This document shows positions 1-64,000 of a stretch of 64,000 nt of DNA, in pieces. The position numbers were made by a program, and so were the translations under genes. Location: contig CAJJCX010000001.1 of NCBI GenBank assembly GCA_905182815.1, positions 248,001-312,000 on the forward strand. The letters run 5' to 3'. Source of the DNA: an uncultured Candidatus Thioglobus sp. GTDB lineage: Bacteria > Pseudomonadota > Gammaproteobacteria > PS1 > Pseudothioglobaceae. The first letter of the stretch is position 1. Every line of letters starts with the position of its first letter. The notes under the pieces were generated by a model. It was given only the letters and a program-made list of their open reading frames with translations, did not search any database and was not told the DNA's origin.

Positions 1-933
1 GAAGCTTACGTTACTTGGCTTTCTGGAATTTCACTGCTTTCAGTTATCTATTATTTTAATGCTAGCACTTATCTGTTAGCTTCCAATAGCTCAATATCTG
101 CATTATATGGCGTTGGTTTAAGTCTCTTAGGGCTGATACTTTTTTGGCTTATCTATGATCTTTTATGTAAGTCAAAGTTGGTAACTAAATCCGCAATTTT
201 TTTAGCTATTATTTTTATAGTAATTGCATTGTTTGCATATTTTTATAGCAATATTTTTAATCCTAGAGCCGTTTATATGCAAATTGGCTCAATGATTGGA
301 ACGGTAATGGTTGCCAATGTTTTCTTTGTAATTATTCCAGTTCAAAAAAAATTAGTTGATGCTTGTGAAAACTCTACTGAAGTTAGTTTAGAGCTGGGAA
401 AAATAGGTTATCTCCGCTCTCGTCATAACAATTACTTTACCTTACCCGTTTTATTTATGATGATAAGTGGCCATTACCCTACAATTTATAGCGGAGATTA
501 TGGCTGGTTAATATTAATGGCTGTTATTGGGATTTTGGTAATGGTTCGCCACTACTTTAATTTAAGAGGAGTTGGTAAAGCTAAAAATAGTCTAATCGCC
601 ATTATAGTTATCTCAACCTTTGCCTTGATTTATGCTCTAGCGCCATCACCAATTAAGATGCAAGATAATAGCCAAGAGATCGTAACTATTGCTGAGGCCC
701 AAGCCATCATTGAAAAACATTGCGTGAGTTGTCATGCTGCGGAGCCTGCAAACAAAGCCTTTGCGATTGCGCCTAATGGGATTATGTTGGATACTAAAGA
801 AAAAATTATTGCCCATAAGAATCAGATATATCAGCAGTCTGTTTTATCTAAAGCAATGCCCTTAATTAACAATACAAATATGACCGATGAAGAGAGAGCG
901 AAATTAGGGATTTGGATTGAGGCAAATCAGTGA
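1..933 (+). CDS. puuD: Urate hydroxylase PuuD, membrane-bound with C-terminal cytochrome c domain (5' partial)
   Basis: Oxidises urate to 5-hydroxyisourate and passes electrons to the respiratory chain, unlike soluble uricase, which makes hydrogen peroxide. The frame is open from base 1, so the N-terminus lies outside the window and 310 residues are visible. Several hydrophobic membrane spans are followed by the family-typical segment NYFTLPVLFMMISGHYP (about residues 142-158), another span near residues 200-215, and a C-terminal haem c motif CVSCH at residues 241-245 with a later Met as possible axial ligand. The stop overlaps the GTG of guaD by four bases, so the two are probably translationally coupled. 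The family is clear from the membrane/cytochrome architecture and the purine-gene context. Confidence 0.9.
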   Translation, partial: EAYVTWLSGISLLSVIYYFNASTYLLASNSSISALYGVGLSLLGLILFWLIYDLLCKSKLVTKSAIFLAIIFIVIALFAYFYSNIFNPRAVYMQIGSMIGTVMVANVFFVIIPVQKKLVDACENSTEVSLELGKIGYLRSRHNNYFTLPVLFMMISGHYPTIYSGDYGWLILMAVIGILVMVRHYFNLRGVGKAKNSLIAIIVISTFALIYALAPSPIKMQDNSQEIVTIAEAQAIIEKHCVSCHAAEPANKAFAIAPNGIMLDTKEKIIAHKNQIYQQSVLSKAMPLINNTNMTDEERAKLGIWIEANQ

Positions 934-2243
934 GCGAATACAACCATTATCGAGGAGCAATTTACCACTGCACTGAAAGTAATGGGGTGCTAGAGCCAAA
1001 CTATTTTGTTGATGGCCTTATGGTTGTTGATAATGATTCTGGAAGCATCATTGAGGTTGGAGACTTCAATCAAATTTCTTCAAAGTGGCCAAACGCTAAA
1101 TCATCTACTCACTTTAAGGATAGTTTAATAATGCCTGGCTTCATTGACACTCATGTGCATTATCCTCAATATAAAGTTATAGCCTCCTATGGAGCAAGCC
1201 TTATAGACTGGCTTAATAAGTATACATTTATTGAAGAGCAAAAGTTTTCAGATGAGACTTATGCCGCTAAGGTTGCAGATTTGTTTCTTGATGAGCTTAT
1301 TAAAAATGGTACTACAACAGCAATGACTTTTTGTACCTCACATAAACAATCTGTAGATATTTTTTTTACGGCAGCAGAAAAGTTGAAGCTTAGAATGGTG
1401 GCCGGTAAAGTTATGATGGATAGAAATGCACCAGAGGCTCTTTGTGATAGTGTGGATGGTAGTTATTTTGATTCGAAAGAGCTGATTGAAAAATGGCACA
1501 ATAGAGGGCGAATGAGTTACGCCGTTACGCCTAGATTTGCTCCTACATCTTCTTCTGAGCAATTAGTACAGGCTGCTAATTTATTAGAAGAATATTCAGA
1601 TAATAATGGAAATAAAGGCGTTCTTCTGCAAACTCATCTTAATGAAAATATTGATGAAATTGGCTGGGTAAAGGAGCTTTTTCCAGACTCAAAAAACTAC
1701 TTTGATGTCTATGATAATTTCAATCTATCAGGACCTAATTCAGTTTTTGGTCATTGCATTTATAATACTGATGAAGAATATAAACGTATTGCTGATTCAG
1801 GTTCTAAGGTAGCGCTATGTCCAAGATCCAATCTATTCCTTGGTAGCGGTCTATTTGAACTTGATAAATTAGAGGCTTTTGGAATAGGTACTGCACTTGC
1901 ATCAGATGTTGGCGGCGGTGACAGCTTTTCAATGTTTCAGGTAATGAATGAAGCTTACAAAATATGTCGACTAAATAATTATAATTTAGATCCTGTTAAA
2001 GCTTTTTATCTGACAACTCTAGCTGCAGCGAAAGTACTTGATATGGATAATCGTATCGGTAACTTTGAGCCTAATAAGGAGGCAGACTTTATTGTTATTG
2101 ATTTAAAGGCAACAGAATTAATAAAAAATAAACTCGAAACCTCAGATGATATTAACGATATATTATTTAATTTAATGACTTTAGGTGATGATAGACTAAT
2201 TAAAGAGGTTTATATTTTAGGTCAAAATATTTACCAAAAATAA
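930..2243 (+). CDS. guaD: Guanine deaminase
   Basis: Zn-dependent amidohydrolase converting guanine to xanthine and ammonia in the cytoplasm. The 437-residue length is normal. Metal-site motifs are visible in order: PGFIDTHVHYPQ near residue 68, QTHLNEN near 236, FGHCIY near 272 and ASDVGGGDSFSM near 324, the last typical of guanine deaminases. The GTG start at 930 overlaps the puuD stop (GTGA), and the protein begins properly with MSEYNHYRGAIYH. It feeds xanthine to XdhAB, encoded just downstream. A different, 8-oxoguanine-type deaminase occurs at 42431. Confidence 0.93.
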   Translation: MSEYNHYRGAIYHCTESNGVLEPNYFVDGLMVVDNDSGSIIEVGDFNQISSKWPNAKSSTHFKDSLIMPGFIDTHVHYPQYKVIASYGASLIDWLNKYTFIEEQKFSDETYAAKVADLFLDELIKNGTTTAMTFCTSHKQSVDIFFTAAEKLKLRMVAGKVMMDRNAPEALCDSVDGSYFDSKELIEKWHNRGRMSYAVTPRFAPTSSSEQLVQAANLLEEYSDNNGNKGVLLQTHLNENIDEIGWVKELFPDSKNYFDVYDNFNLSGPNSVFGHCIYNTDEEYKRIADSGSKVALCPRSNLFLGSGLFELDKLEAFGIGTALASDVGGGDSFSMFQVMNEAYKICRLNNYNLDPVKAFYLTTLAAAKVLDMDNRIGNFEPNKEADFIVIDLKATELIKNKLETSDDINDILFNLMTLGDDRLIKEVYILGQNIYQK

Positions 2244-2253
2244 GGAAGGCATA

Positions 2254-2598
2254 ATGGGACAACTTACAACACATATATTAGATACCTCTGCAGGAGTTCC
2301 TGCAAGTGGTGTAGCGATAAATTTATATCGAAGAGATGGTACAAATTCAGTACATCTTAAATCAATAAAAACGAACTTAGATGGCCGTTGTGATAAACCT
2401 TTGTTGTCAGAAGAAGAATTTGATGAGGGTTGTTATGAGCTTGAATTCATAGTGGATGATTATTATGAAGCTAAAAATATTAAGTGCCCTTTTTTAAAAG
2501 ATGTCATTATTCGTTTCTATATTAGTGAAAAGAGTGAAAACTACCATGTACCTCTTTTAATTTCCCCTTATAGTTATTCAACCTATCGAGGAAGCTAA
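2254..2598 (+). CDS. uraH: 5-hydroxyisourate hydrolase (transthyretin-like)
   Basis: Hydrolyses 5-hydroxyisourate, the PuuD product, to OHCU. The 114-residue protein shows the family hallmarks: N-terminal LTTHILDTSAGVPA with the catalytic His, a central Arg-rich strand, and the C-terminal signature YRGS. AAGGAAGG lies just upstream of ATG 2254, and the stop shares one base with the xdhA start (TAATG). No OHCU decarboxylase (uraD) or allantoinase is visible, so the next steps must be encoded outside the window or be missing. Confidence 0.95.
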   Translation: MGQLTTHILDTSAGVPASGVAINLYRRDGTNSVHLKSIKTNLDGRCDKPLLSEEEFDEGCYELEFIVDDYYEAKNIKCPFLKDVIIRFYISEKSENYHVPLLISPYSYSTYRGS

Positions 2599-4076
2599 TG
2601 TATTTTTTGCTGAATCAAAACTCTACGCCAACAGATCTTGGCGCAATAAATCCAAATACTACTGTCCTAGAGTGGTTAAGAAATAATCAGCTTGTTGGAA
2701 CTAAGGAGGGCTGCGCTTCTGGAGATTGCGGCGCTTGTACTGCAGTTATTGGTGAGATTGTTACTAATAATAAGTCTAGTAAGGTTGAGTATAAAAGTAT
2801 AAATACATGCATGGCATTGGCTTATGGACTAGTTGGCAAACATTTAGTTACTGTTGAGGGGTTGGCTGAGGAGGGCAAGCTGCATCCTTCTCAAAAAGCA
2901 ATGGTGCTAGAGAACGGCTCACAGTGTGGCTTTTGCACGCCTGGCTTTGTTATGTCGTTATTTGCCTTATATCAAAATAAAAACTCAGTAGATCTGCATC
3001 AAATAAACGAAGCTCTATCCGGTAACTTGTGCAGGTGCACTGGCTATAAACCAATAATTGCAGCTGCATTTTCAATGTTTAATGAGAAAAGTGACGAACC
3101 CTTAGACTACTATAAAAAAAATCAGAAGAATATTACTAAGATTTTAGGAGAATTAAATAATCCTAAGCACATAAGTTTAAGTTATAAAAAGAGTAATAAA
3201 ACAATTAAATATGATGCTCCCTCAACGATAAATGAGCTCTCTAATGTTCTAATTAATAGCACTTCAGCAAATATTATTGCCGCAGGAACTGATCTCAGCC
3301 TAGAGATTACTCAATCAATGAAAGAGTTTTCACATATCGTTAGCGTTAATCAAGTTATTGAATTAAAGGAGATTAAAGATAACGCTAAAGAATTAGAGAT
3401 TGGAGCTGCAGTAAGTTATGAGGATGCCGCCTCTAGTCTTATAAGTAACTGGCCTGACTTAGGTCCTTTTTTGCAACGCTTTGCCTCTTTACCCATAAAG
3501 AATTGGGCGACTATTGGAGGCAACATTGCTAATGCTTCACCTATAGGAGATATGCCCCCAGTCTTAATTGCTTTAGATGCAAAATTAAAGCTCAGAAAAG
3601 GCCCTGTTAGCAGAACTATTAATTTAGAAGATTTTTTTATTACCTATAAAAAAACTGTTATTCAGCAAGGTGAATTTATTGAAAGTATTATCATTCCAAA
3701 GCCTAATGAAAATCAGCGTCTTATTACTCATAAAATGTCTAAAAGATACGAGGATGATATTTCAGCTGTATGCATGGCAATAAATATTACGTCCACAAAC
3801 AATAAACCAGAATCATTTAAGATCGCCTTTGGAGGCATGTCAGGAATACCTCAAAGATCAAATATACTTGAAAATTTTTTATTAAAGAATTGGCAAGAAG
3901 ACAACATAGCTGCATTATCTTATAAGGTTTTGAAAGAAGAATTTTCTCCATTTACTGATGTCAGAGCAACTTCAGAATACCGATTACAAGTATCTGCAAA
4001 CTTAATTAAAAAAACTATATTGATGTATCAAGATCAGCCAGTTGAAAATCTTGCAGAATATTCACAATCAAGTTAA
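2598..4076 (+). CDS. xdhA: Xanthine dehydrogenase small subunit (2Fe-2S and FAD domains)
   Basis: Electron-transfer subunit for hypoxanthine/xanthine oxidation to urate. The first 2Fe-2S cluster site is CASGDCGAC (about residues 39-47), followed by NTCMAL. The second cluster domain carries QCGFCTPGF and NLCRCTGY. The FAD domain from about residue 200 has AAGTDLSLEI and TIGGNIANASPIGD. The 492 residues match bacterial two-subunit enzymes in which Fe-S and FAD domains share one chain. The start overlaps the uraH stop (TAATG). It would partner with XdhB, encoded immediately downstream. Confidence 0.95.
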   Translation: MYFLLNQNSTPTDLGAINPNTTVLEWLRNNQLVGTKEGCASGDCGACTAVIGEIVTNNKSSKVEYKSINTCMALAYGLVGKHLVTVEGLAEEGKLHPSQKAMVLENGSQCGFCTPGFVMSLFALYQNKNSVDLHQINEALSGNLCRCTGYKPIIAAAFSMFNEKSDEPLDYYKKNQKNITKILGELNNPKHISLSYKKSNKTIKYDAPSTINELSNVLINSTSANIIAAGTDLSLEITQSMKEFSHIVSVNQVIELKEIKDNAKELEIGAAVSYEDAASSLISNWPDLGPFLQRFASLPIKNWATIGGNIANASPIGDMPPVLIALDAKLKLRKGPVSRTINLEDFFITYKKTVIQQGEFIESIIIPKPNENQRLITHKMSKRYEDDISAVCMAINITSTNNKPESFKIAFGGMSGIPQRSNILENFLLKNWQEDNIAALSYKVLKEEFSPFTDVRATSEYRLQVSANLIKKTILMYQDQPVENLAEYSQSS

Positions 4077-4094
4077 TTCAAGGAGTAAGCAAAA

Positions 4095-6410
4095 ATTAAT
4101 AAAAATATAAAAAATTCTGCTCAACTTAAGGGCTCAATAATTGGCGACTCAATTGCTCACGATAGTGCTCATATGCATGTCCAGGGAAGTGCAACTTATA
4201 TTGATGACATGCCGGTCCCAAAAGGCACTCTTCATGTTGCATTTGCGTTAAGTAATGTTGCGCGTGGAAAAATAAATAAGATTGATATTACAGATGCTCT
4301 AAAAGCTGACGGCGTTCATAGTATTCTCCTGGCAAAAGATATAGAAAATCTATATATAGGAGCGATTAAACATGACGAGCCTATTTTGGCTGATAAAGAG
4401 GTTTTATTCTTTGGCCAAGCAATTGCTGCTGTCTTAGCAGATAGTCATGAGAATGCAAGAACAGCTGCGCTCTTAATCACCTCAAATGTAACGGAGCTAG
4501 AGGCTATTGTTACTATTGATCAGGCAATGGCTAAAAAAAGCTTTCTTGATGAACCACTAGTAGTCTCTATAGGAGATTCAAATAAAGCTATAGATTCATC
4601 AAAAAATAAGCTAAATGGAAGTCTATCTATTGGCGGTCAAGAGCATTATTATCTTGAGGGACAGGTTGCTCTAGCAATTCCAACAGAGGACAACGAGATG
4701 GTAGTTCATTCTTCGACTCAAAACCCTACAGAAGTCCAACATCTAGTTGCGCATGTTTTAGATGTTCCTCAAAATGCAATCGAAGTAATTACTCGAAGAA
4801 TGGGTGGCGGCTTTGGTGGTAAGGAGACAGATTCATCTCAACTTGCGTGTGTTTGCGCTATATTTGCAAAGCAAACTAAACTTCCTATAAAGGCTCGGCT
4901 CTCTAGAAAAGATGATATGTTGCTCACTGGAAAGAGGCATGATTTCAAGGCAGACTATAAAGTTGGCTATAGTGATGATGGGAAAATTTTGGGGATTGAG
5001 ATAGATCTTGCAGCAAGATGTGGCTACTCACTTGATTTATCTAAAGCAATAGTTTCTAGAGCTTTATTCCATGCTGATAATACATATTTTTTGCCAAATG
5101 CTACTTTTAGGGGTTTTTTATGCAAAACAAATACCGCTTCAAACACAGCATTTAGAGGCTTTGGTGGACCTCAAGGGATGCTTGCTATAGAAAATATTAT
5201 TGAAGAAATAGCCATGAATATTGGTGTTGATGCTCTTGAAATTAGAAAATTAAATTATTATCAAAAGGATACAAATAACGTGACGCCTTACGATCAAGTT
5301 GTCGAAGATAATATTATTAATGAGCTCTCTAGTGAACTTATAGAAGACAGTAATTATTTAGTTAGAAGAGAAAGTATTGAAAAGTTTAATAAAACAAGTA
5401 AATATCTTAAAAAAGGATTGGCATTTTCTCCTGTGAAATTTGGCATTTCTTTTACTACTCAATTATTAAATCAAGCCGGCGCATTGGTAAATGTATATAA
5501 AGATGGAAGTATATATATTAATCATGGAGGGACTGAAATGGGCCAAGGCCTATTTATTAAAGTTGCGCAGGTTGTTGCTAATGAATTTGGTGTTAATCTA
5601 GAGCGAGTAAAGGTCTCAGCTACTTCTACTGCTAAAGTTCCAAATACATCACCAACTGCAGCATCTTCTGGTTCAGATTTAAATGGTATGGCTGCCAGAG
5701 AGGCATGCTTAAGAATTAAGAGAAATTTAACTACTTTTGCGAAAGATTTCTATGGCGAAGGTAATAGTGATATTGAGTTTAAAGACTCTTTTGTTATTAT
5801 TGGTAAGAAAAAGATAGCGTTTGATGAATTTGTGTCAACAGCATATTTAAATCGAGTAGAACTTTTTAGTAATGGCTTTTATAAAACACCAAAAATTTTC
5901 TTTGATGCTGTTAAACAAAAAGGCCATCCTTTTTACTATTATTCATATGGTGCCTGCGTTAGTGAAGTTATAGTTGATTGTTTGACTGGTGAGTATAAGT
6001 TATTAGCAGTTGATATTTTGCATGATGTTGGCGCATCACTTAACCCAGCAATTGATATGGGGCAAATAGTTGGAGGATATATTCAAGGTATGGGCTGGCT
6101 CTGCTCTGAGGAGCTCAAATGGAATGATTCTGGGGCACTTTTAACGATGGGCGCATCGACCTATAAAATCCCTGCAATCGGAGATACGCCTGAGCATTTT
6201 GAGGTCAAAATTAAGCCTAATATTTCTAATCATGAAAATACAATTCATAAATCTAAAGCAGTTGGAGAGCCTCCTTTGATGCTCGCAATATCAGCTTGGC
6301 TTGCGATAAAAAATGCTATTTATAATGCAGATAATGAAATGCAAACTGGCCTAAATGCTCCTGCAACTTTTGAGCAAGTATTCTTTAATCTCAATAAGAG
6401 TCTTAAGTAA
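4095..6410 (+). CDS. xdhB: Xanthine dehydrogenase molybdopterin subunit, probable ATT start
   Basis: Catalytic molybdenum subunit. Motifs visible: GGGFGGKETD, NTAFRGFGGPQG, GGTEMGQG and the C-terminal VGEPPLML carrying the catalytic Glu. The first ATG in frame is at 4173, but it has no ribosome site and would remove the conserved N-terminal GDSIAHDSAHMHVQGSATY. An upstream AGGAG (4081-4085) stands nine bases before an in-frame ATT at 4095, and an in-frame TAA at 4086 bars anything earlier. I therefore place the start at ATT 4095 (771 residues, usual family length). ATT is a rare initiation codon, so a single-base change from ATG, or a sequencing error, is equally possible. Confidence 0.88.
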   Translation: MNKNIKNSAQLKGSIIGDSIAHDSAHMHVQGSATYIDDMPVPKGTLHVAFALSNVARGKINKIDITDALKADGVHSILLAKDIENLYIGAIKHDEPILADKEVLFFGQAIAAVLADSHENARTAALLITSNVTELEAIVTIDQAMAKKSFLDEPLVVSIGDSNKAIDSSKNKLNGSLSIGGQEHYYLEGQVALAIPTEDNEMVVHSSTQNPTEVQHLVAHVLDVPQNAIEVITRRMGGGFGGKETDSSQLACVCAIFAKQTKLPIKARLSRKDDMLLTGKRHDFKADYKVGYSDDGKILGIEIDLAARCGYSLDLSKAIVSRALFHADNTYFLPNATFRGFLCKTNTASNTAFRGFGGPQGMLAIENIIEEIAMNIGVDALEIRKLNYYQKDTNNVTPYDQVVEDNIINELSSELIEDSNYLVRRESIEKFNKTSKYLKKGLAFSPVKFGISFTTQLLNQAGALVNVYKDGSIYINHGGTEMGQGLFIKVAQVVANEFGVNLERVKVSATSTAKVPNTSPTAASSGSDLNGMAAREACLRIKRNLTTFAKDFYGEGNSDIEFKDSFVIIGKKKIAFDEFVSTAYLNRVELFSNGFYKTPKIFFDAVKQKGHPFYYYSYGACVSEVIVDCLTGEYKLLAVDILHDVGASLNPAIDMGQIVGGYIQGMGWLCSEELKWNDSGALLTMGASTYKIPAIGDTPEHFEVKIKPNISNHENTIHKSKAVGEPPLMLAISAWLAIKNAIYNADNEMQTGLNAPATFEQVFFNLNKSLK

Positions 6411-6416
6411 TAGGTT

Positions 6417-7499
6417 ATGAATAGTTGGTTGAAGCCAGTTAAGACGGCAAGTGCTTTAAATAATGGCTTTGTATTGTTAACAATTATTTCAACTAAGGGC
6501 TCAACCCCTTGCTCTAATGGAGATAAGATTGTCTTCTCTGGAGCTGAGTCAGTTTTTGGCAGTATTGGTGGTGGTAATTTAGAATTTAAAGCCTTATCTT
6601 TTGCCGAAGAATTATTAAGTCTTAATTCTAATGGTACTTATTTAAAAAAATATCCTCTTGGCGCCTCACTTGGGCAGTGTTGTGGAGGCTATGTAAATGT
6701 CATGTTTGAAAGTTTTATTCAGTCTGACGCAACAAATTCATGGATCGAAACAGTATCAAACTTACTTCAAGATAATGAAGATTTTATAGTTGCTACAATT
6801 GTAGATAGTAACTCTGAAATTGAATTTAGCAGTAAAAAATTTGTATACCTTGATGGTAATTTATCTCCAAATATTGATGACAAAAAAATCTCTAGCTTGA
6901 TTACAAAAAGTGCTAAAGATCTTTTGTTACTTTCTGATAGTCCTACTATAGTGCAATTTGAAAATCAGTCAGGCGCTTTAACTGAAGTTTGCTTTGAAAA
7001 AGTCTTGACTAGCGAAGTTCAGCCAGTAGTCGTTTTTGGAGCTGGACATATTTCAAGAGCTCTGATGCCAATTTTAATTAACCTACCTATTAAGATTTAT
7101 TGGGTTGATGATAGAGCAGAACAATTTGATAAATATCAAGGAGATACATCTCAAATAGATATTATTTGTGATGACTTTGTTCAGAGCATTCCTGACTTGC
7201 CAGACAGTAGCTATTGTCTCGTAATTACATACAGCCATCAAATTGACTTCGAGATTTGTGAAAAAATGATTACTCAAAATAACTTCAGTTATTTGGGTAT
7301 GATTGGTTCAGAAATTAAGGGGAAAAAATTTAGAGATCGTTTTCATCAAAAGAATTTTTCTGAGGAAGTGATTAATAAATTTATCTGTCCAATAGGAGAT
7401 AAGCAAAAATTCTTAAAATCACCTGCTGCAATTGCCGTAACTATTGCAATGGATTTAATTAACTTTATAGAACATAAAAGACAACCTGAATCTGTATGA
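6417..7499 (+). CDS. xdhC: Xanthine dehydrogenase accessory protein XdhC
   Basis: Binds molybdenum cofactor, assists its sulfuration and inserts it into XdhB. The 360-residue protein has the N-terminal XdhC/CoxI part with IGGGNLEFKAL and LGQCCGGYV (Cys pair about residues 86-87) and a C-terminal Rossmann-like part beginning VVFGAGHISRAL near residue 205. It lies seven bases after xdhB, and its stop overlaps the ABC ATPase start by four bases (ATGA), tying cofactor delivery and purine uptake into one transcription unit. Confidence 0.92.
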   Translation: MNSWLKPVKTASALNNGFVLLTIISTKGSTPCSNGDKIVFSGAESVFGSIGGGNLEFKALSFAEELLSLNSNGTYLKKYPLGASLGQCCGGYVNVMFESFIQSDATNSWIETVSNLLQDNEDFIVATIVDSNSEIEFSSKKFVYLDGNLSPNIDDKKISSLITKSAKDLLLLSDSPTIVQFENQSGALTEVCFEKVLTSEVQPVVVFGAGHISRALMPILINLPIKIYWVDDRAEQFDKYQGDTSQIDIICDDFVQSIPDLPDSSYCLVITYSHQIDFEICEKMITQNNFSYLGMIGSEIKGKKFRDRFHQKNFSEEVINKFICPIGDKQKFLKSPAAIAVTIAMDLINFIEHKRQPESV

Positions 7500-8995
7500 A
7501 ATATCAATTAGAAGTATCCAATATTACTAAGTCTTATGGAGATTTAAAGGCTAATGATAATGTTTCGCTTAGAATTAAGGATTCAAGTATCCATGCTTTG
7601 CTTGGTGAAAATGGTGCTGGTAAGTCAACTCTAGTTAAAATTATATATGGCTCGTTATCACCAGATAGTGGTGAAATGAAGTGGGCTAATAATGAATATA
7701 GTCCTAAAAGCCCTTTTCAAGCTCGAGAAAATGGAATAGCAATGGTCTTTCAACATTTTTCACTGTTTGAATCGTTAACTGTTGAAGAAAATATAATTCT
7801 CGGACTTGATAGTGTAGGTCTAAATGATAATTTTTCTGAGCAAATAATTAAGTACTCAAAGCAATATGGCTTAGATATTAACCCACAACAAGTTGTTGGT
7901 GATCTGTCGGTTGGTGCGCGCCAACGCGTTGAAATTATTCGCTGCCTAATGCAAAACCCAAAGTTACTTATTATGGATGAGCCTACTTCAGTCTTGACGC
8001 CTCAAGAAGTATCCGATCTATTTGTAACTCTTAAAAAACTTGCAGCAGATGGATGCGCTATCTTATATATTTCTCATAAGCTTGAAGAAGTCCGTGAAAT
8101 ATGCAGTGAAGCAACAATCTTAAGAGATGGTAAATTAGTTCAAAGCTGTATACCTCAGGAGCACAGCCAAAAAGAACTTGCGGAAATGATGATTGGAAAA
8201 AAACTAACTGAACTTGCTAGAGCTAATATAGCTGTTGGTGAAAGTATTTTTTCAATCGATAATTTAAGTCGAAAGAGTGATGATATTTATGGAGTTAATC
8301 TTGACAATATCGCTTTAAAAATCAACAAGGGGAGTATTGTTGGTATAGCAGGCGTTGCTGGAAATGGCCAAGATGAGTTAATGGAGCTGCTTATTGGTGA
8401 AATTTCGTCCCCCAAAACAACTTTGAATTTTAATGGCCAAGATATTGGCACTCTAAACTCGCATGAAAGAAGACAGCTCTCTATGTTCTTTGTTCCTGAA
8501 GAGAGACTTGGGCACGGCGCAGTTCCAGATATGTCGTTAGATGAAAATATGCTACTAAGTAGGCCAGATTCAACTGAAATGACGAGTAATGATGTCATTG
8601 ACTGGAAAAAAGTTGCAACTCATTCAAAAAATGTTATCGATACCTTTGACGTGCAAACGCCTTCAAGCAGAATGTTAGCCAAATCACTTTCTGGAGGAAA
8701 CCTACAAAAGTTTATGGTTGGAAGAGAGCTTATTCAAAATCCAGAATTATTAATTGTTGCTCAGCCTACTTGGGGGGTCGATGCGGGCTCTGCTAACAAT
8801 ATTCATCAGGCTTTGATTGAATTGGCTAATAAAGGCTCAGCTATATTGATTATTTCCCAAGATTTGGATGAAATATTAAGTTTGTGTGACAAAATCCATG
8901 TCCTATCTGAAGGAAAGCTTTCTGATGCTGTGGACATGAAGAGTAAAGGGTTAGAGAAGATTTCTCAGCTCATGGTTGGAGGAAAAACCCAATGA
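7496..8995 (+). CDS. ABC transporter ATPase, BMP/nucleoside type with two ATP domains
   Basis: Energises a purine/nucleoside importer. The 499-residue protein contains two ABC cassettes in tandem, as in the YufO/RbsA/XylG group. The first has Walker A GENGAGKST, signature LSVGARQR and Walker B LLIMDEPTS. The second is degenerate: GVAGNGQDEL replaces the Walker A Lys-Thr, while the signature LSGGNLQK is kept, and its Walker B-like segment reads LLIVAQPTWG. It is followed by two permease genes and a BMP-family binding protein. The purine operon around it suggests nucleobases or nucleosides as cargo; this is inferred from context. Confidence 0.9.
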   Translation: MKYQLEVSNITKSYGDLKANDNVSLRIKDSSIHALLGENGAGKSTLVKIIYGSLSPDSGEMKWANNEYSPKSPFQARENGIAMVFQHFSLFESLTVEENIILGLDSVGLNDNFSEQIIKYSKQYGLDINPQQVVGDLSVGARQRVEIIRCLMQNPKLLIMDEPTSVLTPQEVSDLFVTLKKLAADGCAILYISHKLEEVREICSEATILRDGKLVQSCIPQEHSQKELAEMMIGKKLTELARANIAVGESIFSIDNLSRKSDDIYGVNLDNIALKINKGSIVGIAGVAGNGQDELMELLIGEISSPKTTLNFNGQDIGTLNSHERRQLSMFFVPEERLGHGAVPDMSLDENMLLSRPDSTEMTSNDVIDWKKVATHSKNVIDTFDVQTPSSRMLAKSLSGGNLQKFMVGRELIQNPELLIVAQPTWGVDAGSANNIHQALIELANKGSAILIISQDLDEILSLCDKIHVLSEGKLSDAVDMKSKGLEKISQLMVGGKTQ

Positions 8996-10062
8996 TTAGA
9001 CTTATTCCAAGAGTTGAGAATTCTACAGCAATGGTTCTGTTATCACCTCTATTGGCTCTCACGCTTACTGCTCTATCAGCTTATTTAATATTTGTCTTTA
9101 TATTAGTAGACATTCCAGTATCAAGCGTCTTCTTCACTTTATTTGTAGAGCCTTTAATTGATTCTTACTATTTTTCAGAGCTGCTCGTTAAGGCAGCACC
9201 TTTGATGATTATTGGGCTTGGCTTGTCAATTGGATTTAGAGCAGGTATTTGGAATATTGGTGCAGAAGGCCAATTCGTTATGGGAGGAATTGCAGGAAGC
9301 GCAGTAGGACTATATTTTTATAATGTTGAGGCTTTTTGGTTGCTTCCATTGATGACGATAGCAGGTATTTTAGGGGGTATGTTTTATGCGGGCATTGCAG
9401 CCTTTCTTCGAATTAAGTACCAGGTCAATGAAATCCTAGTAACTTTAATGTTGACCTATGTTGCCGTTTTGTTTTTAAGCGCAATGCTTCAAGGACCGCT
9501 TCGAAACCCATCAGGCTTTAATTTTCCAGAAAGTAGGATTTTTCATGATAGCGCTATGCTGCCTATAATTTGGGAAGGGACTCGATTACATATTGGCTTG
9601 ATTGTCGCAATTATTCTCTCGCTTGTTGCTTGGTTTGGAATTAAAAAGCATATGTTTGGTATGCAAATAAAAATATCAGGTAGCGCGCCTCGAGCTGCAA
9701 AATTTGCTGGATTTGATGACAATAAAACTGTTTGGTATTCACTACTTATATCAGGAGGGCTGGCTGGTCTTGCGGGCCTCTTTGAGGCGGCCGGCCCTGC
9801 TGGACAACTGACTCCAGGACTGCCCCAATTTTATGGCTTTACTGCAATCATTGTTGCATTCTTGGCGAGACTTCATCCGGTAGGAGTTTTATTTTCAGCG
9901 CTACTAATTGCCCTTAGCTATGTTGGCGGTGAGAATGTGCAAATTGAATACAATTTACCAAGCTCGATAACGCAAATTTTTCAAGGCATGCTTTTGTTTT
10001 ACTTCTTGGCCTGCGATATATTAATTAAATATAAAGTTGTACTTTTTAAAACTAAAAACTAA
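8992..10062 (+). CDS. BMP-type ABC transporter permease 1
   Basis: Membrane channel subunit of the purine/nucleoside importer. The 356-residue hydrophobic protein has roughly nine to ten predicted spans and the family segment IGFRAGIWNIGAEGQF near residues 76-91, shared with YufP/BMP-type permeases. The start overlaps the ATPase stop by four bases (ATGA). It pairs with the permease encoded at 10068. Confidence 0.9.
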   Translation: MIRLIPRVENSTAMVLLSPLLALTLTALSAYLIFVFILVDIPVSSVFFTLFVEPLIDSYYFSELLVKAAPLMIIGLGLSIGFRAGIWNIGAEGQFVMGGIAGSAVGLYFYNVEAFWLLPLMTIAGILGGMFYAGIAAFLRIKYQVNEILVTLMLTYVAVLFLSAMLQGPLRNPSGFNFPESRIFHDSAMLPIIWEGTRLHIGLIVAIILSLVAWFGIKKHMFGMQIKISGSAPRAAKFAGFDDNKTVWYSLLISGGLAGLAGLFEAAGPAGQLTPGLPQFYGFTAIIVAFLARLHPVGVLFSALLIALSYVGGENVQIEYNLPSSITQIFQGMLLFYFLACDILIKYKVVLFKTKN

Positions 10063-10067
10063 AGATT

Positions 10068-10997
10068 ATGAATGAAAGTCTATTTATTAACATCATTATT
10101 GGAATAAGCATTGCTTCAGTGCCCCTTATGTTTGCCGCTATTGGTGAATTATTAGTAGAGCGCTCAGGTGTTCTAAATTTAGGAGTTGAAGGCATGATGA
10201 TTGTTGGAGCGCTCCTAGGCTTTGTTGTTATGTCCCATACTCAAAACCCGTATTTAGCTGTTCTGTCTGCAATGCTTGGGGGGATGGCCATAGCATCCAT
10301 TTTTGCTTTTTTGACTCAATTTCTGCTTACAAATCAGGTTGCAACTGGGCTTGCTTTAACTCTTTTTGGTTTGGGTTTTGCTGCTTTTGCGGGCAGAGGG
10401 TATACAGAGGAAACAATTCAACTCATCACGGCAGTTCCAATTCCATATTTATCTAATATTCCTTATTTAGGGCCTTTACTTTTTTCGTTTAATCCTCTCG
10501 TTTATTTGGCATTTTTTATGGTTTACTTGGTTTGGTGGTTTTTATTTAGGACTAAGCAGGGTTTAATATTACGCGCCATTGGCGACAATCATGATGCGGC
10601 CCATGCTATTGGTCATAACGTTGTTCGATACAGAGTGATGGCTATTTTATTTGGCGGTGCTATGGCTGGAATTGGAGGTGCATTTTTATCACTCGTTCAA
10701 GTGCCCATATGGGGAGAAGGCATGACTGCTGGAAGAGGTTGGATCGCTTTAGGTCTTGTTGTTTTTGCCTCGTGGCAACCTTTTAGAATTATATTTGGAG
10801 CAATTTTATTTGGAGGAATAACTATTCTGCAGATTCATGCTCAAGGATTAAACATCAATGTGAGTGCGCAATATCTATCTATGCTTCCTTACCTGGCAAC
10901 CATTGTTATTCTTGTTAGTCTTAGGATGAGATTAAAAAATAAAACAAATCGCACAGTTCCTAATTGTTTGGGTAGAATATTTCATTCAACAACTTAG
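10068..10997 (+). CDS. BMP-type ABC transporter permease 2
   Basis: Second channel subunit. The 309-residue hydrophobic protein has the conserved LLVERSGVLNLGVEGMM segment near residues 26-42, typical of YufQ-like permeases, and GLILRAIGDNHDAAHAIG near residues 164-181. It starts five bases after permease 1 stops. Seventy bases separate it from the binding-protein gene, which has its own strong AAAGGAG ribosome site. Confidence 0.9.
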   Translation: MNESLFINIIIGISIASVPLMFAAIGELLVERSGVLNLGVEGMMIVGALLGFVVMSHTQNPYLAVLSAMLGGMAIASIFAFLTQFLLTNQVATGLALTLFGLGFAAFAGRGYTEETIQLITAVPIPYLSNIPYLGPLLFSFNPLVYLAFFMVYLVWWFLFRTKQGLILRAIGDNHDAAHAIGHNVVRYRVMAILFGGAMAGIGGAFLSLVQVPIWGEGMTAGRGWIALGLVVFASWQPFRIIFGAILFGGITILQIHAQGLNINVSAQYLSMLPYLATIVILVSLRMRLKNKTNRTVPNCLGRIFHSTT

Positions 10998-11067
10998 TTT
11001 GATGAATAAAGTTTTGTACGAAGTAAAAAAGTAAGAAAATTGTTAAATAACTTAAAGGAGAATAAGT

Positions 11068-12153
11068 ATGTCTAATCGAAGTTTGTCGAGTGTTGTGAAG
11101 CTCTCGATATTAAGCGTAGTTTTAGCATTTACTAGTAATGTTTATGCTGACCCTGTTAAAGCTGCTTTTGTATATATTGGCCCAACAGGAGACCATGGGT
11201 GGACTTTTGCACATGATCAAGGCGCAAAATACGTAAAAGAAATGATGGGCGATGACGTAATCATTACTACTGTTGAGAGTGTTGAGGAAAACTCAGATTC
11301 AGAGCGTGTTATTACGAGTCTTGCCAGAAAAAATGATATTATTTTTACAACATCATTTGGTTACATGAACCCAACAGTAAAGGTTGCGGCGCGTTATCCA
11401 GATGTTAAATTTGAACACGCAACAGGCTATATGCGTCCTACTGATAATATTTCTACTTATTCTGCGAGATTTTATGAAGGTAGACACGTTATTGGTAAGA
11501 TTGCTGGAAGAATGACAGAGACTAATGTTATTGGTTATATTGCATCTTTCCCAATCCCTGAAGTAATCAGAGGAATTAACTCTGCTTATCTAGCTGCTAA
11601 GTCAGTAAATCCTGATATTGAAATCAAGATCGTTTGGGTTTATTCTTGGTACGATCCAGGTAAAGAAGCTGACGCTGCCAATGCTCTTATAGCTCAAGGT
11701 GCGGACATTCTAATGCAACACACTGATTCAACTGCTCCTATGACAGTTGCTGAAGAGAAAGGTGTCTATGCTTTTGGCCAAGCTTCAAACATGCGTGAGT
11801 GGGGTAAAAATGCTCAATTAACTGGAATTATTGATGATTGGGGTCCTTACTACTTAGAGCGTGTTCAGGCTGTTAAAGATGGCACTTGGACTTCAACTGA
11901 TGTCTTCCATGGAGTTGATTCAGGAATGGTTAAGTTTGCTCCTATGAATAATTCAATGCCTTTTGAAGTTAGAAATGAAGCTTCAAAAGCAATTATTGAT
12001 TTGTCAATGGGCGCGATTCATCCATTTACAGGTCCAATCAACAAGCAAGATGGTAGTGCATGGTTAGCAGAAGGTGAAACTCCACCTAACTATCCTGACC
12101 TACTTACAATGGACTTTTATGTAGAAGGTATTGACGCTAAGTACCCTAACTAG
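11068..12153 (+). CDS. BMP-family periplasmic substrate-binding protein
   Basis: Captures purine nucleosides or bases for the ABC system. The 361-residue precursor has an N-terminal signal peptide ending near ASN-VYA (cleavage about residue 27), then KAAFVYIGPTGDHGWTFAHD, the start of the BMP/Med-type binding fold. No lipobox Cys is seen, so the protein is probably free in the periplasm. It is preceded by AAAGGAG at 11053 and followed by a strong terminator, so it closes the operon. Here the binding-protein gene is last, whereas the sugar ABC operons in this window start with theirs. Confidence 0.9.
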   Translation: MSNRSLSSVVKLSILSVVLAFTSNVYADPVKAAFVYIGPTGDHGWTFAHDQGAKYVKEMMGDDVIITTVESVEENSDSERVITSLARKNDIIFTTSFGYMNPTVKVAARYPDVKFEHATGYMRPTDNISTYSARFYEGRHVIGKIAGRMTETNVIGYIASFPIPEVIRGINSAYLAAKSVNPDIEIKIVWVYSWYDPGKEADAANALIAQGADILMQHTDSTAPMTVAEEKGVYAFGQASNMREWGKNAQLTGIIDDWGPYYLERVQAVKDGTWTSTDVFHGVDSGMVKFAPMNNSMPFEVRNEASKAIIDLSMGAIHPFTGPINKQDGSAWLAEGETPPNYPDLLTMDFYVEGIDAKYPN

Positions 12154-12179
12154 TAAAGGTTTATTAAGTAATATTACTA

Positions 12180-12217
12180 ATCGCGTCCTAGGCTTTGCTT
12201 AGGGCGCGATTTTTTTT
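12180..12217 (+). terminator. Rho-independent terminator of the purine operon
   Basis: An 11-bp stem (ATCGCGTCCTA pairing with TTAGGGCGCGAT, one G-T pair) with loop GGCTTTGC is followed by eight T. It stands 27 bases after the binding-protein stop and only 12 bases before the adenine deaminase start. Confidence 0.9.
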
Positions 12218-12219
12218 AG

Positions 12220-13242
<1,023 letters not shown>

Positions 13243-13247
13243 TAATA

Positions 13248-14111
13248 CTAGTTATCTTTTTCTGGCGTACCGATTACTTTGCTGTTCATCTCAATTTCAA
13301 TATCATCCATCATCTCATTGTGTGACTTATCAGTCCAATCCTTGGATTGATTTTTTGTAGCAGCACTCTTTTCTGGATTATTTTTACGGACTTTAAAGAA
13401 AGAGGAAAAAAATAAGCCAGCTTCAAACAGAAGCCAAATAGGGATTGCAATTAGAAATTGCGAGATCACATCTGGAGGAGTTAATACCATTCCAACTACA
13501 AAGGAGCCAATGAAGATGTAAGGGCGATTTTTTTTGAGTTTTTCAGCAGTAGTCGCTCCAAAAACAATAAGAAGGATTGTCACAATTGGGACTTCAAAGG
13601 CAGCTCCAAAGGCGAATGAGACTTTCAAGATAAAATCAAGGTAGTACTGAATATCAGGGGCAAAGTTAACTGATGCAGGACCAACACTCGCTAAGAAGTT
13701 AAATATAACTGGAAATACAATATAAAAAGAGAACAGAAGGCCAACATAAAAAAGTATTGTTGATGAGATGACCAAAGGCAGCACTAGCCTTTTCTCATTG
13801 CGATAGAGCGCTGGGGCTATAAACATCCATAGCTGATACAGCAAGTAGGGCATTGCAATATAGATAGCCAGTATCAATGACATCTTTAAGGGCGTTAAAA
13901 AAGGAGAGATTACACCAATTGCAATTAGATTGGAGCCTGGTATTGCTTGAACAATTGGCGCCGCTATGAAGGTGTATATTTCATCAGCAAATGGGAATAA
14001 TATTAAGAAAAAAATAACTATTGCAGTAACTGAATGAAGAAGTGATCGCCTAAGTTCAATTAAATGTTGGACTAAGGGTAGTTTTTCAGATGCCTCATTA
14101 TCTATAGTCAT
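13248..14111 (-). CDS. tatC: Sec-independent translocase subunit TatC
   Basis: Core receptor of the Tat system, which exports folded twin-arginine proteins. The 287-residue protein has six predicted membrane spans, the conserved N-terminal LVQHLIELRRSLL (about residues 13-25) and FEVPIVTILL near 168. The C-terminal cytoplasmic tail of about 50 charged residues (DWTDKSHNEMMDDIEIE) is longer than in E. coli. The start overlaps the tatB stop by four bases, and the gene runs convergent to adenine deaminase with five bases between. Confidence 0.95.
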   Translation of the reverse strand: MTIDNEASEKLPLVQHLIELRRSLLHSVTAIVIFFLILFPFADEIYTFIAAPIVQAIPGSNLIAIGVISPFLTPLKMSLILAIYIAMPYLLYQLWMFIAPALYRNEKRLVLPLVISSTILFYVGLLFSFYIVFPVIFNFLASVGPASVNFAPDIQYYLDFILKVSFAFGAAFEVPIVTILLIVFGATTAEKLKKNRPYIFIGSFVVGMVLTPPDVISQFLIAIPIWLLFEAGLFFSSFFKVRKNNPEKSAATKNQSKDWTDKSHNEMMDDIEIEMNSKVIGTPEKDN

Positions 14112-14404
14112 AACTTTGAATCATCCTGCTGAGCATCATTTTGATTAAAAAGGTCAGCACTTGATTTGGCTTCATTGGTAATGTCAGAGATTATTGATTT
14201 TTCATCGGCCATAGAAAGTTGCTCTTTAAGCTCATCTGTCTTTAGCTCTTCGTTTATATCTGCTTTAACTTTGCTGAGGAACTTATTAAGTTTGCCCGCA
14301 AATAGGCCAGCTTTTCTTGCCAGTGCAGGCAATCTTTCTGGGCCCACTACGATAAGGGTAATAACGCCAATAATGGCAATCTCCCAGAAACCAAAATCAA
14401 ACAT
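14108..14404 (-). CDS. tatB: Sec-independent translocase subunit TatB
   Basis: Substrate-docking partner of TatC. The 98-residue protein has an N-terminal membrane span with FWEIAIIGVITLIVVGPERLP, the E and GPERLP motif of TatB, followed by an amphipathic helix and an acidic Asp/Gln-rich tail. It lies between tatA (23-base gap) and tatC (four-base overlap). The GPERLP signature separates it from TatA. Confidence 0.93.
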   Translation of the reverse strand: MFDFGFWEIAIIGVITLIVVGPERLPALARKAGLFAGKLNKFLSKVKADINEELKTDELKEQLSMADEKSIISDITNEAKSSADLFNQNDAQQDDSKL

Positions 14405-14427
14405 ATCGCTTCATAAAAAACTGGTTT

Positions 14428-14640
14428 TTAGGATTTTTTGTCAGAGCTTTCATCATCAGCTTCAACTTTAGCTTCAATAATATCTTCTTTCTTTTCGACA
14501 TCAGTATCTTTCATAGATGACTTGAAGCCTTTAATTGCACCTCCAACTTCATTGCCAATATTTTTAAGACGTTTCCCGCCAAAAATAAGTAGCACAATAA
14601 CTAAAATAATAATCAGTTCGAATGGTCCTGGCATTCCCAT
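14428..14640 (-). CDS. tatA: Sec-independent translocase subunit TatA
   Basis: Pore-forming Tat subunit. The 70-residue protein has one short N-terminal span (GPFELIIILVIVLLIFGGKRL) with the FG-K-RL hinge, then an amphipathic helix (GGAIKGFKSSMKD) and a charged tail. AGGAG stands six bases before the first ATG; a second ATG two codons later is possible. It is the first gene of a - strand tatABC operon whose promoter must lie between 14641 and about 14770. Confidence 0.93.
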   Translation of the reverse strand: MGMPGPFELIIILVIVLLIFGGKRLKNIGNEVGGAIKGFKSSMKDTDVEKKEDIIEAKVEADDESSDKKS

Positions 14641-14771
14641 ATTTTTCTCCTAAATAACAAATAAAACTCAATCTATACTGATGATAAACAGAGACTTAAG
14701 CATTTTACACTTTATAAGTTCGTTTAATTAAGAAGCTGATTGTACTGACTTTATTGCCTTTCTCTATATAA

Positions 14772-14788
14772 GTTCCATATAGTGGAAC
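14772..14788. promoter_or_regulatory. IclR-type operator dyad GTTCCA-N5-TGGAAC
   Basis: Perfect inverted repeat GTTCCATATAGTGGAAC. Near-copies occur at 28870-28886 and 37395-37411. The centre is 57 bases upstream of the TATACT -10 element before the ABC binding-protein gene at 14931. The nearby IclR-type regulator (27943-28732) is the natural candidate to bind it; this is inferred. Confidence 0.65.
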
Positions 14789-14814
14789 GATGTGCTAATA
14801 TATGGACAAATGTA

Positions 14815-14842
14815 TTCACATGAATTCATATTTATGTATACT
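14815..14842 (+). promoter_or_regulatory. Sigma70-like promoter of the galactoside operon
   Basis: TTCACA (14815-14820), a 16-base spacer and TATACT (14837-14842), the latter within TGTATACT, a string repeated before glpD (28831) and the second ABC operon (37459). A second TTGACA at 14853 has no convincing -10. Start of transcription is expected near 14849, about 80 bases before the gene. Confidence 0.55.
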
Positions 14843-14930
14843 TAAATGTGATTTGACATATACAGGTGTATCTTCGTCACAAGAGGTATGTAATCAAAGA
14901 GGTTTTTTTATAATTTAGGAGAAAAAAATA

Positions 14931-16171
14931 ATGAAAAAAATATTTAAATCGCAAATAGCTCTCGCTCTAGCCGGTATCTTGGCGGGAACATCAGCTATTG
15001 CTGGAACGATTGTCATTAATGGTGACACATCTGATCCAGCGCCAAAGGCGGCATTTCAGGCAGTTATTGATGGATTTGAAGCTGAAAACCCAGATGTAAA
15101 CGTTGTTTACAATCTTTTTGATCATGAAGGCTATAAAGCTGCAATTCGTAACTTTCTAAGTGCTGATGCTCCAGATATTTCATTCTGGTATGCGGGTAAC
15201 AGAATGGCACCATTTGTTGATGCAGGATTGTTCGCACCAATTGATGATGTTTGGGCTGACCAAGGTCTTTACTCACTAATGAAGACGTCTGCTCCAGGTA
15301 TGACTATGGATGGTAAGAAGTGGGGAATTCCTTATACTTATTACAACTGGGGTGTTTACTATCGTCAAGATATCTTTGAAGACCTAGGAATTGCTGTTCC
15401 TAAAACTTGGGATCAATTCATCGCTGCTGGTAAAACTTTAAATGCAAACGGTGTATACTCCAATTACAATTGGTACAAAATATCTATGGACTGCTGGTGG
15501 TGTATTTGATTACTTAAACCTTCGTACAAATGGATATGATTTCCATATGGCTCTAACTAGATGGTGACGTTGCTTGGACTGATGACAGAGTACGTGCAAC
15601 TATGGCGAACTGGAAGCAACTGATTGACGCTGACTTTTTCCTTGAAAATCATGCTGCTTTAAGCTGGCAAGAAGCATTAGCTCCTATGGGTAATGGTGAG
15701 GCTGCTATGTATGTTATGGGTAACTTTGCTGTTGCTCCATTACGTGAGCTAGGTTTGGATGACAGTAAGCTAGGTTTCTTCCAGTTTCCTGAAATAACTC
15801 CGGGAGTTCCTATGGCTGAAGAAGCGCCTACTGACACTATTCATTTATCTGCAGGTGCAAAAAACCCAGTTGACGCTAAGCGTTTCTTAGCTTATGCTGC
15901 GCGCGCTGACGTTCAGACTGCTTGGAATGAAGCGTTAGGTCAGTTACCTACTAATGCGGGCTCAAGTGTTGTTGATGACAAGTTCTTGAATGCTGCATTT
16001 AGTATGCTTAATAATGACGCCCCTGGTGGTGTTGCTCAGTTCTATGATCGTGATACTAAAGCTGAAATGGCCTCTATTGGCATGGAAAACTTTCAAGAGT
16101 TCATGGTTAAGCCTGAGCGCTTAGAGAAGATTCTAGAGCGTCTAGAAAAAGCTCGTGCAAAACTTTATTAA
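14931..16171 (+). pseudogene. Family 1 sugar ABC binding protein (two single-base frameshifts as read; probably intact)
   Basis: Periplasmic oligosaccharide-binding protein for the transporter at 16253-17991. It has a signal peptide ending near SAIAG, then GDTSDPAPKAAFQAVIDGFE and WGIPYTYYNWGVYYRQDIF, typical of MalE/UgpB-like proteins. The frame breaks at about 15459 (an extra T between TAC and CCA, hiding YPITIGTKYLWTAGG) and is restored after about 15559 (an extra A between ACT and GAT, hiding ALTDGDVAWTDDR). Dropping both bases gives one 412-residue protein of normal length. AGGAG precedes ATG 14931. Neighbours suggest an alpha/beta-galactoside such as galactosylglycerol as ligand. Confidence 0.85.
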
Positions 16172-16189
16172 CCAATAAGGTTTTACTCT

Positions 16190-16230
16190 GTCCCGTGTTC
16201 AAGTATTCTTGACACGGGACTTTATTTTTA
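16190..16230 (+). terminator. Terminator-like hairpin between binding protein and permease
   Basis: GTCCCGTGTTCAAG pairs with CTTGACACGGGAC around loop TATT (13 bp with one bulged T), followed by TTTATTTTTA. Its place between the binding-protein and permease genes suggests partial termination, so that binding protein is made in excess. Confidence 0.8.
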
Positions 16231-16252
16231 ATCAATAAAACTCGGAATATGT

Positions 16253-17140
16253 ATGTATTCTTTCTGGAAAAACAATCAATTGAAGTTGTCGCCTTGGATT
16301 TTTTTGGCTCCTGGTATCTTCATGTTTTCCCTTTATGTTATTTTTCCAATTTTTCAATCAATAGGCTTAAGTTTTTATCAGTGGGACGGGCTTGGTGAAA
16401 AAACCTATATAGGTGTTGAAAACTATATAGAGTTATTAGACGATGAATATTTTTTTATCTCATTAAAGAATAATGTTATTTGGCTTGTCCTTTATATACT
16501 AGCAATTCCAGCTGGTCTTTTTGCCGCATTATTTCTTAATCAGACAGTAAGAGGCATAAGAATATACAAATCACTATTCTTTTTCCCATTTGTTATTTCA
16601 CAGGTTGTTGTTGGGCTTGTTTTTAGTTGGTTCTATGACCCTTCAAATGGACTTTTAAATGTTGTCTTGGAAGGCTTTGGATTTAATCCTGTTGCTATCT
16701 TGGCAGAGGAAGACTATGCAACATATGGAATAATTGCAGCGGGCTTATGGCCTCAAACTGCTTATTGTATGATTTTATATTTAACAGGACTTAATTCTGT
16801 TGATCCAGAACAAATTGAAGCAGGCCGAATAGATAATGCAAGAGGCTGGAAAATGTTGTGGTATGTAATACTCCCTCAGTTAAAGCCTGCAACTTTTATT
16901 GCTGTTGTTGTTACGGTGATTGGCGCTCTAAGATCATTTGATTTAATTTCTATTATGACCGCTGGTGGCCCTTGGGGCTCTAGTCGCGTCCTTGCTTATT
17001 ATATGTATGAAAAAGCATTTTCAGAGTATGGCTTTCGTATGGGCTATTCTGCAGCTATAGCAGTAGTTCTTCTTGCTATTATGATGGTTTATATTGGACT
17101 GATTCTGTATAGATTGTATCGAGATGAAAAAGGTTATTAA
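16253..17140 (+). CDS. Sugar ABC transporter permease (MalF/UgpA type)
   Basis: First inner-membrane subunit of the putative galactoside importer. The 295-residue protein has six predicted spans and the EAA coupling loop EAGRIDNARGWKMLWYVILP near residues 187-206, which contacts the ATPase. The start ATG 16253 lies just downstream of the hairpin. The next permease begins two bases after its stop. No ATPase gene follows in this operon; the matching MalK-type ATPase is probably the one at 26866-27924. Confidence 0.92.
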   Translation: MYSFWKNNQLKLSPWIFLAPGIFMFSLYVIFPIFQSIGLSFYQWDGLGEKTYIGVENYIELLDDEYFFISLKNNVIWLVLYILAIPAGLFAALFLNQTVRGIRIYKSLFFFPFVISQVVVGLVFSWFYDPSNGLLNVVLEGFGFNPVAILAEEDYATYGIIAAGLWPQTAYCMILYLTGLNSVDPEQIEAGRIDNARGWKMLWYVILPQLKPATFIAVVVTVIGALRSFDLISIMTAGGPWGSSRVLAYYMYEKAFSEYGFRMGYSAAIAVVLLAIMMVYIGLILYRLYRDEKGY

Positions 17141-17142
17141 TT

Positions 17143-17991
17143 ATGTTTCCAACTCCAATTGAAAGAACCAAGCCATCTACTCAGCGACTCTATAAGATAG
17201 CGCTGCCTATTTCTATAATTATTTGGCTTCTCCCTCTTTTGGCAGTAGCCTTGACCTCTATTCGCTCAGGAGTCGATATAAATTCTGGTAATTATTGGGG
17301 TATGCCAACCTCAATTAATTTTTTTGAAAACTACACTGCTGTCTTTACTGACTCCCCTTTAGGCTATTACATTTTAAATAGCTTTAAAATTACTATACCA
17401 ACTGTTATTGGTGCAATTGTTCTATCAAGTCTCACAGGCTTTGCATTAGGCGTTTATAGGTTTAAACTTAATTTACTGGTATTTTTCCTTTTTGTTGCTG
17501 GCAACTTTATTCCCTATCAAATATTAATGGTTCCAGTAAGAGACCTCTCTCTTTCGCTTGGTCTATATAACTCTGTATGGGGCCTTGTTGCTTTTCATAT
17601 AGCATTTCAAACTGGCTTTTGCACCTTCTTTATGCGAAACTTTATCCGTGCTCTCCCATTTGAGTTAATCGAAGCGGCAAGAGTTGAAGGAGTTTCTGAG
17701 TTTAAAATTTTCTGGTACGTAGTTGTCCCATTAATGCGACCGGCAATGGCTGCATTGTCTGTACTAATTTTTACTTTCATATGGAATGATTATTTTTGGG
17801 CTCTCGTTTTGACACAAGGGGCAGATTCAATGCCAATTACAGCAGGTTTAAATTCGCTTAACGGGCAATGGATTGCGAATCAGCATTTGGTTTCTGCAGG
17901 CTCAATAATTGCAGCACTTCCTCCTGTCTTAATGTTTTTCCTAATGCAGAAGCACTTTATTGCAGGATTAACTCTTGGAGCGGTGAAGTAA
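17143..17991 (+). CDS. Sugar ABC transporter permease (MalG/UgpE type)
   Basis: Second membrane subunit of the same importer. The 282-residue protein has six predicted spans, the EAA loop IEAARVEGVSEFKIFWYVVV near residues 176-195 and the usual C-terminus HFIAGLTLGAVK. Its stop shares a base with the alpha-galactosidase start (TAATG), so uptake and hydrolysis are translationally coupled. Confidence 0.92.
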   Translation: MFPTPIERTKPSTQRLYKIALPISIIIWLLPLLAVALTSIRSGVDINSGNYWGMPTSINFFENYTAVFTDSPLGYYILNSFKITIPTVIGAIVLSSLTGFALGVYRFKLNLLVFFLFVAGNFIPYQILMVPVRDLSLSLGLYNSVWGLVAFHIAFQTGFCTFFMRNFIRALPFELIEAARVEGVSEFKIFWYVVVPLMRPAMAALSVLIFTFIWNDYFWALVLTQGADSMPITAGLNSLNGQWIANQHLVSAGSIIAALPPVLMFFLMQKHFIAGLTLGAVK

Positions 17992-20072
17992 TGAATCAAT
18001 GGCGCCTTGATACTTTTGATCAAACTTTGGTTTTATCATCTTTGAATAATAGGCTTCCATGCGTTATATATTGGGGCAGTCGTTTACCTGACAATGAAAA
18101 TCTTAGCTCCTTATCTACTGCAGTGTCTAAAGATTGGGGGGACAACTTACTGGATAAAGTTCCAGAGTTATCTGTCTTACCAGAGCAGTCTGCAAATTTT
18201 CCAGGACAGCTTGGCTGCAAAATGAGAGGCCTTGATGGAATGATTCTTTCTAGTAACTTTGTTTTTCTAAAAGACGAAGCAAAAGACAACTCATTGTCCT
18301 TAGTCTTTTTGGACAAAGCCATAGAACAAACATATACATTGACAATCATTTCCTTTGAAGAAAGTAATACGTTTAGTCTTAGTGCAAAAATTGACAGCAA
18401 AAAGCCAATATTTATGGACTGGTTTTCTGCTCCAGTAATTCTAGCGCCTCAAAACAGCAATGAAATGATTGACTATGGAGGTCAATGGGGTGGTGAATTC
18501 AGAAGCCAAATAACTCCATGGGTAACTGGTACTCATCTGCGTGAGTCAAGGTCTGGAACAACAAGTCATGCAAATTTCCCTGGCCTTCTTATTCCAACCA
18601 TTGAAAGCTCAGAGAATTCAGGGTCTTGTTATGGTTTTCACTACGGCTGGTCTGGAGGTCATCGTATGATTGCAGAGCAACTTCCAGATGGTCGCAGGCA
18701 AGTTCAATTTGGCAATACTGAAAATAGTGATTTAATTTCTGGAAATTGCTTCGAAACAGCAAGGCTATATATTAGCCATTCTAGTAACGGAATTAGCGGG
18801 GTTGGTAAGTCATTTCGATCTCACGTAGCTAATTCAATTATTAAGGCACCTAAAGACAATGTTAGGCCTGTTCATTACAATTGCTGGGAGGCTATATATT
18901 TTGATCATAATATTGACCAATTAAAAGAAATAGCTAGCCTTGCTTCTGAAATTGGTGCTGAAAGGTTTGTACTGGATGACGGCTGGTTTAAAGGACGTGA
19001 TAGTGCTAACTCTAGTCTTGGTGACTGGGATGTTGACAAGAATAAATATCCTAAAGGATTGCAACCATTAATTAGCCATATCCACTCTCTTAAAATGTCT
19101 TTTGGTTTGTGGTTTGAGCCTGAGATGGTTAGCCCTAATAGTGATCTTTATCGACAGCACCCTGAATGGATAATGGGCCACAAAAATCAAACTCTTGGAC
19201 GAGATCAGTTGGTTCTTAATATTGCCATAAAAGATGTTGAAGATTACCTTTTTAAGAAAATTTCGGCATTGTTAACTGAGTACCCAATTGAGTATATTAA
19301 GTGGGACCATAATCGAGTTCTACCTTATCCAGATGCTTCGCAAACAAAAAGCCTGTATGTTCTTCTAAAGCGAATTAGATTGGCGCATCCAAAAGTTGAG
19401 ATTGAATCCTGCTCATCAGGAGGTGGACGAATAGATTATGGCATTTTAGAAAATACACAAAGGGTTTGGTTGTCTGATAGTAATGATGCAATTGAAAGGT
19501 TACGTATTCAGCATGAGGCAATTTTATGGCTGCCTACTTCGATAACGGGCAGTCATGTTGGGCCAAAGGTTTGTCACACTTCTGGGCGTGAACTTCCACT
19601 AGCATTCAGAGCGTGGGTGGCAGCTCAAAGGCATATGGGATTTGAGATGGATCCTCGTGAACTCTCACCTTCAGATAAAGCACTGCTAAAAGCCGTTACT
19701 AACTGGTGGAAGGAGAATCGTCAATGGATGAAAGATGCAAATATTTTACGATTACCATGTGACGATAAAAGCGTAACCGCTGAAATTCAAATTAATTCAA
19801 GTGAGAATCACTTTGTTGTTTTCGCTGGCCAAAATGCCTTATCAGAATTTAGCTCACCAGTTCCATTGGTCCTATCTGGGCTAGACTCAATGGCAATGTA
19901 TAATGTCTCGTTATACAACAAAAATCATATCAACTCTCTTGGTAAATCAAATGGTGGTCTTTTGCAAAAAACATTGAAGCTTAGTGGGCAATTTTTAATG
20001 AACCATGGACTGCAGTTACCTAAAGCTTTTCCAGCTAGCATGATGGTAATAGAAGGGGATAAAGCTGCATGA
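17991..20072 (+). CDS. Alpha-galactosidase, GH36 family
   Basis: Removes terminal alpha-linked galactose. The 693-residue protein has the GH36 catalytic region: GFHYGWSGGHR, YIKWDHNR (nucleophile Asp near residue 438), SCSSGGGRIDYGIL and WLSDSNDAIERLR (acid/base Asp near 496). No signal peptide is visible, so it acts in the cytoplasm on imported oligosaccharide. I chose ATG 17991, coupled to the permease stop, over an in-frame upstream ATG at 17868 lying inside the permease. With the GH42 enzyme at 24957 it could strip both galactoses from digalactosylglycerol, or act on floridoside or raffinose-type sugars. Confidence 0.92.
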   Translation: MNQWRLDTFDQTLVLSSLNNRLPCVIYWGSRLPDNENLSSLSTAVSKDWGDNLLDKVPELSVLPEQSANFPGQLGCKMRGLDGMILSSNFVFLKDEAKDNSLSLVFLDKAIEQTYTLTIISFEESNTFSLSAKIDSKKPIFMDWFSAPVILAPQNSNEMIDYGGQWGGEFRSQITPWVTGTHLRESRSGTTSHANFPGLLIPTIESSENSGSCYGFHYGWSGGHRMIAEQLPDGRRQVQFGNTENSDLISGNCFETARLYISHSSNGISGVGKSFRSHVANSIIKAPKDNVRPVHYNCWEAIYFDHNIDQLKEIASLASEIGAERFVLDDGWFKGRDSANSSLGDWDVDKNKYPKGLQPLISHIHSLKMSFGLWFEPEMVSPNSDLYRQHPEWIMGHKNQTLGRDQLVLNIAIKDVEDYLFKKISALLTEYPIEYIKWDHNRVLPYPDASQTKSLYVLLKRIRLAHPKVEIESCSSGGGRIDYGILENTQRVWLSDSNDAIERLRIQHEAILWLPTSITGSHVGPKVCHTSGRELPLAFRAWVAAQRHMGFEMDPRELSPSDKALLKAVTNWWKENRQWMKDANILRLPCDDKSVTAEIQINSSENHFVVFAGQNALSEFSSPVPLVLSGLDSMAMYNVSLYNKNHINSLGKSNGGLLQKTLKLSGQFLMNHGLQLPKAFPASMMVIEGDKAA

Positions 20073-21784
20073 GTAAAGCTAACAAGCGTCGATCATCGAA
20101 TTGGTATGGAAAAATGGATAAAGATGGTTTTATCCATCGCAGCTGGATGAAAAGCCAAGGATTCCCAGACCATGTTTTCGATGGACGCCCAATAATTGGT
20201 ATATGCAATACTTGGTCTGAGTTAACCCCATGTAATGCAGGTTTAAGAACTTTAGCTGAAGGCGTTAAGAGGGGTGTTTGGGAGGCAGGAGGTCTGCCAC
20301 TTGAGTTCCCTGTAATGTCATTAGGTGAAACCCAAATGAAACCAACCGCAATGCTTTTTCGAAATCTTTTATCTATGGATGTCGAGGAAAGTATTCGCGC
20401 TTATGGAATTGATGGCGTTGTTTTACTAGGCGGCTGTGATAAAACTACCCCAGGACAATTAATGGGTGCAGCAAGTGTCGATTTGCCGACAATTGTTGTT
20501 TCTTCTGGCCCAATGCTTAATGGTAAATATAAAGGCCAAGATATTGGTTCTGGAACTGATGTTTGGCGCTTTTCTGAAGACGTTAGAGCTGGTGATATGT
20601 CTTTACAAGATTTTATGTCTGCTGAGACAGGAATGAGCCGCTCATCTGGGGTTTGCATGACAATGGGGACTGCATCCACAATGGCAAGCTTGGTTGAAGG
20701 GATGGGCTTAAGTTTACCAACGAATGCGGCTATTCCAGCCGTTGATGCAAGGAGAATGGCTCTTGCGCATATGACAGGAAAGCGCATCGTAGAAATGGTG
20801 GAAGAGGGTTTGAACTTATCTAAAGTTTTAACAAAAGAGAGCTTTCAAAATGCGATTACATTGAACAGCGCAGTTGGCGGTTCAACGAATTCAGTAATTC
20901 ACTTGTTGGCTTTAGCGGGAAGAGCTGAAATTGAACTTACTTTGGAGGACTTTGAGAAAGCGGCAGATATACCGCTTCTTGTTAATTGTATGCCTTCAGG
21001 TAAGTATCTAATGGAAGATTTTTGTTATGCAGGAGGAGTTCCTGCAGTATTGGAGCAAATTAAGAATCATATAAAACCTGCTAATACGATTTTAAATAAA
21101 GACATAACTAATTACTTTAAAGGCGCTGAAACATTCAATGAGGACGTCATTCGGCCAATAAATAACCCACTGAAGCCTGCTGCAGGTTTAAAAGTCTTGA
21201 GAGGGAATTTAGCTCCAAATGGAGCAATTATTAAACCAGCTGCTGCAACAGAAGAGTTGTTAAAGCACGAAGGTTTGGCTTATGTATTTGAAGACATTGA
21301 AGATCTAAAGGCTAATATTGATAGACCTGACCTTCCAGTAACAAAAGACTCTATTCTAGTTTTAAAGGGGTGTGGGCCAAAGGGCTATCCAGGAATGCCT
21401 GAGGTTGGTAATATGCCAATACCAAAGGTATTAATTGAGCAAGGTGTTCGAGATATGATACGTATTTCAGATGCTCGAATGTCAGGCACTGCCTTTGGAA
21501 CTATAGTGCTTCATGTGTCTCCTGAGGCAAATGTAGGTGGCCCTATTTCAATAGTTGAGACTGGTGACCTTATTCGGCTTGATGCTTTTAATGGAGTGCT
21601 TGAGCTTTTAGTTGCAGAGTCTGAAATTGATAAACGTCTTAAGGCAAGGAAAGAGCCAAAAGTAAATTACACCCGTGGATACGCAAAACTTTATATTGAT
21701 CATGTCATGCAAGCTGACAAAGGTGCAGACTTAGACTTCCTAGTAGGCAAAGACACTCGCCTTCCAACACGAGAATCTCATTAA
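20069..21784 (+). CDS. IlvD/EDD-family sugar-acid dehydratase, probable galactonate dehydratase
   Basis: Probably dehydrates D-galactonate to 2-keto-3-deoxygalactonate. The 571-residue protein belongs to the Fe-S IlvD/EDD superfamily, pentonate/hexonate branch, with Cys in SELTPCN (about residue 55), GGCDKTTPG (about 123) and SSGVCMTMGTAS (about 196) as cluster ligands, plus FHRSWMK near the N-terminus as in L-arabinonate dehydratases. The start overlaps alpha-galactosidase by four bases (ATGA). The dgoK/dgoA neighbours indicate a galactonate role, where enteric bacteria use the unrelated enolase-family DgoD. L-arabinonate, D-fuconate or xylonate are alternatives. Confidence 0.85.
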   Translation: MSKANKRRSSNWYGKMDKDGFIHRSWMKSQGFPDHVFDGRPIIGICNTWSELTPCNAGLRTLAEGVKRGVWEAGGLPLEFPVMSLGETQMKPTAMLFRNLLSMDVEESIRAYGIDGVVLLGGCDKTTPGQLMGAASVDLPTIVVSSGPMLNGKYKGQDIGSGTDVWRFSEDVRAGDMSLQDFMSAETGMSRSSGVCMTMGTASTMASLVEGMGLSLPTNAAIPAVDARRMALAHMTGKRIVEMVEEGLNLSKVLTKESFQNAITLNSAVGGSTNSVIHLLALAGRAEIELTLEDFEKAADIPLLVNCMPSGKYLMEDFCYAGGVPAVLEQIKNHIKPANTILNKDITNYFKGAETFNEDVIRPINNPLKPAAGLKVLRGNLAPNGAIIKPAAATEELLKHEGLAYVFEDIEDLKANIDRPDLPVTKDSILVLKGCGPKGYPGMPEVGNMPIPKVLIEQGVRDMIRISDARMSGTAFGTIVLHVSPEANVGGPISIVETGDLIRLDAFNGVLELLVAESEIDKRLKARKEPKVNYTRGYAKLYIDHVMQADKGADLDFLVGKDTRLPTRESH

Positions 21785-22554
21785 TGAATAATTACGCAAT
21801 TTTTAAAGATTTAGAGGATGCTTCAGTTTTTATAACTGGAGGCGGCTCAGGAATAGGGGCTTCATTGACAGAAGGCTTTTTAGCTCAAGGCGCTAAAGTT
21901 GCCTTTGTACAGAGATCAGATTGTGATGAATTTCTAGATGAAATTTCCTCAAAATATAAATATAATCCCTTATTTATTAAATGTGATATTACTGATATTG
22001 ATGCTCTAAAGTCTGCAATTTCAGATGCTAGCAAGGCTAATGGTGGAATTAATGTGCTTATAAATAATGCCGCTAATGACACACGCCACACCCTTGCTGC
22101 CATGACTACAGAAGAATGGGATCAGTCAATTAATATCAATCTAAGACCTCATTTCTTTACAGCACAGGCTGTGGCGCCTTTTATGAGAACTCAAGGTGGC
22201 GGCAGTATTATTAATTTTTCATCAAACTCTTACATGATGGGCAATGCAGGCTTGCCTGCTTATGTTACTTCTAAAGCTGGAATTACAGGTCTAACAAGAA
22301 GTTTAGCGAGAGAGCTTGGCGCTGATGGCATTAGAGTGAACACACTAATCCCAGGTTGGGTTTTAACTGAAAGACAGCTAAAGCTGTGGGCAAATGAAAA
22401 AGATTTAGCAATTCACATGGATAAACAATGCATTAAGGAACACTTATTGCCTAACGATTTAATTGACTCCACTTTATTTTTAGCTTCGAATGCATCACGA
22501 ATGATGACTGGCCAAGCTTTAGTGATTGATGGCGGCGTAGTAGTTACAGGATAA
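21784..22554 (+). CDS. SDR dehydrogenase, probable D-galactose 1-dehydrogenase
   Basis: Likely oxidises D-galactose to galactonolactone with NAD(P). The 256-residue short-chain dehydrogenase has the nucleotide motif TGGGSGIG near residues 19-26, NNAAND near 95-100, catalytic Ser in INFSSNS and YxxxK (YVTSK, about residues 160-164). The C-terminal VIDGGVVVTG is usual for the family. It shares one base with the dehydratase stop (TAATG) and precedes dgoK by seven bases. The sugar specificity is inferred from the pathway; arabinose or fucose activity cannot be excluded. Confidence 0.85.
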   Translation: MNNYAIFKDLEDASVFITGGGSGIGASLTEGFLAQGAKVAFVQRSDCDEFLDEISSKYKYNPLFIKCDITDIDALKSAISDASKANGGINVLINNAANDTRHTLAAMTTEEWDQSININLRPHFFTAQAVAPFMRTQGGGSIINFSSNSYMMGNAGLPAYVTSKAGITGLTRSLARELGADGIRVNTLIPGWVLTERQLKLWANEKDLAIHMDKQCIKEHLLPNDLIDSTLFLASNASRMMTGQALVIDGGVVVTG

Positions 22555-22561
22555 AAAAATA

Positions 22562-23473
22562 ATGAGAGATATTAAAGCTAAATGGATTGCTGCAGATTGG
22601 GGGACAACCCATATGCGCGCTTGGGCTATTGACGAAAAAGGCGAAGTTCTTGCTTATAGTGAGTCGAATGAAGGCATGAAAGATCTCCAGCAGAATGAGT
22701 TTGAGCCAGTATTATTGCGTCTTATTGAAAGCTGGCTTGATAGCGAAAAAGTAACATCTGTTATGGCTTGTGGAATGGTTGGTGCTCGTCAAGGGTGGGT
22801 TGAAACACCGTATTTAAAGACTCCATGCGTTCCTATCGATAAAACTCAACTTACGGTTGCCAGTACTAAGGATCCACGGATACAAGTTAACCTAGTTCCG
22901 GGAGTAATGCAGCATAAGCCTGCAGATATTATGAGGGGTGAAGAAACCCAAATTGCTGGATTTATTAAAGAAAATCCAAGCTTTGATGGTATTGTTTGCC
23001 TTCCTGGTACGCATACAAAATGGGTAAATGTAAGGGCAGGTCAAATAGAAAAATTTAGAACTTTTATGACGGGTGAGCTTTTTGGCGTAATTTCTAACAA
23101 CACTTTAATTAAGCACTCAATTGAGTCAGAAGGGTGGGATCAAGTTAGTTTTGATAACGGAGTTATCAAGGGTTTTGACAACCCAGGTCTAATTGCTTCG
23201 GATCTTTTTTCATTACGATCTGAATCAATAGTTAATGATTTAGATTCTAACTCTGCAAGAGCAACTCTTTCTGGATTACTATTAGGAGTTGAGCTCAACG
23301 GGGCAAAAAATTACTGGAAAGATAAAAATGTCATCCTTATTGGCTCTGAGCTTCTAACTAATAATTATCAAAAAGGATTAAAAATACTTGGTGGTAAAAG
23401 TCTTCCTTTCAGCCTTGAGGCTGCGACATTATCAGGACTGACCTCTGCTTATATGGAGTTGCACTCTGAATAA
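22562..23473 (+). CDS. dgoK: 2-dehydro-3-deoxygalactonokinase
   Basis: Phosphorylates 2-keto-3-deoxygalactonate at O6. The 303-residue protein has the DgoK hallmarks AADWGTTHMRAW (residues 10-21, phosphate-1 loop), ACGMVGARQGWVETPY near 76, MRGEETQIAGF near 125 and CLPGTHTKWV near 149. It sits between the SDR gene and dgoA within one tightly packed operon. It is the best sequence marker that this operon is a De Ley-Doudoroff galactose route. Confidence 0.93.
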   Translation: MRDIKAKWIAADWGTTHMRAWAIDEKGEVLAYSESNEGMKDLQQNEFEPVLLRLIESWLDSEKVTSVMACGMVGARQGWVETPYLKTPCVPIDKTQLTVASTKDPRIQVNLVPGVMQHKPADIMRGEETQIAGFIKENPSFDGIVCLPGTHTKWVNVRAGQIEKFRTFMTGELFGVISNNTLIKHSIESEGWDQVSFDNGVIKGFDNPGLIASDLFSLRSESIVNDLDSNSARATLSGLLLGVELNGAKNYWKDKNVILIGSELLTNNYQKGLKILGGKSLPFSLEAATLSGLTSAYMELHSE

Positions 23474-23483
23474 GAGTAAGAAT

Positions 23484-24086
23484 ATGAATAGAAATATAAT
23501 TGCTATATTACGAGGTGTTAAACCAAAAGAGGTTCTTGATATAGCTCATGTTATTGTTAAAGCCGGAATAAGCCAAGTCGAAGTGCCTCTTAATTCACCT
23601 AGTGCTTTTGAAAGTATTGAGCTGCTTCGTGATGAATTTGAAGGATCAATTCAATTTGGTGCTGGAACAGTAACAGATATAAAGCAGGTTGAAGTCCTTG
23701 CTAAAATTGGTGTAAATTTTATTGTTTCGCCTAATTTTAATCCTGATGTTGTTAAAGCAACTAAAGAGGCAAATATATTGAGCTATCCAGGAGTTATAAC
23801 TCCAACAGAGTGCTTCTCTGCAATACATTGTGGAGCTGATGGTTTGAAGTTTTTTCCAGCCTCTCTTATTGGAGAAGACAATTTAATCGCATTAAAGGCT
23901 GTTTTGCCATCAGATATGCCTCTTTTCATGGTTGGCGGTGTTGGTCCAAAAAACTTTTCATCTTGGATCAAAGCCGGTGCTACTGGTTTTGGAATAGGCT
24001 CAGGGTTATACAAGGCTGGCGAATCCCCAAACATAGTTTCTAAGAAGGCTGAGTCGATTGTTTTGGCTTATGATGAAGCGCAATAA
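23484..24086 (+). CDS. dgoA: 2-dehydro-3-deoxy-6-phosphogalactonate aldolase
   Basis: Splits KDPGal to pyruvate and glyceraldehyde 3-phosphate. The 200-residue class I aldolase of the KDPG/KDPGal family has IAILRGVKPKEV near the N-terminus, QVEVPLNSP near 32-40 (catalytic Glu), GAGTVTD near 58-64 and the Schiff-base Lys in DGLKFFPASL near residue 121. The lactonase gene begins on the last base of its stop. Confidence 0.93.
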   Translation: MNRNIIAILRGVKPKEVLDIAHVIVKAGISQVEVPLNSPSAFESIELLRDEFEGSIQFGAGTVTDIKQVEVLAKIGVNFIVSPNFNPDVVKATKEANILSYPGVITPTECFSAIHCGADGLKFFPASLIGEDNLIALKAVLPSDMPLFMVGGVGPKNFSSWIKAGATGFGIGSGLYKAGESPNIVSKKAESIVLAYDEAQ

Positions 24087-24949
24087 TGATAAGTGACTAT
24101 CTTCCCTTAGATTCGTCTGATTTGGGTGAAGGCCCATTATGGCATCCAAAACTAAAGTCTCTATTCTGGTTTGATATAAATTCCTTTAAGATGCATAACT
24201 GGAATAACTCTAAACTTAAAACTTGGGTATTTTCTGAGCCAGTTTCGGCTGCAGGATGGATTGATGAGGAGCATTTAATGGTTGCGACTGCATCCTCATT
24301 AACTAAACTTACCTTAGCAACTGATGAAAGAGAGGTGATCGTTGATTTAGAGGCTGATATGGTTCACACCCGATCAAATGATGGGCGCGCTGATCCATGG
24401 GGCGGTTTTTGGATTAGTACAATGGGACTTAATGCGGAAGCAGATGCTGGTTCTATTTATCGCTTCTATAAAGGTGAGCTAAGACAGTTACACCAGAATA
24501 TTACAATCCCTAATAGCATTTGCTTTTCCCCAGATAAAAAGTTTGGATATTTTGCAGATACACGTAAACAGAAAATTTGGAAGCAGAAATTAGATGAATC
24601 TAATGGCTGGCCTGCTCATGAGCCAGTTATTTTTGTTGATCTGGAGCCTCAAGGTCTTCGTCCTGATGGCTCAGTATGTGATAGTGAGGGATTTCTATGG
24701 AATGCGCAGTATGGCGCCTCTAGGCTGGCAAGATATAGTTCTAATGGTCAATTAGATCAAGTAGTTAACTTTCCAGTTTCCCAGGTTACTTGTCCTGCTT
24801 TTGGCGGCGACTCATTAAATACTATTTATACTACTTCGGCCTATCAGAATTTAAATAATGAAAATTTAAAAGTTGAGCCTTTAGCTGGTAAAGTATTTTA
24901 TTTTCAATCAGAGATAACTGGTTTAGCTGAATATCAAGTTAAATTATGA
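24086..24949 (+). CDS. SMP-30/gluconolactonase-family sugar lactonase
   Basis: Likely opens galactono-1,5-lactone to galactonate, the step between the SDR and the dehydratase. The 287-residue six-bladed propeller protein has LGEGPLWHP near residues 11-19 (metal Glu), RSNDGRADPWGGFW near 94-107, ITIPNSICFSPD near 136-147 (Asn ligand) and LRPDGSVCDSEGFLWNA near 190-206 (Asp ligand). Together with its neighbours it completes the oxidative pathway from free galactose to central metabolism. Confidence 0.9.
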   Translation: MISDYLPLDSSDLGEGPLWHPKLKSLFWFDINSFKMHNWNNSKLKTWVFSEPVSAAGWIDEEHLMVATASSLTKLTLATDEREVIVDLEADMVHTRSNDGRADPWGGFWISTMGLNAEADAGSIYRFYKGELRQLHQNITIPNSICFSPDKKFGYFADTRKQKIWKQKLDESNGWPAHEPVIFVDLEPQGLRPDGSVCDSEGFLWNAQYGASRLARYSSNGQLDQVVNFPVSQVTCPAFGGDSLNTIYTTSAYQNLNNENLKVEPLAGKVFYFQSEITGLAEYQVKL

Positions 24950-24956
24950 GAATACT

Positions 24957-26859
24957 ATGATTCCAAAACTAGGAAGTTGTTATTATCCAGAACATTGGTC
25001 AGAGACTCAATGGGAAAAAGATGCTAAGGATATGATAGAGTCAGGCTTAACTTGGGTTCGAATAGGTGAATTTGCCTGGAGCCGATTAGAGCCTGAAGAG
25101 GGTGCTCAAAATTTTAAATGGCTTGACCAAGCTATTGAAGTATTAGGAAATGCTGGATTGAATGTGGTTATGAGCACTCCAACTGCAGCTCCTCCAAGGT
25201 GGGTTGTAGATAAATGGCCGGATATGCTACTAGTTGATTCTGATGGACGTTCTCGTAAATTTGGCTCAAGAAGACACTACTGTTTCTCTCATCAAGGCTA
25301 TCTCCAGGAGTCATCAAGGATTACAAGGCTTGTTGCAGAGCGATATGGAAAAAACTCCTTATATTAAAGCATGGCAATTAGATAATGAATATGGATGTCA
25401 CGACACTACGTTGTCTTTTAGTACTTCATCAGAAAGCTCGTTTAAACTTTGGTTATCTAATAAATATAAGACGATTGAAAATCTTAATGAGTCTTGGAGT
25501 AATGTTTTCTGGTCGATGGAATATAATAGTTTTGAGCAAATTGATTTACCAAATTTAACCGTTACTGATGCGAATCCAATTCATGAATTAGACTTCAGAA
25601 GGTTTAGCTCTGAGCAAGTAGTTAAGTTTAACCGCGCCCAAGTTTTAATAATGCGCGAACATACAAAAATGCCACTTATTCATAACTATATGGGAAAAAT
25701 TACAGATTTTGATCATTATGAAGTAGGTAATGATTTAGATATTGCTAGTTGGGATAGCTATCCTTTGGGCTTTTTAGAAGATCGATCGACTCAAAATGAA
25801 GACTTTAAACTTAAATTTATGCGCTTTGGAGATCCTGATTTTCAGGCATTTCATCATGACCTATACAGGACTGTTGGGCGCGGCCGTTGGTGGGTAATGG
25901 AGCAGCAACCAGGACCTGTGAATTGGGCTCCTTACAACCCTGAACCTGCTCGTGGAGCGGTTAGGCTTTGGTCTTGGGAGGCCATTGCTCATGGCGCAGA
26001 AGTGGTAAGTTATTTTCGCTGGAGACAGGCTCCTTTTGCTCAGGAACAAATGCACGCTGGCCTGCAAAGACCTGATGGTGAAAGCGCACCCGGTTTAACT
26101 CAAGCTTCTCAAGTTAATTCTGAGTTAAAAGAATTTGATGGCATTCAGCAAGTTCAATCAAAGGTCGCTATAATTTTTGATTATGAAAGCTGTTGGGCAT
26201 GGGAAATTCAGCCTCAAGGTAAAGACTTTAGTTATTTTGAATTAGTTTATGAATACTATAAGGCTCTTCGAAGCCTTGGTTTATCAGTTGATATACTCCC
26301 TCCAAATCAAAAAGATTTAACTGGATATAAAATTGTACTTGCTCCTGGATTAATGCATTTTGATACAGATCTTAAGGCGGCAATTGAATCCTTTGAAGGC
26401 GTTTTAATTTCAGGTCCAAGATCTGGCTCAAAAACATTAGATATGGCTATTCCAAAAGACTTACCACCAGAAGTTCCTGGCGTTGTTGGCACCGTTGCTA
26501 GTGTTGAGTCTTTGAGGCCAAATGCCAGTATTTTAATTAAAGCTGGAGGTAGTTTTAATCGCTGGATGGAAACTTTAGTAGATTGTGATAATGTTATTGA
26601 GGAATGTGAGGATGGCCGTCCAGCACTCATTGGACAAACAAATAGACTATATTTAACGGGTTGGGGTAATCAGGAGGCGTTAACAAGAATATTTAGGGAT
26701 GCTTGTTTATCTCAAAATATTTCTACAATGGATCTGCCTGATTGCGTTAGAGTTCGTGAAACACATAAACATCGATTTTGGTTCAACTACAGTGAGAAAG
26801 AAACGAATGTCAGTTCAGTTAGTCTTCCTCCTTCTGGGGTTTTCTGGGAACCTCTTTAA
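24957..26859 (+). pseudogene. Beta-galactosidase, GH42 (one single-base frameshift as read; probably intact)
   Basis: Removes beta-linked galactose from imported oligosaccharide. GH42 motifs are present: LGSCYYPEHWSETQW at the start, AWQLDNEYGCHDT (acid/base Glu near residue 141) and WWVMEQQPGPVNWAP (nucleophile Glu near 315). The frame breaks at about 25356, where AACTCCTTAT should read AACCCTTAT, restoring GKNPYIKAWQLDNEYG. Removing the extra T gives 633 residues, close to family length. No signal peptide, so intracellular. It ends seven bases from the convergent ATPase gene. Confidence 0.88.
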
Positions 26860-26865
26860 GAAAGG

Positions 26866-27924
26866 TTATTTGACTCGAAGTTCGGTTTTAGGGTCAAAAA
26901 ATAGGGCTGAAGTTGTGTTTGCTTCTATTCCAACTTTTGATCCTGTTAAGGGCAATTTTTCCTCTCTTGACTCTACAACCACTCTTTCACCACTCAAGGT
27001 TTTTAAGTAAACATACGAAATGTCTCCAAGAGCTTCAGTGAATTCTACTTCAAGATCTCCTGACTTAGTGAGCTTTAATTGCTGAGGCCTTAATCCTACA
27101 ATTAACTCTGACTTAGATGAGGCAACTGCTTTACTTACTTTGATTTTTGAGGACTTAAGATTAGGTATTGTTAGCTTTGAATCAACAATATTTCCTTTTA
27201 AAAAATTGATTGTTGGTGAGCCAATAAAGCCTGCAACAAAAATATTTTGTGGATCTTCATATAACTCTAATGGTTTACCTACTTGCTGAATTAAACCCTC
27301 TTTTAGAACGACTATTTTATCGGCGAGCGTCATTGCTTCTACTTGGTCATGGGTGACATAAATGATAGTTGTCCCTAGTTCACGATGAAGACGAGAGATT
27401 TCAACGCGCATTTCAACCCTAAGTTCCGCATCAAGATTTGATAAAGGCTCATCAAATAAAAATACTTCTGGACCCCTTACAATTGACCTTCCAATGGCAA
27501 CTCTTTGTCTTTGTCCACCTGACAAGGTTTTAGGCTTTCTATCCATGTAATCTTCAAGGTGCAAAATACTCGCAGCATCATTAACTTTCTTGTTAATTTC
27601 ATCAGTAGGAACTTTTGTCATTTTAAGACCAAAGCCCATATTTTCTCTAACCGTCATATGTGGATATAAAGCGTAAGATTGAAAAACCATTGCAATACCC
27701 CTGTCCGCTGGATGCATGGTAGTGACATCTTTATCACCAATATGAATCTCACCAGTGGTTACTTCTTCAAGGCCAGAGATCATTCTGAGTAATGTTGATT
27801 TTCCACAACCTGATGGCCCAACAAAAACACAAAATTCACCGTCCTCGATTTCTAAATCAATTCCATGGATAACTTGCAATTTATCGTATTTCTTTGTCGC
27901 TTTAGATATCTTTAATGATGCCAT
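26866..27924 (-). CDS. Sugar ABC transporter ATPase (MalK/UgpC type)
   Basis: Probable energy subunit for the galactoside permeases at 16253-17991, whose operon lacks an ATPase. The 352-residue protein has Walker A GPSGCGKST (residues 36-44), Q-loop VFQSYALYPHM, signature LSGGQRQR, Walker B VFLFDEPLSNLD and switch His in YVTHDQ. A C-terminal OB/TOBE domain follows from about residue 235. It is 18 bases downstream of the IclR-type gene, so regulator and ATPase are co-transcribed. MalK-type ATPases can be shared between importers. Confidence 0.92.
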   Translation of the reverse strand: MASLKISKATKKYDKLQVIHGIDLEIEDGEFCVFVGPSGCGKSTLLRMISGLEEVTTGEIHIGDKDVTTMHPADRGIAMVFQSYALYPHMTVRENMGFGLKMTKVPTDEINKKVNDAASILHLEDYMDRKPKTLSGGQRQRVAIGRSIVRGPEVFLFDEPLSNLDAELRVEMRVEISRLHRELGTTIIYVTHDQVEAMTLADKIVVLKEGLIQQVGKPLELYEDPQNIFVAGFIGSPTINFLKGNIVDSKLTIPNLKSSKIKVSKAVASSKSELIVGLRPQQLKLTKSGDLEVEFTEALGDISYVYLKTLSGERVVVESREEKLPLTGSKVGIEANTTSALFFDPKTELRVK

Positions 27925-27942
27925 ATCAAAGGTGTCCTTATA

Positions 27943-28732
27943 TTAGTTGTTTTGTTCAGGAAAATTCCATGCACCAGCTTCTTTCCCAATTAGTTCTGAG
28001 GTCTTAAGTAGTTGAGGCTTGAATTCTTGAAGGCTCTCTAAGCTGTGAATGTCAATTGAGCTGGTGATTGATAAGCCGCCAATCACTCTCCCTTTTGAAG
28101 ACAAAATAGGAGACGAAATACAAATAATTTTTACTTCATGCTCCTGTTTATCAAAGGCTATTCCTTGCTTTTTTATTATAGTTAGTTCTTTGCGAAGCGC
28201 TTTTTCAGAGGTAATTGTAAAGTCAGTATATTTAAAGAATGCTTGTTTAGAAATAACTCTACTTAGCGCATCTTCATCTAAAAATGCCATCATTGCCTTT
28301 CCTACTCCAGTGCAGTATGCAGGGCCAACTTTGCCAGCTTGAGAGTACATTTCAATTGGTGAGCTAGGGTTTCTTTTGTCAACATACAATACTTGGCCAT
28401 TATCAAGCTGTGCCAAGTGAACGGTTTCACCAACTTTCTCAGACAATTCATCAATAAATGGAAGGGCTATCGGGGCGAGAGAGCTCTGAAGCCAGGCTGC
28501 GTGTGCCATACGAACCAACTTTAGTCCTAGCTTGTAGGTTTGCTCCTCATCATTGTAGCTCAGCATATCTTGATTCAGGAGGGTTTGGAGGAGTCTATAT
28601 AGGGTTGCCTTAGGATACTTGCTGGTTTTTAAAAGGCTTGAAAATCGAACTGGTGAGCCAATTTCTGCAACTTCATTTAAGAACATCTAATGCCTTACCA
28701 ACTGTTCCATCCCCTCGTTTCTCTGTTCCCAT
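27943..28732 (-). pseudogene. IclR-family transcriptional regulator (one single-base frameshift as read; probably intact)
   Basis: Likely regulator of the galactoside, glycerol and neighbouring ABC operons. The effector domain is complete: TVHLAQLDNGQVLYVDKR, YCTGVGKAMMAFL and GGLSITSSI. The open frame seems to begin at ATG 28686 inside the DNA-binding domain, but upstream in another frame stands MGTEKRGDGTVGKALDVL, the normal IclR N-terminus. Deleting one A from TTAAATG at about 28676 joins them (KALDVLNEVAEIG) and gives 262 residues from ATG 28732; ATG 28765 is an alternative start. The winged helix includes KYPKATLYRLLQTL. It is divergent from glpD, with a dyad operator between. Confidence 0.85.
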
Positions 28733-28808
28733 AGCTTTTCTAGATATTTTATTAAATATATTCATTACTTGCATGATCTGTTGTATATGATTAACAGCTC
28801 ATTTAGCG

Positions 28809-28838
28809 TTGATATAATTTTAGCAGATAATGTATACT
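28809..28838 (+). promoter_or_regulatory. Sigma70-like promoter of glpD
   Basis: TTGATA (28809-28814), an 18-base spacer and TATACT (28833-28838) inside TGTATACT. The dyad at 28870 lies about 25-40 bases downstream of the expected start, a position that would favour repression of glpD. Confidence 0.55.
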
Positions 28839-28869
28839 ATTTTGAATAAGTTTACAATAGTAGAACCAA

Positions 28870-28886
28870 GTTCCATTATTTGGAAA
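28870..28886. promoter_or_regulatory. IclR-type operator dyad between iclR and glpD
   Basis: GTTCCATTATTTGGAAA: TTCCA-N5-TGGAA, same arms and spacing as the dyad at 14772-14788. It sits between the divergent iclR and glpD genes, downstream of the glpD promoter. On the - strand a TAAAAT (28822-28817) lies 56 bases from its centre, the same spacing as at the two ABC operons, so it may also act on iclR. Confidence 0.6.
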
Positions 28887-28912
28887 AAGTTACTAAATAA
28901 AACATAAATTTA

Positions 28913-30410
28913 ATGAATAAAATTTACGATATTTTTATTGTTGGCGGTGGCATTAATGGATGTGGTATTGCTAGAGACGCAGCAAGTAGGGGCTATAGCG
29001 TATCTCTTGCTGAAAAAAATGATCTATCAAGTGGCACATCATCAGCTTCATCAAAGTTAATTCATGGCGGATTACGATACCTTGAAAATTATGAGTTCCT
29101 ACTTGTAAGAAAAGCTCTAAAGGAACGCGATACATTGCTTAATATTGCTCCACACATTGTTAAAGAGTCTAGGATAATTTTACCGCATCATAAAGGGCTT
29201 CGACCAGCATGGATATTGAAATTAGGGATGATGCTTTATGATAATCTTTACTTATCAAGCTTTATTAAGCGCTCAAAATCAATTGATATTTCATCTCATG
29301 AATCTCAAGGAGTTTTGTTAGATTCATATTCAAAAGGTTTTGAGTATTCAGATTGTTCAGCAGACGACTCAAGGCTAACCATTCTTAATGCAGTGGATGC
29401 TAAAAAATTTGGCGCTCATATCTCTACTAGAACTTTTGTTAATAAAATAGAACAAATTGATAATATTTGGGAAATTCAAACAACAAATTCTTTATCAGGA
29501 GAAAGTCAGACTGTTAAAGCTAAAGTTGTTATAAATGCAACGGGCCCATGGGTAGATACTTTTTTAAAAGATAGTTATCGAAAAATCAAATGATAAAAAT
29601 ATTAGACTAGTTAAAGGTAGTCATATAGTTCTAAAAAAAATATTTAATCACGACTATTCTTATATCTTTCAAAATGCTGATGGCCGAATATTCTTTGCAA
29701 TTCCGTGGGAGGGAGAGTTTACATTTATAGGCACAACTGACGTTGATTTCAATGAAGACATTGATGACATTTCAGCTTCAGAGGCTGAGATTAGCTACAT
29801 CATTGAATCGGCAAATGAGTATTTTAATAATAAAATATCTAGAGGTGATGTTGTTAGTAGCTGGAGTGGTGTTCGTCCACTGTTTGAAAATGGTGGCCAG
29901 AAAGCTCAGAAAGTATCACGTGATTATGTCATTAGAGAGGATAGTCGGGTTGATGATAGTGCACTAGTTAACGTTTTTGGAGGCAAACTTACAACTTTTA
30001 GACAGCTTTCAGAAGACGTTGTCGACCTAATTGAGTCAATCATTGGCCATAAAAAACCATCATCAACAAGTAAAAATCATTTGCCAGGCGGCAACTTTAA
30101 AGCAATTGATAAAGAAGCTTTAATTCATGACCTGAGTAAAAAGTATGATTATCTGGATTTAGACTATCTTGAGCGTCTCTTTAATTTGTATGGTACAAGG
30201 GCAGGGTTAGTTTTAAGCAAGGTTTTTGCGATTGGCGATTTAGGACTTAATTTTGGTAAAAGTTTGTACCAAGTAGAGGTTGATTATTTAATGCAAGAGG
30301 AGTTTGCCCTCACTCCAGAAGACATAACTGAGAGACGCACAAAGCTTTATTTATTTTTTGATGAAAATAATTTAAAAGAGTTGGGTAAATACATGGAAAA
30401 AAATAGGTAA
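28913..30410 (+). pseudogene. glpD: Glycerol-3-phosphate dehydrogenase, FAD-linked (one single-base frameshift as read; probably intact)
   Basis: Oxidises glycerol 3-phosphate to DHAP with electrons to quinone. The N-terminal FAD site GGGINGCGIARDAA (residues 9-22) and SSKLIHGGLRYLENYEF are intact. The frame stops at 29593 but continues one frame over as KNIRLVKGSHIVL, FAIPWEGEFTFIGTTD, SWSGVRPLF and NVFGGKLTTFRQL, ending at 30410. Removing one A from the run CGAAAAATC (29580-29587) joins the parts into 498 residues, the usual GlpD length. It is followed by glpK and lies between the galactoside and kinase/aldolase clusters. Confidence 0.88.
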
Positions 30411-30462
30411 TATTTACAAATAATTAATTGATTATTAAGAACATAAATAGAGTGAAAACAAT

Positions 30463-31962
30463 ATGACAAATTCTAAAAAATATATATTATCTATTGATCA
30501 AGGTACAACTTCATCTAGAGGTGTTTTATTTGACTCAGAGTATCAAATTGCAGCCATAGGCCAAAAAGAATTTACTCAATTTTTTCCAAATTCAGGATGG
30601 GTTGAGCATGACCCAGAAGAGATTTGGCTTTCAACTCTGGAGAGCTGTAATATTGCCATCAAAGAGGCCGAAATAGAGCCCAATCAAATCATCTCTATAG
30701 GAATTACTAATCAGCGTGAAACAACGGTTGTTTGGGATAAAGATACAGGTAAGCCGATATATAATGCAATAGTTTGGCAAGACAGGAGAACCTCAGATCA
30801 ATGCAAAGGTTTACGGGAACAAGGTCATGAGACTATAGTTACTAAAAAAACTGGACTATTACTTGATCCATATTTTTGCGCTACTAAAATTGCCTGGATT
30901 CTTGATAATGTTGAGGGTGCAAGAGAAAAAGCAAATTCTGATAAATTAGCTTTTGGTACTATCGATAGTTTTCTATTGTGGCGATTAAGCGATAAAAGAG
31001 TTCACTCAACTGATGCTACTAACGCCTCTAGAACTCTTTTGTACAATATTCATGAAGGGTGTTGGGATGAGGATTTGCTAAAGCTTTTTAATATTCCAAA
31101 ATCGATTCTGCCAATTGTTTGTGATAGTGCGGCAAACTTTGGTAGGGCTCACAAGTCTTTTTTTGGATCTGAAATACCTATTTCTAGTTTAATTGGTGAT
31201 CAGCCTTCCGCTCTTGTTGGTCAGGCATGCTTTGAACCAGGAATGGTTAAATCGACCTATGGAACCGGATGTTTTGTTTTAATAAATACTGGAGACAAGC
31301 CAGTTCAATCAAAAAATAAATTACTAACAACTATCGCCTTTCAAATTAACAATAAGCCTTGCTATGCGCTTGAGGGGTCAATATTTGTTGCAGGTGCGGC
31401 TATTCAATGGCTTCGCGACGATCTAAAATTCATAGAGTCAGCTGAAGAATCAGAGCAGCTTGCGATTCAAGCCGACCCGAACCAAGATGTGTATTTGGTT
31501 CCAGCATTTGTTGGGCTGGGGGCTCCTTATTGGGATCCTGATTGTAGAGGAGCGCTATATGGCCTTACAAGAAGCACAGGGCCTGCTGAGATTACAAAAG
31601 CAGCGCTAGAGTCGGTGTGTTATCAGACATCAGACCTTTTGACAGCAATTTCGAAAGATTTGAGTGAAAATGAGTTAACTACTATTAGAGTAGATGGCGG
31701 TATGGCGGCATCAAATTGGACCATGCAGATGCTTTCAGATCTTCTTAATTTACCAGTTGACAGGCCAAAAAATCTAGAGACAACTGCTTTGGGTGCTGCA
31801 TATTTAGCAGGAATGCAGGTAGGTTTTTATCCTCCAATTGAGGAGTTTGCTAAGTCATGGAAGTCTGAGAGCCAATTTAATTCTAAAATGCCTAAAGCTG
31901 AGAGGCAAAAAAAATTATCTGGATGGAAAGATGCAGTTGGCAGAACTCTAACAAATAAGTAG
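30463..31962 (+). CDS. glpK: Glycerol kinase
   Basis: Makes glycerol 3-phosphate from glycerol and ATP. The 499-residue FGGY kinase starts [15 protein letters not shown] (phosphate loop), has [13 protein letters not shown] near residue 84, [13 protein letters not shown] near 186, [10 protein letters not shown] near 266 and GLGAPYWDP near 351. It lies 52 bases after glpD. No glpF facilitator is seen, which suggests that glycerol arrives as part of a glycoside and is released inside the cell, or that it diffuses in. Confidence 0.95.
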
Positions 31963-32033
31963 TTAATTTCATTAACTAATGCTATTAAAATATATAGCTG
32001 GCTTAATCAATTGAGATTCATTATAGGAAACGT

Positions 32034-32945
32034 ATGATAATTTGTGTTGGACCAATCTTTTTAGATAGAGTTGTAAAGATTGATAGCTTTCCTAAAAAAC
32101 CAATAAAACTTGTTGCAAAAGGGCTGGAAAAGAGACTCGGTGGCCCAGCTGCAGTGGCTAGCTTTGCTGTTAATATTCTTGGCGAAAGTTCTGAGTTTGT
32201 TAGTCGCTTTGGTGATGATGATGCTGCTGAATTTCTCCAGTCTGAACTGAATGAATATAATATTAATTTTGCAAAATCGATTATTGTAAAGGGCGCGCTT
32301 TCATCTCAGAGTCATATTTTTGAAGACAAACATGGCGAAAGAATGCTTGCAGTTTTTAATGAGAAAAAACTATTAGATGAAAAAATACTCCCTAACTTTA
32401 ATTTTAAAAACGACCAAACCTATTTAATTGATGCGCACTGGATTGAGGCGGCTCATTATGTGGCAAAAAATACGCACGATCGTGGCATTAATTGCGTTGT
32501 GGATTTGGATAATTTTTCTAAAAATAAAACAATTGAAGAGATTATTAATTATTCATCTCATCCTATTTTCTCAGAAACTGGTTTGTTGGAATATACAAGT
32601 GATGAATCTATAATTGATTCTTTAAAAAGTCTATATAACAATAATAATAAGTTTTATGCAGTTACGCTCGGCCCTAAAGGCGTCTATTGGATTGACAAAG
32701 GTAAGATTTATCATTGCGCAGCGCCAAAAGTAAAGGTAGTCGAAACTAATGGAGCAGGTGACGTATTTCATGGTGCTTTTGTTAGATTTATTCATGCTAA
32801 TAAAACAATACAAGAGTCAATAGAATTGGCAACACTAGCCGCATCTCTAAAATGCACTAGAAGGGGCGGTATCCGTGCAATACCAAGCTTCAATGAACTT
32901 ATTAAATTCTCACATCAATTTAAACTAACAACGAAAATAAAATAA
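32034..32945 (+). CDS. PfkB-family sugar kinase, resembling sulfofructose kinase YihV
   Basis: ATP-dependent kinase of 303 residues. PfkB motifs are GGPAAVASFA near 37 and the C-terminal ETNGAGDVFHGAF (catalytic Asp near 244). Features shared, from memory, with E. coli YihV (6-deoxy-6-sulfofructose kinase) are the N-terminal CVGPIFLDR, a Lys followed by VA, LSSQSHIFEDKHGER, FSETGL and SLKCTRRGGIRAIPS. The Arg of YihV's VRWHD segment appears as His (AHW) here. Together with the aldolase at 36329 it suggests phosphorylation of a sulfosugar or related ketose before cleavage. AGGAAA precedes ATG 32034. The substrate is inferred; a tagatose- or fructose-type kinase is the main alternative. Confidence 0.75.
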   Translation: MIICVGPIFLDRVVKIDSFPKKPIKLVAKGLEKRLGGPAAVASFAVNILGESSEFVSRFGDDDAAEFLQSELNEYNINFAKSIIVKGALSSQSHIFEDKHGERMLAVFNEKKLLDEKILPNFNFKNDQTYLIDAHWIEAAHYVAKNTHDRGINCVVDLDNFSKNKTIEEIINYSSHPIFSETGLLEYTSDESIIDSLKSLYNNNNKFYAVTLGPKGVYWIDKGKIYHCAAPKVKVVETNGAGDVFHGAFVRFIHANKTIQESIELATLAASLKCTRRGGIRAIPSFNELIKFSHQFKLTTKIK

Positions 32946-32947
32946 CT

Positions 32948-33874
32948 ATGAAAAAAATATTAATTACTGAATTTATGGAGCAGGACAGTGTCGACAGTAT
33001 TTCTGAGGTGTTTGATGTAGTATATGACCCAAGTCTTCATGAAAATATAGAAAGCTTAGGCTTACAAATAGTTTTGGTTGACGCGGTAATTGTTAGAAAT
33101 AAAACGCAACTGACTGAAGCGCTGCTTTTGAAGGCTAATAATTTGAAGTTTATAGGGCGTTTAGGTGTAGGTTTAGACAATATTGATACGAACTATTGTT
33201 TAAATAATAATATTTATGTACAGCCTGCAACCGGAATGAATGCTGATTCAGTTGCTGAATATGTTATGGCTTGTGCGCTTTCTTTGTTAAAAAATATACC
33301 TATTTCTCATAGTGGAACTGTTTCTGGTCAGTGGCCCAGAACGTCAGTTGAATCAAGAGAGTTGGGAGGTAAAACTTTAGGCTTGCTTGGCTTTGGTGTT
33401 ATTGGTAAGAAAGTTAGTCGATTAGCTCAAGTTTTTGGTGCAAAAGTTATTGCTTATGACCCATTTGTCATTTCATCTGATGCTGATAATCTGGGTGTTA
33501 CATTGACTTCACAAGAGGAGCTTTTTAGGCTTTCTGATGTTATATCAATTCACCTGCCTCTTACTGATGAAACTAGGGGTCTAATGAACTCAGGCTCTTT
33601 TAATAAGATGAAGAAAACTCCAATTATTATTAATTCATCAAGAGGCTCAATTATTAATGAAAATGACCTTTTAAAGGCTTATAAAGAAAAATTAATTGGT
33701 GGTTTTGCGCTTGATGTTTACAACACGGAGCCAGTAACAGCAGAGTTTTATAAAGAGATTACCAGCTCTATGAATTGTATTCTAACACCTCATACTTCTG
33801 GCGTTACAGTTGAATCAAATATAAGAGTAAGTCAGTTTATAGCTGAAAAGGTTGTTAAGTTTTTATCAGACTAA
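32948..33874 (+). CDS. D-isomer 2-hydroxyacid dehydrogenase, SlcC/SerA-like
   Basis: NAD-dependent 2-hydroxyacid dehydrogenase of 308 residues. The N-terminus ILITEFMEQDSVDSI with VIVRNKTQL and GRLGVGLDNID resembles, from memory, (S)-sulfolactate dehydrogenase SlcC and its relatives more than classical SerA. The nucleotide loop is GLLGFGVIGKKV (about residues 144-155), and catalytic residues lie in INSSRGS (Arg), DVYNTEP (Glu) and LTPHTSG (His). It follows the YihV-like kinase by two bases. If the cluster handles sulfosugars, it could convert sulfolactate to sulfopyruvate; another hydroxyacid is equally possible. It ends overlapping the convergent oxidoreductase gene by four bases. Confidence 0.75.
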   Translation: MKKILITEFMEQDSVDSISEVFDVVYDPSLHENIESLGLQIVLVDAVIVRNKTQLTEALLLKANNLKFIGRLGVGLDNIDTNYCLNNNIYVQPATGMNADSVAEYVMACALSLLKNIPISHSGTVSGQWPRTSVESRELGGKTLGLLGFGVIGKKVSRLAQVFGAKVIAYDPFVISSDADNLGVTLTSQEELFRLSDVISIHLPLTDETRGLMNSGSFNKMKKTPIIINSSRGSIINENDLLKAYKEKLIGGFALDVYNTEPVTAEFYKEITSSMNCILTPHTSGVTVESNIRVSQFIAEKVVKFLSD

Positions 33875-34959
33875 AGATTAAACTCGCTCATTTGAACAAC
33901 CCTACCTTCTTTGATAGAAATTTCAGCCGCCTCTCCGATTGCAACAGCAATGAGGCCGTCATTTAGTGACACTTCAGGCTTAGTATTGTTGCGAATAGCG
34001 TTAATAAATGATTGGTGTTCATAGTATGTAGAGCCATGGTGGTTGCCAGCTTCAAGAATTTTGGGATCTACAGCTATAGTTTCTTTTAATGCCGGGGTAA
34101 TTTCTCTGAGGCCAATTCTAATATCTGAACTGGCAATGCCTGATTTATTGGATGGTACTTCTGTTTCAACCTTTCCTAAAGTTCCAACTGCACACAATTC
34201 TTCTTGAAATTCTGAATTTTCAGCGAACATGCAAAGATCTAGGAATGCTCTAACTCCATTTTCAAAATCGACAATTACAAAAGCATTGTCAAGAATATCT
34301 GGCACCATTCCATCATATTTCTCATTCAAATGATTTACATCTTGATTGCCACTTGCATAGACTTTCAAGGGCTCACTCTGCGCTATTAATCTCATTAAAT
34401 CAAAGAAGTGACAACATTTTTCAACTAAGGTTCCACCCGTTTTTATTGCAAAACGATTCCAGTCATCAACTTTATGCAAGAAAGGAAATCGATGCTCTCG
34501 TATAGACAGCATTTTTAAATTGCCAATTGTTTTATTATGAATCTCTTGAATCATTCTTTGGACAGGCGGCATATATCGATATTCCATAGCGGTCCAAATG
34601 ATGCCGGGATAATCAATAGCAAGCCTCTCAAACTCTTTACAGTCTTCAACAGTCGTGCATAAAGGCTTTTCGATTAATAGGTGTGCTTTGGTTTTGATTA
34701 AGGCTCTTAAGACCTCTATATGGGTAAAGTTCGGCGTTGCAATAATGTAAGCATCTACGATATTTGCTTGGATAAGATCCTCGTAGTTATCAAAAATTTC
34801 AACTTTATTTTTTAATAAATCGAGGCACTCTTTAATAGATTTTTCACTAGTATCGCAAAGTGCAACAACTTCTGCATCTTCTATAATTTCAACATTATGT
34901 ATGTGCTCTTGGCCCATACATCCTGCGCCAATAATTGCATATTTAATTTTGCTCGTCAT
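33871..34959 (-). CDS. Gfo/Idh/MocA-family NAD-dependent oxidoreductase
   Basis: The 362-residue protein has an N-terminal Rossmann fold (YAIIGAGCMGQEHIHNV, residues 7-23), the family EKPLCTTVEDC at about 97-107 and a C-terminal alpha/beta domain with GGTLVEKCCHFFDL near 173 (catalytic Lys/His region). It is the last gene of a three-gene - strand operon with overlapping ends. Members include inositol and glucose dehydrogenases, and also NAD-dependent glycosidases, among them (as I recall) the GH188 sulfoquinovosidases. In this context the last is an attractive but unproven role: release of sulfoquinovose and glycerol from sulfoquinovosylglycerol. Confidence 0.75.
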   Translation of the reverse strand: MTSKIKYAIIGAGCMGQEHIHNVEIIEDAEVVALCDTSEKSIKECLDLLKNKVEIFDNYEDLIQANIVDAYIIATPNFTHIEVLRALIKTKAHLLIEKPLCTTVEDCKEFERLAIDYPGIIWTAMEYRYMPPVQRMIQEIHNKTIGNLKMLSIREHRFPFLHKVDDWNRFAIKTGGTLVEKCCHFFDLMRLIAQSEPLKVYASGNQDVNHLNEKYDGMVPDILDNAFVIVDFENGVRAFLDLCMFAENSEFQEELCAVGTLGKVETEVPSNKSGIASSDIRIGLREITPALKETIAVDPKILEAGNHHGSTYYEHQSFINAIRNNTKPEVSLNDGLIAVAIGEAAEISIKEGRVVQMSEFNL

Positions 34960-36332
34960 AGTGTATAAGTTGGAATATTCATTTTATTACCAAAATGAAT
35001 AAGCTTATCAGATACATCTCCATAAGTAAAAGCGACATGATGCTCAAGGCCACCTTTAAACATTTGCTGAGCTTTAAGTGCGCTATCATCGCCCAAGCTA
35101 ATTACACCTGATGTTCCTGAAAAAGAGTTTGGTCTATCTATAACAGACGCCTTTAAAACAAAAAATTGAAGTTTATTTTGAGCTTTTGAAACTCTAAAAA
35201 TAGTTATCTCACCTTTTTTAAGACTAAAGTCATGAAGGAGTGGTTTTTTTCTATTAGAGTGAATGCCAGACTTAGCTGTGCCTTCTTTTGCCATGCTGAT
35301 TGGTGCTAAGCCGCAATGCCAAAACACTAAAGAATTGTCTGCTTTGTCAACATCTACAATATCTACGAGAAGGGAGGGGCTATCATTCATTTGATTTAGT
35401 ATGTTGCAGCTGATACCTCCAAGAACATCTGCTTCACAGGCGCAGCTTACTTTTTTCTCATTCATCATTGCCATTGGGCCGCAAGAAGCACAGCCATATT
35501 CTGTAAAAGTCTCTGGCCAGCATCGAATAGCGAAGGCATCAAGATTATGCTTGTCTTTCAAACCCTCTAGGCCATGAAAGATTGAAATACTTTTGTCAAA
35601 CTCATCCTGAACAAGCTCTTCAGTGCCTTGAAGGTAGCCAGAAATGGTATTTTTTGTAGACGCAATTGTGTCTTTACCAACATTTTTTGCTTCATCAAAT
35701 AAATCATCAAGCTCAAGGTTTATTAAAGAAACATTGAGCTTATTGGTGACCTCATCTTGATCATAATCACAGGTATCAAAGCCTTCTGGTCTTGTTCCAA
35801 TAATTCCAATAGTTTGTTTGTCAATTGTGTAGTTAAAATCCATTTGATCATTACTAATAACTGCTTTATTCCATGAAACTTGAGTGTTATTATTTTCTGA
35901 ATTAATAAATTCTATAAATGATTTTTCATTGGCTTTATCATCATCTTCCATAATGATGAAGTCAGGAAAAATATTATTTTTAATTAAAGAGTGAGTTCCA
36001 AGGTTGAGGCCACAGATTGAGTTCAGCCTTAGTCTTCCCCCCGTTCTTGGCTCAGGAAATGAAACAATACAAATTGGTTTATTGATTACTTTAGAAAAAT
36101 TTAATATAAATTTTGCATCAGTAAAAGTTGTTTGAAAAAGGAAAACTTTTTCGCATTCATTGCTTTTAAAAAAATCTAGTGCTTCATTTGCAATTTCATC
36201 GTTTGTAATTAACTGGTCAAAGCCAATTATTTCTGATGTTATAGACTCTAAAAGACCTTTAGCTTGTTTAAATTTAGATTGAGCAAACTCAACATCAAAG
36301 GTTTCTCTTGCCAGGGATAAGTAACCAATCAT
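34956..36332 (-). CDS. L-fucose/L-arabinose isomerase-like protein
   Basis: Probable aldose-ketose isomerase of 458 residues. It resembles the FucI/AraA fold: an N-terminal part with CIVSFPEPRTGGRLRLNSICG near 93-113, a central IRCWPETFTEYGCASCGPMA (about 262-281) with the Glu that normally binds metal, and a C-terminal VFWHCGLAPISMA and GGLEHHVAF. It overlaps its neighbours by four bases on each side, so it works with the aldolase and oxidoreductase. The chain aldose, ketose, ketose phosphate, aldolase fits, with this gene as the aldose isomerase, possibly for sulfoquinovose. I do not recognise a characterised close homologue. Confidence 0.65.
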   Translation of the reverse strand: MIGYLSLARETFDVEFAQSKFKQAKGLLESITSEIIGFDQLITNDEIANEALDFFKSNECEKVFLFQTTFTDAKFILNFSKVINKPICIVSFPEPRTGGRLRLNSICGLNLGTHSLIKNNIFPDFIIMEDDDKANEKSFIEFINSENNNTQVSWNKAVISNDQMDFNYTIDKQTIGIIGTRPEGFDTCDYDQDEVTNKLNVSLINLELDDLFDEAKNVGKDTIASTKNTISGYLQGTEELVQDEFDKSISIFHGLEGLKDKHNLDAFAIRCWPETFTEYGCASCGPMAMMNEKKVSCACEADVLGGISCNILNQMNDSPSLLVDIVDVDKADNSLVFWHCGLAPISMAKEGTAKSGIHSNRKKPLLHDFSLKKGEITIFRVSKAQNKLQFFVLKASVIDRPNSFSGTSGVISLGDDSALKAQQMFKGGLEHHVAFTYGDVSDKLIHFGNKMNIPTYTL

Positions 36333-37348
36333 TTAAAACCTCCAAAATTCTTAGTAAAGTTTTCAGGTTCTTGAATTTTAAAGCCTTTCTTAAAGTAATC
36401 TTTAAGGGAATAGGCTTTTCGTGCAGTCAAGTCGTTTAGCTTGTTAATATAACTCACTGACTCAGTTTTTAATCCTTTATCCACATTTTCGATGTTTGGG
36501 TAGTTCTTAAAGGCATCTAACCAGATTGTTCTTCCGGCTAAGTAACCTGAAGCGCCATTTTGATAGGCTAGCTCAAGGCATTTATAAAATGATGTTTTTC
36601 CCATCCCAGAAGAAAGAACAACCCATGGCTTATTGTTTGTAGCTTTGGCTAGGTTTTTAAATGCATCCTCTGTTTCTTTTGAAATATCACCCTCTAGATC
36701 ATTGCTATCAACTGGAGACTCTAATTTAAATATATCAACCTTATATTTTTCTTTTGCAAACTCTTTGACGCTATCAATAACATGTTGAGATTTTTTTTGT
36801 TTTTGTTCAATGTATTCTTTAGTGTGGTGGTCATCGTCTTGAAAGGGATACACAAGTAGCTCTAGTAAGAAGGGAATACTGTATTTTTCACACTCTTCAC
36901 CAATCCTTTGAACGTATTGTTGTTGATATTCAAGAGATTTTTTTTCAGCATCAGGGCGGTACCAAGCAAGAACTTTGACGGCATCTCCGCCAGCCTTTTT
37001 AATTTTTTCAACACTCCAGTTATCTATGTCACTTGAATATCGACCCTGGAGAGTTTCTTTAAAATCATGCTCTTCAAGGGTTATTACAAGGCCTTTAGAG
37101 TTATTATGTTGCAAGAGGTTTGGAATCGAATAGTGAGGATCCATTAGTATTGCTGTCGCTAAATGAGACAGGTTTGATGTAATCAATTTTTTACATTCTA
37201 CTACTTCCTCATAGCTGTGCTTTCTTCCCTTAGCTGATGAGATGATATTAAATATAGGCGGTCTTTGGTCCACAGCGAGCATTTGAAAGTGGCTATTGTC
37301 CGTACAAAGTTTCTTTAAATGTATTAGCTTTCCAAGGTTTTGATTCAT
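36329..37348 (-). CDS. Class I aldolase of the LacD/YihT type
   Basis: Probable ketose (bis)phosphate aldolase of 339 residues. Visible parts are FQMLAVDQRPP near residues 21-31, the Schiff-base Lys in VDIFKLESPVD near 203, VVLSSGM near 244 and GASGYLAGRTIW near 265. These correspond to tagatose-1,6-bisphosphate aldolase LacD and sulfofructose-1-phosphate aldolase YihT (which has GASGFLAGRAVW, from memory). With the YihV-like kinase it would form the split step giving DHAP and a C3 (sulfo)aldehyde. It is the first gene of the - strand operon; its start faces the ABC operon at 37544 across a shared regulatory region. Tagatose bisphosphate is the main alternative substrate. Confidence 0.75.
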   Translation of the reverse strand: MNQNLGKLIHLKKLCTDNSHFQMLAVDQRPPIFNIISSAKGRKHSYEEVVECKKLITSNLSHLATAILMDPHYSIPNLLQHNNSKGLVITLEEHDFKETLQGRYSSDIDNWSVEKIKKAGGDAVKVLAWYRPDAEKKSLEYQQQYVQRIGEECEKYSIPFLLELLVYPFQDDDHHTKEYIEQKQKKSQHVIDSVKEFAKEKYKVDIFKLESPVDSNDLEGDISKETEDAFKNLAKATNNKPWVVLSSGMGKTSFYKCLELAYQNGASGYLAGRTIWLDAFKNYPNIENVDKGLKTESVSYINKLNDLTARKAYSLKDYFKKGFKIQEPENFTKNFGGFK

Positions 37349-37394
37349 TATTTTTCTATTATTAATTTCAAAAAAAAGTTTTAAAATACAGTAA

Positions 37395-37411
37395 GTTTCA
37401 TATAGTGAGAC
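37395..37411. promoter_or_regulatory. IclR-type operator dyad between aldolase and ABC operon
   Basis: GTTTCATATAGTGAGAC is identical at 14 of 17 positions to the perfect dyad at 14772-14788, with the same TATAG spacer. Its centre lies 58 bases upstream of TATACT 37461, matching the 57-base distance at the first operon. It is also placed to affect the divergent aldolase operon. Confidence 0.6.
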
Positions 37412-37437
37412 CTAGGTTCAATTTACTTTAGTTTATT

Positions 37438-37466
37438 TTACTGATATATATCAATTCATGTATACT
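37438..37466 (+). promoter_or_regulatory. Promoter of the second ABC operon
   Basis: TATACT (37461-37466) within TGTATACT, with a poor -35 (TTACTG, 37438-37443, 17-base spacing). The weak -35 plus an upstream dyad fits activator dependence. Confidence 0.45.
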
Positions 37467-37543
37467 CGAATTTCATTAAATTTATTGTTCGTTTAAATTT
37501 GATAGAAAAAGATAATTTTTTAAAATAACTATTGGAGAGAGAT

Positions 37544-38794
37544 ATGAAAAAAAGTATTTTATTGGCATCGTTTCTAGCCATCTCATCGTTTAGTGTCAAC
37601 GCTGCAGAAATTAAGTTTGTCTGCTACCAAGATGCTAATGAGTGTGATGTTTTGCAACAGATGTCTTCAATCTGGGAGAGCTCAACTGGAAATACAGTAA
37701 ATTTTGAAATTGTTGGTTATGATGTTGTGAGAGATCAACTTGAAAACCAACTAGAGGCAGGTTCTGCTCCAGACGTTGCGCGTGTTACAAACTTAGGTGG
37801 ACTTAATCAATATTATCTTGATTTGACTCCTTATGTAGATGCTGCAAAATGGGAAGAAAACTATGGTGCTACCTTGCCATGGTATAGAAAACCATCTGGC
37901 GATAACGGTATTTATGGCTGGCAAGCTCAGCTAACGGTTACTGGTCCATATGTAAACGTTACTATGTTTGAAGATGCTGGTGTTGATATGCCTGAGGAAG
38001 GAGCTTCATGGGATGATTGGGCTGATGCCTTAAGAGTAGTTAAATCAGAGCTTGGCTTGACTGCTGGACTTGCAATGGATAGAACAGCTCATAGATGGGC
38101 TGGACCTGCATTCTCATACGGGGCTAAATTCCATGAAAATGGCGTTCCTATTTTAGTTGATGATGGCTTTAGAGCTTTTGCTGAAACATTTGTTGGATGG
38201 CATAAAGAGGGCTTAATGCCTGCTGAAGGATGGCCTGCTGGTGGAGGAACTGCTTATAAAAATGCAGCACCTCTTTTCCTTGACGGAACTGTAGCTATGC
38301 ACATGTCAGGCTCTTGGATGCTTGGCAACTATGATGCAAACATCACTGATTTTGAGTGGAAAGTTGTTCCAATTCCATGTGGTTCTGGAGGCTGTGGAGC
38401 AATGCCAGGAGGTTCTGGAGTTGTTGCATTTAATTCATCTAAGCACCCTGAAGTTTCCGCTTCTTTCATTGACTTCTTGTCACAAGCTGGAAGAGCTGGT
38501 TTCTTTGCAGCTAACACTTCAAATATTACTGCACACCAAGGCCTTCAAAAGGCAGGTATTGATTATGATAGCGTGAGCCCAAGGGTTTCTGCAGGACTAT
38601 CAACTTTTGCAGCTAATGCGGGTAAAGCGGCTTCATCTACACCGCAAGCCTATTGGTTCCAAGGCTACAATAAGAACTTTGCCATTTATGGTATTGTTCC
38701 TGACTACATAACTAAAGCAATTACAGGTGAAATGAGCCTTGATGAAGCTTTGGCAGCGATTGATGCTGACGTAGCAGCAAAGATAGCTGAATAA
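37544..38794 (+). CDS. Family 1 sugar ABC binding protein, possible sulfoquinovosyl-glycoside binder
   Basis: Periplasmic binding protein of 416 residues with a signal peptide ending SSFSVNAAE (cleavage near residue 20). The mature part begins IKFVCYQDANECDVLQQM, and the protein contains GIYGWQAQLTVTGPYVNV and a Cys-containing CGSGGCGAMPGGSGV segment. Start ATG 37544 is chosen because GGAGAGA lies directly before it; a TTG four codons upstream is less likely. The gene heads a binding protein-permease-permease-ATPase operon, divergent from the aldolase-isomerase-oxidoreductase operon. That arrangement suggests import of the sugar those enzymes handle. The ligand cannot be read from the sequence. 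Confidence 0.88.
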   Translation: MKKSILLASFLAISSFSVNAAEIKFVCYQDANECDVLQQMSSIWESSTGNTVNFEIVGYDVVRDQLENQLEAGSAPDVARVTNLGGLNQYYLDLTPYVDAAKWEENYGATLPWYRKPSGDNGIYGWQAQLTVTGPYVNVTMFEDAGVDMPEEGASWDDWADALRVVKSELGLTAGLAMDRTAHRWAGPAFSYGAKFHENGVPILVDDGFRAFAETFVGWHKEGLMPAEGWPAGGGTAYKNAAPLFLDGTVAMHMSGSWMLGNYDANITDFEWKVVPIPCGSGGCGAMPGGSGVVAFNSSKHPEVSASFIDFLSQAGRAGFFAANTSNITAHQGLQKAGIDYDSVSPRVSAGLSTFAANAGKAASSTPQAYWFQGYNKNFAIYGIVPDYITKAITGEMSLDEALAAIDADVAAKIAE

Positions 38795-38825
38795 TAACTA
38801 TTCAGTTATACTGAAGTTATAAACT

Positions 38826-38853
38826 TTAAGGCCGTCTCTTGAGGCGGCCTTAA
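38826..38853 (+). terminator. Terminator-like hairpin after the binding-protein gene
   Basis: TTAAGGCCGTC pairs with GGCGGCCTTAA (11 bp, one G-T) around loop TCTTGA, followed by TTATATTTA. It lies between the binding-protein gene and the permease gene and probably limits read-through. Confidence 0.75.
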
Positions 38854-38878
38854 TTATATTTAAAATTCAACCCATAAA

Positions 38879-39934
38879 ATGTTTGAGTCTCTTCTAAATC
38901 TTAATAGCTGGTTCTTGTTCTTTGCCCTGTATCTTTTGATAGGTTTTGTATTGTCTAAAGATGTCTACGGCATATTGCCAAAATTAATGTCAAGCATTGG
39001 ATGGCCAATCGAGTTTACTCAAAAATTATTTGGTACTAAATCACTACCTTATTTATTTTTGTTTCCAAATATCCTTATTTTTGGCCTGTTTACTTTTCTT
39101 CCATTGTTTATGAACTTCGGCTTCTCTGTTACCGATGGAACAAGTATTAACTTTGAAAATAGAGCCTTTTCAGGGCTTGATAACCTGGCAAGAATTACTC
39201 AGGAAGTTCAAATTGATACTGGCGGTATCAACGTTGAAAATGCTAAATTCAAGTCAGCCCTATACGACACATTTGTTTTTGTTATTCTTCAAGTCCCTAT
39301 TATGATTCTCATTGCACTTTTTACTGCAATAGTTCTTAATAGAGAGGTCATAGGAAGAGGTTTTTGGAGGGCTGTATTTTTCTATCCAGTCATGCTGAGT
39401 CCGGTGGTTGTTGCATTTCTATGGACTCTAATATTAAAGAGGCAAGGCATGTTGTCTCAAACGCTAATGGACTGGAACTGGATCAGTGAACCGATACAGT
39501 GGTTAATGGATCCAAGCTGGACTATGTTCTGGTCAATCTTTGTCTATACATGGGCTCATATGGGTTTTTATATGCTCATCTTGCTGGCTGGACTTCAGTC
39601 AATTCCAAGGGATCTTTATGAAGCTGCACAAATGGATGGGACTTCTGAAAGGCGAGTTTTTTGGCGTATTACATTACCCTTATTGATGCCAATCTTGCTA
39701 GTTGTAACCGTACTATCATTAATTAAAGCCGTCCAAGCATTCGAAGAGCTATACGCACTCCAAGTTGGCTGGATCTCTCTTGTTTCTTATATCGTTGAAA
39801 ATGCTGGAATTAGGGGTCAAAAAACATTTTTTGGTCTTGGAATAGCGGCAATGGCATCGTTAATTGTTGCGCTGATACTAATTGTTCTTTCTTTACTGCA
39901 ATTCTATTTAACTAGGAGGCAAGTGAAGCTATGA
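38879..39934 (+). CDS. Sugar ABC transporter permease (MalF type)
   Basis: Membrane subunit of 351 residues. An N-terminal extension of about 50 residues contains an extra hydrophobic segment (WFLFFALYLLIGFVL) before the usual six spans. The EAA loop YEAAQMDGTSERRVFWRITL lies near residues 248-267. The stop overlaps the next permease start by four bases (ATGA). Confidence 0.9.
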   Translation: MFESLLNLNSWFLFFALYLLIGFVLSKDVYGILPKLMSSIGWPIEFTQKLFGTKSLPYLFLFPNILIFGLFTFLPLFMNFGFSVTDGTSINFENRAFSGLDNLARITQEVQIDTGGINVENAKFKSALYDTFVFVILQVPIMILIALFTAIVLNREVIGRGFWRAVFFYPVMLSPVVVAFLWTLILKRQGMLSQTLMDWNWISEPIQWLMDPSWTMFWSIFVYTWAHMGFYMLILLAGLQSIPRDLYEAAQMDGTSERRVFWRITLPLLMPILLVVTVLSLIKAVQAFEELYALQVGWISLVSYIVENAGIRGQKTFFGLGIAAMASLIVALILIVLSLLQFYLTRRQVKL

Positions 39935-41364
39935 CAGACGTCATTAAATTTTTTACTCGCAGGCAAGGAAAAAAGAAAGCTAGTCTGACTGATTGGATTT
40001 CTTATGGTTTTTTGTTTCTTGGGTTTTTAATTATCTTTTTGCCAGTTTTATGGCTAGTTATGAACTCAGTTAAATCACAGTTTTTACTTCAAAAATACGA
40101 TACTAATTTTCTACCAATGGACTATGAGCGAATCGCCAGAGCGACAACCTATGGTCCAGATGGTAAAAATATATTGATTATGAAAGACCTTGAGCCTTGG
40201 GTCATGTTCTGGAAAAACTTAGATGACGAAGAAAGAGCTGAAAAAGATGTTGCCAGTTATATTAATAATTTTAGTGGAAATGAATATTACGCTCTAAGAT
40301 CTCACTTTGGTTTGGTTTCAGTTATGGCAAAAGACTTAATTGCCAATCAAAATTTACCTGATTGGCTTATTAAGTATCCAAGTATGTTCCCTAGTGCGAA
40401 GAAAGACTATGATCCTCAATCTATAGTAGACAATCTAGATCAAGAAGATGCTAGATTATTATCAGAATATTTAGGACTTAAGCCTTATAAACCTAATGGC
40501 TTTACTGCTCAAATTCTAATCTCCATGGCTGATCCTCAAACGGGTGAGTTAGTTGAGTACTCGGTAAGTCGAATTAACCCAACTAAAGACACTGTTAATG
40601 CAAGGCTTGTATCTAACCCTGAGGGAGGAATAGCTAAACTTCCTCAGAACGAAATTATTATCAATAAAAACTTAAAGCCTTCCTGGATAAACTATACAGA
40701 CCCTTTGACTAAAAAGGCTTTAGGGAGCTTTGATGCTGTTAGATGTCTAAATAACTCTGTATTTGTTACTATTGTGGCAACCTTGATAACGTTATTGATT
40801 AATTCAATGGCAGCTTTTGCTTTGTCTAAGTATCGATTTAATGGGCAAGTAGTCTTTTTTGTAATAATACTTGCAACTCTAATGGTGCCTGCGTCTGTAT
40901 TAATTGTTGGTATTTTCAAAATGGTAACAATGACTGGCTTATCAGGCTCTCTTTGGGGGGTGATTATTCCAGGGGCTGCAACGCCTACTGGAGTCTTTAT
41001 GCTTAGGCAGTATATGCTTACTATTCCAGATGAGCTTCTGGAAGCTGCCAGAATGGATGCTGCGAGTGAGTGGACAATTTATTGGCGAATTATATTTCCA
41101 TTGGCTCTCCCGGCGATAGCCGTTCTAGGTATTCTTTCAATTATATGGCGCTGGAATGATTTAATTCTGCCAATGATAGCTGTGTCAACTACAAAGGCTG
41201 CTTATACCATTCAGCTCTGTTTACTTGACTTTAATGGTGAGTACCTTGCAAGAGAACACTACGCTTTAGCAATGACCGTAGTTAGCTTGGTGCCAACAAC
41301 ACTGGTTTTTGTTTTTCTTCAAAAATATATTACAACAGGCATTGCCTCAACAGGCATGAAATAA
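39931..41364 (+). CDS. Sugar ABC transporter permease (MalG type) with large periplasmic insertion
   Basis: Membrane subunit of 477 residues, some 190 more than the usual 280-290. The first span (about residues 26-48, YGFLFLGFLIIFLPVLW) is followed by a hydrophilic stretch of roughly 200 residues rich in charged residues before the second span near 273. The remaining five spans and the EAA loop LLEAARMDAASEWTIYWRII (about 370-389) are normal. The insertion should face the periplasm and could help dock the binding protein or ligand. The frame is continuous, so it is not an artefact of fusion by frameshift. Confidence 0.9.
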   Translation: MTDVIKFFTRRQGKKKASLTDWISYGFLFLGFLIIFLPVLWLVMNSVKSQFLLQKYDTNFLPMDYERIARATTYGPDGKNILIMKDLEPWVMFWKNLDDEERAEKDVASYINNFSGNEYYALRSHFGLVSVMAKDLIANQNLPDWLIKYPSMFPSAKKDYDPQSIVDNLDQEDARLLSEYLGLKPYKPNGFTAQILISMADPQTGELVEYSVSRINPTKDTVNARLVSNPEGGIAKLPQNEIIINKNLKPSWINYTDPLTKKALGSFDAVRCLNNSVFVTIVATLITLLINSMAAFALSKYRFNGQVVFFVIILATLMVPASVLIVGIFKMVTMTGLSGSLWGVIIPGAATPTGVFMLRQYMLTIPDELLEAARMDAASEWTIYWRIIFPLALPAIAVLGILSIIWRWNDLILPMIAVSTTKAAYTIQLCLLDFNGEYLAREHYALAMTVVSLVPTTLVFVFLQKYITTGIASTGMK

Positions 41365-41367
41365 ATT

Positions 41368-42390
41368 ATGGCAAATCTTAAATTAAATGACATTAAAAAA
41401 TCATATGGCAAAACTGAGGTTATTCATGGGCTCGATCTAGAGGTCTTAGATGGCGAGTTTTGTGTTTTAGTTGGCCCATCTGGCTGTGGTAAATCAACAC
41501 TTTTAAGAATGATTGCTGGCTTGGAGGCGATTACAGAAGGGACGATTTCAATAAATGATGAGAAGGTTAATGATGTCTCTGCAGCAAAAAGAGGCCTTGC
41601 AATGGTGTTCCAGTCTTATGCCTTATATCCACATATGACGGTTCGTCAAAATCTTGCATTTGGACTTGAAAACCTAAAACTTGATAAGGATGATATTGAG
41701 CAAAGGATAACAAAAGCTGCAAATCAGCTGAGGATGCAGGACTATCTAAAAAGAAGGCCAGGGCAGCTATCTGGAGGTCAAAGACAGCGCGTTGCGATTG
41801 GAAGGGCGATTGTTAGAGAGCCGTCAATCTATCTTTTTGATGAGCCATTATCAAACCTTGATGCAGAGCTTCGCGTAGCAACAAGGGTTGAGCTAAAAGC
41901 GCTCCATGCAAGACTTGGCAATACAATGATTTATGTTACACATGACCAGGTTGAAGCAATGACTATGGCTGATAAAATTGTTGTGATGCATGACGGCATT
42001 ATTGAGCAAACTGGCTCCCCTTTGGATGTATACAATAAGCCAGCTAATTTATTTGTTGCCGGATTTATTGGCTCACCAAAAATGAATTTTTTAGACTGTG
42101 CCTCACTTCCTGATGACATTAAAAAGCTTTCTCCAAAGGGTGCAACTACTTTTGGTATAAGACCAGAACACCTTAAAATAGAAGATAAATATTCTCTGTC
42201 ATTGAGAGTTCAGACAGTTGAGCAGCTAGGCTCTGATAGCTATCTTTATGGTGAAACAATAGACAATCAAGAAATCTCTATAAAATTAAATACTCAAACC
42301 ACTATCAAGAGCGGCGAGTCTGTTAAAGTTGGTTTTAGTAAAAAAGACACACACTGGTTCAATGAAAAAGGTGTTTCCCTTAATTTTTGA
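41368..42390 (+). CDS. Sugar ABC transporter ATPase (MalK/UgpC type)
   Basis: Energy subunit of the importer at 37544-41364. The 340-residue protein has Walker A GPSGCGKST (residues 36-44), VFQSYALYPHM, signature LSGGQRQR, Walker B YLFDEPLSNLD and switch His in YVTHDQ, followed by a C-terminal TOBE region with FGIRPEHL. It starts three bases after the permease stop. Confidence 0.93.
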   Translation: MANLKLNDIKKSYGKTEVIHGLDLEVLDGEFCVLVGPSGCGKSTLLRMIAGLEAITEGTISINDEKVNDVSAAKRGLAMVFQSYALYPHMTVRQNLAFGLENLKLDKDDIEQRITKAANQLRMQDYLKRRPGQLSGGQRQRVAIGRAIVREPSIYLFDEPLSNLDAELRVATRVELKALHARLGNTMIYVTHDQVEAMTMADKIVVMHDGIIEQTGSPLDVYNKPANLFVAGFIGSPKMNFLDCASLPDDIKKLSPKGATTFGIRPEHLKIEDKYSLSLRVQTVEQLGSDSYLYGETIDNQEISIKLNTQTTIKSGESVKVGFSKKDTHWFNEKGVSLNF

Positions 42391-42430
42391 CTGTGTATCA
42401 TCAATTAATTAAGGTTAAGCAAATGCTGTT

Positions 42431-43796
42431 ATGGTCGATATAAATGAGCCCGTTATTTGGATTAAAAACCCAGCAGCTGTCTTCGCACAGAATTGTGAGG
42501 GTGGTGTTGTTATTCAGGGCCAAAAAATTATTGAAATTGTTAAGTTAGGGCAGAGCCCTAAAACTCAAATTGATGATACTTACGATGCGAGTGAAAGTGT
42601 CTTGCTTCCTGGTTTAATAAATACGCATCACCACTTTTATCAAACACTAACAAGAGCCTATCCAGAAGCCCTAAATAAAGAACTCTTTCCATGGCTTAAG
42701 AGCCTATACAAGGTTTGGGCTAATATTCAGCCTGAGATGCTCGCTGTTTCAACAGAGCTCGCTCTGTCTGAACTTCTTCTTTCTGGCTGCACTACTGCGA
42801 GTGATCATCACTATTTGTTTCCAAGCCAACTGGAAAATGCTATCGATATACAGGTGGAAGAGGCTCAAAAGCTCGGTATGCGCGTTGTTTTAACGAGAGG
42901 CTCGATGAGTCTTGGAGAAAAAGATGGTGGCCTTCCACCGCAATCTGTTGTTCAGACCAAAGAGCAGATACTAGGCTGATAGTGAGCGACTCATTAAAAC
43001 ATACCACGACAATCAGGAAGGCGCAATGATTCAAATAGCTTTAGCTCCTTGCTCTCCTTTTTCTGTGACCACTGATTTAATGATAGAGACTGCAGCGCTT
43101 GCTGAGCAGTATGATGTTAGATTGCATACGCACTTGGCGGAGACGATAGATGAGGAAAAATTTTGTTTAGAGAAATTTGGCTTAAGGACGGTAGATTACC
43201 TTGAAAGTGTAGGGTGGTTGTCAGATCGTACCTGGCTAGCTCATGGCATACACTTTAATAAGCAAGAGATAGAAAAACTAGGCCAGAACGGTGTTGGTAT
43301 TTGCCACTGCCCAACTTCAAATATGATGTTGGCGTCTGGCATTTGTCATAGCCTTGAACTTGAAGAAGCTGGGTCCATTATCGGTCTTGGCGTTGACGGC
43401 TCTGCCTCTAATGATGGCTCTAATATGATTGCTGAACTTAGACAAGCAATGTACTTGCAGCGTTTGCGTTATGGCGCTTCAAAGATTACCCATCAAAAGG
43501 CATATGATTGGGCAACTAAAGGCTCAGCTGCGCTTTTAGGTAGGTCTGATATTGGTGAAATTGCAGTCGGAAAACAGGCAGACTTAGCTTTGTTTAAATT
43601 AGATGAACTTAGATTTTCAGGTAGTCATGACTCTTTAGCAGCGCTACTTCTGTGCGGCGCTCAAAAAGCAGATAGAGTTATGATTGCTGGTCAGTGGAAA
43701 GTTATGGATGGAAAAATTATTGGGCAAGATGAGTCTGAATTAATCAGTCGCCATAGCAATGCAGCAAAAAAATTACGCCAATTAGCTAACGCATAA
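42431..43796 (+). pseudogene. 8-oxoguanine deaminase (one single-base frameshift as read; probably intact)
   Basis: Zn amidohydrolase that would convert 8-oxoguanine to urate, the PuuD substrate. Motifs: LPGLINTHHHFYQTLTRA near residues 57-74, GCTTASDHH near 118, then after the break HTHLAETIDE, WLAHGIHF, CHCPTSNMM and GLGVDGSASNDGSNM. The frame stops at 42979. Removing one G from CTAGGCTGAT (42971-42980) restores LADSERLIKTYHDNQEG and gives 454 residues. Similar PA0142-type proteins deaminate 8-oxoguanine; hydroxyatrazine-type hydrolases are the nearest alternative. It is 41 bases downstream of the ABC ATPase, probably by chance of gene order. Confidence 0.85.
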
Positions 43797-43815
43797 TTTT
43801 TTCTTAATACTATCA

Positions 43816-43845
43816 TTGACTTGCTACTATTAGTTAATTTATAAT
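43816..43845 (+). promoter_or_regulatory. Strong sigma70 promoter of umuDC
   Basis: TTGACT (43816-43821), an 18-base spacer and a perfect TATAAT (43840-43845), giving a start near 43852 and a leader of about 30 bases before the umuD ATG at 43882. Confidence 0.65.
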
Positions 43846-43849
43846 TCCA

Positions 43850-43876
43850 ACTTGAATATTGTTACATAAATCAAGT
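43850..43876. promoter_or_regulatory. Dyad at the umuDC transcription start, candidate SOS operator
   Basis: ACTTGA and TCAAGT arms (6 bp, perfect) separated by 15 bases overlap the predicted start. No CTGT-N8-ACAG LexA box is visible, so if umuDC is damage-inducible here the repressor site is of another type. Low confidence. Confidence 0.35.
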
Positions 43877-43881
43877 TAGTT

Positions 43882-44463
43882 ATGAATACACCTAATCATG
43901 GAGGCGCGCGAAAGGGTGCTGGCCGTAAAAAAAACTCAGGCAGCTTTAAAGAGGAAACCAAAGTAATTAGGGTGCCTATCAGTCTTGTAGATTCGCTTAT
44001 TCCTACGATTGAAGTTTACAAGTCTCAAGTTAAATCTAAGGTAGAAGTCTTTTTAACTAAAGACAATCCAACGGAGCTTTCAATTCCAATTTTTACCTCT
44101 CGTGTGCAGGCAGGATTTCCATCTCCAGCAGATGATCATTTGGAGGATGCACTTGATTTAAATACACATCTTATCCATCATAAAGAGGCCACTTTCTTTG
44201 TTAAAGCGCAAGGAGATTCAATGCTAGGTGCTGGTATCCAGCAGGGCGATATACTAATCGTTGATAAGTCTTTAAGCGCTAAAAGTGGCAAGATAGTTAT
44301 TGCAGTTGTTGATGGTGAGTTCACTGTTAAGCGCCTACATAAATACAAAGGAAATATAACTCTTAAAGCTGAAAACCCTGATTTTGAAGACATCAAAATT
44401 GGAGGTACTGACGAACTTATTATATGGGGGGTTGTGACATCGGTTATACATCAGTATGAATAA
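43882..44463 (+). CDS. umuD: UmuD-like autoproteolytic subunit of error-prone polymerase V
   Basis: Serine peptidase-fold partner of UmuC, activated by RecA-stimulated self-cleavage. The 193 residues are about 50 more than E. coli UmuD. The cleavage site is Ala-Gly in [13 protein letters not shown] (about residues 74-86), with catalytic Ser in [10 protein letters not shown] and Lys in [10 protein letters not shown]. The N-terminal extension begins [11 protein letters not shown] and then [15 protein letters not shown], a basic stretch plus a possible ribbon-helix-helix-like segment, known in other long UmuD proteins. It overlaps umuC by eight bases. Confidence 0.92.
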
Positions 44464-45736
44464 CCGAGCTAAGTTCGCACTGGTCGACTGTAATAACTTC
44501 TATGCCTCCTGTGAAAGAGTTTTTGAACCAAAACTAGAAGGCAAACCAATCGTTGTTCTTTCTAATAATGATGGCTGCATTATTGCTCGTTCTAATGAGG
44601 CTAAAGCACTGGGCATTAAAATGGGAGCTCCTTACTTTAAAGTAAGGAATTTGATTGCTAATAGGGGCGTTGTAGTCAAGTCTTCAAACTATCCTTTGTA
44701 TGGAGATATGTCGTCTAGAGTAATGAAGGTTATTGGTCAATTTTCTCCTATCCAAGAGGTGTACTCTATTGACGAGAGTTTTATAGATTTAGCAGGACTT
44801 CCTCTTAATTTAATAGATCACATGCAGTCTCTAAGAGTTCAAGTTAAAAACTGGACGGGAGTTCCAGTGTGTATTGGCATAGGCAGTACTAAACTTCTAG
44901 CAAAACTTGCTAATCGTATTGCTAAAAAGTATTCAAAATTTAATGGCGTTTTTGATATAGATGACCTTCCCCATGAAAGATACTGCAAATTACTGCAATC
45001 GGTCGAAGTAGGTGATTTATGGGGAATAGGCAGACAAAGCGCTAAAAAGCTTAACCATATTGGAATTAATACAAGTTATGACTTTTATCAGGCAGATATT
45101 GGCGTTATTGAAACTCTTTTAGGCGTTAATGGAAAAAAGATTTATCAAGAGCTTCGTGGTAAATCGTGTATTCCTATCGAGTTGATTCCTCCAACAAGGC
45201 AGCAGATTGTCTCCTCTCGCTCTTTTGGCGTTGATTTAAGCGACTTTGATGAATTAAATCAAGCTTTAACTGCTCTTACTAGAAAGGCTGTCAATAAGCT
45301 TAATAACCATAAACTTGCAATGACAACTATGACTGTCTTTATTTATACCAATCCTCATAAAAAAGATAAGCCCCGTGCATACCTATCAAAAACTGTAGGA
45401 ATGCCAATTGCTATTGAGGATGAATCTCAAATTATTCCATTGGCATCTCAAATATTAAGACTTATCTATAAGCCTGGTTATTCCTTTAATAAAGGAGGGG
45501 TAGTATTGAGTAACTTAACCAAAAACTATCGACAGCAAGATCTTTTTTCAATAACTCAAGATAGTCAGCCACAGGTATTAGCTCGTCAAAAATCTAATGC
45601 TATAAAGGGCGCTAATAAAAGATTTAATGAGTCAGTTAAGTATGCGAGTGAGGTGGGCAATGATAGGTGGCTCCCAAGAGCTAATTTTCGGTCAAATAGG
45701 TATACAACAAGCTGGAGTGAATTATTAATAATCTAA
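44456..45736 (+). CDS. umuC: Error-prone DNA polymerase V catalytic subunit UmuC
   Basis: Y-family translesion polymerase of 426 residues. N-terminal [19 protein letters not shown] carries the first catalytic Asp, [10 protein letters not shown] (about 101-110) the Asp-Glu pair, and [18 protein letters not shown] the fingers/palm region. A helix-hairpin-helix with [12 protein letters not shown] follows near residue 187, then the little-finger domain. The start overlaps umuD by eight bases. It is full length and appears functional. Confidence 0.94.
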
Positions 45737-45825
45737 GACTCATAAATAGTCTTTTAAATTTTTATTAATGCAGTATTGATATGTATTAGAATATAAATTA
45801 CTTTTAATAATAAGGAGAAATAAAA

Positions 45826-46110
45826 ATGGTACGTATGTTAATGACAATTAATATTTCTAAGGGGTGGGAAACTTGGTCAGAAATGGCAAAAAGCCTAGAA
45901 CCTCAGATGAATGAACAAGGCGCAAAGATAATTTGGGCAGGAGCAAATCCAGATGAGACAGCAGCTTATGTGCTAGTTGAAATGAAAGATCCGTCCTATG
46001 TAAAGTCATTTGGTGAGCGCCCTGACATTGTGGCAATAAGGGAGGAAGGGGGTGCGGACGTTTCATCAACGACTCCCTTGGCGCAAATAGATAAATACTA
46101 CTTAGGGTAA
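45826..46110 (+). CDS. Small conserved-looking protein of unknown function
   Basis: I do not recognise this 94-residue protein. It starts MVRMLMTINISKGWETWSEM behind AAGGAG (45812-45817), has a central KIIWAGANPDETAAYVLVEM and ends IDKYYLG. The beta-alpha-beta pattern and size resemble dimeric alpha/beta-barrel (ABM/EthD-like) proteins, but this is only an impression. It has no signal peptide or membrane span. It is monocistronic, with a clear terminator behind it, and its codon use looks like that of its neighbours. Confidence 0.8.
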   Translation: MVRMLMTINISKGWETWSEMAKSLEPQMNEQGAKIIWAGANPDETAAYVLVEMKDPSYVKSFGERPDIVAIREEGGADVSSTTPLAQIDKYYLG

Positions 46111-46133
46111 TAGTTATTCTATAAACGCAACAG

Positions 46134-46162
46134 AAATGACCTTTTCAGAGGTCATTTTTTTT
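46134..46162 (+). terminator. Rho-independent terminator after the 94-residue protein gene
   Basis: AAATGACC pairs with GGTCATTT (8 bp) around loop TTTTCAGA, followed directly by a run of T. It separates the small gene from the two-component operon. Confidence 0.85.
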
Positions 46163-46169
46163 ACTGAAA

Positions 46170-46197
46170 TTGCATAAATATTTTCATTGTTTATAAT
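46170..46197 (+). promoter_or_regulatory. Promoter of the two-component operon
   Basis: TTGCAT (46170-46175), a 16-base spacer and TATAAT (46192-46197) immediately behind the preceding terminator. The start should lie near 46204, giving a leader of about 25 bases with AAAGGA before ATG 46229. Confidence 0.6.
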
Positions 46198-46228
46198 GAA
46201 TTCTTTTTTTGCTAAATAAAATAAAGGA

Positions 46229-46894
46229 ATGAAGCAGCTTGCAATCATTGATGATGACCCAGAAATTCTTAAATTATTAGATCAATATTTAATAAAAAAT
46301 GGATTTAAAGTTGAAGCTTTTTCTGATGGAGAGTCCTTCTTAGCAAGTGACGAATCAAAATTTAGTTTAGTGGTTTTAGATCTTGGTCTGCCTGGGATAG
46401 ATGGCCTTGAAGTTTGCAGAAGATTGAGGCAAAAGTCTAACGTTCCAATTATTATGCTTACTGCCGCTAGTGATGACTTAGATCGCATATTAGGTTTAGA
46501 GTTAGGCTCTGATGACTATATGGGTAAACCCTTTAATCCAAGAGAACTTTTAGCAAGAATTAAGGCTCTCTTGAGGCGCTCAGAAGTAAAAGATGAGGAT
46601 GTAGATAATCATATAGTAATGAATTTTGCTGCAAGAAGTGCATTCGTTGATGGTAAGCAGCTTGAATTAACTGGAACAGAATTTGACTTATTGTGCGTTT
46701 TTCATAAACAGATCGGTAAAGTCTTAAGTAGAGATGAAATTGGTGAGCTTCTTCATGGCAGAAAAGTAGACCCATTAGACCGATCAATTGACACAATTGT
46801 GAGTAGACTAAGGCATAAATTGAGTAGTCATTTCGATGGTGAGATTATTCAAAGCGTTAGAGGAAAAGGGTACGTCCTCCTTTTAAAAGCTTGA
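46229..46894 (+). CDS. OmpR-family response regulator
   Basis: DNA-binding regulator of 221 residues. The receiver domain has the acidic pair in IIDDDPE (residues 6-12), phosphoryl Asp in VVLDLGLPGIDG near 51, Thr in MLTAASDD near 79 and Lys in MGKPFNPREL near 102. A winged-helix output domain follows from about 125 with LTGTEFDLLCVF and DTIVSRLRHKL. Its stop overlaps the TTG start of the histidine kinase (TTGA). The target genes are unknown; the adjacent sugar isomerase is a candidate. Confidence 0.93.
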   Translation: MKQLAIIDDDPEILKLLDQYLIKNGFKVEAFSDGESFLASDESKFSLVVLDLGLPGIDGLEVCRRLRQKSNVPIIMLTAASDDLDRILGLELGSDDYMGKPFNPRELLARIKALLRRSEVKDEDVDNHIVMNFAARSAFVDGKQLELTGTEFDLLCVFHKQIGKVLSRDEIGELLHGRKVDPLDRSIDTIVSRLRHKLSSHFDGEIIQSVRGKGYVLLLKA

Positions 46895-48342
46895 CAAAAA
46901 TAAACTTGATTCTTAATTGGATCACCCCAAAAACTGTTGTTGCAAGAATGACTTCAGTGCTCTTTATTGGAATTCTTATAGCTCAGCTGCTAGGAACCTG
47001 GTTATGGGTGGAGCAACTGCAATCATCTGAGAGAGACAGAATGGTAGAGGTTTCAGAAGCTATGGGTTCTCGCATAGCTCAAACTATTGCTTTTTTTGAA
47101 AAATTACCAAAACAGTATCGGCATATTGTTCTGGATCAATTAAGAGATATGGGTGGAACTCGCTTCTTTGTCTCAGTAAATAAACAATATATTGATTTAG
47201 TGCCAATTGAAGAGTCAGAATTTTCATCACTAGTGCGGGATAACCTGCAGAAAAGTATGACAGCCCAGTTAGGACAGATTGATGATATGGAGATTGTATT
47301 TGTTGATTTTGATAATTTAAAAATATTAACGGGTAACAATTTAATGGTGTCTTTATCGCCTACTTGGAAAAGGTTTGCACTCCTAGAGCCTGGGGATGAA
47401 AGTCCGTTTGTCGTAATTCAATTTCCAATTGATGCAGATGAATGGATGTATCTAGCTGCGGTAGTTCCTAAAGGAGAATTACTATTAGGCGTTGACTGGA
47501 TTAATGGTGAGAGAATTTTTAGTCTTTCAGCAGTATCACTCACGGTACTCTTACTAACTTTTTTGTTTGTTCGTTGGCTTGTTCACCCACTTAAAATATT
47601 AGCGCATCAGGCAAATCTTCTAGGGAAAGGACGTAATCCTCGCCAGCTCGAAGAAAAAGGCTCTAAGGAAATGGTAGCAACGATAGGAGCATTTAATTCT
47701 ATGGCAAAACGCATTCAAAAATTTATTGCCGATAGGGAGCGCTCTTTTGCAGCAATTTCTCATGACCTTAAGACGCCATTGACTAGAGCTCGGTTAAGAG
47801 TTGAAGGAATTAATGATGGACCTGTTAAAGAAAATTTAATTGGTGATTTAGACTACCTTGAAACGATGGTTAAAGGAAGTCTTCAGATTATGACAGATGG
47901 TGTTGAACATGAAAATACTAGTGAGATTGATCTGTCATCATTATTAGCCTCAATCCTCAAAAAAGAAGAGATTCATGATCTTCCTATTAAGATAAATATA
48001 AAAAATAATATCTCAATGAAAGGCCGAGCTCTTGCGATTGAGCGCTTGTTTTCAAACTTGATTAATAATGCAATTACATATGGCAAAGGCGTTGAGGTGA
48101 CTGGAGAGAAAAAAGAGACTGGAATATTTATCCAGATAAAAGATAAAGGGCCAGGTTTGAGCGATGCTGATAAGGAAAATGTATTTAAACCTTATTACCG
48201 CTTAGAGCATAAGTTAAGTGATGCTCATTCTGGTCTTGGAATGGGAATAGCACGTAATATTGCAAATATTCATGGTGGTGAGCTTGAGCTTAAAGACCGA
48301 AGAGGTGGCGGTCTAATTGTTGAAGTCTATTTTCCTGTTTAA
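46891..48342 (+). CDS. EnvZ-type sensor histidine kinase
   Basis: Membrane sensor kinase of 483 residues, starting at TTG 46891, which overlaps the regulator's stop. Two spans (about residues 20-40 and 208-230) frame a periplasmic sensor of roughly 165 residues. A HAMP domain follows with VRWLVHPLKILAHQANLLG, then the phospho-acceptor SHDLKTPLTRARLR (His near 290), N-box NLINNAITYG, DKGPGL and GLGMGIARNIA. All catalytic boxes are present. The stop shares a base with the isomerase gene (TAATG), so the three are co-transcribed. Confidence 0.92.
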   Translation: MTKINLILNWITPKTVVARMTSVLFIGILIAQLLGTWLWVEQLQSSERDRMVEVSEAMGSRIAQTIAFFEKLPKQYRHIVLDQLRDMGGTRFFVSVNKQYIDLVPIEESEFSSLVRDNLQKSMTAQLGQIDDMEIVFVDFDNLKILTGNNLMVSLSPTWKRFALLEPGDESPFVVIQFPIDADEWMYLAAVVPKGELLLGVDWINGERIFSLSAVSLTVLLLTFLFVRWLVHPLKILAHQANLLGKGRNPRQLEEKGSKEMVATIGAFNSMAKRIQKFIADRERSFAAISHDLKTPLTRARLRVEGINDGPVKENLIGDLDYLETMVKGSLQIMTDGVEHENTSEIDLSSLLASILKKEEIHDLPIKINIKNNISMKGRALAIERLFSNLINNAITYGKGVEVTGEKKETGIFIQIKDKGPGLSDADKENVFKPYYRLEHKLSDAHSGLGMGIARNIANIHGGELELKDRRGGGLIVEVYFPV

Positions 48343-49523
48343 TGAGTAACCCAATATTTAATGATAAAAGGTTTTTAATTGACCACATTGAGTCGGTTAT
48401 GAAGTTTTACCACCCTCATTGTATTAATAATAATACTGGCGGTTTTTTCCAGTACTTTCGAGACGATGGCAGTATTTATGATTTTGATTCCAAGCATTTG
48501 GTAAGTAGTACTCGCTTTATATTTAATTACTCAATGGCTGCTATTCAGTTCGATAATAAAGATTATCTTGATGCCGCTCTTCATGGCATAGATTATTTAA
48601 GAGATTCACATCTTAATAAAAATACTGGTGGCTATGCATGGACTATGAAAGGCGCAGAGGTAAATGATTCAACTAATTACTGTTATGGTTTAGCTTTTGT
48701 TCTGCTGGCTTACTCGAGTGCTTATAAGGCTGGCATTTTAAAAGCAAAAGATTATATTGAAGAAACCTATCAATTAATGGAAAAGCATTTTTGGTCAAAA
48801 GAGTACGAACTCTATTCTGATGAAATTTCTGCTGATTGGAAAGTAGTTTCTAGTTATCGTGGGCAAAATGCGAATATGCATTCTTGTGAAGCCCTTATTA
48901 TGGCTTTTGAAGCCACAGGTAGTCAAAAATATTTAGATCGAGCACTTCTCATTGGGAAAAACATATGTATTAGGCAGGCTGGTCTTGCAGAAGGCCTAAT
49001 TTGGGAACATTACGATAGTAACTGGGAAATTAACTGGGTTTATAATAAAAATCGTCCTGATGATCTATTTCGCCCTTGGGGCTTTCAAGTTGGGCATCTT
49101 ACCGAGTGGGCAAAATTATTATTAATCCTTGAGAGGCATGTTAAAGAAGATTGGTTGCTTCCTAGGGCACAAGAATTGTTTGATGATGCAGTTGAGATGG
49201 GTTGGGATGAAAAATCAGAAGGACTATTTTATGGTTTTGCACCAAATGGAGATATCTGTGATAAAGATAAATATTTTTGGGTCCAGGCAGAATCATTAGC
49301 CGCTGCTGCAGTATTAGCTAATCGGACAGGCGATGATTATTACTGGGAGTGGTATGATCGAATCTGGAGTTATAGCTGGAAGCACATGATTGATCACAAG
49401 TACGGCGCATGGTTTCGCATTTTAGATTCAAATAATAATAAATATGATGACCTTAAAAGCCCAGCTGGAAAAACGGATTATCACACAATGGGCGCTTGCT
49501 ACGAAATTTTAAAAATAATCTAA
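48342..49523 (+). CDS. AGE-family sugar isomerase/epimerase (mannose isomerase-like)
   Basis: Alpha/alpha-barrel enzyme of 393 residues in the N-acylglucosamine 2-epimerase family. Family His and Arg positions appear in STRFIFNYSMA near 52, RGQNANMHSCEALIMAFEA near 168 and FRPWGFQVGHLTEWAKLL near 240, with a late DYHTMGACYEIL. The RGQNANMHSCEA form is closest, as I recall, to bacterial D-mannose isomerases and YihS-type enzymes, which interconvert mannose, fructose and glucose; YihS also isomerises sulfoquinovose. It follows a two-component system by one shared base and precedes the glucose ABC operons. Confidence 0.82.
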   Translation: MSNPIFNDKRFLIDHIESVMKFYHPHCINNNTGGFFQYFRDDGSIYDFDSKHLVSSTRFIFNYSMAAIQFDNKDYLDAALHGIDYLRDSHLNKNTGGYAWTMKGAEVNDSTNYCYGLAFVLLAYSSAYKAGILKAKDYIEETYQLMEKHFWSKEYELYSDEISADWKVVSSYRGQNANMHSCEALIMAFEATGSQKYLDRALLIGKNICIRQAGLAEGLIWEHYDSNWEINWVYNKNRPDDLFRPWGFQVGHLTEWAKLLLILERHVKEDWLLPRAQELFDDAVEMGWDEKSEGLFYGFAPNGDICDKDKYFWVQAESLAAAAVLANRTGDDYYWEWYDRIWSYSWKHMIDHKYGAWFRILDSNNNKYDDLKSPAGKTDYHTMGACYEILKII

Positions 49524-49571
49524 GAAACCTTGTTTAAAATACTTAATTAATTTATTAAGATTTATATATTT

Positions 49572-49961
49572 ATGACACCTGAAAATATAATTGAGCAATG
49601 GGCAGACTGTTTTAATAATGCAGATATGAAAGGCATTCTGAGCTTGTATCATGATAATGCAACTCTTTTGCCGACCTTTCTACCAAAACTTTTAGAAAGT
49701 AATAATGAGATTAAAGGTTATTTTGAAGTTGCTTTTAATGGAGATGCTTCTGTTGAGGTTAATGTTAAAGATGCTATAAAAAAGAAACTATCTGGAGATA
49801 TTTTTTTAATGACAGGTAGTTATGTTTTTTGTTTAGGTAGTAAGGGTGGTAAAAAATATTTATCTTGGTATAGCTTTTTAATAGACCTGTCTGATGATGC
49901 GCCAATTAAACATCACCACTCCTCTAGAGTTCCATTTGAGTTCGATCTAAGTCTGAACTGA
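49572..49961 (+). CDS. SnoaL/NTF2-like small protein
   Basis: The 129-residue protein has the NTF2-like cone pattern: ENIIEQWADCFNNADMKGIL at the N-terminus, YHDNATLLPTF near residue 27, and FLMTGSYVFCL and HHHSSRVPFEF at the C-terminal sheet. Such proteins of the DUF4440/CaMKII-association type are often small hydrolases, isomerases or carriers, and the substrate cannot be told. No signal peptide. It lies 48 bases after the AGE isomerase, so it may belong to the same transcript. Confidence 0.75.
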   Translation: MTPENIIEQWADCFNNADMKGILSLYHDNATLLPTFLPKLLESNNEIKGYFEVAFNGDASVEVNVKDAIKKKLSGDIFLMTGSYVFCLGSKGGKKYLSWYSFLIDLSDDAPIKHHHSSRVPFEFDLSLN

Positions 49962-50016
49962 TCAATAAAAAATTTTCCATTAAATTCAAATACATATTGA
50001 TCATTATTCGATTCAA

Positions 50017-50036
50017 TTTGTCATTCTTTGACACAA
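50017..50036. promoter_or_regulatory. Tandem 10-bp motif copy 1 (TTTGTCATTC + TTTGACACAA)
   Basis: Copy of a motif also found at 55587-55606 and 61916-61935, each upstream of a glucose-metabolism gene. TTGACA (50028-50033) could serve as a -35 element, but no good -10 follows at 17 bases. It ends 92 bases before the binding-protein start. Confidence 0.45.
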
Positions 50037-50128
50037 AACTCCACAATCCGACATGTTGCCAGTAATAAACTGGATGCCAATTCTGATCAATGATGTTTAG
50101 AATTAATATTATATAAATGGAGAAAAAT

Positions 50129-51376
50129 ATGAAGAATACATTATCTACGCTAGCAGCCACAGCGCTTCTAGCAAGTACGACTTCAGTAAGTGCTGCAGAT
50201 GTAGAAGTTTTGCATTGGTGGACTAGTGGTGGTGAGGCTGCGAGTGTGAACTATTTAAAAGAAAAGCTAAGTGGAGCTGGAGTTGGTTGGACTGACTTCG
50301 CTGTTGCTGGTGGTGGTGGTGAAAATGCGATGACTGTTTTAAAGTCAAGAGCTATTTCAGGAAACCCTCCTACTGCTGCTCAAATCAAAGGTCCATCAAT
50401 CCAGGAATGGGGTGAGTTAGGATTTTTAGCTGACATTGATGGTGTTGCACAAGCTAATGACTGGGACAATTTATTGCCAGCAGTTGTTTCTGATGTAATG
50501 AAGCACAATGGTAAATACGTTGCTGCTCCAGTAAACGTTCACCGTGTAAATTGGATGTGGTCTAATCCTGAAGTATATGCATATGCAGGCGCTACTATTC
50601 CAACAACTTGGGATGACTTCATGGTTCAAGCGAAAAAACTACAAGCAGCTGGTTTTGTTGCTTTAGCACATGGTGGCCAGCCATGGCAGGATGCAACTGT
50701 ATTTGAAGCAGTTGTTCTTGGTGTTGGTGGTGCTGATTACTACAACAAGGCTTTTGTTGAGTTAGATATGAATGCTTTGAACAGTGATACAACTGTAAAA
50801 GTTTTTGAAACATTTGGAAACTTACGTCAGTTTGTTGATGCAAACTCACCAGGACGTGACTGGAACGTTGCTACTTCAATGGTAATTGAAGGTAAAGCGG
50901 GTAGTCAAATTATGGGTGACTGGGCTAAAGGTGAATTCAAAGTAGCTGGTAAGAGCGTTGGAACTGACTATGTATGTACTGCAGCTCCAGGAACTTCAGG
51001 TGCTCATACATTTAACATAGACTCGTTTGCATTTTTTGCGCAATCAGATGCTGCAAGCACTGAAGCTCAAAACATAATGGCTGCTGAAATTTTAGGTACT
51101 GATTTTCAAACAGTGTTCAATCTAAACAAAGGATCTATTCCTGCGCGTTTAGGCGTTTCAAGAGCTGAGTTTGACACGTGTGCCCATGATTCAATGGACG
51201 CATTTGTTTCAGCTTCTGCTAGTGGATCTTTAGTACCTAGTTTTGCACATGGTATGGCGATGTCTTCAGCAGTAGGTGGAGCGGTAACAGACACTGCAAC
51301 AAACTTCTTCAACTCTGATCAGAGTGCAAAAGAAGGTGTTGCTCAGTTAGTTGCTTCAATCAAGGCTGCAATGTAA
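50129..51376 (+). CDS. Glucose/mannose-type ABC binding protein, operon 1
   Basis: Periplasmic binding protein of 415 residues; signal peptide cut near SVSAADV. The mature start VEVLHWWTSGGEAASVNYLK and DFAVAGGGGENAM match GtsA-type glucose-binding proteins. MEKNM gives two possible starts; I use ATG 50129 because GGAG stands eight bases before it. The following genes are two permeases and an ATPase. A paralogue is encoded at 55704. Nearby gnd/zwf genes fit glucose as substrate. Confidence 0.9.
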   Translation: MKNTLSTLAATALLASTTSVSAADVEVLHWWTSGGEAASVNYLKEKLSGAGVGWTDFAVAGGGGENAMTVLKSRAISGNPPTAAQIKGPSIQEWGELGFLADIDGVAQANDWDNLLPAVVSDVMKHNGKYVAAPVNVHRVNWMWSNPEVYAYAGATIPTTWDDFMVQAKKLQAAGFVALAHGGQPWQDATVFEAVVLGVGGADYYNKAFVELDMNALNSDTTVKVFETFGNLRQFVDANSPGRDWNVATSMVIEGKAGSQIMGDWAKGEFKVAGKSVGTDYVCTAAPGTSGAHTFNIDSFAFFAQSDAASTEAQNIMAAEILGTDFQTVFNLNKGSIPARLGVSRAEFDTCAHDSMDAFVSASASGSLVPSFAHGMAMSSAVGGAVTDTATNFFNSDQSAKEGVAQLVASIKAAM

Positions 51377-51440
51377 AAGTTGTTAGTTTTCTAAGCAAAT
51401 ACCACTAAGATCTCCTTTTTTTTGGTTAATGTTTAGATTA

Positions 51441-51471
51441 GGGGTGCCTAATTTAGGTGCCCCATTTTTTT
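51441..51471 (+). terminator. Terminator-like hairpin after binding-protein gene, operon 1
   Basis: GGGGTGCCTAA pairs with TTAGGTGCCCC (two G-T pairs) with a tight loop, followed by A and seven T. It lies 25 bases before the first permease start and probably gives partial termination. Confidence 0.8.
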
Positions 51472-51495
51472 AATTAAACAATATAATAAATCACT

Positions 51496-52371
51496 GTGCT
51501 AAATTTTCTAGAAAAAAATCTACCAAAAATTGTATTAGCACCAACTACGATTGTGATGGTTATTTGTATGTATGGCTTCATTGTCTGGACTGGTTTACTA
51601 TCGCTAACCAAAAGCAGAATGATGCCTCAATGGGACTTTGTGGGTCTCGATCAATATCGACGTTTGTTTGCTAACCCTCGATGGGACGTAGCAGTCGATA
51701 ATCTTTTTATCTTTCTAATTTTATTTATTGTTATTGCACTAGTTTTAGGACTACTCTTAGCAATTTTTCTTGATCAAAAAATACGCGCTGAAGGCGCTAT
51801 AAGAACTATTTATTTATACCCAATGGCGATCTCTTTTATAGTTACAGGAACTGCATGGAAGTGGATTCTCAACCCTGGCTTAGGTATTGAAAAGTTAATG
51901 AATGACTGGGGGTTTGTTGGTTTTGAATTTCGCTGGCTTGTTGAACAAGATATGGCAATTTATACGATTGTTATTGCAGCTGTATGGCAGTCTAGTGGCT
52001 TTGTAATGGCCTTATTTTTAGCAGGATTACGAGGCGTTGATGAAAACCTTACTAAGGCGGCTAAAATTGATGGTGCATCAACCTTTCGACTCTATTGGCA
52101 TATCGTACTGCCATTAATGAGACCTGTATTTTTTAGTGCAATTGTTATTCTGACCCATATAGCAATTAAGAGCTTTGACTTAGTTCAGGCGCTTACTGGA
52201 GGTGGTCCAGGATATGCATCTGACCTTCCAGCAAACTTCATGTACACATTTACCTTTAATAGAGCGCAAATTGGTCTTGGCGCTTCAAGTGCGATGATTA
52301 TGCTTTTTGGAGTGTTAGCTATTTTAATTCCTTATTTGTATTCTGAATTACGTGAGAAAAATCATGACTAG
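51496..52371 (+). CDS. Glucose-type ABC permease 1, operon 1
   Basis: MalF-type membrane subunit, 291 residues, six spans, GTG start at 51496. EAA loop TKAAKIDGASTFRLYWHIVL is near residues 191-210, and LTGGGPGYASDLPANFMY near 233-250 is typical of glucose/mannose permeases. Unlike its paralogue at 57061 it lacks an N-terminal extension. It overlaps the next gene by eight bases. Confidence 0.9.
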   Translation: MLNFLEKNLPKIVLAPTTIVMVICMYGFIVWTGLLSLTKSRMMPQWDFVGLDQYRRLFANPRWDVAVDNLFIFLILFIVIALVLGLLLAIFLDQKIRAEGAIRTIYLYPMAISFIVTGTAWKWILNPGLGIEKLMNDWGFVGFEFRWLVEQDMAIYTIVIAAVWQSSGFVMALFLAGLRGVDENLTKAAKIDGASTFRLYWHIVLPLMRPVFFSAIVILTHIAIKSFDLVQALTGGGPGYASDLPANFMYTFTFNRAQIGLGASSAMIMLFGVLAILIPYLYSELREKNHD

Positions 52372-53233
52372 TTTTAAATTTACAAAATATAATATTGGGC
52401 GTGCATTTATATATCTTATATTGCTGTTTTTTGCGTTTATATATTTAGCCCCTCTTTATGTAATGTTTACAACATCTCTTAAGGATATTGAAGAAATTAG
52501 AAGTGGCAATCTGATGGCGCTGCCTATTGATCCAACTTTTTATGCTTGGAAAAAAGCTTGGTCTTCTGCATGTACTGGTAGTGATTGTAATGGCTTAGCG
52601 CCATATTTCTGGAATAGTGTTCGTATTGTCTTTCCAGCAGTCATAATATCAACAATTGTTGGGGCATTTAATGGTTATGTTTTAGCTAAATGGAAATTTA
52701 AAGGTAGCGAGTTTTTATTTGGTGCCCTGTTATTTGGCTGCTTTATACCATTTCAGGTAATCCTTTTGCCAATGGCAAAATTACTTGGCATGTTGGGACT
52801 CGCAAATACAGTCACAGGGTTAGTATTGGTTCATGTTATTTATGGCGTCGCCTTTACAACACTTTTCTTTCGTAATTATTATGTAGGAATTCCAACAGAG
52901 CTTGTCAGAGCTGCAAAACTTGATGGCGCTGGATTTTTTGCAATCTTTAGGCATGTTTTTATTCCATTGTCTGCTCCAATTTTTGTTGTAACAATAATAT
53001 GGCAATTTACTCAGATTTGGAATGACTTTTTATTTGGAGTTGTTTATTCAGGCTCTGGAACCCAGCCAATCACTGTAGCGCTTAATAATCTAGTTAATAC
53101 CTCAGTTGGTGGCAAAGAGTATAACGTTGATATGGCTGCTGCAATTATTGCAGCACTTCCTACTTTAGCTGTATATGTAATCGCAGGTAAATATTTTGTT
53201 CGGGGGCTTACCGCTGGAGCAGTTAAAGGCTAA
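52364..53233 (+). CDS. Glucose-type ABC permease 2, operon 1
   Basis: MalG-type membrane subunit of 289 residues from ATG 52364; a GTG at 52352 in the same frame is an alternative. It has six spans, a periplasmic loop WSSACTGSDCNGLAPYFWNS and EAA loop VRAAKLDGAGFFAIFRHVFI near 184-203, ending FVRGLTAGAVKG. The paralogue at 58355 has the same CTG-NCDGLS loop, so the two operons arose by duplication. Confidence 0.9.
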   Translation: MTSFKFTKYNIGRAFIYLILLFFAFIYLAPLYVMFTTSLKDIEEIRSGNLMALPIDPTFYAWKKAWSSACTGSDCNGLAPYFWNSVRIVFPAVIISTIVGAFNGYVLAKWKFKGSEFLFGALLFGCFIPFQVILLPMAKLLGMLGLANTVTGLVLVHVIYGVAFTTLFFRNYYVGIPTELVRAAKLDGAGFFAIFRHVFIPLSAPIFVVTIIWQFTQIWNDFLFGVVYSGSGTQPITVALNNLVNTSVGGKEYNVDMAAAIIAALPTLAVYVIAGKYFVRGLTAGAVKG

Positions 53234-53318
53234 CAGTAGCTTTATGTATTGAATGTGCCAAAAAATCTATGATGATATTTAATAAATTTTAAGAAATAAT
53301 TAAAACAGGATAATAAAA

Positions 53319-54416
53319 ATGGGAAGTATAAGCCTAAACGGTATTAATAAGTCATTCGGCTCAACCGAAGTATTAAAAAACATAAATCTTGATATTAAAG
53401 ATGGAGAATTTTTAATTTTGATTGGTCCTTCAGGGTGTGGAAAGTCAACATTAATGAACTTAATTGCTGGGCTTGAAGAACTAAATGCTGGTGAAATTGT
53501 TATTGACGGAAAAGATGTCTCTGGAGAGTCTCCAAAAGATAGAGACATTGCCATGGTTTTTCAATCCTATGCCTTGTATCCAACAATGAATGTAGCAAGG
53601 AATATTTGTTTTGGATTGGAAATGAATAAAGTTCCAAAAAGTGAGCAAGAATCTATACTTAAAAGAGTTTCGGAACTTTTACAAATCGATCATTTGCTGG
53701 ACAGAAAGCCAGGGCAACTTTCTGGTGGACAGCGCCAAAGAGTAGCTATGGGAAGGGCGTTAGCGCGATCTCCAAAAGTTTTTCTTTTTGACGAGCCCTT
53801 GTCAAATTTAGATGCAAAGCTTCGAGTTGAAATGCGCACAGAAATAAAAAAATTACATAAGCGTATTGGAACAACTATGGTCTATGTAACCCATGACCAA
53901 ATTGAAGCAATGACTTTAGCAGATCGTATAGCAGTCCTTAAAGATGGAGAGTTACAACAGATAGGCACGCCCTATGAAATATATAATGATCCAGTAAGTC
54001 ATTTTGTTGCTGATTTTATGGGCTCGCCTGGGATGAATTTCATTGAATGTATTGTTAAAGACCAAAACTTGATAATTGAGAGTGGAGGACAAAAATATGA
54101 ATTAATAATCCCATGTACTGAGGCTCTAATTAAATCAAATTTAGATGTTGTTTTGTTAGGTATAAGACCAGAGATGCTCACTGAAATCCAACCTTCAGTT
54201 GCTGATAATTCATTTGTTCAAAAAATTAAATTTGATGTTGAAGTTATAGAGCCTATGGGCGCAGATACTGTAGCGATAGGTCAATGGAATGAAAATGAGG
54301 TTATGGCAAGATTAAGTCCGGAATCTGGAAATTCTGCGGGTAAGGGATTTGAACTTCAAGTAGATACCAGTAAGGCTATATTATTTGACCCTAACTCAGG
54401 TTTAAGAATACGATAA
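53319..54416 (+). CDS. Glucose-type ABC ATPase, operon 1
   Basis: MalK-type ATPase of 365 residues: Walker A GPSGCGKST (36-44), FQSYALYPTM, signature LSGGQRQR, Walker B FLFDEPLSNLD and switch His in YVTHDQ, with a C-terminal TOBE domain containing LGIRPEML and EPMGADTVA. It ends 53 bases before the convergent lacI-type gene. Confidence 0.93.
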   Translation: MGSISLNGINKSFGSTEVLKNINLDIKDGEFLILIGPSGCGKSTLMNLIAGLEELNAGEIVIDGKDVSGESPKDRDIAMVFQSYALYPTMNVARNICFGLEMNKVPKSEQESILKRVSELLQIDHLLDRKPGQLSGGQRQRVAMGRALARSPKVFLFDEPLSNLDAKLRVEMRTEIKKLHKRIGTTMVYVTHDQIEAMTLADRIAVLKDGELQQIGTPYEIYNDPVSHFVADFMGSPGMNFIECIVKDQNLIIESGGQKYELIIPCTEALIKSNLDVVLLGIRPEMLTEIQPSVADNSFVQKIKFDVEVIEPMGADTVAIGQWNENEVMARLSPESGNSAGKGFELQVDTSKAILFDPNSGLRIR

Positions 54417-54443
54417 AGTCGATTATAATTCCATTATGACTAA

Positions 54444-54459
54444 AGCCCTTTCAAGGGCT
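54444..54459. terminator. Bidirectional hairpin between convergent ATPase and lacI-type genes
   Basis: AGCCCT-TTCA-AGGGCT lies between two converging genes, followed by a second dyad GGATTAA-AC-TTAATCC (54460-54475) that covers the lacI-type stop. No long T run on either side, so efficiency is uncertain. Confidence 0.55.
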
Positions 54460-54468
54460 GGATTAAAC

Positions 54469-55500
54469 TTAATCCTTTAAATTTCTGACACTCTCTCTGT
54501 TAATTAGTTTAATTGGAAAATCATAATTAACTTCTAGATCTAAGTTATAGCATAGATTTAATAGACGTCTAGTTGCAGAGATAGCCATTTTCTGAAAAGG
54601 CATCTGAATAGTACTTAATGGAGGCAAGGTGTAGGATGCGATATTCATATCATCGTAACCCATAATTGAAATATCATTAGGCACATTAAATCCTTTCTTT
54701 GTAAGTGCTGAAATTGCTGCCATCGCAGATTGATCGTTTCCACAAAAAATAGCAGTAAAGGGAGTTTTTTGATTTAATAAATGTAACGCGCCTTCATAAC
54801 CCTTGCGGAAAGTGTAATTTCCTTCAAAAATTAGAGTGTTTGGGATGTCAATATTATTATCTTTAAGGGCATCTAAAAATCCTTGTTGCCTCAGATTTCC
54901 ATCATCCACATCAAGCCAACCAGTAATGCATGCAATTTTTGTATGACCATTATCAATTAAATTTTTAGCAGCAAAATAACCTGCCTGATAATGGTCAAAA
55001 GTAAAACTTTTATCTGGCAAGAGGTCAACTTTGTTATTCAGTAGGACGATATTAGGGTATTCATTTTCAATTTGAATAATCTCAAGAGCTGAAATATCAG
55101 ACCCCCATATGATTAAGCCATCACAACCACTTTTAAAAATATTTTCAATAGATTTTCTGTGTGTTGTTTGAGGGCTATTATGAGTATTGTTTTTCGTAGA
55201 TTTTTTATCACCATCAGTAACAATTATTTTGATATTAAATGGCTCAAGCTCGTGTTCAATTTTTATAAGAGTTTTCCTGTCAAGCTCGCCAGAAGTTTCA
55301 GTGCCCCAAATACCAATTGTGTTATATTTTTTTGAGGATAATGCGCGCGCCGAGCTGTTGGGTGTGAAATTAAGTGCGGCCATGGCATCATTAACTTTTG
55401 TGAGGGTTTTTTGAGAAACAGATCCATTTTCAGACAGTACTCTGGAAACAGTTCCAATTCCAACACCGGCTAGCCTTGCTACGTCTCTAATTGTTGCCAT
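54469..55500 (-). CDS. LacI-family transcriptional regulator
   Basis: Sugar-responsive repressor of 343 residues. Helix-turn-helix TIRDVARLAGVGIGTVSRVL with the hinge NSSARALSS (about residues 48-56) is followed by a periplasmic-binding-like effector domain (GYDDMNIASYTLPPLSTIQM near the end). It is divergent from the second glucose operon across 203 bases holding a perfect 14-bp palindrome. It is the likely local repressor of the binding protein-permease-ATPase-GH1 operon, with a glucose- or beta-glucoside-type inducer. Confidence 0.92.
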   Translation of the reverse strand: MATIRDVARLAGVGIGTVSRVLSENGSVSQKTLTKVNDAMAALNFTPNSSARALSSKKYNTIGIWGTETSGELDRKTLIKIEHELEPFNIKIIVTDGDKKSTKNNTHNSPQTTHRKSIENIFKSGCDGLIIWGSDISALEIIQIENEYPNIVLLNNKVDLLPDKSFTFDHYQAGYFAAKNLIDNGHTKIACITGWLDVDDGNLRQQGFLDALKDNNIDIPNTLIFEGNYTFRKGYEGALHLLNQKTPFTAIFCGNDQSAMAAISALTKKGFNVPNDISIMGYDDMNIASYTLPPLSTIQMPFQKMAISATRRLLNLCYNLDLEVNYDFPIKLINRESVRNLKD

Positions 55501-55586
55501 AATAACTCATAGTTTATCGATAAATCCTATTTTATAGTTAATTGTAAGCTATTTTTCAAATTAAACTCTGATATTAAACATTACAA

Positions 55587-55606
55587 TTTGACACACTTTG
55601 ACACAT
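55587..55606. promoter_or_regulatory. Tandem 10-bp motif copy 2 (TTTGACACAC + TTTGACACAT)
   Basis: The best copy of the repeated motif: two near-identical 10-base units on the same face of the helix. The first TTGACA (55588-55593), 17 bases and GATTAT (55611-55616) form a plausible promoter whose start would lie about 10 bases before the LacI palindrome. Confidence 0.5.
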
Positions 55607-55632
55607 AAGTGATTATTTTATTTATTTATAAT

Positions 55633-55646
55633 TGGAACCGGTTCCA
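55633..55646. promoter_or_regulatory. LacI-type operator palindrome
   Basis: TGGAACCGGTTCCA is a perfect 14-bp palindrome with the central CG usual for LacI-family operators. It lies between the divergent lacI-type gene and operon 2, just downstream of a plausible + strand promoter, which fits repression by blocking. Confidence 0.75.
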
Positions 55647-55703
55647 TTATTTACTATCTTATGGAATATTTTTTGTATTTTAACTAAAATTAGGAGAGAG
55701 ACT

Positions 55704-56945
55704 ATGAGAAAAATGATAAAAAGGTCAGCTCTTGTTGCAACTGCACTTATAACAGGTGTGGTCAATGTAGCATCAGCAACTGAACTAGAAGTTACACACT
55801 GGTGGACATCAGGTGGAGAGGCGAATGCTGTTGCAGAGCTTGCTAAAGCTTTTGATGCAACTGGTAACAAATGGGTTGATGGGGCGATTGCCGGTTCAGG
55901 CGGTGTTGCAAGACCTATTATTATCAGTAGAATCATTGGTGGTGAGCCAATGGGAGCTACTCAACTTAACCATGGACGTCAAGCTGAAGAATTAATTGAA
56001 GCTGGACTACTTTTGGATTTAACTGATGTTGCTTCAGAAAATAACTGGAGAAATGTTATCTATCCAAGCAATTTACTAGACGCATGTACTGTTGATGGTC
56101 GTGTTTATTGTGCGCCTGTGAACATTCACTCAGCTCAATGGTTGTGGCTAAGTCATGAAGCTTATGAAAGTTCTGGTGTAGCTGTTCCATCAAACTGGGA
56201 TGAGTTTGTGGCTGCAGGTCCTGCACTTCGTGCTAATGGAATCGTTCCTTTGGCCCAAGGTCAGCAGGGATGGCAAACTGGCCTAACTTTTGGTGTATTA
56301 GCTACAGCACTAGTTAGTGAAGATGCTTGGTATGCAGTTAATCGCGATAAAGACGCTACAGTTGCGGGTGGTTCTGAATATGCTCGTGTATGGAAGGCTT
56401 TTGATGATGCTCGTAAAATGGCTATTGGATCAAACGTTGGTGACTGGAATATGGCTACTAATCTAGTAATAACTGGTAAAGCAGGTGGTCAAATTCATGG
56501 AGACTGGGCGCAAGGTGAGTTTAGTGTAGCTGGTTCAGTTGCTGGAACTGATTATTCATGTCTTCCTGGTTTAGGAAATCGTGAAATACTGGACACTGGA
56601 GGAGACGCTTTTTACTTCCCAGTTCAGGATGATGCAGATGTCGAAGCAGCTCAAAAAGAGCTTGCTGCACTTCTTGTATCTCCAGCAGTTCAAGTCGCTT
56701 TTAACCTGAAGAAAGGTTCGTTACCAATCCGTGGTGACATTGATATGTCAACTGCGAATGATTGTATGCAGAAAGGTTTGAAGATTCTTGGTGGTGGAAA
56801 TGTTCTGCCTTCAGGTGATATTCTTCTTTCACCTGATACAAGCAATCAGATTAATGAACTGATGACAACATTTTGGAGTGATTTGTATATGAGTGCTGAG
56901 GATGCTCAAGCTAAATATGCTAAGATCATTGCAAGTGCTGACTAA
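55704..56945 (+). CDS. Glucose/glucoside-type ABC binding protein, operon 2
   Basis: Paralogue of the protein encoded at 50129: 413 residues, signal peptide cut near ASATE, mature start LEVTHWWTSGGEANAVAELA. GGAGAGAG before ATG 55704 decides the start; the frame is open further upstream but begins only with TTG. Four to six Cys (for example DACTVDGRVYCAP) distinguish it from operon 1. With the GH1 gene at the operon end, beta-glucosides such as laminaribiose or cellobiose are plausible ligands besides glucose. Confidence 0.9.
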   Translation: MRKMIKRSALVATALITGVVNVASATELEVTHWWTSGGEANAVAELAKAFDATGNKWVDGAIAGSGGVARPIIISRIIGGEPMGATQLNHGRQAEELIEAGLLLDLTDVASENNWRNVIYPSNLLDACTVDGRVYCAPVNIHSAQWLWLSHEAYESSGVAVPSNWDEFVAAGPALRANGIVPLAQGQQGWQTGLTFGVLATALVSEDAWYAVNRDKDATVAGGSEYARVWKAFDDARKMAIGSNVGDWNMATNLVITGKAGGQIHGDWAQGEFSVAGSVAGTDYSCLPGLGNREILDTGGDAFYFPVQDDADVEAAQKELAALLVSPAVQVAFNLKKGSLPIRGDIDMSTANDCMQKGLKILGGGNVLPSGDILLSPDTSNQINELMTTFWSDLYMSAEDAQAKYAKIIASAD

Positions 56946-56963
56946 GCATTAAATAAAAAAAAG

Positions 56964-56996
56964 CTGCTGAGCTTAACTAGGGGCTCGGCAGTTCTT
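56964..56996 (+). terminator. Terminator-like hairpin after binding-protein gene, operon 2
   Basis: CTGCTGAGC pairs with GCTCGGCAG (9 bp, one G-T) around a 10-base loop, followed by TTCTTTATTT. It is weaker than the hairpins at 16190 and 51441 but in the same relative place. Confidence 0.65.
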
Positions 56997-57060
56997 TATT
57001 TGATAACCCTAGTTTCTAATAATTTTTTTAACCGTTTTCGTGTAAATTATATTAATATCT

Positions 57061-58362
57061 ATGCTTACAAAAGTCCATCCTGAAAGATTATTTATTGGTT
57101 CAATTATGTTGGCCTTTGCATTATTAATCATGGCTACTGTTGGTATTAAGCCTCAACTGCTTCAAAGTCTTCAGTTTCTAATATTATTTGTATCCCTCCT
57201 TTTAGTAATTTGGATTGGGATTAAAGCAGGTAAATTTGATATTATTACGAATCGACTTCGCAATAGAGCAGTGGGTTGGCTTATTGCAGCAACATTCTCA
57301 ACAGCGCTTTGGTCATTTGCTCATAAAAGTACTCAGTTAGTGTTTCCAGCTCTTAAGGAGTTTCGAAAGATTTGGAATACGTTTGAGCCTTTTGCTTTGT
57401 TTGCGACAGTTGTATTTATTTTATTTGCCTTGATATTGTTTATCGTTGGATCCAGAGATTCTAAATTAGAGCGTCCAGGATTTATTGAGCGCTCCCTTGT
57501 TCATAATTTGTCTAGCAAAATTGCAGCATTACCTATGGTGTTAACTGCCGTTGGTGTTTTCGTTATAGCAACCTTGTGGACGGTTTATCATTCGTTTACG
57601 AATAGCCGCATGCTTCCAAAAAGTGAATTTATTGGACTTGCACAGTACGAACGACTTTGGAACTCTGATCGCTGGTACATGTCTATAGAGAATTTAGCTA
57701 TTTATGGCGCTTGCTCTTTAATTTTTTCTCTAGTTATTGGCTTTATGTTGGCGGCTTTATTGGATCAAAAAACAAGATTTGAAAATACTTTTAGAACTAT
57801 CTTTTTATACCCATTTGCTCTTAGTTTTATTGTTACAGGACTAGTATGGCAATGGATTTTAAACCCAGATTATGGTGTTCAAAAAATTGTTCGATCGTTA
57901 GGGTTTGATTCATTTGTATTTAACCCACTTTACAATATGGATATTGTCATCTATGGAATTCTAGCAGCGGGGCTTTGGCAGGGTACAGGGTTTATTATGT
58001 GCCTTATGTTGGCTGGTCTTCGCGGCATTGATCAAGAAATATGGAAGGCTGCAAGAATTGACGGTATTCCAATGTGGAAAACGTATATTCAAATCGTCAT
58101 TCCAATGATGCGCCCAGTTTTTATTACAACACTTGTTATCATTGCTGCTGGAATTATTAAAGTATATGACTTAGTTGTTGCGCAGACTTCAGGTGGCCCA
58201 GGAATTTCTTCAGAGGTCCCTGCAAAATATGTATACGACTACATGTTTGGCGCACAAAATCTAGCTCAAGGCTTTGCTGCCTCAACTATGATGTTAGTTT
58301 CTGTTTTAATTGTATTAATTCCATTTACATATTTGGAATTTGGGAGACGTAAAAATGCCTAA
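57061..58362 (+). CDS. Glucose-type ABC permease 1, operon 2, with N-terminal membrane extension
   Basis: MalF-type subunit of 433 residues, about 140 longer than its paralogue at 51496. The extension carries three or four extra hydrophobic segments (for example IMLAFALLIMATVGI and FALFATVVFILFALILFIVG) before the usual six spans. The core has LTAVGVFVIATLWTVYHSF, EAA loop WKAARIDGIPMWKTYIQIVI and TSGGPGISSEVPAKYVYDYM. It overlaps the next permease by eight bases. Confidence 0.9.
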   Translation: MLTKVHPERLFIGSIMLAFALLIMATVGIKPQLLQSLQFLILFVSLLLVIWIGIKAGKFDIITNRLRNRAVGWLIAATFSTALWSFAHKSTQLVFPALKEFRKIWNTFEPFALFATVVFILFALILFIVGSRDSKLERPGFIERSLVHNLSSKIAALPMVLTAVGVFVIATLWTVYHSFTNSRMLPKSEFIGLAQYERLWNSDRWYMSIENLAIYGACSLIFSLVIGFMLAALLDQKTRFENTFRTIFLYPFALSFIVTGLVWQWILNPDYGVQKIVRSLGFDSFVFNPLYNMDIVIYGILAAGLWQGTGFIMCLMLAGLRGIDQEIWKAARIDGIPMWKTYIQIVIPMMRPVFITTLVIIAAGIIKVYDLVVAQTSGGPGISSEVPAKYVYDYMFGAQNLAQGFAASTMMLVSVLIVLIPFTYLEFGRRKNA

Positions 58363-59263
58363 TTCTTCAGATGTAAAAATTACAGATGGCCCTAGAGGGC
58401 CAAAACCACGCAAGATGCTAAGTCGAAGAAATATTATTCTTTATGGGACGCTTATATTTGTTGCCATATATTACTTAGTTCCTCTCTATGTGATGATTGT
58501 TACTTCATTAAAAGGAATGCCCGAAATTCGTCTAGGTAATATTTTTTCACCTCCAATTGAGGTTACTTTTGAGCCCTGGGTAAAGGCATGGGCACAGGCT
58601 TGTACTGGTCTTAATTGCGACGGTCTATCTAGGGGTTTTTGGAATTCAGTAAAGATAACTATTCCTTCAGTTTTTGTATCAATAGTAATTGCATCAATTA
58701 ATGGTTATGCTCTGGCAAACTGGCGCTTTAAGGGAGCCAATCTGTTTTTTACAATCTTAATATTTGGCGCATTTATACCTTATCAGATTATGATTTATCC
58801 ACTTGTAATATTGCTGCGTGATTTGGGACTTTATACAAAATTACCTGGCTTAATTCTTATTCATACTATATTTGGAATGCCTATTTTAACGTTATTATTT
58901 CGTAATTATTTCACGACCATTCCTGAAGAGCTTTTTAAAGCAGCTAGGGTTGATGGAGCAGGTTTTTGGGGAATATATTTCCGAGTAATGATGCCGATGT
59001 CGCTACCAATTTTTGCCGTCGCTATTGTTTTGCAGGTGACAGGAATTTGGAATGACTTTCTATTTGGTGTGATCTATACAAAACCAGAAAATTATCCAAT
59101 GACTGTACAGCTAAATAATATTGTGAATTCAGTTCAAGGAGTTAAAGAATATAACGTAAATATGGCCGCTACCTTGTTGACCGGTCTGGTGCCTTTGGCT
59201 ATCTACTTTATTTCAGGAAAGCTCTTCGTGCGCGGCATTGCTGCAGGCGCCGTTAAAGGTTAA
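58355..59263 (+). CDS. Glucose-type ABC permease 2, operon 2
   Basis: MalG-type subunit of 302 residues from ATG 58355, preceded by GGGAG. It has six spans, the Cys loop WAQACTGLNCDGLSRGFWNS, EAA loop FKAARVDGAGFWGIYFRVMM near residues 197-216 and the C-terminus FVRGIAAGAVKG. Paralogous to the gene at 52364. Confidence 0.9.
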   Translation: MPNSSDVKITDGPRGPKPRKMLSRRNIILYGTLIFVAIYYLVPLYVMIVTSLKGMPEIRLGNIFSPPIEVTFEPWVKAWAQACTGLNCDGLSRGFWNSVKITIPSVFVSIVIASINGYALANWRFKGANLFFTILIFGAFIPYQIMIYPLVILLRDLGLYTKLPGLILIHTIFGMPILTLLFRNYFTTIPEELFKAARVDGAGFWGIYFRVMMPMSLPIFAVAIVLQVTGIWNDFLFGVIYTKPENYPMTVQLNNIVNSVQGVKEYNVNMAATLLTGLVPLAIYFISGKLFVRGIAAGAVKG

Positions 59264-59281
59264 AAAAAGGATAATTAAAAA

Positions 59282-60367
59282 ATGAATAGCATAGAAATTA
59301 AAAATCTTTCACTAAATTTTGGTGATGTTAAAGTTCTTAAAGACCTTAATTTAACGATTGAAAAAGGAGAATTTTTAGTTCTCTTAGGCGCTTCAGGTTG
59401 TGGTAAATCAACTTTGCTTAACTGCATCGCCGGTTTACTGGATGTTACGGATGGTCAGATTTTTATCAATGAGCAAAATGTTACTTGGCTTGAGCCAGCG
59501 CAGAGGGGTATTGGTATGGTATTCCAATCCTATGCGCTTTATCCGCAAATGACGGTTGAAGGTAATCTTTCGTTTAGCTTAAAAAATGCAAAACTTGCTA
59601 AAGATGAGATTAATAGACGAGTCAAGAATGCTTCAGAGATCCTTCAAATTGAGGATCTTTTAAAGCGGAAGCCTGCAGCACTTTCTGGTGGTCAGCGTCA
59701 ACGAGTAGCAATAGGGCGAGCTTTAGTAAGAGACGTTGACGTTTTTTTATTCGACGAACCTTTATCTAACCTAGATGCTAAATTAAGAACAGAGCTAAGA
59801 GTCGAGATTAAAAGGCTTCATCAAAAATTAAATAATACGATGATTTATGTAACTCATGATCAAATTGAAGCAATGACATTAGCGAATCGTATAGCAATTA
59901 TGAGAGACGGGTTGGTCTTACAATTGGATGACCCAAAAAATATTTATAATTTTCCTATTAATAAATATGTTGCAGAGTTTATTGGCTCTCCAGGTATGAA
60001 TTTCCTTCAAGGAAAGATTAATAATAAGGACAATGTAAGCTTTCAAATTGACGATACTTTATTTGAATTAGATGGCTATAATTTTCAAACAATTGTTGAG
60101 GACAAAAGGCCTGTATGGCTAGGAGTAAGGCCCGAAAATATAGTGGTTAATGACGGCAATAAAAGTATGCCTGTTAATTTTGATGTAGTCGTTGAGGTTA
60201 TTGAGCCTATGGGTGCTGATACACTTGTTTGGTCACATTTTAATGGTCATGAATTTCGATTTACTGTTGACGGAAATAAAGTTATCAATATAGGCGAAAA
60301 AATTAACTTAGGTTTCGATCCTCTTCACATTTCTATCTTTGACTTTGAGAGCGAAGATAGGCTGTAA
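59282..60367 (+). CDS. Glucose-type ABC ATPase, operon 2
   Basis: MalK-type ATPase of 361 residues: Walker A GASGCGKST (Ala replacing the usual Pro), VFQSYALYPQM, signature LSGGQRQR, Walker B FLFDEPLSNLD and YVTHDQ, with a TOBE domain having LGVRPENI and EPMGADTLV. AAAGGATAA lies before ATG 59282. The GH1 gene follows after 32 bases. Confidence 0.93.
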   Translation: MNSIEIKNLSLNFGDVKVLKDLNLTIEKGEFLVLLGASGCGKSTLLNCIAGLLDVTDGQIFINEQNVTWLEPAQRGIGMVFQSYALYPQMTVEGNLSFSLKNAKLAKDEINRRVKNASEILQIEDLLKRKPAALSGGQRQRVAIGRALVRDVDVFLFDEPLSNLDAKLRTELRVEIKRLHQKLNNTMIYVTHDQIEAMTLANRIAIMRDGLVLQLDDPKNIYNFPINKYVAEFIGSPGMNFLQGKINNKDNVSFQIDDTLFELDGYNFQTIVEDKRPVWLGVRPENIVVNDGNKSMPVNFDVVVEVIEPMGADTLVWSHFNGHEFRFTVDGNKVINIGEKINLGFDPLHISIFDFESEDRL

Positions 60368-60399
60368 CTAATTTTTTAATATTATATAGGTTGATATTT

Positions 60400-61870
60400 A
60401 TGTATAAATTTCCTAAAGATTCGCAATTAAATGATCCTAAATTCCTTTTTGGTGTTGCAACTGCATCTTATCAAATTGAAGGCGCAACAAACGTTGATGA
60501 GCGCTGCACTTCAATTTGGGATACTTTTTGCGCCACACCAGGTAAGGTTTATAAGCAACATAATGGCGATGTTGCTTGCAATCATTACAACTTATATCAG
60601 CAAGATGTTGACTTAATTTCATCATTAGAAGTTGATGCATATAGACTTTCAATTGCATGGCCTCGTATTATAAAACTTGATGGGAGTGTTAACCAGAAAG
60701 GGCTTGATTTTTATGATAGGTTAATCAGCGCCTTAGAAGAAAAAAATATTAAAATAATGGCTACTCTTTATCATTGGGATTTACCTCAATATTTAGAGGA
60801 TGAGGGTGGCTGGTTAAACAGAGAAACGTCAACTAAATTTGCTGAGTATGTCGAGGTTGTGAGTTCCTATTTTGGCGATAGAATTGATTTTTACGTTACC
60901 TTGAATGAGCCATGGTGTAGCGCTTATCATGGCTATCGTTATGGAATCCATGCCCCAGGTATTGTAGGTGATAAATCTGGTTTTTTGGCTTGCCATAATT
61001 TGCTGTTGGCTCATGGCTTGGCTATGCCAATATTAAGAAAAAATGCCGCAAACTCTAAGCACGGAATTGTACTAAACTTTACTCCTAATTACCCTGTTGA
61101 TGATTCCGCTATCGAAGCTGCAAAATTTGCAGATGATGAGCATTCCCATTGGTTTATTAAACCAATTATGGAAGGGAAATATCCTGAATCTGTGTTTCAG
61201 CATTTTATTGATGCAATGCCGACCATTGAAGACGATGATATGGCTATTATTAGTGAAGAAAATTGACTTCTTGGGGGTCAATTTTTACTCCCGAAGTATG
61301 GTTGAGAGTGGCAGACAAGGAAAGGTTTCTGATACTATTTTGAAAAAACTTGAGCGTGCAGAGGCTCGCGTTCAAGAGTTCAATGATGTTTCTGCTGAGG
61401 ACACTAAGGCAGAGCAGCTACAAAAGCTAATGAATCAAAAAAATTCTCACTATCAAAATGTTGATTTAGATGAAGTAGAGCGAACACATATTGGTTGGGA
61501 AGTTCACCCAAAAGCGCTTCTTAAATTGTTAACGGATCTTCATGAAACATACAACTTACCACCGATTTATATTACTGAAAATGGAGCTGCAGTAGATGAC
61601 CACTTAATTGATGGGGTGGTTGATGATGAGCAGCGTTATCGTTATTACCAAAATCACTTGTCTATGGTCGATCAAGCAATTAACAAAGGGGTTGATATTA
61701 GAGGTTATTTTGCATGGAGCCTTATGGATAATTTTGAGTGGGCAGAGGGCTATAAAATGCGCTTTGGTATTGTCTATGTTGACTATGAAACTCAAAAAAG
61801 AACGCTCAAGCAAAGTGCCATTAAGTTCCAGGAGTTTTTAAAGGCTCGGAAACAAGGATTATTGGCTTAG
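60400..61870 (+). pseudogene. Beta-glucosidase, GH1 (one single-base frameshift as read; probably intact)
   Basis: Hydrolyses beta-glucosides in the cytoplasm. Motifs: FLFGVATASYQIEGA near residue 16, LYHWDLPQYLEDEGGW near 125, acid/base Glu in TLNEPWCSAYHG near 169, and after the break nucleophile Glu in YITENGAAVDDH and the C-terminal YFAWSLMDNFEWAEGY. The frame stops at 61266; deleting one G from GTGAAGAAAATTG (61254-61266) restores SEKIDFLGVNFYSRS and gives 489 residues. Start ATG 60400 has AGG nine bases upstream. A charged segment rich in Glu, Lys and Gln (bases 61330-61490) makes it a little longer than many GH1 enzymes. Confidence 0.88.
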
Positions 61871-61915
61871 AAATAGTCTAAATATTGCGTATAAATATAA
61901 CCTTAAAGGTAATAA

Positions 61916-61935
61916 ATTGTGACACTTTGACACAA
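61916..61935. promoter_or_regulatory. Tandem 10-bp motif copy 3 (ATTGTGACAC + TTTGACACAA)
   Basis: Third copy of the motif, ending 71 bases before gnd. TTTGACACAA is identical to the downstream unit of copy 1. TTGACA (61927-61932) could be a -35, with only a weak TAGTTT at 17 bases spacing. Confidence 0.45.
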
Positions 61936-62006
61936 ATTAAAAAATCTCATAGTTTAAAATTTAGAAAGTTTTTGCATTCTACTTTAAATATTTTTTTAGC
62001 GACTTT

Positions 62007-63434
62007 ATGAATAAACTGCATTCGGATATTGGCCTAATAGGGCTTGGTGTAATGGGATCTAGTCTTGCTTTAAATATGGAGAGTAATGGCTACAGAGTCT
62101 CTGTTCATAATCGCACGTCTCCACAAATAGATAATTTAATCAATAATAGATCAAAGAGTAATAATATTATTGGTTTCGCTAATCTTGAGGAGTTTGTAAG
62201 TTCAATTGAAAAGCCTCGTAAAATTATGCTAATGGTCGTTGCGGGCACTGTTGTTGATGACTACATTAATAAACTTATTCCTCTTATCGACAAAGGCGAC
62301 ATCATTATTGATGGTGGCAACTCTCATTACCCCGACACTATTAGAAGAACTAAAGAGCTAGAAGACAAAGGCTTTCAGTTTATTGGTGCTGGCGTCTCTG
62401 GAGGTGAAGAGGGTGCTCTAAAGGGCCCTTCAATCATGCCAGGAGGCTCAGTATCTGCTTGGCCTGAAGTAAGAGGTATATTTCAGGCAATATCAGCCAA
62501 GGTTGAGGGTAACGAGCCTTGTTGTGACTGGATAGGTGAAGATGGCTCTGGCCACTTTGTAAAAATGGTCCATAACGGCATTGAGTATGGTGATATGCAG
62601 CTTATTTGTGAAGCTTACCAAATCATGAAAGATGTCTTGGATATGTCGAACGATGAAATGCATCAAGTATTCAAAAAGTGGAACGAGGGTGAGCTTAGTA
62701 GCTATCTAATCGAAATCACTGCAGACATAGTTAAATTTAAAGATAAAGATGGGACTTATCTTGTTGATAATATTTTAGATGCGGCGGGTCAAAAAGGAAC
62801 CGGTAAGTGGACTGCAACGGTTGCCCTTGAACTTGGTACTCCTCTTACGCTAATTGGAGAGGCGGTATTTTCAAGATACCTTTCATCCATTAAGCAAGAG
62901 CGCATCCAGGCATCAAAGTTGTTAAGTGGCCCAAGCCTTGCTTTTGAAGGTAACAAGGAGCAAGTTCTCAATGATATTCATGATGCACTATATGCTTCAA
63001 AGATTGTTTCTTATGCCCAAGGATATGCCTTACTAACAAAGGCAGCTAAAGAATTTAATTGGAATTTAAATTACGGCGGCATTGCTCTTATGTGGCGCGG
63101 AGGCTGCATCATTCGCTCGGCTTTCTTAACTAAAATTAAAGATGCGTATGACGCTAATTCTGAGTTGCAAAATTTATTGTTAGATCCTTTTTTTAAAGAT
63201 AAGATTAATAAATCTCAAGATGGCTGGCGCCGAGTTTGCTCATTAGCAATTAGTCATGGCGTGCCAATACCTGCAATGACCTCCTCTCTGTCATATTTTG
63301 ACGGTTATAGAGCAGAGAGGCTGCCAGCAAACCTGCTTCAAGCTCAGCGCGATTATTTCGGTGCTCACACCTATGAGCGGCTAGATGCAAAAAAAGGTGA
63401 ATTTTTTCATACTGAGTGGATCAAGGGCAATTAA
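62007..63434 (+). CDS. gnd: 6-phosphogluconate dehydrogenase, decarboxylating
   Basis: Converts 6-phosphogluconate to ribulose 5-phosphate, CO2 and NADPH. The 475-residue protein has the Rossmann motif GLIGLGVMGSSLALN (about residues 9-23), VHNRTSPQ, GGNSHYPDT near 102, SGGEEGALKGPSIMPGG near 131, catalytic KMVHNGIEYGDMQLI near 187 and the C-terminal YFGAHTYERLD. It shares an operon with zwf, two bases apart. Confidence 0.96.
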   Translation: MNKLHSDIGLIGLGVMGSSLALNMESNGYRVSVHNRTSPQIDNLINNRSKSNNIIGFANLEEFVSSIEKPRKIMLMVVAGTVVDDYINKLIPLIDKGDIIIDGGNSHYPDTIRRTKELEDKGFQFIGAGVSGGEEGALKGPSIMPGGSVSAWPEVRGIFQAISAKVEGNEPCCDWIGEDGSGHFVKMVHNGIEYGDMQLICEAYQIMKDVLDMSNDEMHQVFKKWNEGELSSYLIEITADIVKFKDKDGTYLVDNILDAAGQKGTGKWTATVALELGTPLTLIGEAVFSRYLSSIKQERIQASKLLSGPSLAFEGNKEQVLNDIHDALYASKIVSYAQGYALLTKAAKEFNWNLNYGGIALMWRGGCIIRSAFLTKIKDAYDANSELQNLLLDPFFKDKINKSQDGWRRVCSLAISHGVPIPAMTSSLSYFDGYRAERLPANLLQAQRDYFGAHTYERLDAKKGEFFHTEWIKGN

Positions 63435-63436
63435 TT

Positions 63437-64000
63437 ATGAAGCCTGAAGCTGCTATAAAAATTAAAAGCTTTGTGCTTTTTGGGGCCCTAGGGGATCTAT
63501 CTATTCGTAAGTTAATACCTGCCTGGTATTATCTAGAGCGTGACCATATGCTTGATGATGGTTTGCAGATTTTAGGTGTTGGAAGGCAGGTGCTAACGAA
63601 GTCTCAGTTCAAAGAAAAAGTAAACAATGCTCTGAGCACTAATGTCTCAGATGAGTACTTAGACGTTGATATTATTTCTAAGCTTTTGAATCGCTTTGAT
63701 TACTGTTGCTGTGATCTTCAGAATCCTAATAGTTACCAAGTGCTAAGCTTAAGTCTTAAGGAATGGAGTAAGCCAGTCGCTTACTATTTAGCAATCTCCC
63801 CAAAGCTTTTTGAAAGTGTTTTTGATGGCCTAAATAGCGAACAAATAATAACCAGTTCATGCAGAATTATTGTTGAGAAACCTATTGGGTATGATCTTGA
63901 GTCTTCTAAGGACATTAATGCCAAACTTTTAAAGCACTTTAATGAGTCTCAAATTTATCGAATTGATCACTATCTAGGAAAAGAAACAGTGCAAAACCTT
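63437..64000 (+). CDS. zwf: Glucose-6-phosphate 1-dehydrogenase (3' partial)
   Basis: Oxidises glucose 6-phosphate to 6-phosphogluconolactone. The first 188 residues are visible and the frame runs off the window end. It has the coenzyme motif FVLFGALGDLSIRKLIPA (residues 12-29), IVEKPIGYDLESS near 151 and RIDHYLGKETVQNL at the very end, the substrate-binding signature. It follows gnd directly. With the glucose importers upstream it feeds pentose phosphate and/or Entner-Doudoroff metabolism; edd/eda are not in the window. Confidence 0.96.
   Translation, partial: MKPEAAIKIKSFVLFGALGDLSIRKLIPAWYYLERDHMLDDGLQILGVGRQVLTKSQFKEKVNNALSTNVSDEYLDVDIISKLLNRFDYCCCDLQNPNSYQVLSLSLKEWSKPVAYYLAISPKLFESVFDGLNSEQIITSSCRIIVEKPIGYDLESSKDINAKLLKHFNESQIYRIDHYLGKETVQNL

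Follow-up and report, generated by a model that had tools for sequence, protein, structure and literature searches.

Galactolipids are major lipids of thylakoids, and the De Ley-Doudoroff pathway of galactose consists of five step classes. The E. coli lac operon was proposed to serve galactosylglycerols from galactolipids (Egel 1979, cited in PMC8333865). Some ten billion tons of sulfoquinovose (SQ) are made each year (PMC10755693), and the literature at hand names the Roseobacter clade and Vibrio as marine SQ degraders. A low-ice Arctic community was described as enriched in SQ genes and in GH36 and GH42, without assignment to one organism (PMC10504371). The closest described systems for SQ are the sulfo-EMP cluster of Arthrobacter AK01 (PMC10755693, PMC8873060) and the GH188 'Y160' cluster of Actinobacteria bacterium IMCC26103, in which a PGDH-like gene occurs together with SuyAB (PMC11465081). 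For sulfolactate, an SlcC/ComC-SuyAB route was described in Paracoccus wurundjeri, in a paper that cites the same route from Chromohalobacter salexigens (PMC12421959). Consumers of the water-soluble SQ and galactolipid head groups among the abundant bacteria of the open ocean are poorly known.

We analyzed a window of 64,000 nt from an uncultured Candidatus Thioglobus sp., whose lineage is Pseudothioglobus (SUP05/Arctic96BD-19). We think it probable that the locus at 14931–42390 consists of two side-by-side cassettes that would break down the head groups of thylakoid lipids after deacylation, with a common glycerol exit. The SQ block (32034–42390) is a recognisable variant of sulfo-EMP, judged by its predicted GH188, kinase, isomerase, aldolase, PGDH-like dehydrogenase and ABC importer, and such a composition has already been described in Actinobacteria (PMC11465081). 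With the Arthrobacter AK01 cluster, as described, it shares GH188, sulfofructose kinase, a proposed SFP aldolase and the ABC importer, whereas the isomerase here is FucI/SftI-like and not YihS, the block contains no GabD-type SLA dehydrogenase but has an extra PGDH-like gene, and the host is a Gammaproteobacterium (PMC10755693, PMC8873060). Likened by the description of its cluster, IMCC26103 has a fucose isomerase, SFP aldolase, SF kinase, D-3-phosphoglycerate dehydrogenase, ABC transporters and GH188, all with predicted or proposed counterparts in our locus. However, SuyAB lies within that cluster whereas the SuyAB-like pair here is unlinked, the position of L170 is Leu here and not Tyr, and here the block has no SLA dehydrogenase and is accompanied by a galactose block and glpK (PMC11465081). 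PGDH-like, Ldh_2-family and SuyAB-like genes, as in the P. wurundjeri route, are also present in this genome, but they are scattered over it, and the likeness is one of families, not of orthology based on phylogeny (PMC12421959). The lac-operon hypothesis shares with our reading a beta-galactosidase proposed for galactolipid head groups; as outlined in PMC8333865, it has no sulfolipid part and involves other genes.

The sequence-only reading had proposed a candidate locus for the galactosylglycerol, sulfoquinovosylglycerol and glycerol of these lipids, and profile matches found every gene class that it named where it had placed them in the window. It overlooked a 2-hydroxyacid dehydrogenase (32948–33874), which is part of the SQ block. 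The gene order of the locus recurs in other genomes, which argues against a chance reading; gene families, conserved residues and recurrence of order are established by sequence. Frame changes break four genes here, namely those for SBP1 (14931–16171), GH42, glpD (28913–30463, a three-frame reading in the window assembly) and an amidohydrolase (42431–43796). Each of these is a single open frame in relatives: SBP1 (412 aa) and GH42 (635 aa) in G007, SBP1 (410 aa) and GH42 (633 aa) in G008, glpD (498–505 aa) in G010, G014 and G031, and the amidohydrolase (454 aa) in G008, L041 and L082, that of G007 being cut by the end of the stretch examined. The breaks are therefore likely to be assembly errors.

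The galactose block begins on the forward strand with importer 1, made up of SBP1, a family-1 sugar-binding protein with PF01547 on both halves, and two permeases (16253–17140 and 17143–17991, both PF00528). The GH36 alpha-galactosidase follows (17868–20072; PF02065, Melibiase, 342 bits), with alpha-galactosidase AgaA as its best solved match (304 bits). Because the listed ORF overlaps the permease, the true GH36 start is probably further downstream. An IlvD/Edd-type sugar-acid dehydratase (20069–21784) scored 880 bits with NF004784 (cut-off 539) and 800 bits, under the cut-off of 882, with the L-arabinonate dehydratase model; by context it would be a galactonate dehydratase. The next gene encodes an SDR sugar 1-dehydrogenase (21784–22554), whose best NCBIfam model is D-xylose 1-dehydrogenase (276 bits, under the cut-off of 400) and which by context would be a galactose dehydrogenase. 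It is followed by DgoK, the 2-keto-3-deoxygalactonokinase (22562–23473; PF05035, 310 bits), DgoA, the 2-keto-3-deoxy-6-phosphogalactonate aldolase (23484–24086; NF006600, 250 bits, cut-off 207), and an SMP-30/gluconolactonase-like sugar lactonase (24086–24949; PF08450, 224 bits). Thus, with substrates of the SDR and the dehydratase assigned by context, the De Ley-Doudoroff set is complete in one gene run, which here also takes in GH36 and GH42 and, in most of these species, glpK. The GH42 beta-galactosidase (25002–26859; PF02449, 296 bits) changes frame near 25370; its N-terminus lies in another frame (about 25002–25370) and the listed ORF (25234–26859) carries the motifs WQLDNEYG and MEQQPGP. 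An unbroken relative (L042) matched 6y2k and 1kwg at 673 and 670 bits. On the reverse strand lie a UgpC/MalK-type ATPase presumably belonging to importer 1 (26866–27924; NF008653, 478 bits, cut-off 432) and an IclR-family regulator (27943–28686; PF01614, 139 bits). GH42 accompanies GH36 in all 13 GH36-bearing genomes, although on another contig in G032, and no galactokinase domain was found in the six genomes searched.

The glycerol genes, both on the forward strand, are the frame-broken glpD for glycerol-3-phosphate dehydrogenase (28913–30460; NF008899, 318 bits for the N-terminal piece against a cut-off of 360) and glpK for glycerol kinase (30463–31962; TIGR01311, 697 bits, cut-off 590). The claim that the locus handles glycerol gained support from other genomes: glpK lies within the galactose gene run in 12 of the 13 genomes with GH36, and in G014 the SQ operon itself contains an unbroken glpD (505 aa), with GH188 on one side and the kinase on the other. 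The absence of glpF was also borne out as far as examined, the MIP family being absent from the window's genome, which is 77% complete. Five of six genomes searched had one MIP copy, and the three sequences inspected carry NPARS instead of NPARD, which we take to be the motif of GlpF.

The SQ block opens on the forward strand with a PfkB kinase of the YihV type (32034–32945). Its likeness to YihV held: among solved structures the best match was the sulfofructose kinase YihV (7ag6, 153 bits), ahead of the sugar kinase 2rbc (107 bits) and ribokinase 1gqt (63 bits), suggesting that it is a sulfofructose kinase. The overlooked dehydrogenase (32948–33874, forward strand) is a PGDH-like D-2-hydroxyacid dehydrogenase (TIGR01327, 263 bits, cut-off 454) with GxGxxG, Arg, Glu and His motifs, and we propose it as a sulfolactate dehydrogenase. 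Of 12 Pseudothioglobus GH188 loci, 11 have such a gene nearby, as do 35 of 38 from marine Alphaproteobacteria, and in L050 it shares a run with sulfopyruvate decarboxylase subunits that score over the NCBIfam cut-offs. The putative SftI/SqvD-like sulfoquinovose isomerase (34956–36332, reverse strand) had SftI as its sole NCBIfam match (NF048012, 296 bits, E 4.8e-88), well under the cut-off of 700; by Foldseek its fold resembles arabinose/fucose isomerases (E 6e-21, TM-score about 0.5, large rmsd). Also on the reverse strand is a LacD/YihT-class aldolase of the DeoC/LacD family (36329–37348; NF009498, 335 bits, cut-off 184), proposed to cleave sulfofructose-1-phosphate; it matched 8tnf at 280 bits, LacD at about 146 and YihT at 64. 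G010 and G023 lack the aldolase gene in their SQ runs, the isomerase being followed directly by the ATPase, and 18 of 38 marine alphaproteobacterial GH188 loci have it, so it is not a universal member of the pathway. Importer 2, on the forward strand, comprises the family-1 binding protein SBP2 (37532–38794; PF01547), by context for SQ or SQGro, permeases at 38879–39934 (PF00528) and 39931–41364 (PF00528 on residues 299–469 of 477, after a long N-terminal extension), and an ATPase (41368–42390; PF00005). By eye, the N-terminus of SBP2 resembles a signal peptide; its predicted structure (pLDDT 42) was too poor for use.

The protein described earlier as a Gfo/Idh/MocA oxidoreductase (33871–34959, reverse strand) is, by full-length homology, a predicted GH188-type NAD+-dependent sulfoquinovosidase of the SqgA type: FlSqgA/ArSqgA (8qc2/8qc3) matched at 379 and 367 bits over residues 4–357/359. 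Nine active-site positions are conserved. The catalytic and sugar residues K98, Y127, E180, H184, H307 and E155 correspond to K107, Y136, E189, H193 and H321 of ArSqgA plus the glutamate before the RFPFLHK loop, and are invariant in all 14 genus members aligned (of 15). The sulfonate triad R166, L170 and K172 is kept as R157, L161 and K163; positions were mapped by counting on the alignment, by which the published Glu163 is 164. Taken together, the sulfonate and catalytic residues of this enzyme, the YihV-matching kinase, the SftI-family isomerase and the recurring importer strongly support a predicted role in sulfoquinovosylglycerol breakdown.

We propose that importer 2 would take up sulfoquinovosylglycerol, from which GH188 would yield SQ by C3 oxidation with NAD+, elimination of glycerol, hydration and re-reduction. 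The isomerase would convert SQ to sulfofructose and the kinase sulfofructose to sulfofructose-1-phosphate, which the aldolase would split into DHAP and sulfolactaldehyde (SLA). One of the cell's aldehyde dehydrogenases could oxidise SLA to S-sulfolactate, which the PGDH-like enzyme, presumably acting in that direction, and an Ldh_2-family (ComC-like) enzyme would invert via sulfopyruvate, and the unlinked putative SuyAB would cleave R-sulfolactate to pyruvate and sulfite. Importer 1 would bring in galactosyl- and digalactosylglycerol, from which GH36 and then GH42 may remove galactose; SDR, lactonase, dehydratase, DgoK and DgoA would turn galactose into pyruvate and glyceraldehyde-3-phosphate, and the glycerol of both cassettes would enter via GlpK and GlpD. 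We saw no deacylating lipase in the locus.

Neither an SLA reductase (YihU) nor an SLA dehydrogenase (SlaB/GabD) lies within the SQ block, and each genome has 13–15 aldehyde dehydrogenase matches, any of which may be the SLA oxidiser. Away from the locus, this genome has a SuyAB-like pair adjoining a sulfopropanediol 3-dehydrogenase (its match to 8v35 scores 685 bits, that to the best histidinol dehydrogenase 236), and because of this neighbourhood we predict that sulfite is released. The pair (adjacent ORFs of 93 and 391 aa in G000) is named from PF04295, which is over cut-off in six of six genomes searched, from sizes and pairing, and from what we take to be a likeness of the large PF04295 subunit to SuyB; its sole NCBIfam match is galactarate dehydratase, a weak one. 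It is quite unlikely that the sulfonate is instead not mineralised, with SLA reduced or oxidised by the PGDH-like enzyme and DHPS or sulfolactate exported. The gene for that enzyme, which 11 of 12 Pseudothioglobus loci have, is the block's sole dehydrogenase of alcohol/aldehyde type, and sulfopyruvate decarboxylase beta is over cut-off in none of the 29 genus genomes; however, 2-hydroxyacid dehydrogenases use 2-keto and 2-hydroxy acids, not aldehydes, the SuyAB-like genes and the sulfopropanediol 3-dehydrogenase exist in the genome, and Xsc is over cut-off in 21 of the 29.

Galactosylglycerol and digalactosylglycerol are no more than plausible substrates of the galactose block (14931–26859), because GH36 and GH42 together with the galactose route would suit any alpha- or beta-galactoside. 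The block could thus serve melibiose, raffinose-type or galactan oligosaccharides, with glpK and glpD as unrelated neighbours and lipid head groups the concern of the SQ block only. Among solved structures, the two glycosidases are closest to general alpha- and beta-galactosidases, marine AEGEAN-169 genomes are annotated with raffinose/stachyose/melibiose importers (PMC10308909), and 22 of the 29 genus genomes have glpK, nine of them without a GH36 match, so that glpK is not tied to this block. But given glpK in the same run in 12 of 13 GH36-bearing genomes and an SQGro block co-located in eight, we regard ordinary galactosides as unlikely. Floridoside or isofloridoside, the alpha-galactosylglycerol osmolytes of red algae, would need only GH36 and glycerol kinase, but the constant company of GH42, which has no role for floridoside, makes them a very improbable target. 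The expectation that the two blocks co-occur across genomes held in part: they are joined in 8 of 15 GH188-bearing genomes, but three (G006, G010, G023) have SQ genes and no GH36, and in G031 the galactose block with glpDK runs directly into the amidohydrolase. Among the 29 genus genomes, nine have both GH188 and GH36, six GH188 only, four GH36 only (one with an empty site) and ten neither (Fisher p 0.14, two-sided). Because the blocks are not always linked, the locus is a juxtaposition of separable cassettes, not one obligate pathway. These one-block genomes and the weak statistics would also suit independent operons joined by chance in one lineage and inherited, which is compatible with our reading of each block; yet the joint order is kept among species with proteins about 62–100% identical to those of the window, and glycerol from both blocks would be released at a shared glpK, so that neighbours without a functional link seem somewhat unlikely.

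On a bolder and less likely reading, galactosyl- and sulfoquinovosylglycerol would be taken up at one genomic site, and sulfolipid would be converted to sulfate inside one cell of a cosmopolitan organism. Tentatively, this sulfur-oxidising mixotroph of the SUP05 clade may draw carbon and electrons from dead phytoplankton membranes, with sulfite freed by SuyAB feeding its own sulfur-oxidation chain. Among the matches listed in the open-access literature, we found no report of an SQ locus in Thioglobus or SAR116, nor a joint SQ/galactosylglycerol locus under Thioglobus singularis, AEGEAN-169, sulfoquinovose or galactosylglycerol. Outside this genus, we did not see the two blocks joined. The finding adds Pseudothioglobus and, via the shared SQ unit, SAR116 and other marine Alphaproteobacteria as candidate consumers. 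Importer 2 has GH188 close by in 10 of the 12 Pseudothioglobus loci and in 15 of the 38 from marine Alphaproteobacteria. SBP2 homologues about 80% identical adjoin GH188 in marine Alphaproteobacteria, and importer 2 also recurs in one Comamonadaceae sulfo-SMO-like cluster with GH31 and an alkanesulfonate-monooxygenase-like gene set.

The genes listed by the sequence-only reading were all present in the window as described, but the list had left out a D-2-hydroxyacid dehydrogenase-like (PGDH-like) gene at 32948-33874, within the sulfoquinovose (SQ) block (32034-42390). The window's own genome (1.32 Mb, 77% complete) carries frame breaks in four genes here, namely those for the importer 1 binding protein SBP1, GH42, glpD and an amidohydrolase. 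Because relatives keep each of the four as one uninterrupted open frame, these breaks are likely due to assembly error. Among named genomes, the GH188 protein of the SQ block found its best matches in Candidatus Pseudothioglobus aerophilus, Candidatus Thioglobus sp. and uncultured gammaproteobacteria. Since the relatives with a genus name carry Pseudothioglobus or Thioglobus titles, we place the window's lineage in Pseudothioglobus.

This GH188 protein is the Gfo/Idh/MocA protein of the window, and it matched the solved sequences of the NAD+-dependent sulfoquinovosidases 8qc2 and 8qc3 with 379 and 367 bits, respectively. An oxidoreductase without a name, 8zn9, scored 337 bits and the next solved match 84 bits. 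That the protein is a generic sugar dehydrogenase was ruled out, because its best NCBIfam model, inositol dehydrogenase, reached 127 bits against a cut-off of 355, compared with 379 bits for SqgA. Using active-site residues taken from PMC10755693, we found that six catalytic or sugar-contacting positions and three sulfonate-binding positions are kept in the window protein, and that the same nine are invariant in 14 of the 15 GH188 proteins of the genus, these 14 being the ones aligned. GH188 was present in 15 of the 83 family genomes, all within the genus.

The kinase of the block scored 153 bits to the E. coli sulfofructose kinase 7ag6, 107 bits to an uncharacterised sugar kinase and 63 bits to ribokinase. 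The sole NCBIfam match of the isomerase was the sulfoquinovose isomerase SftI (296 bits, cut-off 700), and its predicted model (pLDDT 81) resembled isomerases of arabinose and fucose, with an E-value of 6e-21, a TM-score of about 0.5 and an rmsd of about 24. The aldolase is of the LacD/YihT class; its top solved match, above both LacD and YihT, was 8tnf, for which no function is named. In two relatives, G010 and G023, the stretches examined around the SQ genes yielded no aldolase, and the importer ATPase gene directly follows the isomerase gene at a distance of 46 and 62 bases, respectively.

We then analyzed 69 named loci bearing a GH188 relative: 12 from Pseudothioglobus (identity at least 78%), 38 whose record titles place them in marine Alphaproteobacteria, and 19 others. 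With presence defined as at least 100 bits within a stretch of up to 10 kb on each side, often shortened by a contig end, the PGDH-like gene was found in 11 of the 12 Pseudothioglobus and 35 of the 38 alphaproteobacterial loci, the isomerase in 12/12 and 30/38, and the kinase in 11/12 and 26/38. The aldolase is the least constant member of the SQ unit across these loci, since it is kept in 9/12 and 18/38. None of these four genes was found near GH188 in the 19 others. The binding protein of importer 2, SBP2, was near GH188 in 10/12 and 15/38 loci and in one of the 19 others, L101 from Comamonadaceae, its sole case outside Pseudothioglobus and the Alphaproteobacteria. Beside GH188, L101 carries a GH31, an alkanesulfonate-monooxygenase-like protein, a flavin reductase and an aldo-keto reductase, all below NCBIfam cut-offs, a gene set that resembles a sulfo-SMO cluster. 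That the same importer accompanies two chemistries points to SQ or sulfoquinovosylglycerol (SQGro) as its probable cargo. SBP2 matched 11 solved sequences, none of them named SmoF, the sulfoquinovosyl-glycerol-binding protein, and the AlphaFold model of SBP2 (pLDDT 42) was unusable. Permease b of importer 2 (39931-41364) is 477 aa long, the same length as in three named relatives, and extends far beyond the permease domain at its N-terminus.

As for the fate of the sulfonate, the PGDH-like gene of the alphaproteobacterial locus L050 lies in one run with two sulfopyruvate decarboxylase subunits, which scored 222.1 and 161.3 bits against NCBIfam cut-offs of 221.5 and 147.95. Of the 38 marine alphaproteobacterial loci, 21 and 20 contained the sequence clusters to which these two subunits belong. 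In PMC11465081, an actinobacterial GH188 cluster is described with a fucose isomerase, a kinase, an aldolase, a D-3-phosphoglycerate dehydrogenase, a sulfolactaldehyde (SLA) dehydrogenase and SuyAB. Because of these two contexts, we favour a predicted role of the PGDH-like enzyme in converting sulfolactate to sulfopyruvate. The alphaproteobacterial loci do suggest a route from sulfolactate to sulfoacetaldehyde via ComDE; in the window's genus this route was set aside, because the beta subunit of sulfopyruvate decarboxylase was above cut-off in none of 29 genomes. ComC-family genes (PF02615) were found in 25 of the 29 and Xsc above cut-off in 21. Candidates for SLA oxidation were numerous, each of three genomes having 13 to 15 matches to aldehyde dehydrogenases, as were SLA-reductase candidates, with 13 to 16 PF03446 matches per genome; one PF03446 protein scored 147 bits to the sulfolactaldehyde 3-reductase model (cut-off 348) and 171 to its own best model.

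Elsewhere in the window's genome, a stretch at L184:2015-7353 encodes a 93-aa ORF and a 391-aa ORF (PF04295), after which come a histidinol-dehydrogenase-like protein, an SDR and an alcohol dehydrogenase; nearby ORFs resemble, by eye, components of a TRAP transporter and a GntR regulator. The histidinol-dehydrogenase-like protein scored 685 bits to 8v35 versus 236 to the best histidinol dehydrogenase, and is by similarity a predicted sulfopropanediol 3-dehydrogenase. The first two ORFs appear SuyAB-like by pairing, size and PF04295, and no specific NCBIfam profile model confirms that name. The stretch, which also includes a regulator-like ORF, probably serves the utilisation of DHPS.

In the galactose block (14931-26859), GH36 scored 304 bits to the alpha-galactosidase AgaA, and GH42, taken from an intact relative, 673 and 670 bits to solved beta-galactosidases. 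The five De Ley-Doudoroff classes are consecutive, no gap between them exceeding 10 bases, and the galactokinase domain PF10509 was found in none of the six genomes searched. GH36 was present in 13 of the 83 family genomes, all within the genus. In 12 of these 13 (all except G029) glpK adjoins the IclR gene of the block; glpD lies between the two in the window's genome and G031, and in G032 glpK is with the remaining block on a second contig. Because glpK (22 of the 29 genus genomes) is also found without GH36, these data are only suggestive that the block may serve galactosylglycerol. An independent indication that glycerol is released by the SQ block comes from G014, whose intact glpD (505 aa) is situated between the GH188 and kinase genes.

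The sequence-only reading had proposed a single locus for galactosylglycerol, SQGro and glycerol from photosynthetic-membrane lipids. SQ and galactose-block genes were in the same place on one contig in 8 of the 15 GH188 genomes (the window's own, G007, G008, G011, G012, G016, G029 and G032), although on this contig the galactose block is incomplete in G016 and G032 and glpK is missing in G029. Elsewhere, glpK adjoins the SQ block at a contig end (G020), the blocks are on separate contigs and another cassette adjoins the SQ block (G005), or SQ genes occur with no GH36 (G006, G010 and G023); G014 and G018 were left without a linkage class. In G031, the amidohydrolase comes immediately after the galactose block and glpDK, so that the site of the SQ block is empty. 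Over 29 genomes, many of them incomplete, nine had both GH188 and GH36, six GH188 only (including G016, in spite of the visible part of its galactose block), four GH36 only and ten neither, and the linkage test was weak (p 0.14; 0.09 when limited to the 14 genomes with a completeness of 89% or more). A search with patterns from genus members, by which distant lineages are under-sampled, showed neither GH36 nor GH42 at 10 kb or less from GH188 in any of the 57 loci from other genera. Thus, the joint locus is real and retained in several species, yet its blocks are modular and separable.

We consider two cassettes for deacylated thylakoid-lipid head groups with a shared glycerol exit the best explanation, and a fairly probable one, our confidence being slightly reduced because the aldolase is missing in G010 and G023. 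The SQ unit would be a variant of the sulfo-EMP pathway that SQGro enters through GH188, and the galactoside/glycerol module beside it plausibly handles galactolipid head groups. The main value of this result is to point to a marine lineage that is abundant and includes a cultured strain, Candidatus Thioglobus singularis PS1 (PMC4616169), and in which thylakoid head-group consumption is testable.

Several further arrangements were observed. At L050:8637-14009 and similar alphaproteobacterial loci, the isomerase, kinase, PGDH-like gene and sulfopyruvate decarboxylase occur with no LacD-type aldolase in the stretch. At L078:1-21074, titled Pelagibacteraceae, GH188 is flanked by relatives of both importers, with sulfopyruvate-decarboxylase-type genes, a GH31-type gene and a class I fructose-bisphosphate aldolase close by and no isomerase or kinase nearby. 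TRAP-transporter-like ORFs (by eye) lie inside the marine alphaproteobacterial SQ loci L067:5018-9830 and L071:5033-9907, one titled SAR116, and the former also includes a MauG-like di-heme protein. In the relative L040, the interval from SBP2 to the aldolase contains a regulator-like ORF of 266 aa (L040:5348-6148); the corresponding gap in the window is free of genes. The window itself also contains a purine-salvage run at 178-13242 (urate oxidase, amidohydrolase, xanthine dehydrogenase subunits with XdhC, a BMP-type ABC importer and adenosine deaminase), parts of which adjoin the galactose block in several relatives, and, at 46229-60367, more family-1 sugar ABC importer genes with two binding proteins, a LacI regulator, an N-acylglucosamine 2-epimerase and a two-component system.
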